Of a stretch of DNA of 64,000 nucleotides, positions 1-64,000 are shown piece after piece; within the stretch, counting starts at the first letter, position 1, and each line of letters begins with the position of its first letter. This DNA is from Ureaplasma urealyticum serovar 8 str. ATCC 27618 (lineage in GTDB: Bacteria; Bacillota_I; Bacilli_A; Mycoplasmatales; Mycoplasmoidaceae). The stretch spans positions 798,642 through 862,641 of the forward strand of contig NZ_AAYN02000002.1 in assembly GCF_000169535.1 (NCBI RefSeq), read 5' to 3'. A program made the translations under genes and the position numbers. The notes under the pieces are model-generated. The model was given only the letters and a program-made list of their open reading frames with translations. It was not told the origin of the DNA and searched no databases.

Positions 1-2050
1 TTTTATTAGCAATTTCTTTAGGAATACTAATTTTCTTGTCTTTTAATGCTAAATTTTTTAATTTATACTTTCCATCTTTAGTTATTAAAGCATCAACATC
101 ATCTTTAGTTATTGATACAGTAATAGAAAAATAGTTATCTCCTAAATTGCAATATTGAATATTTCAACCATTACCATATCAAGACATGTCTCCACTTTTT
201 GTTTCTATAAATTTAAAAGATAAATTATCGTCTAATCTTTTTATTAAATTAACATCTGTTTTCTTAAAAAAATTTATCAAATTTTTGTCATTAGTTTTTA
301 TTAATAGATCTAAATAAATGGTTTCTTGGTAGTTTCTTTTCTCTCTTCCACCATTTCTTAGATTAGCTGACACTAAATAATTATTAATTTCATTTAAATT
401 GAATTCAAGATCTTTAATTTTTTGATTTAAATCTAAGTGTTTTCCATCGAGACTAATGGTTTTAATATTAAATTTCTCATTATCTTCAAGCTCAAAAACT
501 GATAAATTAATATCTAATAAAGCTTTTTTAGTTTTAGGATTAAATGTTGCATTACCAAAAACTATTTTTGATTGATCATTTTTTGAGTTCAAAGTTAAAG
601 CAATATCTGTTGATGATAAATTTGTATTAGATAACATTTCAAGACTTGAAAAATCAATTTCAAAAGTAGCTTTGTTATCTTTTAGAGTATTTAACTTAAC
701 ATTATTTATATTTACATTAAAAATATTAGGAACTTCAAGGTATGTAGAATTGTTATTTAAATATCCTTTGTATTTAGAATCTTCAATGACATACTCTTTA
801 TTATTTAGTTTAAAAGCTCTAATTTTATAAAATCCAGGAGTTAATAATTCTTTGTTGCTAAACTCAGCAGTATATAACTTATTGTTAGTTATTGTATAAT
901 TTGTTGGCTTAAAAACTTGTCTTGTTGTTAAATTAACTAATTCTAAATCAAAATCCTTATGATTTCCATTAACATATGCTAATGTATCAATACCAATTTG
1001 TAATTCAATTTTTGTACTTGTTATTTGACTAAAATGAATTTAATTATCTGATAAAACAATTAAATCTTCTTTTTGTGGTAAAGTTGGATTAGTTTTTGCA
1101 ATTAAGTTAATTTCTTTATTTCTAATTCTATCTTCTAAATTAATTTCTTGATTATTAAAAGTTAATTTAGTTAAATGATAAATTCCTTGTTTGTGTTGTG
1201 GAATTTTTGATAATAAAAAGTTTAATGAAAATTGACTTAAAAACAATTTTTCATTATTTGTTTTGATATCGTTAATATTAATCATTTCATTAGCTTCATT
1301 GCCACTAAAACTAATCTTTTCACTACTATCTTTTTTAGTGAATTCAAAATAAAATGCTTTTGAAAGTTCGTTTATATTAGCAATTTGCTCTTTATCAATT
1401 AAGAAAGTATGATCTTCAAATTTTATATTAGCTTTTAGAGTTTGATTATTAAGATCGTTATTTTCTTGTTTAGTTGTTAAATCATTTATTATTGGATTTC
1501 ATATTGGTTCTGGTTCAACGATTGGTGGTATAGGAGTAGGTTGAGGATCTAATTTAGGATTGGTTGGTTTGGGTGTAGGTTGAGGTATTGGTTGTGGCTG
1601 AGGTTGAGGATTTTGTTCTTTTAATTCTAAATCAACAAATTCCATAATTAAATCGTTTGTGTTAATAATTCTAACAGCAATAAAATCATGACTTGAATTA
1701 ACAATGATCTTTTGATTAGCTTGTGGTTGTTGAGGTAGACGAATATAAATTTTATTGTCTTTAATAATTGCTTTTGTATCAACATTAAAAGCGATTCTTT
1801 GGTTTAACTGATTAATAATACTTGATGAAAATGACACTTTTTCTAGTTTAGTTTTATCATTAGTGCTTAAATCATCAAATTGATATGCTATATAATAACC
1901 ATTATTTTTAGTCTTAAAAACATGTTTTAAAACTTCTATTTTATATTTTGTTTTATTAGAATTGCATGAAGCAAGAATGCTAGCAATAGGAACTAATGCT
2001 AATGGTAAAAGCATTAGTTTTATTAATATTTTTTTGTTCTTCAATTTCAT
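1..2050 (-). pseudogene. Surface lipoprotein A, interrupted by an in-frame TAA, runs off the window
   Basis: Starts at the ATG at 2048-2050 (a TTG two codons earlier is less likely). The N-terminus has a basic start, a hydrophobic stretch and a lipobox ILASC, so the mature protein should be a Cys-lipidated surface protein, followed by a Pro/Gln/Lys-rich linker near residues 155-185. Two TGA codons (1499, 179) read as Trp. At 1040-1042 there is a TAA (codon 337), exactly where the neighbouring paralog at 2240-3511 has TCA in an otherwise matching stretch (D-N-S-I-H-F). After the TAA the same frame stays open for about 345 codons to the window edge and still resembles the paralog. This looks like a recent single-base nonsense change, leaving either a 336-aa secreted stub or a switched-off copy. 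The repeats resemble DUF1410-like modules of Ureaplasma lipoproteins (inference). Confidence 0.75.
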
Positions 2051-2056
2051 AAACAA

Positions 2057-2140
2057 ATTATATGTTTACACAAATTACAAATAATAAAAAACAGGGGCGT
2101 TTTTTTTTTTTTTTTTGATGGAGTGTGAGTTTTGGAACAA
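2057..2140 (-). promoter_or_regulatory. Poly-A promoter region of lipoprotein A
   Basis: On the coding (minus) strand a TATAAT (2057-2062) ends 6 nt before the ATG, which predicts a leaderless or nearly leaderless mRNA with no Shine-Dalgarno sequence. A run of 17 A (T at 2100-2116 on plus) lies about 38 nt further upstream, preceded by the motif TTGTTCCAAAACTCACACT (rc of about 2122-2140). The same arrangement precedes the next two lipoproteins. Homopolymer tracts next to mollicute lipoprotein promoters are known to drive on/off switching by slippage; that role here is inferred. Confidence 0.6.
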
Positions 2141-2239
2141 ATTGGAAATAATCAATAAGGATTTTATTATTTAAACATTTAATATAATGAAATAAGAGTC
2201 AAACATATTTTTATTCATAATAAAAAAAATGCCTCATAA

Positions 2240-3511
2240 TTAAGAGATTAAGTTATTAGCAGTTTTATTTAAAGTAAACTCAAGATTTTTAATTTTTTCA
2301 CTTAAATTTAATTGTTCTCCATTAATAGTAATAGAATTAATATTAAATTTTTCATTATTTTCAAGGTCAAAAAATGATGGATTAATTTTAACTGAAGCTT
2401 TTTTAGTTTTTGGATCAAATGTTGTTGATCCAAAAATTCTTTTTGATGGTCTTGATTTTGAAATTAAATTTAAAGTAATTTCTGTTGACGATGAATCTTC
2501 ATTTTTATTATATAATACTTCAATGCTTGAAAAATTAATTTCAAAAGTAGTCTTATAATCTTCTAAACTTTTTAAAACAACATTATCTACTTTTGCATCA
2601 AAAATGCTAGGAACTTCAAGAGATGTAGAACTATCGTTTAAAAGTCTTTTATACTTAGAATAATCAATTTCATAATTTTTATTATTTAATTTAAAGCTTT
2701 TAATTCAATAAGACCCTGGAGTTAATAATTGTTCGTCACTAAAAGTTGCAGTATATGAATTACCATTTAATTTATAATTTTTTGGTTTAAAAACTTCTTG
2801 TGTTGTTAAATTAATTAATTCTAGTTCAAAATTTTTATTGTTTTCATCAGCATAGGATAATTTGTTAATACCAATTTTTAATTCAATTTCTGTACTTGTC
2901 ATTTGACTAAAATGAATTGAATTATCTGTAAAAGTAATTGCATCTTCTTTTTTTGGTAAATTTGGTTTTGAAGGTTGAATTTTTTGTTCGTTGCCACCAT
3001 TTCCACTATTTTCTTGGTCTTCAATTAATAATTTATTATTTTTAACTATATCATTTAAACTAATTTCATTACCATTTAAAGTTAGTTTAGAAATACTATA
3101 TTCTCCTTTTGCTAAATTATTTAATTTACTAGTTAATGTTTTAGATGCTTCATCATAATTTAAATCATTTACTTTGATTGGATTAGTATTATCTTTTTTA
3201 GTAATCTCTAAACTAAATAATTTTTTGCCAACATCTGCTAATTCTAATTTACTAAAAATTAATGAAACTACTGCTTCGTTTGGTTTCTTTTTGTCTTTTG
3301 TAAATGAAACCCTATCTAAAACTACTTCGTCTTTTTTAGGATTTGGTGTAAATTTAGGTTGAGATGGTTCTAAAGGTTGTTTAGGAATAGGTTGTTGAGT
3401 TTGTTTTTTTGTTTTATTAGAATTGCATGAAGCAATAATACTAATAATAGGAACTAATGTTAATGGTAAAAACATTAGCTTTAATAATATTTTTTTGTTA
3501 TTTAATTTCAT
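2240..3511 (-). CDS. Surface lipoprotein B (repeat-containing)
   Basis: A 423-aa ORF from the ATG at 3509-3511 to TAA 2240-2242, reading one TGA as Trp (2705). Signal: basic MKLNNKK, hydrophobic core, lipobox IIASC (Cys about 28), then a Q/P/K-rich linker. The body holds tandem modules, each a beta-rich segment ending in a phrase such as SKLTLNGNEI or NSITINGEQL followed by a short K/E-N-L stretch; the same phrases occur in lipoprotein A. The module style resembles DUF1410-type repeats of Ureaplasma lipoproteins (inference from memory). The first 50 or so residues and the upstream region are almost identical to lipoprotein C, whose body is unrelated. Likely an exported, lipid-anchored surface antigen; no enzymatic motif is visible. 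Confidence 0.85.
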
Positions 3512-3517
3512 GAACAA

Positions 3518-3602
3518 ATTATATATTTTGACATATTGTGATTAATAAAAAATATTCTTGTTTTTTTTTTTTTTTTTGATTAAAGTGCGAGTTTTGGAAC
3601 AA
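3518..3602 (-). promoter_or_regulatory. Poly-A promoter region of lipoprotein B
   Basis: TATAAT (3518-3523) lies 6 nt before the ATG; no ribosome binding site. A 17-nt A run (T at 3561-3577 on plus) and the motif TTGTTCCAAAACTCGCACT lie upstream. The stretch between poly-A and ATG is nearly identical to that of lipoprotein C, indicating a shared promoter cassette. Confidence 0.6.
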
Positions 3603-3705
3603 ATTTTTAATGATTAATAAACGATTTTTATAAATTTTAAATAAAAAATGCCTCTTTGTTAAAGCATTTAAATATTTTATTTATTTTTCATCTAAATATT
3701 CATAA

Positions 3706-4926
3706 TTAAGGTTGTTGTTGGAATGCAATAGAAACATCATATCAAAGCTTATGTGTTGCACTAACAATTTTATTCATCATATTTTTAAATGATTTTGGAT
3801 CTTTATTTTGTTCATCAAAAAAGTTAACAATGTCATAAAATATAGCTGATTTTATTTCTTTAGGAAAATAAGGAATAATTTGTTGAGATCGAAGTGTAAA
3901 TTCTTCTCTTTGTTTTTCACTAACTAAATTTTTAAATGTTTTTACTAATGGATCTATAGCTTTTCATTTATAGTATTTTAAACATGCATCTTCAAAGAAA
4001 TTAATAAATGTAAGTGTTTTGGTTTGTAAATCTTTTCATTTTAAAATTAAAAAATCTAAATATTCTGCAAAGCTTTGTTTCGTTTTATCTCAATTACTTC
4101 ATTTAGAAAAATTTATTGTTCATTCATCAAACTGTTTTGCAAATTCACTAAATTTATTATCTGGAAATTTTTCAAAAGCTTTATTAATAAAATTATTTTT
4201 TAATATACTATCTTTAAATTTAAAAATAATTGATTTTTGATCTTTTGTATCAAAAATACTATTTAATGCTAAAGCAATTTTATTAGCTATTTTTGTAAAT
4301 TTATTAATTAATTCATTAATTTTACTAATGTTTTTTTCTAGATCATTTTGTGAAACATTTGATAGTTTATTTACTTTTTTAGTTTCATCAAGATATGCAG
4401 TAATTTCTTTTTTAAATTCAATTAAATGTAGTGAATCATTTAAAAAAACTAACTTAGAAGTTAATGTAATATTAGTTTGTAATTGATCAAAAGATTTGTT
4501 TTGATCAAAAATTAGGATATTTGTTTTTGCTTCATTTAAAGCTTTTAATAGATTTTGATTTGTTTCTAAAATAATTGATTTACTTGTTTTTTCATTGATT
4601 AATTTTGCTTTATTAATTTGTTGACTTAAAGATTTAGCTATTTCTTCATAGTCTTGATTAGTTTTAATTTCATCTAAAAACTTTTGTGATTGTTCAATTG
4701 TTGATTGCAATTCTTTTAGTGAACGATCATCTTTAGTAATTTCATTTTTTGGAGGTTTTGGTGTAAGTTTGGGTTGAGATGGTTCTAAAGGTTGTTTAGG
4801 AATAGGTTGTTGAGTTTGTTTTTTTGTTTTATTAGAATTGCATGAAGCAATAATACTAATAATAGGAACTAATGTTAATGGTAAAAACATTAGCTTTAAT
4901 AATATTTTTTTGTTATTTAATTTCAT
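3706..4926 (-). CDS. Surface lipoprotein C, helical body
   Basis: A 406-aa ORF from ATG 4924-4926 to TAA 3706-3708 with several TGA(Trp) codons. The first ~50 residues (signal, lipobox IIASC, Pro-rich linker) match lipoprotein B nearly residue for residue; the rest is different: Lys/Glu/Asn-rich, predicted mostly helical, with long heptad-like stretches around residues 65-190, and a C-terminal domain ending in W-Y-D-V-S-I-A-F-Q-Q-Q-P. The 3' end looks frameshifted: the decayed copy at 5055-5186 has the same nucleotides continuing in frame as L-D-N-N-E-Y-L-D-G-K-Y, whereas here the stop comes right after QQQP. Surface-exposed lipoprotein of unknown function. Confidence 0.85.
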
Positions 4927-4932
4927 GAACAA

Positions 4933-5013
4933 ATTATATATTTTGACATATTGTGATTAATAAAAACCGTTCTTTTTTTTTTTTTTTGATTTGAAGTGCG
5001 AATTTTGGAACAA
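4933..5013 (-). promoter_or_regulatory. Poly-A promoter region of lipoprotein C
   Basis: TATAAT at 4933-4938, 6 nt before the ATG; 15-nt A run (T at 4973-4987 on plus), two shorter than the tracts of lipoproteins A and B; upstream motif TTGTTCCAAAATTCGCACT. The difference in tract length between otherwise near-identical promoters fits slippage. Confidence 0.6.
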
Positions 5014-5054
5014 ATTTAAAATAAAAATAGCTCCTGATTGAGGTATTTAATTGT

Positions 5055-5186
5055 TTAATAGTATTTATATTTTCCATCTAAATATTCATTATTATCTAGT
5101 TGTTGTTGGAATGTAATAGAAACGTCATATCATACTCTATGTGTTACACTAACAATTGTAATTAAGGATTTTAAAAACACTTGATT
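5055..5186 (-). pseudogene. Remnant 3' end of a lipoprotein C paralog
   Basis: On the minus strand a short open frame without start codon translates to a run ending V-S-V-T-H-R-V-W-Y-D-V-S-I-T-F-Q-Q-Q-L-D and a TAA at 5055-5057. It aligns closely with the C-terminus of lipoprotein C (V-S-A-T-H-K-L-W-Y-D-V-S-I-A-F-Q-Q-Q). An in-frame TAA just upstream (about 5187) and the absence of a 5' part show it is a leftover. It fills most of the gene-free stretch 5014-5299, in which I see nothing else. Confidence 0.6.
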
Positions 5187-5299
5187 TAATAATTATAACC
5201 AATATTTAAATATTCGCATTATAACTTAAAACTAAAAATACTAAGGCTTAATTTAATTAGAAATCTCCTTAGTATTTTATTTAAATTGTATTTAATTAA

Positions 5300-8200
5300 T
5301 TAAAAATTATTTTGTTGTCATAGTACATAATCAATTTTATTACTATTGTTATTTGATGATAATGAATCATTAATTCGTGACACAATTTTATGTTTGTCAA
5401 TATATCATTCATACTCTTTAATTCGATAAGTTGAATAGCCACGATCTTCTAAAAAATATTGACGATCAATATCTTCAAACATAATTTGAACACTACGATT
5501 TTCTTTTCATGTTTCTAATAAAATAGTTTTTACAATTTCTTTAGTTTCTTTTTTAATAATTACTAAATCAATTTTTTTAGTTCCAATATTTCAATTTGGG
5601 AAAATTTGGTATTTATTTGATAATTTCTTTGTTAGTTCACTATAAATTTCTTTCACTAAATCATTATCAAATTCTAAATAAGTTTGTTGTTCTAAACTTT
5701 CAAGTGTATCGCTAATACTTAATTCACCATTAATTCGATCAATGTATTCAATGAAACGTTTAAATGTTAAAGCATTTTGGTTATTAAGATTTGAAACTTG
5801 AATTTGGTGGCCATAAAGTGATTTAATAACAATCATTTTCTTACGAGCACGAGTAATCGCTACGTTTAAACGATTCATTCCACCTTTAGCATTAAGTGGA
5901 CCAAAGTTATTACGTAAATTACCCTCTGGATTTGGACCATAAGCAATTGATAAAATAACTAAATCACCTTCATTACCCTGAACATTTTCAAGGTTAGTAA
6001 TCACAATTTCATTATTTTCAATCTTATCGCATAACCCTTTTTCAAACATACTCATTCGTTCAAAAAGTAAGTTCTCTACTAAACTAGCTTGAACAGCATT
6101 AAATGTGACAATTAAAATCTTTTCATATTTTTTTCAATTATCGATTAAAATTGCGATTGTTTGTTCTGCTTCTAATGGATTACCTTTTTCTCAAACTCCA
6201 TTAACATTAATAACATCAATTCCTTTTTCAAAAGCACCCTGACGTGTTGCTACTTCTAAATTATTATTGTAAATATACTTGTTTGAGAATTCAATTAATT
6301 CTTTTGAATCAGAACGATAGTGGTTTTTTAAATGATATTCATTTCATCATGAAGTTTTAGCACGTTCTAATAATGAATCTACTTTATCAAAATCATCAAT
6401 TTCAAAATCGCTATCTACTAATTTATTAATAAAGAATGAAGTAGGTTTTAATTGTTTATCATCCCCTGAAACAACTTTAATTTTGCAACGATATACAATT
6501 GGATATGATCGTTCAATTGTCATTTGGGATGCTTCATCAAAGATTCCATAATCAAATTCATTTTCAACTAATGGAATTAAAGAAGCAACATTATCTGGTC
6601 GTGCAACTCAAATTGGGAATAAACGTTTTAAAGCGTTGTAATATTTTGATAAATAACGTGAAATTGAAGGTCATGATCGTGATGAAGCAATTCGTAAAGC
6701 ATTTGTAATTTCATCTTTTTCTTGTTGAGGTAATTTTGTTAAATAATTTCGTAAATTATTAATGTATTTTTTGAAAACAATTTCACCAACAATTCTTGCT
6801 GAACGTGATGATTCGCGTCTTAGTTGAACAATAATGTCTTGTAATAAACGTCCTTTAGTTTCAGAAAACATTGGGATAATGTGTGTAATTTCATCTCATA
6901 ACACAACAACTTTTAATTTCTTAAATTGTTCGTGTGTAATTAATGTTGAAACATGTTTCATAATCTTGCCCACTTTTTCAAGATCAAACAACATTAATGG
7001 TTCTAAATATAAGGTTTTAATATATGGTAATGATAATCATGATCATTCACGAATAATATCTTGCATTATTGGTGTGTAAATTTCAGCAAGTGTGTGTAGT
7101 TTTGATAAGAAATCAACATCTTGGTTAATAAACTCACGATATGAAGCAATTTGATCCATTTTTGGCTTAGCTAAGTATTCAACATTATTTAAGAAATCAA
7201 CAAATAGTTCAATAACTTCTTGACTATCACGATTACGTGTTTTAATTTCTTTTAAACTTAATGTTGACTCATCACTTGGATCTGAATTATTAATAATTGT
7301 TCCATTAGTAATGAATTCAGCAAAAATAATTTGTTTATTTTCTTCACTAGCATTGTTGTAAACTGATAAAAATGCTGAAATACGATCTTTATTTTTAACT
7401 AAAAAATCATATCATTCGTTTTTAACTAATAATTTCTTGTGTTTTGTAAAGAAATTATCACATATATCAATGATTTCGTTTAGTTGTTGTGTTGTTTTTG
7501 ATTGTAAACTAAAATCTTTATCAATTACATCTTTACGGAATTTTAAATAATCACCAATTTTATCAATAAAAATACGTTTATCACGAATTGATTTATTTAT
7601 AAAAACACTATTTGATTCAAGATTGTGTTCAGCTAAGAAATTGTAATAATTATCAATGTCTTTAGTAATTCGATTTGAATGCATTAAAAACTTGGTTACT
7701 AATTCACCGTTTGTTTGAATCTTATTAGTAATCATTTTTAAATGCTTTAAAATTTCTGTTGAACTATAAGTATCTGTTAGCTTGTATTTTTTAATAAATG
7801 AAGTAAATCTTAAATAAGCGCTAAATAAATCTTCTATTTTTAATAAATTATATTCGTTAAAAATAGCACTAATTTCTTCAAATAATGTTGAACGTTTTTC
7901 GCTTTCATCATTAAATTGTTGTGGCGTTAATCATTCTTTAACAATTTGTTCACCTAATTCATTTTTAGTTGCTATATAATCTGCATAATCCATTTTATAA
8001 ATGCCATCATTATAGTCTTCAATGCTTCAGTGTTTTTTAACTAAATGTAATAATTCAGCATTTCAATCTTCATAATTTTTAAAGAACATTGATTCTTCTG
8101 GAGTAAATTTAATTGGTTCAATTTCTTTAATTTTTGTTGAACGTGATTGTTCACGATATCATTGTGTTCCCAATAAATCATTTAAATTAGAAATTTTTTC

Positions 8201-9403
8201 AAAAAAAGTTTCCTTATTTGTTAAGTCATAAACATATAAAGCAAATTGTGAAAGTGAACCTATTCTTTCTGTTAATACATCTAAAGCTGCTCGTTTTTCT
8301 GATACTAGTAAACTACTTTTACCTTTTAGTAAAACATTAAAAATAATATTAGCAATTACTTCAGATTTACCTGTTCCAGGCGGACCATAAATTAAAGTGT
8401 TTTGTGAAAGTGATGATGCAACTGCATATTTTTGAAAAATATTTAAAGGTCGACCAATTTCAACTACTGCTTGTTCTTTAATTACTTTTTCTTCATAATA
8501 TTCAACTGGTTTATTTAAACCTTCATTTTCTGATTCGAATGGATCAACATCCATTTCAATAATTTTATGTAGATCAGCTTTTAGTGCTCCACCATCTGGT
8601 TCAAATAATCCCAACATTGCTGATGGTTCAACTTCAAAAGTTGTATAACGATCTAAAATTTGGGCTTCGTTTTCGTTCATAAAAGGAACAAATTCGTTTT
8701 CATTTACACTAATTTTTTGTCCAGTCATATCTTCAATCATTTTAATTGTTGAAGATAGTTCATAATTTGTTAATAATTCAGTTGTTTCAACTTTGAAATC
8801 TTGATAACCTTTTTTTAAGAAAATTTGAATTTTTTCATTAACAATTGGTTCATCTTGCATTTTAGCAATAAAGATTTTGTCAGCTTCTTCACGAATTTCA
8901 ACTTTAAATAAAGTTAATGGTGATTTAAAAGCATCATTTGGTAATAACTTTCCTTTTAAGAAATTAAAAGCAAAGTAAAGAGGTCAAACAGTTGTATCTT
9001 CAAAATAATTTTTAGCTAATCGATTAATTGAAATGAATTTTTTTCTAAATGCTAATAATTGTTCAATCGCTAATGGAATAACTTTTTTCTTATTTGCATG
9101 AAAATCACGTTGTAATAAATTAATTTTATTATCTGGTAAACTTACATTGTAATTTACTAAAATTTCTAAAAATTCACCAATATTTAAAGAATTTTTTAAA
9201 CTTTCTTCAAATAAATTTAAATTTTTACCAACATTTAATTCGATGTAACTAATTTCACCATTAACAAAACTAATTAAATCTTCTTTTTTAATATATTTAA
9301 ATAAATCAATATTTCTTGATGATGAAAGTCTTGTCAAAATAATTGAATCATGTGGATTTAAATTAACAAGATTCATTAATTTTTGCTTAATCGCTTTTTT
9401 CAT
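5300..9403 (-). CDS. Large superfamily 1 helicase with C-terminal nuclease-like domain
   Basis: A 1367-aa protein, continuous when TGA is Trp; ATG at 9403 preceded by GAGGGAT. Walker A GPPGTGKS lies near residue 339, Walker B/motif II as FDEASQM near 955, GDDKQL (motif III) some 25 residues later, and motifs V/VI as QGNEGD and RLNVAITRARKK near 1150-1185. The ~600 residues between motifs I and II form a long helical insertion. The last ~100 residues (I-D-L-V-I-I, L-L-E-T-W, Y-F-L-E-D-R-G-Y) look like the restriction-endonuclease-fold tail seen on large SF1 (AAA_11/AAA_12, DUF4011-type) helicases. Expected to be an ATP-dependent nucleic-acid translocase; such proteins occur in many mollicutes and are sometimes assigned to defence, but no partner genes are adjacent, so the role is open. 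Confidence 0.85.
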
Positions 9404-9544
9404 ACTTATAAATCCCTCGTTTTTTGTAATAAGATTATTTTAACTAAAAATAACTAAGTTTTAATATCAAATTATCAATCTTATTTTTGTAAGTTCAATC
9501 AAAAATTATAGCTTGCATTTTAAAAAATAACTAGCTCTTAAAGT

Positions 9545-9552
9545 TGTATAAT
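9545..9552 (+). promoter_or_regulatory. Extended -10 promoter for the 9600 gene
   Basis: TGTATAAT lies about 47 nt before the ATG at 9600, in the spacer between this gene and the divergent helicase. No convincing -35 box is visible, as is common in mollicutes. Confidence 0.45.
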
Positions 9553-9599
9553 TAAATAACGTGTAATTAACATAAATTGAGTAGGTAAATCAACTTTAT

Positions 9600-11336
9600 A
9601 TGCGAAATAATTTATCTGATTTAGAAATCGAAAAATTAACCAAAACCTTGGTGTCAAAAAATAAAAGAGTTGTTGCTTTATATGGTGTTCCAGAAAACGC
9701 TTCTTATAAACTAATGAATGATTTAATTAGTTTAATGGATGTTGAAATTCCTAATTGATCATCAATTTCAAGCGCAACAGAAGATCAATGTATTAATGAT
9801 ATTAAAAATTTCTTACTATCAAATGCTAGTTTAGAAAATTTTAAAAATTTGCCTTCAAATAGTCCTTTAATTAATTGATGAAAAAAACGTCGTTTGAATA
9901 CTGTTGTTAAAAAAATTGAAGAAATTAACTCAGCATTTGCTGATCGTGAAATTACATCACGTTCAAAAATTTTTTTAATGCCTGTTTTAACTGCTTTTAG
10001 TACATTGGGTACAACATTGGCTGTGCCTTTGATCTCAGTTACTTTCTTACGTGGTGATGCTATTATTAATTTATGAGGTAAAAGTGGATATATTGCTTTT
10101 TTAAGTTTATTATTCTCTTTGGTAATTGCTGTTATTATTTCTGCTTTTGTGGCCTTATTTAGTAGTTTAAAAAATAACAAACGAAATTATATTGTTTCAA
10201 ACATGACTGAAGGTTTTAAACGAATCTATGATAAATACTTTATAGATGGGAATTCAGAAGAGCGAATTAATGCTAAAGTTACCTTTTATTCACGATTTTT
10301 AGAGCGTTCCAAACTAGTTGTTCAAAACAATTATTCCTTCTTCTATGATGTTGTTGATATTAATAGTGAACAATATCCAAAAATGCTAAAGTATTTTAAG
10401 ACTTTAAATCAATTAAATAACACTGTGATTTTTGACGCAAGTGGTTTTAAATATTTAGATGAACGAAAGATTTTTAGAAACATTATTGATCCAGAAAAAA
10501 CTAATGTTGTTCGTTTAGATCGTTATAAAACAAAAACTAGTGGTCGTCGTTTGATGAACTTTATTTTCTATCAATTATCAATTATTGCTAATGTAAATAC
10601 AAGAAAGCTATTACAAAAATTTCCTTTCTTTGTTAATTCCTTATATCGTTTCTTAGACTATAGTGAAAAAAATACTGAATTATTAACACTTTTATTAGAT
10701 CTTAAAAAACATGCTTCAAAAACACAAGTTCCATTAGATGATGAATCACAATTATTCTTTGTAGACTTCTTTACATTCGTGGTCTTTAAAGCCTTAGATG
10801 AATCAGGATTTGAAACACTAATCAATGATTTAACAGTGTATGGACGTCCTTCTGAAATTACAAAGAAAAACATTACTTATAATTCATTAAAATTAGATTA
10901 CATTATTAATCGAAATGCTCGTAATTTTGGCCAACAAGCACTATTATTTAACTTATTAGATTATTTTGATGAAACAGGAAATAAAAATATTTTTAATGAA
11001 TTAGGAAATAGTAATAAAAATATGATTTTCTCTAAGAATCATCAATTAAGTTTAGCTAATGAAGCTTTAAGTAAAAAAGGTTTTACAAAACGTGAAATTG
11101 ATTTAAATGCTCATTGATGTGATGCTTTATATTCAAACCTTCATGATGATGAAGATATGTTCGTTAAAGTTATTGAAATCAAAGAAAATATTGATGTTTT
11201 AAGTGCTTTAGATGAAGTGTTTGTACGTGCTCAAAATGAGAATGTTAAAAACTTATTAATTTATGTTTTTAATGTAAAAATGCTATATTGTCTAATCGAT
11301 AACGAATACGAATTAGTTAATGAATCAATTATTTAA
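9600..11336 (+). CDS. Two-helix membrane protein of unknown function
   Basis: A 578-aa ORF (ATG 9600, TAA 11334-11336), TGA read as Trp. About 120 residues of N-terminal domain, two hydrophobic segments near residues 123-150 and 163-188, then a ~390-residue soluble C-terminal part rich in F, Y, K and N with no family motif I recognise. The two helices predict a hairpin with both large parts on the same, probably cytoplasmic, side. The gene stands alone, followed by a terminator, and precedes the channel gene in the same direction. The start is the only ATG before the conserved-looking frame; the ribosome site is weak. Function unknown. Confidence 0.8.
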
Positions 11337-11358
11337 TATATAATATACAAAGCTTTTT

Positions 11359-11392
11359 AAACCAAAGATCAAACCTTTGGTTTATTTATTTT
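11359..11392 (+). terminator. Intrinsic terminator after the 9600 gene
   Basis: Perfect 9-bp stem AAACCAAAG / CTTTGGTTT with a 7-nt loop followed by a T-rich tail. Confidence 0.75.
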
Positions 11393-11421
11393 ATTTAAAA
11401 TACTAGGAGTTAAATAAAACA

Positions 11422-12708
11422 ATGACTAATGATGAGCGTAAAGAATTTATTAAAAAAAATAAAGCAATTTACTTTAATCGAATTCGTTACTTTTTTTATG
11501 AATGAACAGACATGAAAGCCTATCAACGCATGTTTGTTCCAGAAACATTCTTTTCTTTTTTTTATCAATTATTAGTAATAATGATTGCTTTTTGTTCAGT
11601 AACAATTATTATTTATAATCATGTTGAACTAAAACAAGCTAATGAAGCACACCTTGATTTTATTGCTAAATATTTTGAAGTATATTATGCTTTTAATATT
11701 TTCTTTATTATTGATTATTTAATCCGTATTTCATACGCAGATTATACATATAATTCTATCTCACGTCTCAAAGCGTTTTTAATTGCACCATTTCGATTTG
11801 TTAATTTATTAGATTTAGTTTCTTTTGTAGCGATTATTATCATTTACAATACAGGATTATTAGATTTAATTACTAAAATGAATGAAGCTACATCTATTAA
11901 TGAAAAAATTAGTTGTTACTATCAAATAGTTAATAACAATGCTTATATGAATATTGTGCCTTGCATGTTTTTAATTAAAATTTTAGGTGCACACTCAAAA
12001 ATCATTAAAAATATTATCTTAAGTAGTGAAGTTAACTTCTTTTGACAAATATTTAGACGTCGTTGACGAGTTTTATTATCATCATTTTTAATCTTAGTTT
12101 TATTTACTTTTTTATTGAGTTTTATTATTTATCGAATTGAACAAAACTATTATGCAATAAATAATATCTTGCCTGGCAATCCATTATATAAACATAAAAA
12201 TTTTGGTGAAACTCTATGGTTTGCCATGGGGACAATTACAACAATTGCTTATGGTGATATTACCCCTGTTTCCCCAGCTGGTAAAGTGTTTGCTGTTATA
12301 TTAGGAGTAATTGGTGTTACCTACTATGGTTTTTTAACTTCGTTATTCGCCTCAGCTTTAATTTCAGTAATTAATGAATATGGTAAACGTCGTGATAATC
12401 GTCGATTCTTAGAATTTCAAAGTGAAAATGAACGTTTATTACACGAATTCTCTGAACAAATTAAAGTAGATATCGTTCAAGAATTAATTAAAAATAATGT
12501 AATTCAAGACCCAGAAGAAATTAAACGTATTGAAAATCTTCAAAACCAAGAACGTGAAGCTTTAAAAATAAAAGCTAAACGTCGTAAAAAAATCTATTTT
12601 AGTGATGACTTATTTGATGATACAAAACGAATTAGCGTTTCAAACGTAAAAGTGCGTAGTGCTTCAAATGTCACAAAAGTATTGGGTCGATCATCATCAA
12701 AAAAATAA
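11422..12708 (+). CDS. Potassium channel, six-transmembrane type
   Basis: A 428-aa ion channel; start ATG 11422 with AGGAG 12 nt upstream. It has a hydrophobic S1-S4-like part (segments around residues 35-57, 85-103, 115-140, 165-185), an S5 near 215-240, a pore helix and the selectivity filter T-T-I-A-Y-G-D near residues 271-277, then S6 (V-F-A-V-I-L-G-V-I-G-V) and a charged ~110-residue cytoplasmic tail with coiled-coil character. The filter matches the K+-channel signature TxxYGD, so it should conduct K+ across the cell membrane. There is no regular Arg ladder in the fourth segment, so voltage gating is uncertain. Monocistronic, with terminators on both sides. Confidence 0.88.
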
Positions 12709-12710
12709 TT

Positions 12711-12745
12711 AAAAAACCAGCGATTGAATTTCGCAGGTTTTCATT
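12711..12745. terminator. Bidirectional terminator between channel and ATP-grasp genes
   Basis: AAAACCAGCGA ... TCGCAGGTTTT forms a stem with one A-A mismatch, flanked by A-rich and T-rich sides, between the convergent stops at 12708 and 12746. It can serve both transcripts. Confidence 0.7.
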
Positions 12746-13663
12746 TTATTTTCAATATTTACCTCATTCAAGATCTTTTTGTCTTCATTGAGGATCATCT
12801 CAAAAAGTAAAAAAAGCATTTGATGTATTAAAAGTAATTTCGCCAATATATAAACGATTATCAACATAATAAAAATCAACACGAAAATGTTTAAAATCAT
12901 CTTTTAAAATTTGATAAATTTTTTGGCAAACGCTTTTTATTTCACTAAAATCAAAATCAATTGTTTCATCATTTAAAATAGATTTATTGTTTTTTAAATC
13001 AAAAATATTGCTTTTTAAAAAATCTCAATTTCAATTATTTTTTTCAATCTCATCCTTATTCATATACAAACAAAATTGTTCTTCTTCAAAACAAAAAATC
13101 TTATAATCAGCAACTAAGGTTTGTTTTCCTAATAAAGGCTCAACAAGCACTTGTGGTTTAATTTGCGAATAACATCATGTTTCATAAAAATTACGTGATT
13201 GATTAACTTTTTTGTTAAGTAAAATATCATTGAAATGAATTGCAATTTGCATCAATTCAGCTTGTGATGTAGTTTCACGAACAATATATAAGTCTTCGTT
13301 TTCAGTACTGTTATTTAATTTAATAATATAAGGTTTAGCAAACTTATTAAGATCTAATAAAGTAATTTGATTTTGACGATTAAAAACTGCTAATGTTGGA
13401 ACTTGATATTGATATAATCGATGTTTAATCAATCATTTTTTAAAACTAATTTTATCAACAATTTCTAAAATTTTTGATTGATCAGCTTTTAAATACATAT
13501 AAAGTAGTTTTTCATTATATGTTTTTGGTTGTTGTAAATTAGGTGTATAACCCATCGTTTTTGTTCAAATGTTTATTAAAGATTTTTCAAATTGTTCATG
13601 ATCATTTTCATAATATAATCTAGTAATTCCATCTAATTCTTTAACTAATTTATCATTCATCAT
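12746..13663 (-). CDS. TupA-like ATP-grasp protein
   Basis: A 305-aa ORF with AAGGAAT 8 nt before the first of two adjacent ATGs (13661-13663). The N-terminus P-K-T-Y-N-E-K-L and a D-K motif, and the C-terminus with F-R-V-D-F-Y and I-G-E-I-T-F, match the TupA-like ATP-grasp family, known from teichuronopeptide and exopolysaccharide loci where it is thought to join carboxylate- and amine-bearing groups. The middle is divergent. It follows the DUF2156 gene by 5 nt and must be cotranscribed with it, which suggests a joint role in modifying a surface glycan, peptide or lipid. A mollicute has no wall, so the substrate is unknown. Family assignment is by motif memory. Confidence 0.65.
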
Positions 13664-13668
13664 ATTTT

Positions 13669-14622
13669 TTATTCCTTAATTAAAATATTAGCTCTTTTAG
13701 TAATTATTTTAGGTTGATATGATAATTTTGATGCACTTATATTATCAGATCATGCTCCATCTTGACGATCAATCAATAAATTATTAACATTATTGATGAT
13801 TAAGTTTTGTGATAGTAAATATTGATACATTCCTCTAATTTGTCGATCAGTTTGCTCAATAATGATTTCTGCAATATTAGGACGAATATAAACTAATGTA
13901 AAACCAACTATTTCATTTGTTGATTTTTTTACTAAAATTGATCCAGCAAAATAAGGATTATTTTGAGTATTAGATAATAAATCACAATTAGAATTAACTA
14001 ACATTGATTTTGAATTGATAAAATTTTTAATATCTCAATTTTTTAAAAAAACACAAACCTTATTTAAATGAATTTGGGAATCATACTTAATAATTTCATA
14101 ATCTTCTTTAAAGTTTTTAATAAAGAAATTAAGATTGTTACGCTTCTTTTGTAATGCTTTTCCTCGAAAATATTTCAATGATTCTGTTTCATAAATAAAA
14201 TTAGAATATCAAGTATAAACTAATTCATGATTAAATTTTAATAAATCATTTAAATAATCTTCATATACTATTCCACTAGCAACTAGTAAAGATTGGTTTT
14301 TAAAATTTTCTTTTAATGCTTTTAAAGCAATGGGAATTAGTGTTGTTCAATTATATTTTTCATCATTAAAATAAATGAAGATGATAAAGAATTTATCTAT
14401 AAACTGATTAGCAATATTATCATTTTCAATCAATTTTAATTGTTCATTTGCTCGAGCATAAAATAAAACAATATTTTCATCTTTTAAATATTCAAAATAA
14501 ATATCATAACCATAATAACTTCACAATAATAATGTTAGAGCTGATAGTTGTTGATTAGGATTAATGTTCTCTTTTATTTGTTCAACAATTTCATAATTGT
14601 TTCATGTTAGTTTTGTATACAT
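13669..14622 (-). CDS. DUF2156 / lysyl-PG synthase C-terminal-domain protein
   Basis: A 317-aa soluble protein with ATG 14620-14622 and AAAGG five nt upstream. The phrase Y-F-R-G-K-A-L-Q-K-K-R-N near residue 150 and the final K-L-S-Y-Q-P-K are hallmarks of the DUF2156 fold (GNAT-like, the C-terminal catalytic domain of aminoacyl-phosphatidylglycerol synthase MprF). The usual N-terminal flippase membrane domain is absent, so it is a stand-alone aminoacyl- or acyltransferase-type domain. Many such free-standing members have no proven substrate. It forms a two-gene operon with the ATP-grasp protein downstream (5-nt gap). A terminator separates it from rpsI upstream. Confidence 0.7.
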
Positions 14623-14642
14623 ATAACCTTTATAAGATAAAT

Positions 14643-14668
14643 AAAAAATCCATTCAAGATGGATTTTT
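14643..14668 (-). terminator. Terminator of rplM-rpsI
   Basis: 9-bp stem AAAATCCAT / ATGGATTTT with a 5-nt loop; on the minus strand it is followed by a T run, 25 nt after the rpsI stop. Confidence 0.8.
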
Positions 14669-14692
14669 AGATCTTTAATATTTCAAAATAAA

Positions 14693-15094
14693 TTAACGTT
14701 TTGTAAATTGAGGAGCACGACGTGCACCATATAAACCGAATTTTTTACGTTCTTTAACACGTGAATCACGTGTTACTAAGCCAGCTTTACGTAAATCTGT
14801 TTTTAAATCTTCACGAGTTTGAATTAAAGCACGAGTGATTCCTAAACGAATTGCACCAGCTTGTCCATTAAATCCACCACCAATAACTTTAACATAAACA
14901 TCATAAGTTTCAGCTGTTTTAGTTAAAACTAATGGTTGCATCATGTCTTGGATAACTAATTTATTTGGAAAATAATTTTCTGGTTGACGATCGTTAATGA
15001 AAACCTTTCCAGAACCTGGAACTAATTTAACTCTTGCAATTGAAGATTTACGACGACCTAAACCTTTGTATTCAACGATATTACTTTTTTGCAT
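14693..15094 (-). CDS. rpsI: 30S ribosomal protein S9
   Basis: 133 aa, normal length. Contains the S9 signature [15 protein letters not shown] and the basic C-terminal tail ending A-P-Q-F-T-K-R that reaches the P-site tRNA. It follows rplM by 19 nt with AGAAGGA before the ATG, the standard L13-S9 operon. Confidence 0.98.
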
Positions 15095-15113
15095 AATAAT
15101 TTAATTCCTTCTT

Positions 15114-15560
15114 CTATTTTAACTTTAATTCCAAAATAGTTGGTTGTTGAGCTTCGTGAGGGTGTTTATCATTTTTGTAAATGAATAATTTATTTAAAAT
15201 TTGTTTTGATAATTTATTTTTTGGAAGCATTCCTTTAACTGAACGACGAATAAGTTCATCTGAATATTTACTAATCATTTCTTCACCACTACGTGTTCTT
15301 AAACCACCAATGTAGTGTGAATGATTATATCAATTTTCACGTAATGCCTTTTGGCCAGTTAAAACAACTTTATCTGAGTTAACAATAATTACATAATCAC
15401 CAGCATCAACGTTTGGTGTGTAATCAACTTTATTTTTTCCTCTTAAAATATCTGCTACTTTAACAGATAAACGACCTAAAACTAAGTCAGTTGCGTCAAC
15501 AAGATATCATTGTCGACGAGCAATGGCCGCTTCTTTCTTAAGCATTGAAGACTTTTGCAT
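15114..15560 (-). CDS. rplM: 50S ribosomal protein L13
   Basis: 148 aa from ATG 15558-15560 (strong AAGGAGAG upstream) to TAG 15114-15116, with two TGA(Trp) codons. L13 features: [14 protein letters not shown] near residues 18-31, D-Y-V-I-I-V-N, and H-Y-I-G-G-L-R followed by [10 protein letters not shown]. The N-terminus carries about 10 extra residues compared with short L13s. First gene of the rplM-rpsI operon. Confidence 0.97.
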
Positions 15561-15909
15561 TTTTTCTCTCCTTGAAAAATGATCTTATTTACGATAAATA
15601 AGTTTTAAAAATTAAAAATATTGGATTTTTTAGATGTAACTATGTAATATTATACTAAAAAGTTATCAAAAATTAATACACAATATTATTTTATTGTCCT
15701 TCATTATTATATATAGGTAAAAAAGTCCATTTCTTGTTGTTTATTTTAAAAAATTATTATTACTTTATGGTCTCACTTAAATAATAGAATTACTATCTTT
15801 TTTCCTTATTTATTTAATATTAATAATCTTTTGATATATTAAAATAAATACCCTATAAATTTAATGATATAAACTATATTATTAAATGAGAGAATAGGAT
15901 AAATAGTTT
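15561..15909. promoter_or_regulatory. Divergent spacer with rplM promoter
   Basis: A TATAAT on the minus strand (15649-15654) fits the rplM-rpsI promoter, about 89 nt before the start. On the plus strand the last bases hold AGGAT (15896-15900), the ribosome site of the lipoprotein at 15910. The rest is AT-rich with no ORF or strong hairpin that I can see. Confidence 0.5.
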
Positions 15910-17484
15910 ATGAAAAAGATTAAGATTATTACTTCAACAATCGCATTGTTATTTGTGGGTGCAATATCAACGATTAGCATTGTTGCTTGTTCAAAACAAA
16001 ATAATCAAAAAACAAAGATTAACTCACAAGAGCAAACAAATAAAATTATTGAAGCTATACTAAATAAAAAAGAAGGCAAGGATAATTTTATTGATTGAGT
16101 TCATTGATGAAATAGTCCATTTCAGCAAGCTCGTAAACTTGCAAAAGATTTAGATAAATATGTTGATTTAACAAAATCAAAAAATTTTAAATCATTAATT
16201 GATAAAAATGAATATAAGCAAACTTTTAGTGCACAAATCGAAGATGTAATTAAAACAATTAAAGATGATATTAAAATGTATGCTAATTCACCATTTTGAA
16301 AGAAATGACGCGAACAAAAGAAAACGGCTTTATTTTTAATTAATTACGCTCCTTTTCAAAAAGATGATAATCAAATCAATGCACCTGGAATATTATTACC
16401 AGCTGAATATCCACTATTGTATGCTAAACCTGATTTTGAAGCATTACCAGGATTAGGAGTATTTTTTCCAACACCTAAATCTATGGATGCTGTTGATATT
16501 TTAGATACATGAAAATCTTTTGGTTCACTGGTTTCATCAAAAGGTAATTTAGTTGAAAAAGGTGTTTTAGCAACTAAATTACAAAGTTCATTTGCTAAAA
16601 CTGCAGATAAGGTTGTTTATATTTATGATGATGCTATTGTACCTAATATTTATAATGAAAATGGAGAACGTAATTTAAAAATTACTCAAGATTTTGCTAA
16701 TTGAATGATTGACCAAGATTATAAAGGTTATATAGCGCGTGAATTTTTAAAAGCAAATCAAAAACAAGATTTAATTCCCTTACCTATGAGTGTTGTTTGA
16801 CATGCAAGTTATGGCATTGTTGGCATGCATCGCATGCTATATACACTATCAAAAGCATTTGGAATGCCAAAAGATGAATTAGAGCATTTAAAAGCACAAG
16901 AAAAATTTAAAATTCCAACTTTAAGAAAATTATTATCAAATGATGAATTAGAAACTAAAGATGGTGTGCAAATAATTAAATCAAATATAGATTCACCATT
17001 TAAAAGACATCGTGATCAAAATCGTGCTGATTGAAAAATTTGAGCAACTAATTCGCAAGTTTTAGATATTTGTATTGCTTTAGGTTTAAAACCAGATTTA
17101 TTAGTAAAAGGTGAATTATCAACTAGTGTTCATGAAGATCCTGAGTTAGCATATTATTTAAATGATGTAATAAAAACACAATTAAGTAATGTTAAAGCAG
17201 TTAGCATTAAAGGAGATCATGTTAATTGAACAACAACTAATTATGAACCTATTAAAAACTTAAATGTTAATTTAATCTTAATGGGTGTACATGGTTTAAT
17301 TAAAAATTCAGCATTTAAGAAAATGATGGATGAAGGTAAACAAATTAAGAATTGAGCCTTTACTGATCGTCGTTTTAGTGATGAAACACGCCAATATGTT
17401 AAAAGTGGTGAAGAAGATTTATATAGTCAAAACGCCTCAATTCTTGGATGAGAAGATTTTTTAAAAACAAGAAATAAAAACTAA
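15910..17484 (+). CDS. Lipoprotein, possibly a solute-binding protein
   Basis: A 524-aa ORF with many TGA(Trp) codons. N-terminal signal MKKIKIITSTIALLF with lipobox I-V-A-C (Cys 27). The body has no repeats and is rich in W, K and D, with phrases such as W-H-A-S-Y-G-I-V-G-M-H-R and a late hydrophobic strand N-L-N-V-N-L-I-L-M-G-V-H-G, which look like a globular binding domain rather than a variable antigen. Size and architecture fit an ABC-type substrate-binding lipoprotein, but no permease or ATPase is adjacent and I cannot name a substrate. It has a normal Shine-Dalgarno site and no poly-A tract, unlike the lipoproteins at 1-5 kb. Confidence 0.75.
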
Positions 17485-17503
17485 TTCTATTTAGATAGAA
17501 AAT

Positions 17504-17543
17504 AAAAAATGACTCCTTTAAAGCAAGGGGGGTCATTTTTTTA
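17504..17543. terminator. Bidirectional terminator between lipoprotein and giant gene 2
   Basis: AAATGACTCC / GGGGTCATTT stem with flanking A-run and T-run, between convergent stops at 17484 (plus) and 17561 (minus). Confidence 0.75.
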
Positions 17544-17560
17544 TTCATAAATATTTTTAT

Positions 17561-20500
17561 CTATTTTTCTTTACGTTTCTTACGTAATTTTAAACCAATG
17601 ATAATACCACTTATAGAAACAATGATTGCTAATAATGTTGCAACGATTGGTGCTCATATTCGTACACGATCATCACCATATCGTTTAATTTCATTATTTG
17701 TATTAGCTTCTAATTTTGAAGATGGTTCTGGTAAGTTGTAAACTACAAAAACACGTTTGTTTAATGGATTATTACTACGAATAACAAGTTTTGAGTGTGA
17801 ACTATTATTGTATTCAATTGTTGTTTTTGATAAATCAATTGATTTTGGCACGATTTGTTTAAACACAATACTATCTTTAAATTGTTCTACACTTGTTTTT
17901 GTTATGTTTTTTTGTTGTAAACTTTCATTTAAATCACGTAATAAATCAGCTAAACTTGATTGATTTAAATCATATCCATTAAATCCTTGGTAATTTGTTG
18001 AAACAACTTCATGATCTTGTTTGTTTGTTAATAATTTAGCAACTAAAACACGATTTGCTAAATTTGTTGGGTCTTGTTTTTTAATTAAAACATTTCCCGT
18101 TGGTTTATTTGATTGATCTTTTTCAATTTCAACAATTACTGTTTTTGGATTAATAATTTGATTACCTAAACGAATTTTACCTTGATTATTAACATGTGGA
18201 TTTAGTTTTTCATTATTTAAAGCATTTTTAATAGCAGAAACTAAAGCAGCATTATTTTCAATAACATCACGATCGTTAGCAATATGAATATAATTTGATG
18301 AAACAACATTTTTAATTTTTGGAATACTATAAGTACTTGTTGTACCATCATCATTTACTGCTACAACTTGTAAACAATCATTAACAAAAGCAATTTTAGC
18401 TTTATTAAGATTAATATTATTATCTTGTAAATTTTTTAATAAAGTTTGATCTTCTAAATTATTAGCATTAATAAATGTTGCTGGTTTTTCATTTAATTTA
18501 GCAATCGTTTTTTCTAAATCTAGTAGATTTGAATTAATAATTTGTTTACGTTCATCATCACTAGCAACTTTATAAACATTTTTATCAATAACATAAACTT
18601 GTTTACGATCAGCATCGCTAATAATTGAATCATTATCTAATTTTTGTTCTAATGGTAAGTAGTATGGATCACGTAAACGATATTTAATTGCGCCAATTAA
18701 GTAAATATTTTTATTATTTGCATCACGATTATGAGGATTTAGTAATTGACTCATTAATTCATCAACTGGACTATTACTTGTTACTAGTCCACTATTATAT
18801 AATTCATGAGCATAAATAACATTTTTCATCGCTGTGATTACCATTAAAACTTTATTAGTATGATCTTTTGTAAATCCACTAATACTTATATTCTCAAGTA
18901 AAGGATTATAAGTTATTAAGCTACTATCAAAATCTAAATCAATCAATTGATCATTGTCTTTTAGTTTGTTTTTGATTTGTTCGTTTGCTAATAAGAATGT
19001 TAATTTTGTTTGAACAACATTTTTGTTTTCACTAATGTTATGTTTATTCATTAAATCATAAATTAGTTTTGTATCACGATGGTTAATGTCTTGACCATTT
19101 TGTTGGTAATAATGTGGTTTTTTAAAGTTATCATCATCTTGATTAATAGCAACACCTAATTTTTTAATATTTGGTTTTAAAGGATCAAACGTTAGGATTT
19201 TGATTGTACCATCTTCTTCAACTTGTACATCAACATAGTTTGGATTTAATTCTTTACCATCAATTATTACATTACCAACATTATTTGTTTTTAATTGCTT
19301 AATTTGTTGTTTAATTGCTTCTTCAATTGAACCTTTATTTGCAATGACTTCATCATCAGTTGGGAAATGAATAATTGATTCATTTTGGTTAACAACATAT
19401 GGAATTGTAGCAATACCATAAATATTAGGTAAGTTATTTGGTTGGTTTAATGGTAATGATAGCATTCAAATATGATCATTTACATAAACTAATTGTGCAT
19501 CACTTAAATCAATATTTAAACCTTTTAAATAGTTAATTAATTCGTTTGATTTAATTTCATTTTTAGCAAATGATAAAGTTTTTTTAACTTTTAGTAAATC
19601 AAAAAGTTTTTTATAAGGTTTAATTTTATTAAAAATAGTTGTGCCATCTAAATAATCGTTTGCATATTTATTTGGTTCAATAATTGTAATTTCAGATGTT
19701 GTCGCATTAGCATCTTGAATAACATTTTGACTAGCTTTATTAATAGATACTGTAAATGGTGCTTTAACGCTATATTTTCGACCTAACACGAATTCAAGAT
19801 GTTGTTTTGCTAATGCTTTTAGTTTATTGTTTAAGGTGATTGTAACATCATTTGAATTAATTAATACATCTTGTGGTTGATAAATACTAATTGCTTCTAA
19901 TACTTTAGGAACACTATTAATAATTACAACTTTTGATGGATTATGATGATCATTAATGATGAATTGATTATTAATTGGATCATATTTGATACTTGCTTCT
20001 GTATTATTAGTGTCAAAATTATTTTGTTTTAAATAATTTGCTAAATCAGGATTATGATCTAAAACTTGTTTTAATGATTTTTCTTGATCATTATTTGGAT
20101 CAATTGGTTGTGCATCATTAATTGCATTAATTAAATTATTAATATTAGTTTTATCTTGATTTTCATGATTAAAGAATGGACCATCAACTGCATCTTTAAT
20201 AATATATTCATTACTATCTTGATCTTCAACCATTGAAATAATTGGTAAATCTTTTTCGCCAGGTAAACCTTTTTTATAAACTTGGATTGTACCATCTTTT
20301 AAATAACGAACACCAATCTCATCTAATGGATAAGTTTTTTGATCAATTTGGACTGTTTTTGGTTCACCAACTGCTTTAGCTACTAATTGATTATAGTAAG
20401 CAGCACCAACATCACCATTAGTTTTAGCCACTTCATCATCACTTACTTTAGTAAAAGGTGAACGATTTTTATCATTTAAAGCAACTACAGTTGGGATATT

Positions 20501-23500
20501 AACAAAAGCAACAACTCGTTTAGCTTTAGCAAGTTTGTCATAGCCTTCAAGAACATATAAATTTTCATTAATAACTTGAACAGTAACATTATCATAATCA
20601 AAGTTCTTAGCATTAACTAATATGTTTGTTAAAACTTTTGATTTGATTAAACCATGAACATCAGCTAATTGACCAAAACGTTTAAGATTACCTTTTTCAT
20701 TTCCTAAAATCTTTTTAATTCGATATAAATCTTTTAGTGAATCAAAAACATTTTCACCAATAATTGGTACTTGATCATAAATACGACCATCGATTACATA
20801 AACTTTATTTTCATTTTTATCACGAATTAAATAGTTTCTATCACTTAACGTTTGAATATCAATTGGTTCATTTAAATTAAATGATCCCAAACTAATTTGA
20901 TTATTATTACTTAAATTTTTTAGTATGTTTGTAATTGTTTTTGTAATTGAATTAGTGTTTTCGATGACATCAATATTGTTATAAATAACATTAGCATAAA
21001 TTGTTTGTTGAATATTATTAACAATGATATATGAAGGGTTGTTAGAGTCAGCACTCTTAATTGCTAAACGATTCTGATCTTTAATAAAACTAAAGCTTGC
21101 TTGTTCGCCAAAACTTGATGGATAAATCTCAGTGTTGCGAATTGGATTATTTTCATCAACTAGTATACCAAGTTGACTAATAGCATTTCAATCAATGGTT
21201 TGATTGTTATTTTGATTATTAGCAATCTTTTCTAATAAAGCACGTAATTTAGCGACTTCATTAAGATTTCTAAAACCTTTATGAATATTAGCATCATAAA
21301 CTTGATATGATGGAATCTTAGTTTTAACAACAACATTAACACTAACTAATGTTTGAGGATCAATAAAACTAATTGTATTGTCATTATTAACTGCAATATT
21401 AACAATTTGAGGATTAAAAATCTGTTTATTAACAATAATTTGTTGATTTTCATTTTTTAAAGCATTAATAATCGCTCGTTTATAATTACCACCATTATTA
21501 ACAATCACATCAAATTCATTAGGTAATTGTTTACCTGCTTCAAAAGCATCATTTTCATCAACAACGTTTGGTAAATGATTAATAACAGCAATGTTGTGAT
21601 CAGCGTAAACAATTCAGTAATTTTGGTTTGGAACACTAATTAATTGAGGATTATTTTTAAATAATTCATTTGCTTGAGCAAATTTATTAAATTCATCATT
21701 ATTTAATACTTGTTGATCTAAACCATTAGCTAATATTTGTTCTTTATTAAAGTTAGTTTCATTTGCTTTTAATTGTTTTTGTAAATTAGCGAAGGCATTA
21801 ATTTGATTAAATACTGCACTACCATCAATTTTTTGATTTACATATTGATATTGATCTACAATGAAAAGATTTCTCATCTTATCATTTACATCTTTTGTTG
21901 CACTAACATAGTAATTAGTATTGTTTTGTTTATTAACAATAAATTGGTTAGCGATATGGAAGTTTTGGAATTGATTTTGATTATTTAAACTTAAAGCTTT
22001 TAGTTTATTGGTAATTAAAGTTTCAGTACTATCAATATTATCAATTGCTTCATTAACTGTGTATAAACTACGTGCTTCAATAACTTGTGGAATATTATTA
22101 ACAATTAATAAATTACCAAAATTATGATCATTTGTTGGTTGATAAATTGTTAATTTAGCTGTAGCTTTATCATATTTAACAATAGCTTGATCTAAATTAA
22201 TATTTACACCAGCAAAGGCTCGATTAATTAGCTCTTTAATAAATGCAAGTTCTTTAACTTTTGTATAAGCAATACTTTTATTTGTAGCTGTTGTATCATT
22301 ATCTAAAATTGTTTTAGTTACTTTATAAATTTTTAAGTATTCATTTTCGTTTGCATCTTCACTATAAACACTTGGTAATGGATTATTTGATACGATTGTT
22401 AAACGTACATTTTGTGGAGCAACTAAAGTAATTGAACCATCTTTGTTAACAATAGTATTTAAATCTTTAATGTTATATTGTTGATTATTAATTGTAATAT
22501 TGTTTTGTTCATTTTTAAATTTGTTTAAAATTGCTTCTTTAATATTGCCATTGTTATCAATAATATCTGTAATTGATGGGAAAGCATGATTGAATTCTTT
22601 TTCATTAACAACTAATGGTAAATTAGTAATAACAAAAACAGAAGCAGTTGATGTATCGTTTGCAACTAACATTAGTGCTTTAGTATTTTTAATATCAATC
22701 AATTTCACCATTGTTGTATTTGGATCTAATTGATTTGCTTTTAGCATTTTAATTAATTCTTGATTATTTAAAGCTTGGGCGTTAAGTAGTGAATCAGTGG
22801 CTGATAGTGTTGTTATTAATTCTTTTAGTCAAACATAATTATCAAATACTAAACTAGCATCAATACCACGACGATATGTGTGTTGATCAATAATATATAC
22901 ACGACCAAAATCATCTTTAAATAAAGTATTAAAGTTCTTATCTTTACGATCAACATCAATACCTAATGGAATATTTAAATTACCAATACGACGTTTATTA
23001 TCGCTTAAAGCAAGAATTTCATTTAGTTTTTGTTTAATTGTCACTAAAACATCATTTTCATTTTTTGCTACATCTTCAATTGTATATAGATCATGATAAT
23101 TAATTGTTCTAATAGTCTTATTAACTAAAACTAAAGTTGTACTATTAAAGAAATATAAACCTTTATTATTAACATCATTAACAATACTTAAAACTTGATC
23201 TTGAAGATTAAAATCTTTTGGAACAATTGTTTTAAAGGCTTCATCATTCATTAATGATGTTAATGAATTAGTTGTTTGATCATTTAGTTTATTATAGAAT
23301 TCGTTTGCTACTAAAGGATCATTAGCTCAAGCTTGCGGTTGGTTAACAATTTTAAATTGTGGTAATGCACTTAATGGAATAACCATTGTTCCAATTAGTT
23401 TTTGTACATTGTTATTTGTAACAAAAACATTAATTTCTACTGGATCATTAGTATCATTAATTTGAACTTGAATTTGTGAGTTTTCAGTAATACCAAAGTT

Positions 23501-26500
23501 ATTACCATTAATCATAAAGTTATTAGCAATGGCTTGTTTTTTAAAACCTTGAGCAAAAGCCGCTTGTCAACGTTGTTTTTGGTTATTAATATTATTGTCA
23601 ACATTTAATAGATCTTGAACATTAATAACTTTAATGACATTATTTTCATCATCAAGATTTGTATAAATAATATAAGGTAAGTTTTGTAAAATAATAATCT
23701 TTTGAACATTGTTTGTTGTGTAACCACTAATAACAAAAACTAATTGATTATTAACACGAACTTGTTTAATTTTTTGATTTTTAATTAAACCATTAGCATC
23801 TAAAATCATGTTAATTGAATTATTTAATAATTGATTTTGTGAATTAATATCTTTAAATTCACTTGTTGAATGATCTAAGATATTTTTTAAATCATTTTTG
23901 TTAATAAACACATTTTGAGCAGTTGCATCAATTGGTTTAACATAGTTAATTGGATCATATAAATAAATTGGTGCTTTTTTAAATTGATCACCATCAGTAA
24001 TTGTTGATTCAATTTTTAGAACTTGTTTATTGTTTGACAAACTATTACTAATTTGTGTAGGTTCTAAAATTGTATAATCACCAAGTGTTTTTTCACTATT
24101 AACAGCATTAATTGCTTGTCATTTTTGTTCTAAAGTTTTTTTAGTATCACCTAAATTATTAATAACATCATCAATTGTATATAAACCAATTACATATGGA
24201 TTAACAACTTTAGGAACATTTTTAATAATTAAACGGCTATTGTTAATTTGATTATTAATATCTTTATTAGTACCACGAATAATAATTAAATTTCTTGTTA
24301 AATCATATTCAATTGTTGAATTTATTGGATCTAAATCTGCTGGTAAATGTTCTTGAAGATAAAGATCATTTTTTAAATCGCCTAAAAGTTTATGACCTTC
24401 GTCATTTATCTGACAATCATGTTTAATTTTTTGAATTAATTCATAAGAATGTTCATGACTTAAACGAGCACGATTAGTGTTAGCATCAACAACTTTATAA
24501 TAACCAAGAGAAGAAATGGGATTAATTGGTTCTTTTGCGACATGATTTAAATTGTATTTAATAGAACCATTATTGGTGTTATATATTAATTCAACTTGAT
24601 TTGGATCAACTGCTTCATCACGAATTAAAATCTTACCATTACTATCACGTGGTGTACGTTTTTCATCAGCCAACATTTTTGCTAATGCATCATTAACATC
24701 ACCTAAACTATCATAAATAATTTGGTTTTCGTTTGGAATATTTAAACCGCAAGGATCTAAAACTTCTGGTAAATTAGTTATTAAACCATATTTAATTTTG
24801 TTTTGATCATTTTTATCTTTAGCCATGACTAACATTTTTGAACCAAAGATTTGAATTTTAGCATCGCTAATATCTCAGTTAGCATCAGTTAATAATTTAT
24901 TAATTTCTTCATTATTTAATTGGGCTAGGGGCGCTTTTCTTGTACCTACAGCTAAGGCTGAAACACGATATTTTTGTTCATTAATTTTTAGTGTATTATG
25001 ATTATCTTTAGCATTGATTGTATTAGTGAAATAAAGATGTGGATCGTAAATATAAATGAATTGTTGTGGATGGTCTTTTTCATTAAAAACGTAAAAATGT
25101 GGTTGTGTTTTTGTTTGATTTTCAATAGGATCAACAACTTGTTTTCCACCAACTCGTTTATTAACACTTCATTTTGTTTTAAAGATGTTAACTGGATTAA
25201 TTTGTTCATTACTTAAAGTAATTAAATCTAATAAGTTATAAAAACTTGAAGCTTCAAGATATTTTGGCACATCTTTCAAAATTAAATAATTTGCACTTGG
25301 TTTTTTGGCATCAAATAATAAAATACTACCATCAGGACGTAGTTCAACACTAATAGTATTTTTATCAAAATTAGCAATTTCAGTTGGTAATAAGTGTTTT
25401 AGTGTGTAAAGTTGTTCACGAGATTGCGCAATATTGTTAACTTCTAAGAAATTTTTAGCAATTTTTAAAATTGTTTGTAATTCTTGTGGTGGTACTTCAT
25501 GATATGAAACTTGACGCACTGTTTCAATTGGTGTTTTTAAAATAACATAACCAATGATTTGTTTATTATTATCTTTTGTTTTATCTTTAACAATAACATA
25601 ATCTTTAGAATCAGCTAAATCAATTTGGATATTATTCTCATTAATTTTAGCCGTTCCAATAACATATTCATTGTTGCTATTTTTAATTCATTTTGACTTA
25701 AATGCTATGTTATAGTCAAAATTAGCTTTAATGATATCATTAACTGTTGGTGTTTTTAATGAAGCACTATTATCATCAACTACATTAACAAGTTTACATA
25801 CTTTAAAGAAATATGTACGATCTTCTTTAAAGTTAGCTTGATCTTTTTTAGTTGCACTAAACAAGATACAGTTTTCACGTTCATGATTTTCGTGTTCTTC
25901 AATAATGTATTTGAATTTTAAATCTTTATAATCATCAAATTTACCATGATTTTTAATTGCTTCATTAAAAATCTTTTGAACAATTTGTTGTTGTTCACCA
26001 TCTAATGAACTATAGTTAACAAATTTATTTAAACCAACTTTTTTAACTTGATAGAAAGTTTTTGGTGTTAAATCTAAATTATTTCCTAAAGCTTTTTCGT
26101 GGTATTTATTAATACTAATTAAATAAATTGGTTTTGATGAATTTGTTTGCTCATTAACATTATTTTGATAATCAATACGAGCATATAATTCATTAGCATT
26201 AGCGTAATTATAAATAGGATTAATTACATCATAATAACCAATGCGTTTTGTGTTATTTTGACTAACTGCAATGTTATTAATAGTATCTGTTAATACTTTT
26301 TTAATTTCTAGATTAACAGATGGTGAAGTAGCAATATTAGCTGGGATTACAAGAGTTGGATTATCTAAATAACGATTGCAATTAGTAATTACTAAAGCAG
26401 TTGGTGTTTTATCATTATCTTTAATAATTAATTGATCATGATTAGCATCATATTTAATTGTTAAAGCACGTGAATTAGCATCAAAGATTTTTTTGTTATT

Positions 26501-29500
26501 AAACAATAAATCAACTGTTAATTCGTCAAATTGTTTTCTAAAATTAAATACATCACCAAGTTGAACATCTGCTGGTAAATTTGAAAATAATTTTGCGCCT
26601 TTATCATTTGATGTATAATCAATTGCTTTATGAATTTCTTTATATAAGTTAGAAATATAAACAGCATTATTTAAATCATTAAAAGCAATTGTTGTTTTTG
26701 TTTGATTACCTTGTGGTTTAGTATTATTAGCGTCAACATATTTAATTGATACTAAATTTTTTGAACATTTAATAATATCAACTTGATCATTTTGTTTGAT
26801 AACAATTTTATTGTTTTCATAATCAAATTCAAATTGGGCTTGATCTTTATTATAATCACGATTTTCAATTCTAAATGTAGTAGTGTTATTATTAAGCTTT
26901 AGTAAACGCTTAATTAATTCATCTTTTAGATTTGTATGATTTTCAATTAATTCATTTAGACTTGGAATCTCAAGATTAATTGATTTATCTAAAATTTCAT
27001 CTGGTAAATTATTAATTGTTAATAAATGAATTGGTTGATTTTCAATTTTACTTATTAACAATAATTTATCTTTATACTTACGAATTTGTAAATGTGTTTG
27101 GTTAGTATTTTTAAAAGCATAATTAATACTTGTTTGTTGATTTAATCAAGCTTTTAATTGACTAACAGCAAGATCATTATTTTTAAGATTACTAAATTGT
27201 TGAGTAATTGTTAAACTTCATTTTTTAAAAGCATTGGTGTCTTTAAAAATTTCTAAGCCACTAAAATAACCTTGTGAATTAGCATCATTGTTTCTTTCAT
27301 ATGTATAAGCATCTAATACATGAATTGTTTGTGAACCATTTTTAATTTGATAATCATTAATACTATTGTGAACAGTACATTCATTTTGGTATATGTAACC
27401 AGCTAAATTATAGTTATCGTCAAATGATGATCCAATTGTTGTCATTATTTTTTTAGCAATAGCATCACTTAAATTCATGTGATTATCAACCACAAATTCT
27501 GGTTCATACAATTTATTTTTAGCAATCACTCGTTCAAGAGGCGTTTTTAAAATAACCACTGCTAAAGTTTTTAGCGTTTTAGGATCGCGGATTATTAAAA
27601 ATTTACGTGTTTTTTCATCAACACTAAAAATAGCAGTATCTAAATTAAATTTAGCTAAACCAATAGTAATTTCTTTAGTACTTGCATTATAAATTGAATT
27701 ATTTCCACTATAACTTGATCATTTTGTTTTTAAAGCTTTAAACTCATCGCCATCATTAGCAATGATTTCACTTAAAGTAGGAATTGTTAATGTTGTTTCA
27801 TTTGATTCAACAATATTAGGAATATGGTCAATATTATAAATTGCAACCTTATTTAATTCATCATTTTCACTAATAAAACCTTTAACAATAAAACGACCAA
27901 ATTTTGTACCATCAGCATTAGTTACTTCAACATATTTAATTTTAACTTTATCATCTTCAACACTACTTAATTGACCATTAATAATTTTATTACGAACATT
28001 GTTATTAAAATCATTACTATTGTTAATCATTACTAAATCATTATTTTTATCTAAGTCATATTTAAAGCCATTAGTAATGGTATTATCATCATTTTTGGAA
28101 TGTTTAATAGTTTCTAATAATTTTACATAGTCCTCAAATAACTCGGCACCGTCCACATTATTTAAAAAATAACTATAATGATCATATAAACCAATACTAC
28201 GTGTTCGTTTTGTTGTTGAATCATTTGAATTAACTAAATCATCACTTTTAATTTGAATTAAATTGTTTTGTTTTTCAGCTATAGCACGTGGGTTAATTAA
28301 ACTAAATCCACCAATATATTTTTGATTATTTACTTGATCAAAATTATTAATCAATTGATTAATTGTTTTAAGAACATCGCCCTTATTTTCTAATACTTTA
28401 TTAATAAATAGATCTTGGCCTTCATTATTTTTATAAAGTGTTGTTTTATTTTTATCAATTAAATTAGCTGATCAAATTGTATTAGGCATTAAACGAATTA
28501 CTAATGCAGCTGGTTTTTTAGTTGTTGTTCCATAATCAAGTAAGTATAGTAGATGATTATTAGCATCATATCGAATTTGAGCACTAGTTGAATTTTTATC
28601 TAAATTACTTGGATAATTACCAGTTGTTTCATCAAATTCGCGAAATAATTGATAAGCAATATTATTAGCATTAGCATCTGTTGATTTACTTGTTGGGACA
28701 TTAATGTAAGCAACTGGATTACCTTTATTAGGGTTAGCGTTATCATTTGTTAATTTAATAACTTGATTATAAATAACTGAGTTAACATAATTTAAATCTT
28801 TTTCGTAATCTTTATTGTTAATTTTGTTATTTACAGAAGCTGAAGCGTTAATGTATTTAACCTGAGGTATTAGATTTGTTGTTGCTTTAATTTTAACTTT
28901 TTGATTAGTTTTAACGTTTAAAATTTCAAAAATTTGATGATCATAATCAATATTATTAATAACTAAATCACTAATATTATCAGCTACCAAATCAGGATTA
29001 GATGCGGGTCCGAAAGTGATTTTATTAGCGTTATTTGGATCGCGATGTTTTTCATTTAATTGAGCTAAAATATTTTCATTAAATGTTTTTTGTGATTCTG
29101 CTAAATTTTTTAGCTCTGGAATGTTAACATGAACATCAATATCACGATAGTAAAGTGGTAAGTTTTCAACTAAGATGTTATATTCTTGATAATATAAATT
29201 TGTTTTATCTAATAAGTTAGCTGGTGTATCACCAGGTAAATAATTACCAGTTCTAAAATTAATAATTAATTTATTATTGACTTTAGCAATTCTTATATGG
29301 CTTGGATTGCTAATAAGTGATTTATTATTGTTTTCAGTTTTAAATTCTTTATTAACAATAAAATTTTTAATTCTTGTTGCTGTAACACCATTTTGTGGTA
29401 AATCAATATATTTAATTTGTTTTGTTTGTTGATCAATACATTCATTAAGAACGCCTTTGTAAAAATTATTAAAATCAACAATGTCTTCACCAAAAATCTT

Positions 29501-32500
29501 TTCACCATCTTCAAAAGCTTTTTGATAGTAGTCAAAATCATAAATTAATAATTGTCTTTGATCACCAAATTTTGATTCGAAAACAATTGAATTTCGTTCT
29601 TCATCTCCACTTTTAATACCATTTTTAAAAGAAATATTGCGAACATCATGACCGTTATTATCTACATATTTGCCTTCACCTAAATGGGGGTTGATTAAAT
29701 GAAAAGTCTTACTTACAATTTTTGCACCTTTAATATTAGTTGAATCTTTTGCATTATCTAAAATATTTCTAATTGCTTGTTTTTTATCTCAATTAGCCTT
29801 TGCTAAATCAATTGCAGAATAAATATTATGTCCTAATTCAGTGTTGTTCATAGCATAGACAACAAAATACATTGGATTAATTTTATTATCTTTCATTCGA
29901 CGTTTTAAAACTAGTTTTTTAGCTTTTGAATCCCAATCATGGTAATAACCATTATCTGAAATAACAATTTTTGAAAAATCTGGGTAGTATTGAATTGTTT
30001 CTAACCCTGTTAATACTCCTAACTTTAATTGATTATTAGCATCTTTATGTGTATAACGATTTTCTATTAGTTCAGCATTAAATCCATCACTAGTAGCATT
30101 GGGATTACGTTTTTTAAACATATCAATGAAAAATTTTGCTCCCGCTAAAGAAACATTTATCTTATTATTATTTCAATCTCTAACTTCTGGTAATCAGAAA
30201 CTGTTGATAAATCCTTCACGAACATCAAAATTAGTTGATGGATCATATAATTTTTTTTTCGCTGGCTCATTATCTTTTTTATCGATATGATAATCATGCT
30301 GATTTCCAAATGAAGAATCTGTGGGAGGTGGTAAATCAGGATTAGGATTGTTATAATCAATTTCTTTAGCATTACTAATACCGTAAATCGTATTGTAAGT
30401 ATTCATTAATCCATCATCTTTTAAAGCTCCAACATTATTAGTGTTCGCTCATACTCAAATAGCTGAACCACCGTTATTATTTTGATGATTTTGATTTCAT
30501 CCATACTCGTGTTCTTGTGTTGGATTCAATGGTGCAAAAACACCTTGACGATATCTAACAAATCCATGAACTTTAGCATATTTATCATCAGGAGAAAATT
30601 CAATAACACCAAAATGTTTTTGACTATCTTCAGCAGTTAAATCATCATATTTTGAAAAAAATCATGGTTGTAAAAGAGCATAGGGAATGCGACGATTTAA
30701 AAAATTAACAAAACCATCATGACCATGTTCGGCCATTAGAATTTGATTAATTACTCAACCGTTTTGTCGATGCATTCGGTCTTTATCAAATTCGTGAAGT
30801 TTAACGTTCTTATTTTTATAAGAAGAATTACTTCCATAATCTAATAAACTATGTGTTGGTTTATTGTTTTCTGTTAACACATTATAGTTAGGTGAAAACA
30901 TATATTTTAAGTAATCATCAAAGGTAGGCGCACGATATTTTGAATCATCTATAATATTAGGAATATCATCAATAAACATATTAACTTGATGACCTGCAAT
31001 ATTGTCATATCAAACCTCATTACTTGAAACAGCATTTTCAACAATTAATCCTTGACGATTTCCTAAGTTAATTAATTTAAAAATGATGTTTTTAGGATCG
31101 TTTATTGTATTGTCAATTGTGTTTACATTGTCGTTTGTATAACTAATTGATAATGAACGTGAATCATTATTATTCAAATGGCCTCTTGGAACTTTTTGTT
31201 CTGATTCTCATTTATTAACATTCAATAAAAAGAAACGTCGCAAAAAATAATTATTAGGATTTATTGAAATCAATTTATCCATTGTCATTTCTTTTTTACC
31301 ACCAAATGCGTCATATAATTCTTGCACTTCACGATAAAAAGATTTTGCTTTTGGATCATATGAATTAGGAGTCGTTTGTAGATCAACGATATATCCACCT
31401 GTTGTGTGAATATATGGTTGCGATTCAAATAATTTATATTGAATACCATTATTATCACTAATTTCTCAATAACGATATTTCAAATTAGGATTATTAATAA
31501 CATTTTGCGGATTTTTTGAAGGATAACGAATGTATTGAACTTCAGTACCTGTTGTAAATGTCTTAGTATCAGAAATTGATGTATAACTTGTTATCCCTTC
31601 ATTTCCTAATTTGAAATTAGTATTAGCTTTATATTTTGTTTCAAACGCTTTTTTAATATTAGCTAAATTACCATTAATTGGTTTAAAAGGACTACCTTGA
31701 GGATTAAAACCATCATCGTTTGTATAAATATCTTGATATGATAAAACATCACTTACATTTAAATATGCATCTCAATTTTTAAAAATAAAACTTCGTTTTT
31801 GATTGTTATTATAAACAAATAAAGCCTTATCTTTTTTTGAATATCATAACTTAGCATTTAAATAATCGAAAGCTTTATTATCATTATCATTTCAATTATT
31901 TTTTTGAGTGTCAACCAATTCTTCAATTAGATTTTTATAATAAATACTTCCAACGACGAATTTGTCGTGGTTTTTATCATTTAAATTATTTAATAGTTTA
32001 TGAAAAATATCAAAACGCGGTATGTTAATACTATTTTTAGTATCAAGTGAGCTAATATATGAAGATACTAAAGCTTTATAAAGTTCTGACATACTAGATG
32101 AATCAACAACTTTAACACTAAATTTAGGAACACTAAATTCACCAATATCTTGGTTTTTAATCTTAATTTTAAATTTATCAACATTATTATTTGATGAAAC
32201 AAAATCAACAGCTATATCGTTTTCATTAAATTTATTTTGTGCTAATTCTACATGTTCATTACTAAATCCATTTTTTAAATTTTTATTTAAAGTTCTTTGA
32301 ATGGCTATTTTTAAAGCGTTTGCACGTTTTGTATCATCTAAATTTACAATATTTGCATCATTAGCATTTTCTAAGTTTGTACATAAACTTGCATAAGCAT
32401 TTAAAATTTCATGATTAAAAGGTAATAAAAGTGCTGTGTTATTTTTTGCAATTGATTGACGTTGTTTAAAAGCTGCATATTCATTATCTTGTTGATCATT

Positions 32501-32632
32501 TTCAATAATAAAATCAAGTTTTGATTTTGTTTGTTCGCTTTTTGCTAATCCAAAACCAATGGCAACAACAGATGTCGCTACTAATCCAGTGGTTATTGGT
32601 ATTAAATTTTTCTTCTTACTATTTTTTGCCAT
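17561..32632 (-). CDS. Giant repeat surface protein 2 (5023 aa)
   Basis: One uninterrupted code-4 frame of 5024 codons from ATG 32630-32632 to TAG 17561-17563; I read all gaps between TGA codons and found no TAA or TAG. An N-terminal uncleaved-type signal/TM (I-T-T-G-L-V-A-T-S-V-V-A-I) and a C-terminal TM (V-A-T-L-L-A-I-I-V-S-I-S-G-I-I-I-G) with basic tail L-R-K-K-R-K-E-K predict a huge extracellular loop anchored at both ends. The first ~1000 residues are unique; the rest is a degenerate unit of ~350 aa seen 11 times, marked by a Y-V-I-D-x-x-x-Y-type anchor at about 29.53, 28.17, 27.31, 26.11, 25.04, 23.94, 22.88, 21.84, 20.79, 19.67 and 18.59 kb. Between anchors recur N-x-P-x-V-x-x-A and N-x-D-G-T-I phrases. 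No enzyme motif. The start overlaps the end of giant gene 1 by 14 nt, implying translational coupling. Possibly adhesin or motility/surface scaffold (inference). Confidence 0.9.
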
Positions 32633-35600
32633 ATACTATACCCATCTTTCTCACTTTTAGATTTTTGTTCATCTTCTTATTACCTAAGTGTTTATTTTTA
32701 AAGAAATAAATTAATAAACCAACACCGATAATAATGCCAATGATTGCTGCAATTGAAATAACAGCCACTCAAATCATTCAATAATCATTCTTAGCACGAT
32801 AGTGAACTAATTCTTCACGACTAAAACTTGAATTAGTAATTGATTTTGTACTTATTACAACAACGTTTGGATTTTTTGTATCATTATCTTTTATTACAAT
32901 TTGATGACGTTGTGCATCAAATTGAATTGTTGCTAATGGTCCATTTTTAAAATTTTTTGGTAAAACATCGTGAATAATTTGGTTATTTTTTACTAAGTTT
33001 AAAGGTTTAACTTGTTCATCAATACTTTCAAAATTCTTAGCAGTATAAATATCACCAATAATTTCTTGTAAGTATGATGGTCAGAATTGTGAACCATCTA
33101 CTTTTACATAGTTTACTTTAATATCATTTTTACCTAATTTACTTAAGATAATTGCTGCTGGTGGTTTAATTTTTTGATTGTTTTCATCTAATTTAAAAAT
33201 ATTTAGATCCCCATTTTCATCTTTTTCAACCACGATTTTATTTGGATCTAATTGTGCATTTTGAAGTCTGATTAAACCATTTTTATCAATAGGATATTTG
33301 GCTTTATTTTTCAGTAAATTATGCATTGCTAAAGCTTCATCACCATTTGCGTTTAAAACATCATCAATTGATATATAAGGAATTGTTTGTTTTGAAATAA
33401 CGTTTGGTAGTTGATAAAGTTTTTGAACAATATATTTACCATTTGATAAAGTTCCTTTAATAACAAAGAAGTTATCAATTTTAGTAATTACTAAATCAGT
33501 TATTTTTAAATCTTCTTGATTGTTTAGTTTTAAAACATAATCTTTTAATTCATCGTTAATAAATTCTTGTTGTTCGTTCATTAATTTAACATCAATATTT
33601 TTATTTAGACCTAAAGTTTGATCTAATTTTTTAAATGCTAAATAGTCTTTGAAAATGCTTGTTGCTTTAGCTTTTTTTATATAGAAAATATCATCAATAA
33701 TTACAATTTGATGATTGTTTTGATCACTAATAATTTTGTATTTAGCTTGTTGTGTTTTATTGACTAAAGCATGATGATTTTCATAATAATTATTAACTAA
33801 AACAGGATTGTTTACTAAATAATCACCTATTTGGTTAGCATTAGCTAATTTTTGGTTAATAGTTAAATTAATTGCGTCATCAATTAGAGTTTGATCATTA
33901 TTATTTACTAAAATATCAAATGTACTATAAAGTTCACTAGCACGAATTACTTTAATTACATTATTAACAACAATTGTTTGTGCTCGTTTTTCACGATCAG
34001 TATTCATACCTCTAAAAATTAGTTTGTCAAGGTTAGGATTATATTCAACTGTTCAATTTTTAAAATCAGTTACAATGTTAGCAGGGTTGTTAATTGCTTC
34101 ATAAACACTAATAATATTTTTAATAATTCATGGGTGATTTATTAAACGTTGTTTTTCACTTTGATATAAATCATTCATATTTTTTTGATGCGGTAATGCT
34201 TGAATTAAAGCACGTGTTTGTTTGATTAATTCATATAAAGCCTTAGCTTCTACAGCATCATTTAATTCAGCATTTATAACTGTATAATTTGGTTGTGCCC
34301 GCGTTGGACTAATTGATAATAGTAAATTAGCATTATTTTTATCAATTAAATCAATTGTGCCATCATCACGAACAATAACTTTAATTTGATCTGGATCAAT
34401 TAGTAAACCATTAACATTAATTTTATTATTAGGATCTCGCGGGTATTGTTTTGGATCTTTTAAGATCTTAGCAATAGTTTGAGCATAATTACCTTGGTTA
34501 TTTAAAACATCAGCTTCACTTGGTAAGTGTAAATTAATGTCTTTTTCACTAAGGACTCGTGGAACATTATTAATAATTGATACATAATTAACTTGATCTT
34601 GTTCATATCGTAAAACTAAATTAGGACCAGAAGTTGAATTTAAATATTTAGGATTATTAGATGTAATTAAACCATCATCTTGTTTTAATTCATCTAATCA
34701 TTTAGTTAACTCTGGTGTTTTTTGTTCAATCTCTACAGTAATTTCTAATTTTTGGTTAGCTTTTATAATGTTATTAAATAGTTTTTTAAAGCTTAAATTA
34801 TCATTAAAGATTTCAAAACCTTTTGTTTTACTAAAGTGATAATATGTATCATCAATAATAATATATTGTTGATTATTAGCGGTTGTTAATTGTAAGTAAC
34901 GACGTGATTTTGGTGCTTGTGTGCTAACTGCAAAAACATCATGATTTAAATCGTTAATATAAGTTAAATCATTTTGTTCTAAAACTTGATTGTTTTTTAG
35001 TTTAATAACAAAATTGTGAACTGGTTTTAAAAAGTTCATTTTTAATAAGTTTTTAGCAATCGCTTTAGTGATAATTTCATCAGCACTAATTTTTTGTTCA
35101 CTAAAATCTTGTGCCACACTGATTGTATAACCAGAAGCAATTGTATTTGGTGTATATAGTGTGTAATCATTATCTGTTGCTAATAAAACACGATCAATAT
35201 TTTTGATTACTAAAATCTTATTATCCTTATGATTATTGTTATCAATAATTAAACGATTATTAGCAATATCATAACGTATTTTTGTTGTTGTAGTATTGTA
35301 TCAATTTGGTTCGAAAACAGCATCTAATTTTGGTTTTAAGAAACTATTTTGTTTCATTTCTTTAGTTAAATTAATAAAACTATTAACGTTTGCTGGTAAT
35401 TTATTAATCATTTTTACTAATTCATAAATTGCCATTGGGTCACGTTCTAAATGATATTTTTTATCTTTATTATCAATAAATAAACGTTGTGGATATGAAG
35501 GATTGTTCGCAATAATTGTTGCTAGTGTTTTAGGTGGTTGACTATCTTTTTGATTAATAGAAATTGTGCCATCATTATTTTGAACAATATCTACTTCAAA

Positions 35601-38600
35601 TGGATTAAATAAAACACCATCCACTTCAATTTGATTTGAACTATTTCTAACAAATTTATTTTCATCTTGGAAGTTTAATAAGATTAATTCATTAATTGGT
35701 TTATCAAAGTTAACAATGTCTTCTTTTGAAGGTAATTTAGCTTTTGATTGATCAATTAATTTAGGTAAGCTAATTAAAACATCTTTAATAACTTGTTTTT
35801 GATCATTTAAAGCTTGCACAATTAAAACTTGGTGATAAATTTTTAAACGTACATTGCTTAAATCTTGTTCATTAATTGCTTGTTGAACAATTTGCTTTAA
35901 TTCGCTATATTCTAAATTACTTGCGTTAAAGTAATCATCATTAATTGTTTTTAGTTGATCATATAATGCTACTAAATTAGTTAATCTTGGATTTTGAGTA
36001 GCTAGATATTGTGTTTTATCTATAATAAATAATTTTTGTTGATTACGTTTTAGTAATGAATTATTGTAACTAATATATCAAGTATTAGGGGCATTAGCAT
36101 AAGCTTGCTCGCCTGCTTCAATATTAGCTAAATTATCATATCCTGTAATTGTTTGATATTGATTTGCAATTTGATTACCAATAAAGTAAGAACTTACATT
36201 ATTACTACTTGAAATAATTTCTTTAACTTTATTTTTTACTAAAGCTGTAATATCATTATTAAAATCAGCAGCTTTAAAGTAGTATTCATCTTTATTATAT
36301 AAATCATAAGCATCAATAATTCGTGGAGCATTTTTAATAATTACAATTCGTGGATTTGAAGTGTTAGTTTGTAAATTATCACGAATAATAATTGTGTTAT
36401 TAATACGATTATAACTAATTGTAGCTTTGCTTAAATCTCAATCATTACCTACTAAATTTTTAACTTTTAAATTATAGTTATCAATAATTTTCTTTAATAA
36501 AACATTATTTTTAATGACATCAGTTAAGGGTCGTTGTACACCTAGAATTGGTTGTTGATTATCAATAGCATCATATAATTCTTTAGCTAATAAAATATTA
36601 GTGAATCTAAAATCTAATGCATCATCATTTGGTTGATCACTATAAATATCAACATCATATTCACCATAAATCTTCGTTGTATTTGAAGCTGGAATTGAAA
36701 CTTGTTGATCATTTGCATCAACAATAGTAATTGTTCCATCGGTTAAGACATCAACCTTTTTAATTCCTATTTGTAATTTTATACCTCCAAAATCAATCAT
36801 TGGTGGTTGACCAAATGGTGGGAAACGAATTGGATCATTGATTTTTTGTTGAATTAAGGTTGCTTGGTCTCCACCATTGCTAATAATTTCATCATCACTT
36901 GGTAATAATGCCAACACTGATTTATCAGGAATAATTGGTAATCCATTAATTAAATAGATACATTCAACATACTCACTAACATTTGTTGTTTGATTATTAT
37001 TAACAACATGACGTTCAATAAGTTTTTTACCAACTAAAACAAAAACTAACTTATTATCATGTTTAGATTTAATAATTTGTGGTTCAATTAATTGATGTTC
37101 TTGGGCAAATTGGTTAATAATTTTATTATTATAATCACTTATGTTCTTAAACTCGCTAGTACTTAAAGCATCACGCAATTTAACAAAATCATTTAAATTT
37201 TGAGTGAACTTTTGTTGGGCATTAATTGGTGTTATTTCATATTGTCTTTGATCAATGACATAAACTTTAGTTTGATCATTTGAACTAAATTCATATGTGA
37301 AAGCATCTTGATAAGTGTTTGATAAATCATTAATTGCACTATTAGCGCTTACTTTATAATGATGTAAACTATCACTTAACATTTTTGTTTGATCTTTAAA
37401 ATCTTTTTGTAAATTATTAAAATATGAAACTAATGCTTGATATGGGTTTTTAGAATTAATTAATTCACTATCAGCTTTAATATAACCTTGTGCACTATCG
37501 TACATTAAATTAGCATTAACAACTTGATATACATTTATAAAAATAGCTGTTGTATTTTTTGAACGTAAAATGATTTCATTTTTGTTTTGGTTATATTCAA
37601 TTGAACGATTTGGTTCATTACTTATATTACTAATTTGATTTGAAGCTAAGGCTTTAGCAATAAAATCAATACTAAATAAGTTATTTTGAGCATCTGTTTG
37701 ATTTGCTAAATTAATTCAATTAATTTGTTTTTGATGAGGATAATTTGTATCAATTGCTGAATTTTTAGTAATGTTTTCTAAAACATTATATGTTTGTAAA
37801 GGTGTAGCATTAATTGAAGTTCAATCAATAACTTTAACATTTGGTGTATCATTTCTTAAAACTAATGTTGCAATAACTTGATTATCTTTAACTAATTCCA
37901 CAATTTTCTTATTTGCATCAGTTGGATTAGGTTTTGTTTGATAAGTAATTTTAGGATCATCTAAGTTAATAATTTGATCTGCAATTTTTAATTGCTTATT
38001 AGTGCTATTTGCAGCAAGAATTTTTTGTTTTGTAGCATTAGCAATCTTTTCATCTAAACTTTGACCATCAGCGTTAGTTACATCTTCTAAACTTAAATCA
38101 AAATCAACTTTTTTAATTGCTGGTAAACTTAAAATAACTACTTTTAATTTTTTAGTTTTTCAATCAATACCAATAATACCTAATCGTTCATTATCATTTC
38201 CTAAAACAATTTGTTGGGCTTGATTTTGATCAAATTCTAAATTTTGGATTAAATTATTAAAATCAACACAATCTAAATTTAAAGCATCTAATTGTGTGCC
38301 AATTGGTGCTTGTTGTAGTTTTAGAATTGTTTTATTATAGAAATCAACTAAATTACTAAATGCGAATGATTTAGCATCATAATGAGTATAAATCGTTTCA
38401 TCAATGAAATATAAGTCTTGTGAAGTTGCTGCATTATCGTGTAATAAATAAACACCATCTGTTTGTAAATTAGCAGGTGTGAAGTTTTTTGTATACTCAT
38501 AACCATTAACACTAATTTTTTGTGGTTGTAAACGGTTTAATTTATTAGTAATAACATTAGCTAAATTACCATTAGCATTCACAACATCACTAATTGTATA

Positions 38601-41600
38601 TAATACGTTGTTAGTTGCATTATCAGCGGTAGCAGCTTTTAGAATATTACCAAAAATAACTAAGAAGTGTTTATCATCATTTAAGATTAGAATTCGTTTA
38701 TTTGTTTTATCAAAAACTACACGACTAGATGATAAGATAGCATCATCTTTAAATCATGCTTGTAATTTTTGATCAATGCTTGTACTTGAAATTAATGATT
38801 TAATTAATTGATCTGTTTTTAATGTAGTTAAATTAGTTACTTGTTGATTTTTAATTAGTTCATTATAAGTTTTTTCAAAATGAGCAGTATCTAAGGCTTG
38901 ATGATTAATTCTTACACTATCATAACCATAAATTTCAGGGACAATCGCATTAGGAATTAAAGTAATTGTTTTTTGAGCACTTGTAATTGAATATGAATAA
39001 TCTTTATTTGTTGGATTAGCTATATTCGCATTAGGACGATTAACAACAATTGAAACACTATTTGCATCAAAATCAGTATGCATAATTTTATTATTAGTAT
39101 CTTTTAATAAGTCCTTTAGTACACCAGCCATAATATCATTTGGTGAATATAAAGCATCTTGATCAATGTTTTGCGTTGCTGTTAGTTGTTGAACAGTTGG
39201 TGCTAATACATCATTATCTGATGCTGGGTTATAAACTGTAGGGAAACTATTAATAACAATAACATGTGTTTGTCGATTTGTTAAATTAGTTCCATAAACC
39301 ACTAATTTTGTATTTTTAGCATTTGTTTGATCAACAATTTTTTTAATTTGTGCTGTTGCTAAATCAATATTACCATAGTTAGCATTAAAGACTTTTTGCT
39401 TTAATTCTTTTGGTAAATCATTAGCATTAATAGTGCTAAATGTATCAGTAATTGTTTTTTGATATTTATCAAAATCAACAACATTGCTAATTTCAACACT
39501 TGCATCTATTTTTTCAATTCCTAAATGATAAATCATTTTATCAATAACACTAACTTGTGGTTTTGATGAATTAGTAGGCGAAGAAATTAAACTATTATTA
39601 TTTAAACCAACATTAATAACTTTAACTGCTTGTTCTTGACTTTTTGCATATTCGATTGTTAAATCGCCTCATTGAATTGTTTGATTGTATTTTGAAGCAT
39701 CATTTAATTTATTTTTTAAATAGTTTTGAACACGTACATCTGCTTTAACAATATCATCAATACTATATACATCTGTTGCTTTTAGTGTTCGTGGCACATT
39801 ATAAATAATAATTGAATGTTTATTGTTTGTATTCTCAATAACAATTTTGTTTTGATCAACTAAATATTTAATTGTTAAATGTGTTAAATCATTAAAAAAT
39901 GATTGAGGAATTAGAGGATTGTTAACAATAAAAGTAGCTTGTTTCATTGCTTCAGTCATTGCCATTGGTGTTGCTTTTGATGTAATTAGTTGTGTGAATG
40001 CAAAAACTTGATCAACATCACTTCCTAAAGCATTTACTACTAGAATACTATTGCTTTCTAATTTCTGATCAACAATTAAATTAATTGTTTGTCTTGTTGA
40101 TAAATCAGTAAGTGTTAATGAATTATCATCATTAAATTTAATTACCATTTTATTAATATTTAATGAATAAGATTGATTATTTGCTTTTGAGACTATTGTA
40201 ATTTTTTGTTCATTAACTGGGTAATTGTTTGTATCTTTAAAACAAGCTTCATAAGCATTTAAAACTGATTTGTTATGAGCAATTATTTTAACAATTTCAT
40301 CAAAACTTGGAATCTTAGTTGTTTCATTATCAGTAGTGTTTGTTAGATCAATAACAATTGGTAATTTTGTAGCTACTAATAATTTATTACCATCTTTAAA
40401 CAACATGTTATTATTATGAACTTCTACAGTTGTTGTAGTAATGTTCATGCCATTACCATAAGTGTTAACAACACTATTTAATTCTTGATTGTTTAAATTA
40501 CTTAATAAAATACCACTATTTTGTTTAATTTGATTAAACGCTTTTTGATATTCTTTAATATTAACAATTTCATCTTCTAAATTAATCGCGTAAGGAATTG
40601 GATCAATCGCATCTAAAATAGTAATTGGTTGGAAAACATGATTACCATCTTCTAGATAATATTTAGCATTATTTTGATTAATTGTTGAATTTTTGCTATA
40701 AGTAAAATCGCCTAATTTAGCAGTAATTTGTTGGCCATTAATACTATTAATTGTTTTTGTTAAATAAGCACGTGATGGATCATTATGTTCAACAATAGCA
40801 GAGATTAACTCATCTTCACTAACTGTAATTTCAACATTATTTTTAACAACACGACGAATATTAGTAATAACTAATGCGTGGGTTAGTTGGTTTTGAGCAT
40901 CAAAAACACGAATAATAATTCGATCATTATCACTATGTTTTGATGGTTCTAAATAATATTCAACACTTACGTGATTTAAATCTGCAAAAAGATTATTATT
41001 ATCACCGTAAACTGCTTTAATTTTTTCTTTAATAATCTTATTATTTAAAAATTCATTATTAATTTGTTTTTGAGGATGAAGATTATTAACTAAAGTATTA
41101 TCTTTTGATTTGTCAACTTCGCTGTCAGTATTTAATTTTTTAAATGCGCTAATTAATTCATAAATTTCTTCATCACTTGCATTATTAGCATTAACAATTT
41201 TAAATTCTGGAATATTGCTAAAAGTTTTTTCATCAAAATACTTTTGAGCAGTTTTATCTTCAATTTTAATTTTTAAATTAGCACGATCAATAATTACATT
41301 AGCATTATTTCAATCAATAACTCGATCATAAATCATAATTGTTTGATTTGTTTTTGATGGTGTTTCATCTAATTCATTCTTAATAGCTTCTTCAAGACGT
41401 TTTTGTTCATTACCTTTATATTTAATAAAATCATAAACAGTTGGAATTTTTAGTTTTGAAGGTTCAGTAATTTTTGGTAAATTATAGATGAAGTAAACAT
41501 GATAGTTTTGCGCACTATCATTAGCAGTTAATAATAAAACATTTTTGTTATCGTAACTATCAACTAATAATTTAACACTGTTTTTTTCTAAATGATAATT

Positions 41601-44600
41601 ATTAATTAATGTATCTAATTCGCTATTTTGTGCTAAATTTGCATAAGTAGTTAAATCTTTAGTTTTTTTAACTTCTTCAAATAGTTTTTTAAAAGCACTT
41701 ACATCATTAAAGTTATGTTGAGCATTAATTTGTTCGCTTGTGGCTAAATGATATTTTGTTTGATCAATTAAAACTAAACGCTTAATTGGATTACTTGCAT
41801 AAGCAATTACATAATAATTTTCAATATTATTAAAACTAATTTCTCCACTTAGTGTGAAATCATTAATTTGTTTTGTTGATAATGAAATGTTTTGTAAATA
41901 ATTACTAATTAAAGTTTTTGGTGATAAATCATTTGTTGTTAATGATTTTGTTGCTAAAAATTGGTTTTTAGCAAGATCTTTGTCCATAACAATTTCAGTA
42001 AAATCTGGAATATTGGTAATCGCATAACCTTTATTGTTAATTGAGTCAATTAATCAAATATTTTGTTTTGCCTCATCATATCAAATTTTGTCAAAAATTT
42101 TATTATTTGGAGTTATTAAATTAATTCCATCAATGCTATTATAATCAATAATTGCTTTATTATTAATTGTCGTTTTAGAGGCATTTTTAATAGCTGTAAT
42201 TAAAGTACGTACTTTTTCAATATTTACTTTATTATCTAATTTAATAAAAGTATCAAGGTTTGATGAATCAAGAATAGCTATTTTTTGGGGATTTTCAATT
42301 AACAAATCTAATGATTTTGCATCACTAATGTGAATGTTAGTAATTAATTCATGATTGTTTTTTGTTAAATCAAAATGCATTGTATTTGGATCAAATTTAA
42401 TTTGTCCTAATTTAATCAATCCATTTACAGTTGGTTTAGCATCTAAAATTGCTTTCTTTATTAATTGATTTTGAATAACAGTACTAAATGTTGGTTGTTG
42501 ATTAGCAAAATCAATTGCATCATAAACATTTAATCATGTTATTTGTTCGTTTAAATCAGTACTAAAGTTTGGTGCACCTACAAAAATAAGATAAACTTTT
42601 GTGTTTGGTTTAGTTTTATCAATTGTTTCTAAAACAATTTTTGAACCAACTTTAAAGACTTTTTTAGCTTCTAAATTAATTTCAACAGCTTTACTAATAA
42701 TTTTTTGAATATCTACATTATTATTGTATAAACTAACATCTTCACGTTGTTCAAACTCTTTTAAACTATGTTCACCTAAAATTAATTTTTTGTATTCTAA
42801 TACATTACTAAATAAGTTTTCACTATTGATTTTATACTCTTCAAGGTTAACAATATGAATATGATGGTTGGCAAAATTAATTGTATGATTATCTAATGAA
42901 TAAGTAATTGGTGTATTTGGTTGATAAGTTAAACCAAATAATTTATTTTCAACAATTAAATTATCTAAATGATTTTCAATTTGATTATTAATTGCTTTAT
43001 TTAAATCACCATTATTTGGAGATTGTAAAACATTAATTTCTGTTAATAATGAATTAGGTTTTGTTTCAAAAATATCATGATTTGATATTACTTTTGGAAT
43101 GTTATAAATTAAAGCAATTTTTGAATTTTGTTTATCATTAATATTTTCATAAACAATAATTTTGCCTTCGTCTTTAATGAATTCTACACCACTATTTGAA
43201 CTTAGTTGGAAATTAAATGCTTTAAATTTTAAATCGTTTTGGTTTTGAGTATCAATCAATTGTTTTAATAATTTTGTTTTTATAGTATTATCAACATTTG
43301 CATTATTTAATTTTGTTCAATACTCTCAAGTTAAATAATAATCATTACTGCTTGAATAACTTGTTCCAATAACGTTTGGAATTTGTTGATTTGCAAAAAT
43401 TATTAACGAACCAAATGATGTTTTTGTGCCACGATATAGTTTAATATAATTACGATTTTGCTCATCAATTTCAAATTTTAAATTATTAGGATTTAATGAA
43501 AGACTATTATCTTGATTTGTATTGTATAAATAAGGTAAATCATAAGCACCATCTTTAACTATAGCTTTTAGTTTTAAATCTAATGCTTTTTCATAATTAC
43601 CATCACTAGCAATAATTTCAGTTTTTGTTGGTAATGTAAATTTTAGTTTTTCATCATTTTCATTAATAATATTAGGAAGATTGTATAAATTTAAAATACT
43701 AAATTCGCCAGGATTATTATTAATATCAAAAGCATTTACTTCAGGATTTCGTCAACCAGCAATTACTAATTGTTTTTGATTATTTTTTTCACATAAGAAG
43801 ACTTTAACTTTTTTTCATTGCGGATTGCTAATTCCTGTTGGAACATTTAAAAAGAAACCAAAACCACCTTGTTCAATTGAATTAGTTAAAGGTTGAACAA
43901 AATTTGGAGCAATTGTTTGAACTTGCGCTAAATCTAATCCTTGTTCATAACTATTTTTATTATTTAAAGCTTCATATAAAGCTTTTCATTGATTAAATGA
44001 AACATTAGAACCATATAATTCATAAGCTTTTTTAGAATCTAAATAATTTGATTCATCATAAATTTTAATTTTGTTTTCTGGATTAGCTTGATCAACAATT
44101 TCATAAACAAAAGTCTTATAACGACGTGTTGTATTATTTGGTCCTTGATCTAATTTTGGCGCTGATAAAGCTTTAATTACATATTTTTTTTGATCTTTAG
44201 CAATCGTGTAATTCCCTAGTATTAAATTACCTGATTGTTGAGCATTAATGATGCTCTCAATAAACGCTTGATTATTAAAATCATTTGGTTTAGATGGAGT
44301 TGTGCCATAAGTTTGCATTACTACATCTGTTAAATTATTTTTTGTATTATTAAAATTAATATTTTTTAAAGATCAGAACATTTCAACAACTGTTGTAATT
44401 TTTGGCACATTAGTAAAAATAACAGCTTGTTGAGTTGTATAATCACGAATAATGATAAAATCTTGATCATATTTATATTCGATCGTTCCTGATTTAATAT
44501 TACCTACATTTTCTTTAATTAATTGATCATTCAATAATTCGTTTGTTAAAACTTTACGTCCTTGATGTGTTGGGTCATTAACTAATTGTTCATAACGTTT

Positions 44601-47015
44601 ATAAAATGAGAATGAATCACGATCACTTTTGTTTCAACGCACTTTTTTAATTGTGGGAATTAAACCATTAGGATTAGTAATATCGTTTGTATCAACTTTA
44701 ATTTGTTCAATAATTTTTTGGTCTTGATTACGTATTAAATTAATTAATTTATTGCTTTGTTCTAAATTAAAATCAAATTTTACGCCATTATTGTCTTTTG
44801 TACTTAAAGTGTATTCATTTCCATCGACTACAATTTTTGTAACATCACTTGAAGATCGTTTAACATTATCATTTAGAATTTTAATGAATAATTCTTTATC
44901 TGATTTATTGTCTTGATTAACAAGCATTTGATCTACTAATTTATCTAATGAAGCTACATTATCATAATTATTAAATGTCTCTGTCGTACTTAAAACATGA
45001 GGAAGATTATAAATAATTAAAAATTTTGTTAAATCATTTTCATGATTTGTATTAATAATGACAAAAAAAGTTGTTTTTTGTTGTTGATGATTTATTGTAT
45101 AACGAATAATTTTTGAATCATTTTTTGAAAATAAAGGATTTGGATATTTTTGATCTAAATAATTATTTAAATCAACTAAACCAATATTTGAAATTGTTAA
45201 ATATGTTGCAACAACTTTATTTTCATTTTTAACATAGTTTAGTTTGTCTTTAAAAATTAGACCATTTCCATTAACGCTTTCATAAGTGTTAGCATAAAGA
45301 ATATAATAAGATTTTGTTTGATTATCTTTTGTATAGTTAATCTTTAAATATTTATATTTTGAATCTTGTGGTAATAAGTTTTGATTTTGTTCTACACTAT
45401 TATCAATACTTGGAATTCCTTCAACACTAATAGATCCGATTTTACCACCACTTGCTAACTTTAAATTTTCTAATAAAGCATGTTTGAAAATCTCTAACAT
45501 TTGTACATCGTGTTTTTTAAAGTCATGTACTTGTGATATGAATGATTGTAAAATTTGTTGAATATCTAATAAAGGTTTGTTGTTAATGTTTTTTGATTGG
45601 TTATTAATAACATTTGATACTTTTAAAACATTAGGTAAATTAACAAGCATAACTGCTTTTCGTGCACCATTTGTATCATCACGAATAATAATACGATTAT
45701 GTTCTGGTTCATAGTAAATTTTTGATAAGTTATTATTAAAACCCTTATCAACTATATATTTAGAAAATAAGCTATTATTTAAAACTGATGTTAAAATAAT
45801 CGCATTTTTAGCACCGGATTCATTATTATTAGTTAAAACATTAATTAAATTAACAAATTCTAATAAATTATATTTAAAAGGATATTTTGAATCTACTTGG
45901 TTAATACCACGATCTAAACGTTCGTATGAATAACCTTCATTTCCTTTTGTTATATAAATTAAGTGATGTGTATCACTAATGCCAATAGAATTATCTTTTA
46001 AAATGGCAATGTTTTTTTCAGCATTATCTAAAACCAATTGGCGATTTAATTTTCCATTAAAAACAAAATCATGTTGTGAATTACCATTAAATGATTTTAA
46101 TTTTTTAATAATGGCTTGTTTGTAATCAAAATTTTCATTAACTACTTCATCAAAACTTGGTAGTTCATTTTTAACATCATCAAAACCATAAACAACAGGC
46201 ATTCCAGGATTTGGATCTTCAGTATTTTGTGGATTTGGGTTGCCTGTAATCGTATATACAACATGTTGATTATTAGCATTTGTTCCTACTACAACTAATT
46301 GGATCTTACTATTAATTTTATCGTTGGGATTTAGAATAATTTTAGCAACAGCAATATTAGTTAATAATGTAGGTGATGAAGATGTAATAAACGCTTTAAT
46401 TTTCTGAAATGTATTATCGTTAATTTTGACAAAAGCATTTTCTTTTAGTAGATTTAAATATTTACCATAATCAATAACGCTTGTAATTTGTTTTTGACCA
46501 TTTGGTAAAAGATCCATTAAAGCATCACCAATACTTAAAGGATTTTTATAATATCCAGCCTTATCAACAATTTTAATTGTTTCATTAGTGTTTTTATTTT
46601 CAATATAAACAGCACCATCAGCACCAATTGGTTCTTGTTTAACTTGTCAATCAGTTTGATTTAAATTTTTTTGTATTTGTGTGTTATTTTCACTAACACT
46701 AATTGTTAATGAACGCTCTAAGGCTTTTTGAACTGCAACTTTTAAATCATAGTTAGCATGAATTAATTCAAAAATGGTAAAAAACGTATTTGTTGGTAAT
46801 GAACCATCATCATTAATAGCAGCTGAGTCAAATTCATAAATATAGTTTTTAGCAGTTGATAAATTTGTCGTGTTATTTAAAGTACTTACATAATCATGTG
46901 AGTGATCAATTCCTAATTTTGTACCAACTCCAATAGCAATAACAGCTGTTGATATAATTCCAATTGAAGCAATTTTCGGAACTTGATGTTTATCAATTTT
47001 TTTGTTCTTTTTCAT
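32619..47015 (-). CDS. Giant repeat surface protein 1 (4798 aa)
   Basis: A single 4799-codon code-4 frame from ATG 47013-47015 to TAG 32619-32621; all inter-TGA gaps were read and are open. The N-terminus is basic (K-K-N-K-K) then hydrophobic (I-A-S-I-G-I-I-S-T-A-V-I-A-I-G-V-G), the C-terminus has a TM (V-A-V-I-S-I-A-A-I-I-G-I-I-I-G-V-G-L-L-I) and a Lys-rich cytoplasmic tail. The extracellular body is about 12 degenerate units of ~390 aa, marked by the V-I-D-x-x-x-Y anchor near 46.55, 45.29, 44.05, 42.84, 41.76, 40.64, 39.54, 38.40, 37.25, 36.02, 34.84 and 33.68 kb. Repeats start right after the signal, unlike giant protein 2. It is a paralog of protein 2 and the first gene of the two-gene operon; no -10 box is obvious upstream. 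Few cysteines; no catalytic motif. The TTG at 47025-47027 could also start the frame. Confidence 0.9.
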
Positions 47016-47316
47016 AATCTTTCCCAAATCTCCCTATTTCTAATCTTTATGTACATACATAATTACACACAAGGGATGTTTAAATTTTACTTTAAAGTTT
47101 GTGTAAAAAAACATTTTATTTTGTGTAGAATTATTTATTTGAAGACCAAACTAAAAAAGATTGATATTGAAAATATTCTTTCAATGAAAAATTAAGGGAT
47201 TTTATTTCTTTGTGTTATAATTTTTAAATAAAAATTGGAACAATTATGAAAAGAGGGACTATTAAGATTACACCCTCTTTTTTAAAGATAAAAAATTATT
47301 TAGTAAGGTTTACTTA
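47016..47316. promoter_or_regulatory. Divergent spacer: giant operon and permease leader
   Basis: On the plus strand a TATAAT at 47216-47221 fits the permease promoter. It is followed by a mini-ORF (47246-47317) and a hairpin. On the minus strand GGGAAAG lies just before the giant gene 1 ATG, while no convincing -10 box for that operon is visible. Nothing else is seen. Confidence 0.5.
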
Positions 47317-47317
47317 A
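47246..47317 (+). CDS. Candidate leader peptide of the permease (23 aa)
   Basis: ATG 47246-47248 opens a 23-codon frame ending in TAA 47315-47317, whose last A is the first base of the permease ATG (TAATG). GGAA lies six nt before this ATG. The peptide is Lys/Thr/Phe-rich (starts M-K-R-G-T-I-K-I-T-P). The hairpin at 47249-47283 lies inside the frame. Short ORFs arise by chance, but the position between promoter and gene, the stop-start overlap and the internal hairpin make a leader or coupling function plausible. Confidence 0.35.
   Translation: MKRGTIKITPSFLKIKNYLVRFT
47249..47283 (+). terminator. Possible attenuator hairpin in the permease leader
   Basis: AAAAGAGGG ... CCCTCTTTT forms a 9-bp stem followed by a T run, about 25 nt downstream of the expected transcript start and before the permease ATG. 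No plus-strand gene lies upstream that needs a terminator, so it would act on the permease transcript itself. Confidence 0.5.
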
Positions 47318-48906
47318 TGAAAATTAGTGTTAAAAAAACAAGGCAAATTGGTTTATTTACATCAATTGCAATTATGATTAGTAGCGTCGTAGGAATAGGT
47401 ATTTTCTTTAAAAATGGTTCTATTTTTCGTTTTAACAACTTTAATGATATAGGTATTATTATTTCATGAGTATTTGCTAGTTTAATTGCCCTTTTTACAG
47501 CATTAAGTTTTGCTTATATTACATTTTCTAAAAAATCAGGTTCAGGAATTGCAGGTGTTGTAGATGAATTAAAAGCGCCTAAATTTGCTCGCTTTATTTC
47601 AATTTTACAAACCTTTTTTTATAATGGTATACTAACACCTTCAATTTCATTTTTTGCTGCTGAATCATTATTAATGACAACAATGCCAAAAGATGCTCCA
47701 CCACCTCAAATATATCAAATTTTTCTTTTGGCAATTGGATTGTTTTTGTTCTTTTTATTACTTAATTTCATTTCATTTAAATTTAGTTCAATCTTACAAA
47801 ATTGTGCAACAATCATTAAATTTATACCTATTGTTGTTATTGCTATAATTGGAATTGTTTATGGAATTAATCATGCACAAGATTCGTTATTTAATCATAA
47901 CAATCCGAAACGTTTAAGTTTTAGTATTGTTGGCGTATTAGCTTCGCTTCCTTCTATTCTATTTTCATTTGATGCGTTTTTAGGAGTTACTTCGTTACAA
48001 CATAAAATTAAAAACGCTAAAAAGAATGTTCCCATAACTTTAGTTGTAGGAATGTTTTTAGTAGCTATTGTTTATATTTTAATAACCATAGGTCAGGTTT
48101 TTACAAGCGAAGGCTATGCTTATGGTGTAATTAATAAAGTATTTGAATACAATGCTAATTTAGTAAGAATTATCACTATTGTTATTAATGTTTTCATTAC
48201 AATTTCGATTATTGGTGTTTTAAATTCATTCGTCATTTTCTTAATTCATAATGGTCAATATGCGATTGATGAAAAAATTGTTTTTTGATGATCGTGATTA
48301 CAACGTGTTAAATCAAAACATTTTAAAGAAATGCAAGGATTAGTTAGCGTTTTAATTGTGTTTTTTGTATGAATAATTATTTTTATGATAATTAGCATTC
48401 CATTAAACACTGATGTATATATTGATTTATTATCTAATTATCCAATTGTTTTCTTTTTTGCGATTTATGGATTAGTAATAGCGTTTGCTTTTTACAAACA
48501 AATAAAATTAAATAAAAATAAGAAAACAACTAAAAAACAAAACAATATAAAACCAAAATGATTTTTTAATTATGAAGATAATAAATTAAAAAATAAAGTT
48601 GTTAATAAATGAATTTTAAGCGCTTGATTAATTGGGATGATAAGTTGTTTATTTGTTTTCTTATACCAATTCTTATACGGTTATACAATTTATGCTTGAT
48701 TAGATCCTTACAATTTAAAACTATATAGTTTTGGATTGTTTTATACAAATAATGTAAGTATCATTCCATGGGTTGCTAGTTTATTGTTTTTTGTTATGAT
48801 TGTTTTCTTTATTGGTTTTCCATTTATGAATGATGCTATTTTAAAACAACAATTATTAAAAAAACTAACAATAAATAATATCAATCGTAAGGATTTATTA
48901 GTTTAA
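47317..48906 (+). CDS. APC-superfamily amino-acid permease
   Basis: A 529-aa polytopic membrane protein with about 12 hydrophobic segments. The first helix has I-M-I-S-S-V-V-G-I-G-I-F-F, the glycine-rich unwound TM1 of the amino acid-polyamine-organocation family. TM3 region A-A-E-S-L-L and a charged loop with K-I-K-N-A-K-K-N-V-P before TM7 also fit. It should import amino acids by proton or ion symport; the substrate cannot be read. A Lys/Asn-rich cytoplasmic loop of ~50 residues splits the C-terminal helices, a mollicute-type insertion. AAGG lies 9 nt upstream of the ATG, inside the leader frame. Confidence 0.85.
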
Positions 48907-48936
48907 TATTTAATTAATGGAGTATAATACAATATT

Positions 48937-49083
48937 ATGGTTAAGAAAATAATACTAGTTTGTGAAACATGCATGAGTAGAAACTATCAAACAACGCGTA
49001 ATAAATTTGCTACATCGCGGCTTGAATTAAATAAGTATTGTAAAAAATGCAATATGAAAACACTGCATAAGGAAACAAGATAA
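48937..49083 (+). CDS. rpmG: 50S ribosomal protein L33
   Basis: 48 aa, below the usual ORF-calling size. C-E-T-C near the start and C-K-K-C in the second half form the zinc ribbon of the Cys-plus L33 type, with R-N-Y and K-Y-C between as in other L33s. TGGAG before the ATG. It opens the rpmG-secE-nusG cluster, the common bacterial order, and secE starts 2 nt after its stop. Confidence 0.93.
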
Positions 49084-49085
49084 TA

Positions 49086-49586
49086 ATGGCTAATGAAAAA
49101 AAGCAAAAAACAAATAAGTATTTGACATATCAAGATCAAGAGTATGAACGAAACCTTTTATTAGAAAAAGAACGTAAACAGCAAAAAAAGCTCTTGGCAC
49201 AACAAACTTATCGTGAATTAAATCTTCATAAAAGTTTAATTAAAAAAGCTAAAGATGATCAAAAGCTTATTTTAAAATTATTAAAAGAGAATAAACTAAT
49301 TTCAAAAACTCAGTTTAATGCTCATCGTTTAGAATTAAAAAATGCAATTAATGAAATGATTGATGAACATTATCAACTATTAGATAAATATAGCGTTGAT
49401 TTTGAAAAACTAAGTTTTAAATTAAAACGTTGATTCTATGGAATTGGTAAAGAAATTCGACGTACTTCTTGAGCTTCTAAACGCTCTGTTCTTGTTAGTT
49501 TGATTATTGTAATTATTATTGTTTTAATTCTTGCAGCAATCTTTTTTGGAATTGATTCAGGTTTTTATAAACTATCAGCAAAATAA
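49086..49586 (+). CDS. secE: Preprotein translocase subunit SecE with long N-terminal extension
   Basis: 166 aa. The SecE core is C-terminal: G-I-G-K-E-I-R-R-T-S-W-A-S near residues 118-130 followed by one TM (V-S-L-I-I-V-I-I-I-V-L-I-L-A-A-I-F-F). It anchors SecY in the membrane. The ~110 residues before it are Lys/Glu/Gln-rich and predicted coiled coil, about twice the length of a typical Gram-positive SecE. Context between rpmG and nusG supports the call. Confidence 0.9.
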
Positions 49587-49611
49587 AATTTTGAAAGTAA
49601 AGGAAAAAATT

Positions 49612-50385
49612 ATGGCATATAAAATTAAAGATTTAGATTCTAAATTATTAAGTGACTTAAAAATTGATTTAAATCATACGCATCAATGATATATCGTAAC
49701 GGTTGTAAGTGGTAATGAACAAAAAGTTATTGAAAACATTAAAGATAAATTAAATGGTTATGGATATGGCGATAAATTATCAGATTTAAAAATTATTAAA
49801 GAAAAAATTAAAGAAGTTAAAATTTACGAACCATCAGAAGCGCCACGCTCTATGAAAAACCGAGCTAATACAAAATGAGAAACAATCGTTGTTGATGGTG
49901 TTACAAAATATCGTTGTACAAAAATTAAAGAAGGTAATAAATTTAATGGTTATATCTTCTTAAAAGCTGAAATGACTGATCAAATTTGATTCTTAATTCG
50001 TAATACTCAAATGGTTACAGGCCTTGTTGGTTCTTCCGGAAAAAATGTTAAACCAATTCCAGTGCCTGAAGATAAAATTTTAAAATTAATTGCTGATAAT
50101 GATGCAAAACGCGCTTTAGTAAATTTGGATGAACAAACTAATAGCCAACAAAATGTTGTAGTTGTTGAATCACATGAAACTGAAGATCTTCCTAATTTTG
50201 AAGTTGATCAACAAGTAAAAATTGTTGCAGATACCTTCTTTGGTGAAATTGCTAGAATTGCTAAAATTGATCAAAACAAAAAAGTTGCAACTGTGGAATT
50301 TGAATTCTTTGGTCGAATTAACACATTAGATTTAAATTTCAATGATATTCAACCATACGATGAAGAAGCTGAATTAGAAAATTAA
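49612..50385 (+). CDS. nusG: Transcription antitermination protein NusG
   Basis: 257 aa. The NGN domain begins Q-W-Y-I-V-T-V-V-S-G-N-E at residue 25, contains G-Y-I-F-L-K-A-E-M near 120 and V-R/I-R-N-T-x-x-V-T-G-L-V-G-S-S-G near 130-150. The KOW domain starts F-E-V-D-Q-Q-V-K-I near 200. Compared with the ~180-aa standard form it has an inserted K/E-rich stretch (about 55-100) and an acidic linker before KOW, as in other mollicutes. It binds RNA polymerase and modulates pausing. AAAGGA upstream; terminator follows. Confidence 0.93.
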
Positions 50386-50395
50386 TAAAAACTAA

Positions 50396-50442
50396 AAACA
50401 CCTAAACACTTTAAAAGTGTTGGGTGTTTTTTTTTTTTTTTT
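50396..50442 (+). terminator. Strong terminator of the rpmG-secE-nusG cluster
   Basis: AACACC/GGTGTT outer stem and AACACTT/AAGTGTT inner stem, followed by 16 T. Confidence 0.9.
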
Positions 50443-50486
50443 GAGAAGGTATTTTTTAGAAAAAAATTAAATAAATATAGGTAATT

Positions 50487-50940
50487 TATTATGAAAAATT
50501 AAACTCTCATTACTCGTTAAAAAATAAAAAAGTTGTAAAGGAAGAATAAAACATTTTAATTTATATTATTTAAAAATAAACTTTGAAAGGAATTATAAGA
50601 GAGAGAAAATAAAACTTAATTTAAAAAATATAAATACAATAAAGATTATAGAGTGGTTTGAGAGAAAAAATGCTATTACAATTTAAAAACTACTTACTTA
50701 ATGAGAAAGGATATGTATTTTTACGACTATAAAAAATTACAAGTGAGAAACATGAGAAAAGTTTGCTTAAAAAAGAAAGAGAAAACAAAGGAGTCAAAGC
50801 AAACTATTAAGGAGGGTTAGTCTTGATGTTTGTTTTTATTTATGAATAAGTTTATTAGTTTTGTGTAAATTTTTTGAACTTATGGACAAAGAGAATGGAG
50901 ACTAATAAACTTTTAATAGCATAATGAGAGTTTTAAAATG
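50487..50940 (+). ncRNA. Candidate structured RNA, about 430 nt
   Basis: No ORF covers this stretch. A TATTAT (50487-50492) would start transcription near 50500. From there AAACTCTCATTA (50501-50512) pairs perfectly with TAATGAGAGTTT (50922-50933), closing 409 nt. Nested inside are AGTTTGCTT-type helix 50760-50768/50797-50805 and a 12-bp helix AAGTTTATTAGT (50848-50859) / ACTAATAAACTT (50901-50912). The plus strand is purine-rich (many GAGAGA, AAGGAG and GAGAAA motifs), unlike the surrounding DNA. I see no RNase P (GGAAAGUCC), tmRNA, SRP or 6S hallmarks. It may be an unknown ncRNA; the 3' end lacks a clear U-run terminator on plus, and the opposite strand is possible. Confidence 0.35.
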
Positions 50941-51024
50941 AATATTTTTTATTAAAATAGAGATTAAAAATATATTAACGTATGATTAATATCGAAATGT
51001 TTTTATGTAATTTAAACGAATTCG

Positions 51025-51064
51025 ATGCATATAAGTCTTACGAGCTTTTTTACCTTATATGCAT
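51025..51064. other. 11-bp inverted repeat between RNA candidate and DEAD-box gene
   Basis: ATGCATATAAG (51025-51035) and CTTATATGCAT (51054-51064) form a perfect 11-bp stem with an 18-nt loop, 26 nt past the DEAD-box stop. There is no adjacent U run on the minus strand, so it is not a classical terminator; it could stabilise the 3' end. Apart from this and the RNA candidate, 50443-51089 holds nothing else I can identify. Confidence 0.55.
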
Positions 51065-51089
51065 TGTTATTATATTATTTTTTTTAAAT

Positions 51090-52427
51090 TTATTGACTAT
51101 TTTTTAATTTATATCCACGAATTCGATGAGCATTCATTTTCTTTTCAATATGAGAACGCTTGTTTTTTTGATTGATTTTTTGAATCGCTTCTTTAATTTT
51201 CTTTTTATAACCTGGTTTAACTTTAGTGCTTGCTGTTGCAATTACTTTTTTAATTTCATTTTGGGTTTCTAAATCATGGAATTGATTCTTTTTCTTAAAT
51301 ACAAATTGTTTATCAACTAATTCGTTTTGTTTAATAAATTTATGATGGAAAACAATCCCTTTTTTTGATAAATTTAATAATTTATCATGATCTTTTGGAT
51401 CATAAAGCACATATGATTCACCACTATATTTACCACGACCACTTCGGCCTGCACGATGAATATATCATTCATTTTCAGAAGGTAAATTTCAGTTAATGAT
51501 GTGGCTTGCACCATCAATATCTAAACCACGACTTGCAATATCTGAGGCAACAACATATTGAAATTTATTATTTTTAATATCACGATAATTATTTTTTCGT
51601 TCACGTTGAAGTAGTGAACCATGTAAAATACAAACATTTTTATTTTGTTCAACTAAATACTTATAAATTAATTCAACTTCTTTTTTTGTATTAGCAAAAA
51701 TAATACATAAATAAGGTTTAATTGTTTTCATAATTGTTGATAACGAATGTCATTTATCATGATTATGAACAACATAATGTGTTATTTTTTCATTTTCATA
51801 AATTGAATTGCTAATATTAATAATTTTAGTGTTTTTAAAATATTTCTTTAATTGAATAGATAACATTTCGTGTAATGTTGCACTAAAACTAATTTTTTGA
51901 ACATTAGTATTGATAAATTGTGAATTAATAAAATCTAGTTCATTAACAAAACCCAAATCCATTAGCATATCTGCTTCATCAAAAACAAGAGTATTAATAC
52001 TTCGTAAGTCAAGTACTTGCGATGATAAAACTTGTTTTAAACGTGTTGGAGTTGCAACAATAATATGAGCTTTATTTAATTGTGAGTTAATTTGTTTGTC
52101 AATACTTTCACCACCAATTAACATTTTAATTTGTAAAAGGGGTTGTTGTTTTTTAAAAAGAGCAATTTTACTAAAAATTTGACGAACTAATTCGCGTGTT
52201 GGTGCAATGATAATAGCTTGTAGTTTTTGCGATAAATCTAAATTATTTAAAATTGGCAAAGCAAAAGCTAAAGTCTTTCCTGTTCCTGTTGGCGCAATAC
52301 CAATAACATTTTCTTTTTTACTAATTAATGGTATAGCTTTTGTTTGTATAGGAGTTGGTTCAAAAATCTTTTGATCAGCTAAAGAATCAAGGATTCATTT
52401 TTGATAATTATTATCACTAAATTTCAT
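51090..52427 (-). CDS. DEAD-box RNA helicase
   Basis: 445 aa from ATG 52425-52427 (AAGG 8 nt before) to TAA 51090. All superfamily 2 motifs are visible: P-T-P-I-Q (Q motif), A-P-T-G-T-G-K-T (I, residue ~44), P-T-R-E-L (Ia), A-T-P-T-R (Ib), D-E-A-D (II, ~145), S-A-T (III), A-S-D-I-A-S-R-G-L-D-I (V) and H-R-A-G-R-S-G-R-G (VI). The C-terminus is a Lys-rich ~70-residue tail, typical of CshA-like helicases in ribosome assembly or RNA decay. Its start overlaps the upstream MATE gene's end by 11 nt, so the two are cotranscribed. Confidence 0.93.
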
Positions 52428-54039
52428 TCATCACACCTTGTGAATTAGTATTAATCACTTTATTTTCTATTTTTGATTCTAATTGTTTTTTTGGCTTTTC
52501 TTCTTTTTCATTACCAATTTCAGAAGTAATTTCTTTTTCTTCATCAACTAAATTTTGTGCTCAATTTGTCTTTTTAAAGATAACTATAGCCATAATTAAT
52601 TTAGAAATATTTTGAGATTCCATGATGAAGAATAAAAGCACAACATGTAAACGATCACTATAATTTTCTGGAACATTAATATGTGTTACACAACCCATAA
52701 TAATTAATCAAATAAAAGTTGATAAGCAATCGATTGTTAATAATCAACGACTACCACCACCACGAATACAGAAGTAAATTACTGAATATGGACCTTGTGT
52801 TAGAACAACCATAATTACAATTCATTCTAAATACATTGCAATTGTTGCAGTATGTGCTGCTTGTTTTAAACCTTGTTCTGTATAATCTAGAGGTGGGTTT
52901 AATAATTGGTTCACAAATGTTGATAGAATTAATAAAATAATTCCTATGCTAACCCCTACAACAATACCTCAATTAATTAATTTTCGTGTATTTTCTTTTG
53001 CCAAATCATGTTTATTAGCACCAAGATTAGCTAATACTAAAACAGCAACTGTTGATGCAGCTCCTGGTCAAATCAAGTTAGTAAATTGAATAATTAAAGT
53101 AACTGTTGAAATTGCATCACGATGATCTTGACTATATCTTGTATAGAACATTAAAATGATTGTTGTACCAACTGAGAATAAAATTTCATTAACTAATACT
53201 TGTCAACCATGAATAAAAATTAGTTTAATAACTCTTTTACTTAATTTTAAATGGTTAAAGAAGTAGTATGGATAACTCTTGCGGAATAATGTTAAAACTA
53301 ACATAATGCCAGCATCTATACATCTAGCAATAATTGTAGCAATAGCCACAAATAAAATTGCTTCAAAGGGTCTTGTTGCACAATATTTAATTAACACTGG
53401 GTCTAAGATAATATTAACTAACACCGCAATTGAACTAGAAATCAATGGCATAATGGCATTGTTGTGTTGACGATAAGCAGTCGCAATTGAGAATGTAAAC
53501 ATGTAAGGAATTAAAGTTAATGATTGTCAACGTAAATAACTTGCTGCTCAATGATTTGTTAAATCATAAATACGTTTTGCTTCTTCAGAAGCTGAATCAT
53601 CTAAAGTATTTCCTGAATATAATTGAATCATTTCTAGTGGTACTACCATATAAATAATGACAAATATCACTACTACAATGGAACCAAACAATAACATAAA
53701 GTTTATTGTTTCCTTAAATCTTAAATAATCTCTTTTACCATAATATTGTGCGGCTAAAATTCCTGCCGCTGCTACAATAGCATAGAAAAAAATTGTTGGT
53801 AAGAACATCAATTGTGTTGCTAACACTGTTGCAGTTTTTGCAGCTGCCCCCATATTATCAGGTGTAAATAAAGCAATGAAAAGACTATCAAAATAGTTAA
53901 CAGACGATAAAATAATAACTTCAAGAATTGCTGGAAAAAATAACTTAGCAGCGGTTTTCATGAAAACTTTGTCGCCAAACTGATTCGTTAACCAATTTAC
54001 TTTTGTTTTTCGTGATTTTTTAAAAAAATCGAAGCGCAT
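52417..54039 (-). CDS. MATE-family transporter 1
   Basis: 540 aa, ATG 54037-54039 with strong AAAGGAG. About 12 hydrophobic segments in two halves; signatures include L-F-F-P-A-I-L-E at the start, A-T-V-L-A-T-Q-L, V-N-I-I-L-D-P-V-L-I at the end of TM6 and the second-half counterpart Q-F-T-N-L-I-W-P-G-A. This is the MATE/MOP-flippase superfamily, usually Na+ or H+ driven drug or metabolite export. It carries a 50-residue hydrophilic E/K-rich tail after the last helix. Its stop lies inside the DEAD-box start. A paralog lies upstream in the same direction. Confidence 0.88.
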
Positions 54040-54505
54040 ATGTTTCTCCTTTAAAATGCTTTTAGTTGTTTTCTAAAAGATAAATGAATGAGTTTTTATT
54101 TAGCTTCAATAAATAATCTATAACGACTTTTTAAACAATCATTTTTATAACTTATAATGTTTTGACTTAATTTTTTAAAAATTATCACGAAAAACTCATT
54201 ATTAATATACGAAATGTGATAATTTTTTTGGTTTGTAAACTAAAAAGTATAAATCAGGTATTTATACAAATGAAAATAGCATCATTGTTTTGAAAACTAT
54301 TTATCTTACAACCACGTCCATCCTTAAATCAAGTTCAACTATTTTTAAATATAACGTTTCGTAATAATATAAATAGAAAAGTCTCAAAAGAATGACACTA
54401 GTATATAGAAATGATAGCAAAAATTGGCCTCATTTTTTCAAAAAAAGATAAAAATGTTCCTTTTATTACACATGTATTATTAATTTGTTTTCATTTTTAA
54501 ATATT
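54040..54505. other. Intergenic stretch between the two MATE genes
   Basis: 466 nt without ORF. AAAAATTATCAC (54177-54188) and GTGATAATTTTT (54216-54227) form a perfect 12-bp stem, T-flanked on both strands, which could end the MATE 2 transcript although it is 280 nt after that stop. The part 54230-54505 shows no ORF or repeat; the MATE 1 ribosome site AAAGGAG is at about 54045. Confidence 0.5.
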
Positions 54506-56092
54506 TTATTTATTTTTATTGTAATTAAATGCAAATGTTTGCATATTATTTATTGTTTTTAATTGATTAGTGTTAATTAAATTTTTAGCTCAATTAACTT
54601 TTGAAAATAAGATACTTACAAGAATCATTTTTACTAATCAATTAGATTCAAGTAAAGCAAATGTTAGAACATGAGGAATTTTAGGATGATATGCAAATGT
54701 ACTAATTAAAGCAAACATTACTACTCATGTAATCATGACTGAACTATCATTAATTGATCCATAAATAACTCCAGCACCACGAATACAATTATTCATTGCT
54801 GCATATGGGCCTAAAATAATAATTTCAGCAACTAAAACTCATTCTAATTGAGTTGCTAATTTTGCTACTTTTTTAGCATGTTCAATATCAACTAGTGAAT
54901 TTGATAATGGCGGATTCAATAAAGGGTTAATAAAGAATGATAATATAAATAATATAATCGCTAAAATGCATGCAATAACAAGAGATCAAGCAATTGTATA
55001 ACGTGAGTTTTGTTTTGCAGCACTAATTTCATTTCTTCCTAAATGTGAAAGTACAAGAACAGCTACAATAGTATTCATTCCTGGTCAAATTAATTTCGTA
55101 AATTGTGAAATTAATAAAGCAGTTGAAGCAGAAGCACGAATATCAGGATGGTATTTATATAAAAACAATGATAATAGAATTGTTGAAAGTGAAAATATAA
55201 TTTCATTAACAGCAATAAATCATCCACGTTTAAAAATGTTTTTTAGCAATCGTCATGTTAAATTTCAATAATTAACAACATATGTTGCACGTTTTTTAAA
55301 AATAAACACACATAATAAAACAATAGATAAATCAAAACCACGTGAAGCAATTGTTGAAAACACAGCTAACATAACTGCTTCTTCTGGTGTTTTAGCGACT
55401 AAAATCATTAAAACTGGATCTAAAATACAATTTAAACAAAGAGCTGCAATACTTCCAAATAAAGGAATGGTTGGTCGTGCATCCTGGCGATGAGCAATGG
55501 CAAATGGATACGAAAAAGCATAAAAACATTGACCAATCATCGCATATTGTAAATACATTGATGCTCATTTATTAACTTTTTCAAAGTTAGCTAATTCCTC
55601 TGGTGTAATTTTTGAGAGGTCTTTACCAAAATTACCAATTGATCCAGCGTATGTTGTTACTGATCATTGTGGAAAACCAATATAAGCAATTAAAAAAGGG
55701 ATATTTAATACTACTGAACCTAAAATCATATAGTTTATTGTTTCTTTAAACTTATGATAATTTTTACTTCCTAAATACTGCGAACTATAAACACTACACG
55801 CATAACAAACAGCCACTGTAAAAATTGTAGGTAAATATAATAATTGCGTCGCAAGAATTGTTGCCGTTTTAGCATCTAATCCTTGTGATTGGGGCGCGTA
55901 TGTTGCTAAAAAAAAGTTATCAACATAAGCAACAACAGTTATGATAATGTTTTGTATAATTGCTGGAAAAAATAATTTAAGTGCTTTCTTAACAAATTCT
56001 TTATCGCCAAATATTTTTCTAAAATTCAATTTAAAAAAACTATTTTGTTTTTTATTAATTAAACAACTCAAGAAAAAAATCACCACTTTCAT
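54506..56092 (-). CDS. MATE-family transporter 2
   Basis: 528 aa from ATG 56090-56092 to TAA 54506-54508. Same plan as transporter 1: K-L-F-F-P-A-I-I-Q, A-T-I-L-A-T-Q-L-L-Y-L-P-T-I, L-N-C-I-L-D-P-V-L-M and Q-F-T-K-L-I-W-P-G-M. It lacks the long charged C-terminal tail. The two are old duplicates (clearly alignable, far from identical). No Shine-Dalgarno before the ATG; a TATAAT at 56120-56125 predicts a ~20-nt leader. Inner-membrane exporter, substrate unknown. Confidence 0.88.
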
Positions 56093-56119
56093 TTAAACAT
56101 AATAAAAAGCACAATAATT

Positions 56120-56143
56120 ATTATAGTGTAATTTTTGGAACAA
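56120..56143 (-). promoter_or_regulatory. MATE 2 promoter sharing the lipoprotein upstream motif
   Basis: On the minus strand TTGTTCCAAAAATTACAC is followed directly by TATAAT. The first part matches the TTGTTCCAAAACTCGCACT motif found upstream of the poly-A tracts of lipoproteins A-C. Confidence 0.5.
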
Positions 56144-56190
56144 TAGGACTTTTATATACTTTTTAAAGTAATATTTCTATTTTAGATAAA

Positions 56191-56222
56191 TAAAAAAGGT
56201 TTTTAAGCAACTAAAAACCTTT
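56191..56222 (-). terminator. Terminator of the tkt-deoC transcript
   Basis: AAAGGTTTTTA / TAAAAACCTTT perfect 11-bp stem, 6-nt loop, T run on the minus strand, 15 nt after the deoC stop. Confidence 0.8.
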
Positions 56223-56237
56223 CTCTAAAAATTTAAT

Positions 56238-56885
56238 TTATTGATTATTTAATATTTTGATGGCTGATGAAGTGCCAATTCTTGTTGCTCCAGCATCAAT
56301 AAAAGCTTTGAAATCATCAAGATTTTTAATTCCTCCAGCAGCTTTAATTTGTTTAGCATCACCTAATATTTGCTTTCATAAAATAATATCCTCAAGTTTT
56401 GCTCCTTCTTTAGCAAAACCAGTTGATGTTTTAATAAAATCAGCATCTGATTCTAAAATAATTCTAGCTGCAAATTCTTTTTGTTCTTGATCTAAAAGTG
56501 CTGTTTCAACAATCACTTTTAAAACTTTATCACTACACGCTTTTTTAACTTCATTAATTTCTTGTAAGCAATATTCACGATTAGCACTTTTTAGTTGATT
56601 AATATTAATAACCATATCAATCTCATCAGCACCTAAAGCAATGGCATTTCTTGTTTCAAAAACTTTTGTTTCAATTGTATTAGCACCTAGTGGAAAACCA
56701 ACAACTGTACAAATTTTTACAGGTGTTTCTAATAAATAATGTTTGGCAACTTTAATAAAACAAGGGTTAATACAAACTGAGTAAAATTCATTTTCTTCAG
56801 CTTCTTCGCATAAATTGTGAATTTCATCTAAACTTGCATCAGGTTTTAATAAAGTGTGATCAACGTAAATACTATATTTATTCAT
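56238..56885 (-). CDS. deoC: Deoxyribose-phosphate aldolase
   Basis: 215 aa. Cleaves 2-deoxyribose-5-phosphate to glyceraldehyde-3-phosphate and acetaldehyde. Class I aldolase features: V-D-H-T-L-L-K at residue 8, E-I-D-M-V-I-N near 88 (Asp 90), the Schiff-base Lys 152 in F-I-K-T-S-T-G-F, and Lys 181 in K-A-A-G-G-I. Lies 12 nt after tkt in the same direction, so deoxynucleoside carbon can enter the pentose/triose pool together with transketolase. Ribosome site AAGGAAA. Confidence 0.96.
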
Positions 56886-56897
56886 AAAAATATTTCC

Positions 56898-58862
56898 TTA
56901 TTTTTTATTTAAAAGTTGATTGATAATGTTTTCAACACTAAAACCAAATTCGTGCATTAATTTATTACCATCTGCGCTACGCCCAAATTGATTAGCAGCA
57001 ATCTGCATAAATTTATTAGTATAAACTGATAGTTTTCATCAAAGCATTTCGCTCGATGCTTCAATCGCTAATAAACCATTTTTTGAACTTACTAAATTTT
57101 TAATAACTTCAGGTTTTTGTTGTAAAAATAAATTTAAGTTAAAAGCTGAAATAACTTTAACTTTTAATTGATGTTTTTCAAAAATTTCTTTAGCTGCATC
57201 ATTTGCTAAACTTACTTCACTACCTGAAGCAATAATTGTGTAATCAGGATTTTCACTAAAAGAAAATGGCGAGTTAATAATGTATGCACCTTTAGTGAAA
57301 TCTTGTGGTTTTTGTTCATTGATTTGTTTAATAGCTTGACGTGAAGTAACTAAACAAATTGGTTTTTGTTTTTGTTTAAAACTATATGATAGAGCATGTT
57401 TGACTTCATAATGATCAGCAGGGCGAATAACTTCTACATTAGGAATTGCTCTTAACATTGGCAATTGATCAACTGGTTGATGTGTTGGTCCATCTCCACC
57501 AACAGCATAACTATCATGACTAAAAATAAATAAGTTAGCTAAATTGCTAATAGCAGTTAAACGAATAGCAGGTTTCATATAATCAGAGAAGGCTAAAAAA
57601 GTTCCCCCAATTGCTTTAGCACCTTGGTGCAAACTAATCCCATTCATAGCTCCAGCCATGGCAAATTCACGAATCCCAAATTTAATGTATGGATTTTTAT
57701 AATCATCATTAAAAGCGTTTTCGCCAATTTTTGTAAATGTTGATTTTGCTAAATCAGCTGATAAAACAAGTGCTGATTTAAGATCTTTAAGTTGAGCAAA
57801 GTATTGTTTTAAATAACTACGAGTTGAATCACTTAAATTAACAATCTTGTTTTCATCTAACATTTTATTTAAATCTTCATAATTTCCATTAATGTAATTT
57901 AATAAACGTTGCATTTGTTCAGGATTTGTTTGCATATATTGATCAACTAATTGTTGTCATTGATTATATGCACTTTCACCACGAGCGACAACATTAAAAA
58001 AGAAATGGTCAAAGATTTCTTGATGAAATTCAAAATTATTAGTTTTTGTGTGAAAACGTTTACCAAATTTTTCTAACTCTTCTTTAGATATTGCTGCAGC
58101 ATGAGCTTCATTACTATTTTCAAATGATGTTCCTTCACCAATAATTGTTTTTACTTCAATAAATGTTGGTTTAACATTTTTCTTTCATTTAGCTTCAGCA
58201 ATTGCTTTAAAAATATTTTCGGGATTATTATCAGTTTTTAAATAATTTCATCCCATTGATTCAACACGCATTTTTAAATCTTCAATATTTACATCACTAA
58301 CTGCTGAATCTAATTGATAATCATTTGAATCATGTAGAATAATTAGTTTTGATAATTTAAGTTTCCCAGCAATACTCATTGCTTCATAACTAATCCCTTC
58401 TTGTAAATCACCATCACCAACAATGCAGTATGTATAATGATCAACAACACCTTTAAGGCTGGCAAATTCTGCTCTTAAATAACTTTCAGTAATTGCCATA
58501 CCAACTGCATTAGCAACACCTTGACCTAATGGACCAGTTGATGCATCAATATAATTATTTGATAAAACTTCAGGATGACCTGGTGTTAAATGATTGTCAT
58601 TACGAAAGTTTTTAATATCATCAAGTGTTAATAATGATGAAAAATAAAAAACAGGATATAATGCCATTGATCCATGCCCAGCTGATAAAACTAAACGATC
58701 ACGATTAAATCATTTTGGATGTGATTTAGAAATAGTCATTAATCCTTTATAAAGAGTATAAATAATGGGCGCAGCAGAAATACTCATTCCACTATGCCCT
58801 TGATTTGCTTTATTAATAGCTTGTAAAGCAAGTGAACGCATTGCGTTAACATAACGATTCAT
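56898..58862 (-). CDS. tkt: Transketolase
   Basis: 654 aa, full length; ATG 58860-58862 with GTGGAGAT upstream. Thiamine diphosphate motifs: H23 in Q-G-H-S-G, H63 in A-G-H-G-S-M, G-P-L-G-Q-G near 120, and G-D-G-D-L-Q-E-G-I. The catalytic Glu lies in G-I-R-E-F-A-M-A near residue 395, and H-D-S-Y-A-V-G-G-D-G-P-T-H-Q-P is the pyrimidine-domain signature. It transfers two-carbon units between sugar phosphates in the non-oxidative pentose phosphate pathway. Grouped with deoC downstream and the HPr-like gene 42 nt upstream. Confidence 0.97.
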
Positions 58863-58904
58863 ATTCTATAATCTCCACTAAAAAAATAAAGATATTTAAT
58901 ATAT

Positions 58905-59168
58905 TTAAATTAATTTTTGTTCAATTAAAATTTCTTCTAATTTATTAATTGCTTCATTTGCATCATTACCAACAGCACTTAACTCGATTTTTGTACCTTG
59001 TTTAATACCTAAAGCCATAATGTTAATAATTGATTTAGCATCTGCTTGACGTCCATTCGCTTTAATTGTAATTGATGAACTAAAATCACTTGCTGTATTA
59101 ACAAAATAAGTAATCGCTTTAATAAACGTTGATAATTCTGCTACAATAGTAAATTCTCTCGATATCAT
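58905..59168 (-). CDS. HPr-like protein without the catalytic histidine
   Basis: 87 aa, the size of HPr. The second half is canonical: K-S-I-I-N-I-M-A-L-G-I with Ser 46 in the right place for HPr kinase, then G-N-D-A-N-E-A-I-N-K-L-E. The active-site loop, normally G-x-H-A-R-P-A, reads L-S-T-F-I-K-A, so residue 15 is Phe rather than His and the Arg is Lys. It cannot act as a normal PTS phosphocarrier. Bacillus Crh, a regulatory HPr homologue with Gln 15, is the closest functional analogy. It lies in the tkt-deoC group, so a regulatory role in sugar use is plausible (inference). Confidence 0.85.
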   Translation of the reverse strand: MISREFTIVAELSTFIKAITYFVNTASDFSSSITIKANGRQADAKSIINIMALGIKQGTKIELSAVGNDANEAINKLEEILIEQKLI

Positions 59169-59270
59169 ATTAAACCTTTTTCATAAAATATCATATTTGA
59201 TAAAATGTATTTTAATTATATTACTTATAGCCTTATGTTAATGCCTTATATTGTTAAATAGTGGTTTTTA

Positions 59271-60869
59271 TTATAAAAGTAGCTGAAAGATATTGACAAA
59301 TATTGTTTGAACTAGTTCACTAAAAGTGAATTTATTATCTAAATCTTCTAAATGAATTAACTGTGAATTACGTAAATATTGGTTAAAAACTTCAGTGATT
59401 TCTTGGTTAACTTGTAATGAATAAACTGTTAATAAGGACTCATAATTAATTACTAGCGCACGATTGTCAAGATTATAAGAACCTAACAATGATATATCAT
59501 CATCAATTAAAATTGCTTTAGTGTGTAAAAAACCACTATATTCATAAATTTGAACACCAGATTTAATTAATGATTCGTAACTTAAACGATTCATTGAAAT
59601 AATAAAACCTCATGAATCAACACGACCAGGCAAAATAATTTTGACTTTTATTCCAGCGTTTGATGCAGCTTTAAGACCAATTAAAATGTCTTCTGTTGGG
59701 AATAAATATGGTGTAAAAATGGTAATAGATTTTTTAGCATTAGCAATTGCCATAACTAAAATTTCATTTAAAGAACTAGTTGATTGATCAGGTCCTGTAT
59801 GTAAAAGTGTTGTTAAGGTTTTATTTTTAACATCATCATTTACTAAATTGTTTTCATCATATGCTAAATATGGTTGGGGATGCATATTATTAACAACATC
59901 ATTAAAACTATTTGTTTTTGAAAATGGTGTATAGTAGTATCAATCATGAATAAACTCCAATAAAATTGTGTGCACAATTCCACCTGTTAAAATATAATTC
60001 AAATCAACTCAATGACCAACTTTAGCATCAATATTTAAATAAGAATCACCAATATTAGAACCACCACTAATAGCAGTTTGTCCATCAACAATTAAATATT
60101 TACGATGAGAGCGAAAATTAATTGTACTTCTAAATTTATAATCAGCTCGTGCTTTAAAACAAGCAATTTCTACATTATTATTAATTAGTTGTTCACGATA
60201 TTTTTTAGGGAATTTATTTAGTGTTCCAATTGGATCGTATAAAATGTATATTTTAACGCCTTCATTACTTTTTGCGATTAACTCTTTAACAAGCGATTGT
60301 AGTCAACGACCATCTTCAATAATGTAATATTGTAAATAAATTGTTTTTTTAGCGCTTCTTATTAACTTAATGGTTTGTTCATACATTTCATTTGCTTCTT
60401 TAATAATTGTAATTTGATTATCACAATAAATGGGCGTACGGAAAAGTTGATAATTATAAAGACCAATTTTACGAATTAAATCAAGGCCATTATTACTAAA
60501 ATTCATGTTTTGAAAATTATGATAAAATTCATAATCTTCATATTTAAAAAGCACACGTCGATTAGCAATAATATCATTAATTCTTTTATCTTTAAAAGGG
60601 CGCGATCCAAAAATTCAAAATAAAATAATTGAAATAATTGGTAAAAATAAGAAAACAAACAATCACGATTTTTTAGAACGGTCTTGACGGTGTTTTGAAG
60701 ATAAAATATATAAACCGATTGTGGTATTTAAAATATAAAATGATATTAAAATATCTGTAACAATTGCTGTTGGTCGATGATGAAAATATGTCGCTACTAG
60801 CGCAACATTAATTATTAATAACACACAAATGAATGTTATGATAAATTTCGCTAGAATTCTTTTTCTCAT
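59271..60869 (-). CDS. cls: Cardiolipin synthase
   Basis: 532 aa; ATG 60867-60869. Two N-terminal TMs (residues ~8-30 and ~70-88) followed by two phospholipase D domains: H-R-K-Y-L-I-V-D (first HKD) and H-T-K-A-I-L-I-D (second HKD), each followed by S-G-G-S-N or L-G-S-Y-N. It condenses phosphatidylglycerol into cardiolipin at the cell membrane. Length and layout match bacterial ClsA-type enzymes. An extended -10 TGTATAAT (60899-60906, minus) lies upstream, and HPr follows by about 100 nt. Confidence 0.93.
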
Positions 60870-60898
60870 TTTTTATTTTTATCCTTATTACAAATAAA

Positions 60899-60906
60899 AT
60901 TATACA
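60899..60906 (-). promoter_or_regulatory. Extended -10 promoter of cls
   Basis: TGTATAAT on the minus strand about 30 nt before the cls ATG; AAGGAT lies 13 nt before the ATG. Confidence 0.5.
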
Positions 60907-60969
60907 TGTGTTTTAAAATTAAAAATAGACTAGAAATATACAATAATTATTAATTCGTTCATATATAAA

Positions 60970-60998
60970 TAAAAAATAGGGTTTGATCCCTATTTTTA
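60970..60998 (-). terminator. Terminator after tRNA-Ser
   Basis: AAAATAGGG / CCCTATTTT 9-bp stem with 6-nt loop and a T run on the minus strand, 9 nt after the tRNA 3' end. Confidence 0.8.
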
Positions 60999-61006
60999 GT
61001 TATAAA

Positions 61007-61095
61007 TGGCGGAAACAGTGGGATTCGAACCCACGCGCCGCGGAACGACCTAACACCTTAGCAGGGTGCCCTCTTAACCACTTGAGTATGTTTCC
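61007..61095 (-). tRNA. tRNA-Ser (anticodon GCU)
   Basis: 89 nt including encoded CCA. Acceptor GGAAACA pairs with TGTTTCC, discriminator G. Anticodon stem CACC(C)TGCTAA(G)GTG shows anticodon GCT, reading AGC/AGU. The long variable arm (paired, G/C-rich) is the class II feature of serine tRNAs, and the T loop is G-T-T-C-G-A-A-T-C. Single-gene unit with its own terminator. Confidence 0.95.
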
Positions 61096-61184
61096 AAAAT
61101 AATTATTGCTTATGTATATAACTTATTTATTATAGTAAATAATAAGCAATAATGCAATAGCTAAACAATAATAAATTTTAATTA

Positions 61185-61505
61185 TTAAATTGAACGTAAT
61201 TTATTAACTAATGAATTTTCGTCAATAAATCCTAAGCTATTTGTTTTAATTTCTTCATTCTTTACATAAAATAAAGATGGAATTGATTTAACTTGATATT
61301 GTGCAGATAATTCTGGAAAATGATCAACGTTTACTTTAATAATAGTAAATTCATCACCGTATTTTTTTTCAATTGAATCTAATACTGGTGAAAGCATACG
61401 ACAAGGCGGGCATCAATCAGCATAAAAATCAATTAAAACTGGTTTTGAATGATTATCTTTTAGTATTTGATTTAAGTTTTGGTTGTTTTCTAATTTAATT
61501 AACAT
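61185..61505 (-). CDS. trxA: Thioredoxin
   Basis: 106 aa. Active-site motif D-W-C-P-P-C at residues 30-35 (the Trp is a TGA codon), instead of the usual W-C-G-P-C. Also F-Y-A-D before it, V-N-V-D-H in the middle strand and the cis-Pro of S-I-P-S-L near residue 75. Cytoplasmic dithiol reductant. Starts 27 nt after topA ends. Confidence 0.93.
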
Positions 61506-61532
61506 AAGATTTTCCTTTTTGTATTTTATATA

Positions 61533-63569
61533 TTATTCTTGATCAGAATTGTTTTTATCATTATTTGATTCATTAACATTACGAATGTAGTTACATTGTG
61601 GATAACCTGTACATCCAATAAAGTATTTATTCTTACGATTCTTACGTTTAATTAATGGTTCTGAACAAGTTGGACATAATTCATCAAGAATTTCTGGTTT
61701 TTCTAATGATTCTGTAAAACGACAGGTAGGAAAGTTTGAACAGGCAATAAATTGAGCATTTGTTCTAGATCTTTTAATCACTAAATCATGTTCACACATT
61801 GGACATAATCGATTAATTTTTTCATCTGGAACTTTTTCAATTTTAGTATAAGCTTGTTTTACTTCTTCTTCAAAAACAGGTATGAAAGAACTAACTAAAT
61901 CTTTTCAAAATAATTCACCATTAGCAACAACATCTAAACGATCTTCCATTTTAGATGTAAATTTAATAGAAATAACTCGTGGGAAGGCTTCTTTTAGTTC
62001 TTGAATAACTTTAATCCCTAACTCTGTTGGAATTAGTTTTCCTTTTTCTTTATTAATATAACCTCGAGTTGTTCCAATCGTAGCCATTGTCGCATATGTT
62101 GATGGACGACCAACACCAGCATTTTTTAATGCAGCAATTAAAGATGCTTCTGTGTAATAAGGTGGTGGAGTTGTTTCTTTTTGAACCAATTCAATGTTTT
62201 CTTTTTTAAATTCATCACCAACATTAATAACTGGTGGTTGAAACTTTAATTCATCACGTTGTTTTTTATAAAAATCTAAAACTCAATATCCTAGAGTTCT
62301 AATTGTTTTATATGATGTATAAAATTTATATTCATTACTAATGAAACGAATAACTTGCTTATTAAATGTTGGAACTTTCATTAATGCAGCTAAAGTTTTG
62401 TTTCAAACTAAATTATATAATTTGTAAATATCTGCTGAAACATGCTCTTTAATTTCTTCAGGTTTTAAGTTAATGTCAACAGGACGAATTGCCTCGTGTG
62501 CATCTTGTACATTTTCTTCTTTTTTATTGATTTTTTTATTCTTAAAATTTTCTAAATAATCATTACCATAATTATCTTCAATAAATTTATTAGCTTCTAA
62601 TAAAAAATCATCGCTTAATCGTTCGCTATCTGTTCTTGGATAAGTTATTAAAGCTAATTGTTGATTATTAATTTCTAAACCCTCAAACATTTGTTGGGCT
62701 ACTAGTGTTGTTTTATTAGCACTTCAACCGAAATTATTTGACGCCATTTGTAGTAATTTATCAGTTGTTAATGGTAATTGAACATCCCCTTTAGTGATTT
62801 TTAAATCATCAACATTATAAACTTTAAAAATATCGCCTAATTCATCAATAACACGTTGAGCATCTTTACGATGTAAAAATTTTAAATCACTATCGCCATT
62901 CTCTTTTTGATTATATAATTCAACGTCGTATGGAACTTTTCTTAAAGATACAAAAATATTTTTTTCAATCGTTCCTTCAACTTGGTATCATTCTTCTTTA
63001 ACAAAAGCTCGTCGTTCTAATTCTCTTTCAACTACAAATAATAAAGCAATTGATTGCACTCGTCCAGCTGATAGACCATGCAGATTTTTTTTAACTAATC
63101 CAGAAAGTTTATAACCAATAACTCGATCTAAAATTCGTCTTGCAAATTGTGAGTCCACCAAATTAAAATCAATATCATGTTTTTCGTCAATTGATTTTAA
63201 AATTGCTTTTTGTGTGATTTCATTAAAAGTAATTCTTCTAACACGTTCTTTCTCTTTTTTTGGTAATAAATCATAAACATGTCAACTAATAGCTTCGCCT
63301 TCACGATCAGGGTCAGTTGCTAAATAAATATTATCTGATTTTTTTGCTAAATCTATGATTGCTTTTATTTGTTGTTTTTTTGATATTTTTTTATTTGTTG
63401 TTTTGATTATTTCTCATTTTAAATCATAAGTTTTTGGATCGTATCCTGATTTTTTAGCAAGTTCGCGTAAATGGCCACCTGTTGCTATTACATTATATCC
63501 ATCACCTAAATACGATTGAATCGATTTAATCTTATTTGGCGACTCTACTACTATCAAATCTTTTTGCAT
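61533..63569 (-). CDS. topA: DNA topoisomerase I
   Basis: 678 aa; ATG 63567-63569 with GGGAG upstream. TOPRIM: V-V-E-S-P-N-K near residue 7 and A-T-D-P-D-R-E-G-E-A near 85. Catalytic Tyr near 309 in I-T-Y-P-R-T-D-S. G-V-G-R-P-S-T-Y-A-T and two C4 zinc ribbons at the end (C-P-M-C ... C-x-x-x-P-T-C and C-P-T-C ... C-x-x-x-P-Q-C). It relaxes negative supercoils. The gene order dprA-topA is the standard Firmicute/mollicute neighbourhood. Confidence 0.97.
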
Positions 63570-63641
63570 TTTTTCTCCCATTTATTATAATCATTTGCTC
63601 GTTTTAATCATTGTAAATAATTATAATATTATGTTTCTTGT

Positions 63642-63998
63642 TTAATTTATTAATTTTGTGTTTTTAATAAACTGATAAATACGATTAATGTATTTAGGAT
63701 AAATTGTGTTTGGTTTAGTTAATTTTTTATCTAATAGCACTAAATCTAATTGACAATCTTTATATTGATTAAGAAGATAATCATCTATTTGATATAGTTC
63801 ATTAACACATAAAATATGATCACTTGATGCGCATGCAAGGCGTTTTAAGTCTTGTTTCGTTTGACTACCATTATAATCTTTTGGAATTTCGGATATAACA
63901 CTTACATTACAATAATTTAAATATTTAATATTTTTAGAACTATAAATCCCTTCATTACTAATAATGCAAATTCGCGCTTTAAGAGTGATTAAACGATT
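63642..63998 (-). CDS. DprA/Smf-like protein, 3' part only
   Basis: About 119 C-terminal codons, ending TAA 63642-63644; the start lies outside the window. I-S-E-I-P-K-D-Y then K-R-L-A-C-A-S-S-D-H-I-L-C-V-N-E-L resembles the end of the DprA Rossmann domain (S-E-Y-P ... F-P-x-R-N-R-I-I-A ... L-V-V-E-A), in a reduced mollicute form. Position directly upstream of topA supports it, since dprA-topA is a common pair. The key F-P-R-N-R motif is not preserved, so the call is tentative. Confidence 0.45.
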   Translation of the reverse strand, partial: NRLITLKARICIISNEGIYSSKNIKYLNYCNVSVISEIPKDYNGSQTKQDLKRLACASSDHILCVNELYQIDDYLLNQYKDCQLDLVLLDKKLTKPNTIYPKYINRIYQFIKNTKLIN

Positions 63999-64000
63999 GA

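What the first reader, a model, noticed from the sequence alone, without database searches (positions are those of the whole stretch)
17561..47015. Two adjacent giant ORFs (4798 and 5023 aa) with a 14-nt overlap
Two code-4 frames without any TAA/TAG run back to back and occupy about 46% of the window. Each has an N-terminal hydrophobic signal and a C-terminal TM with basic tail, so each is a >500 kDa surface loop. A reduced genome keeping ~9800 codons open in an AT-rich sequence, where TAA and TAG are expected often, means strong selection. Giant hypothetical membrane proteins are known in Ureaplasma, so novelty lies in the operon, paralogy and repeat plan.
Basis: partly seen in the sequence, partly recalled or inferred. 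Interest (0 to 1): 0.85.

Follow-up and report, generated by a model that had tools for sequence, protein, structure and literature searches.

The report
Paired giant modular Ureaplasma surface proteins
Two back-to-back genes each encode a roughly 550-kDa membrane-anchored protein of an already named, functionally unstudied Ureaplasma family (GUMAP), and each turns out to be a chain of about 24 small folded modules whose number and order have not changed between species even though the sequence has drifted to about 30% identity.

Summary
A (47015-32619, minus, 4798 aa) and B (32632-17561, minus, 5023 aa) are open in code 4, overlap by 14 nt, and each has an N-terminal hydrophobic segment and a C-terminal TM with basic tail. 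The genome is a Ureaplasma, most likely U. urealyticum (inference). The family is already named: NCBIfam NF033897 'GUMAP protein' matches the last ~733 aa of both proteins at ~990 bits, cut-off 200, and a U. urealyticum GUMAP gene is a clinical PCR target (PMC12135515). I found no published function. Added here: each protein is a chain of ~190-aa modules of two alternating homologous types, 24 in A and about 24 in B. The repeat unit folds confidently in AlphaFold2 (pLDDT 87) with no confident PDB match. U. canigenitalium and U. diversum carry the same adjacent pair, module for module; a profile found it in no other sampled genome. Best reading: two extended surface fibres made from one operon, likely adhesive, spacing or shielding; that function is inferred. 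Interesting architecture, known family.

The parts
32619..47015 (-). Gene A, 4798 aa, ~546 kDa giant GUMAP-family protein
17561..32632 (-). Gene B, 5023 aa, ~573 kDa giant GUMAP-family protein; start overlaps end of A by 14 nt
46908..46982 (-). A N-terminal hydrophobic segment (about residues 12-36), signal or anchor
32691..32789 (-). A C-terminal TM segment (residues ~4743-4775), followed by basic tail
32543..32608 (-). B N-terminal hydrophobic segment (about residues 9-30)
17579..17668 (-). B C-terminal TM segment (residues ~4989-5018), followed by basic tail
32808..46808 (-). A module array: one D2-like module (70-254) then 23 alternating D1/D2 modules (254-4712), ~190 aa each
17618..29887 (-). 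B module array: about 22 alternating D1/D2 modules (916-5005), one of them short (1599-1685)
29888..32284 (-). B N-terminal diverged region (residues 117-915): D1-like module at ~117-300, then diverged or enlarged module-like sequence
29942..30016 (-). Most conserved 25-residue run of B (873-897, VLTGLETIQYYPDFSKIVISDNGYY), 19/25 identical to U. canigenitalium
33393..34586 (-). D1-D2 repeat unit modelled by AlphaFold2 (A residues 4144-4541)
32679..34877 (-). GUMAP_C (NF033897) match in A
17564..19702 (-). GUMAP_C (NF033897) match in B
47016..47316 (.). Divergent intergenic region to the amino-acid permease gene; likely holds the promoter of A-B (promoter-like matches no more than chance)
17507..17542 (.). 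Hairpin with A/T runs on both sides, likely bidirectional terminator shared by B and the convergent lipoprotein gene

Best explanation
A and B are a two-gene operon of GUMAP-family giant proteins of Ureaplasma. Each is exported, anchored in the membrane by a C-terminal TM segment, and extends outward as a long chain of about 24 independently folding ~190-aa modules in strict alternation of two types. Most likely they work as a pair of extended surface fibres that bind host or neighbouring surfaces and/or hold the environment at a set distance from the wall-less membrane. B's divergent N-terminal region, with its highly conserved patch, would be the membrane-distal working end if the signal segment is cleaved. 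Shown by computation: frames, pairing, modules, frozen module order, membrane segments, confident fold of one unit. Inferred: export, extended shape, co-transcription, adhesion or spacing function.
For: NF033897 GUMAP_C at 988-991 bits in both. N-terminal hydrophobic segment and C-terminal TM with basic tail. Cysteine nearly absent: 14 in 9821 residues here and 0 in 10,282 in U. canigenitalium, as is usual for exported mollicute proteins (general knowledge). Iterative HMM tiles both proteins end to end; A-only and B-only profiles find each other; 0 hits in 40 shuffled and 4 reversed sequences. D1 and D2 are homologous (hhalign E 4.7e-7). AlphaFold2 of a D1-D2 unit: pLDDT 87, pTM 0.81. Pair adjacent in three species with spacing -14, +8, +11 nt. 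Every A unit has its same-numbered U. canigenitalium unit as best match (12/12; all 10 complete B units too), and the unit tree agrees. Terminator-like hairpin after B; no promoter-like match on the coding strand around the A-B junction.
Against: No expression, localisation or binding data. No known adhesin or ligand-binding domain in Pfam and no confident structural relative. B's N-terminal region did not fold in AlphaFold2 with three sequences (pLDDT 38). Only three sampled Ureaplasma species have it, and two well-covered genus members lack it, so it is not essential to the genus. One weak terminator-like hairpin lies just inside B on the coding strand.
Confidence: 0.5

Rival explanations
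1. Each protein is a double-anchored loop (N-terminal segment not cleaved) that forms a dense coat, mainly a shield or decoy against host antibodies and complement, with no specific receptor.
For: Sequence drifts faster than the neighbouring genes (34-40% identity to U. diversum against 42-82% for neighbours), while length and module count stay fixed. N-terminal segments lack a lipobox.
Against: No phase-variation or antigenic-variation features: no tandem DNA repeats beyond about 2 short copies, no long homopolymers or SSRs in the genes or promoter region, no gain or loss of complete units. A pure decoy would not need fixed module order.
Confidence: 0.25
2. The pair works like the giant leg proteins of gliding mycoplasmas (Gli349/Gli521 of Mycoplasma mobile): long surface rods coupled to a motor.
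For: Similar size range, pairing of two adjacent giant genes, modular body, membrane anchor (comparison from general knowledge, not tested against those sequences).
Against: Profile finds nothing in 320 genomes of the order outside Ureaplasma. Neighbours are a permease, ribosomal proteins and a lipoprotein, with no motor genes. Ureaplasma is not known to glide (general knowledge).
Confidence: 0.05
3. The proteins bind or process immunoglobulin, as in the MIB-MIP systems of mycoplasmas.
For: Human ureaplasmas are reported to have IgA protease activity (PMC3511179); surface-exposed giant chains could capture antibody.
Against: No Pfam or NCBIfam match to such proteins; no recognisable protease gene next to A-B.
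Confidence: 0.05
4. Internal or membrane-tethered structural scaffold (cell shape, division) rather than a host-facing protein.
For: Fixed length and module order fit a ruler or scaffold; terminal TM would also anchor a cytoplasmic body.
Against: N-terminal hydrophobic segment followed by the body, basic C-terminal tail after the TM (positive-inside) and low cysteine favour an outside body; absent from other Ureaplasma genomes, so not a general cell-shape part.
Confidence: 0.08

Closest known systems
GUMAP protein (NCBIfam NF033897, GUMAP_C), including UUR10_0680 of U. urealyticum ATCC 33699
   Same: Family model matches the C-terminal ends of both proteins over its full length at about five times its cut-off; named as a U. 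urealyticum gene in PMC12135515.
   Different: The model covers only the last ~733 aa (about 4 modules). The module plan, the pair and the frozen order are not in any text I could read. Which of A or B is UUR10_0680 was not determined.
Mycoplasma mobile gliding proteins Gli349 / Gli521
   Same: Adjacent giant surface proteins with repeated modules (recalled, not tested).
   Different: No sequence link found in the order; no motor gene neighbours; Ureaplasma not known to glide.
Ureaplasma multiple-banded antigen (MBA)
   Same: Repeat-bearing Ureaplasma surface protein.
   Different: MBA has short, near-identical, variable tandem repeats that recombine (PMC3511179); here modules are ~190 aa, mostly 15-25% alike, and fixed in number and order.

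Membership tests
GUMAP (NCBIfam NF033897) | Score above the curated cut-off of 200 bits | tested here: met
   990.6 bits (A), 987.7 bits (B), full model 1-733
GUMAP (NCBIfam NF033897) | Domain sits at the C-terminal end, with the membrane segment | tested here: met
   A 32679-34877 and B 17564-19702, reaching the C-termini
GUMAP (NCBIfam NF033897) | Confined to Ureaplasma | tested here: met
   No match in 14 control genomes; unit profile only in Ureaplasma apart from chance-level matches
Gli349/Gli521 gliding proteins | Sequence or fold homology to the gliding proteins | tested here: inconclusive
   Profile finds nothing in 320 genomes of the order, but whether M. mobile is among them is unknown and the sequences were not at hand
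Gli349/Gli521 gliding proteins | Neighbouring gliding genes and motor | tested here: not met
   Neighbours are permease, SecE/NusG, ribosomal proteins, lipoprotein
Multiple-banded antigen | Short variable tandem repeats | tested here: not met
   Only four roughly 2-copy DNA repeats in 30 kb; module order fixed
MIB-MIP immunoglobulin system | Recognisable MIB or protease domain | tested here: inconclusive
   No Pfam/NCBIfam match in A or B; a missing match does not exclude a distant relation

The most novel reading that the evidence does not exclude
The modules have a fold not yet seen in solved structures, and each position in the 24-module chain has its own fixed role, so that the two proteins form a position-specific, two-chain surface structure that arose by expansion to 12 double modules and then tandem duplication of the whole gene before the Ureaplasma species split.
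Probability: 0.3. Interest if true: 0.65.

Novelty: already known. Interest (0 to 1): 0.42.

Why it matters
A reduced human-associated bacterium spends 3.3% of its genome on one gene pair of unknown function. Showing that both proteins are fixed chains of foldable ~190-aa modules turns an intractable 10,000-residue problem into one of expressing and solving a 400-residue unit. It also separates this family from the variable, phase-switching surface antigens of Ureaplasma: its sequence diverges fast while its plan does not.

Tried and rejected
Pfam on all parts of both proteins: only sub-threshold matches. PDB by sequence with unit and B N-terminal profiles: nothing convincing (xylanase at E 0.03 rejected as chance). 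Fold search of the unit: best Foldseek E 0.01 with low TM (glyoxalase/dioxygenase rows); VIA-align best Z 3.9 over 67 residues, in a band where unrelated folds occur; C. difficile surface proteins (SlpA, Cwp2, Cwp8) appear at Z 3.1-3.5 but are tied with glyoxalases, so not used. Viral structures: nothing. AlphaFold2 of B 35-930 with three orthologs failed (pLDDT 38). A three-module alignment misregistered and was dropped in favour of single D1-D2 units. Viral contigs hold no relative. Marginal profile matches (E 2e-4 to 1e-3) in five class-level genomes, some with stops in frame, are treated as chance over ~400 genomes. I considered that UU046 of U. parvum, shared with M. hominis, was this gene; the paper gives no length in the passage and nothing ties it to A or B, so it was dropped. 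Whether U. parvum has the pair could not be tested: no U. parvum record could be recognised in the searches.

Full report
Observation. A runs 47015-32619 on the minus strand (4798 aa, 26 TGA read as Trp) and B runs 32632-17561 (5023 aa, 29 TGA). They overlap by 14 nt and neither has an internal TAA or TAG. With B's base composition a codon is TAA/TAG with probability 0.075, and the other five frames of B carry 139-715 stops. Predicted masses are 546 and 573 kDa. Hydropathy gives one N-terminal hydrophobic stretch and one strong C-terminal TM segment followed by a basic tail in each, and nothing comparably hydrophobic between.

Organism. The window lies at 798642-862641 of an 873,729-base contig in an 881,828-base assembly. 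Relatives named by the genome scan are Ureaplasma diversum NCTC 246 and U. canigenitalium ATCC 51252. The genome's own thymidine kinase is about 90% identical to the closest solved one, PDB 2b8t (I counted about 23 differences in 223; that 2b8t is a Ureaplasma enzyme is from memory). With the genome size this makes U. urealyticum most likely (0.84-0.95 Mbp in PMC3511179); that is an inference.

Known family. NCBIfam NF033897, 'GUMAP protein' (GUMAP_C, 733 positions), matches the C-terminal ends of A and B at 990.6 and 987.7 bits against a cut-off of 200, and also the A proteins of U. canigenitalium and U. diversum. PMC12135515 states that the U. [quoted passage not shown] urealyticum type strains. 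I found no paper in the held library on its function or repeat plan. Pfam has no model for it.

Repeat plan. An HMM seeded with one stretch of A and iterated on the four full-length proteins tiles A with 12 consecutive units of ~365 aa (218-4736) and B with units from 741 to 5005. The last unit of each is cut at about the same place, next to the TM. A profile from A rows alone recovers the B units and the reverse; 40 shuffled and 4 reversed sequences give no hit even at E 10. Because the rows were collected with the shared profile, the cross test is not fully independent, but the controls and the end-to-end tiling are clear. Each unit splits at two hydrophobic 'NLPxV' strands into two ~190-aa modules, D1 and D2, which are themselves homologous (hhalign E 4.7e-7). 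A then reads as D2, (D1 D2)x11, D1, i.e. 24 modules, the first one by hhalign (E 3.9e-9). B has about 22 clear modules from residue 916, a further D1-like module at about 117-300 (E 3.5e-5), and diverged or enlarged sequence between; reversed controls gave nothing. B's most conserved run, residues 873-897 (19 of 25 identical to U. canigenitalium), lies in that enlarged region.

Frozen order. U. canigenitalium has the same pair, 4993 and 5289 aa, 11 nt apart, aligned end to end at 28% identity. In U. diversum the pair is spread over contigs (C77, C78, C10, C54, C55) that cover A and most of B collinearly at 34-40%, with A and B 8 nt apart; contig C77 ends in an in-frame TAG in its very last codon, which I take for a contig-edge effect. 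In a tree of units every A unit pairs with its same-numbered U. canigenitalium unit, as do all complete B units placed in it; a direct score matrix gives 12 of 12 and 10 of 10. So the arrays were complete before these species split, and no complete unit has been gained, lost or swapped since. Between A and B the same-number units are slightly more alike than other pairings (permutation p 0.0037, about 0.05 after allowing for 13 offsets): suggestive of tandem duplication of a whole 12-unit gene, not proof.

Distribution and context. A profile of the D1-D2 unit finds the family in 3 of 320 genomes of the order, all Ureaplasma, and otherwise only chance-level matches in about 400 class and 400 phylum genomes. 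Seven other genomes of the genus lack it, two of them over 90% complete. In four of them (G002, G006, G008, G009) the permease-SecE-NusG neighbourhood that flanks A here was read through and is present with ordinary genes, not giant ones, upstream of the permease. U. diversum shares the location permease | A B | ribosomal S9 region; U. canigenitalium has the pair elsewhere in its genome. The pair diverges faster than its neighbours (34-40% against 42-82% to U. diversum).

Structure. AlphaFold2 of A 4144-4541 with 35 aligned units gives pLDDT 87 and pTM 0.81, a mixed alpha/beta fold. No PDB chain matches with Foldseek E <= 0.001, and the best VIA-align Z is 3.9 over 67 residues; this is compatible with a new fold but does not prove one. 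B 35-930 could not be modelled.

How it likely works. The open 9800 codons, preserved pairing, export and anchor segments, near absence of cysteine, folded modules and fixed order point to two long surface chains made together. A promoter is expected in 47016-47316 (matches no better than chance); around the A-B junction the coding strand shows no promoter-like match and one weak terminator-like hairpin inside the start of B, and a bidirectional terminator-like hairpin follows B at 17507-17542. Adhesion, spacing or shielding are the plausible roles; I rate an extended adhesive or spacing fibre at about one half. No step beyond the anatomy has been shown experimentally.

Verdict. A real and striking feature, but a named family in a known organism. 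What is added is the module plan, its conservation, and a foldable unit that makes the function testable.

Noticed in passing
window 15910-17484 (+): Lipoprotein (524 aa) convergent with B belongs to a Ureaplasma paralog family: 9 matching places in this genome and matches in five other genomes of the genus; no Pfam family.
   Followed up: partly
window 1040-4932 (-): Three consecutive lipoproteins share a similar to near-identical N-terminal segment but have different bodies (338, 425, 408 aa), like a variable lipoprotein cassette.
   Followed up: no
L013/L104 (U. canigenitalium G001:C1, just downstream of B1, start at 317925): A further long surface ORF (about 2,400 aa) with proline-rich ends lies directly after B1; no similarity to B found, nor of its first part to A.
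   Followed up: partly
L102 / G004:C77 end: U. diversum A is broken across contigs; contig C77 ends with an in-frame TAG in its final codon, probably a contig-edge effect.
   Followed up: partly
window 50427: A run of 16 T between genes downstream of nusG, the longest homopolymer in 48000-64000.
   Followed up: no
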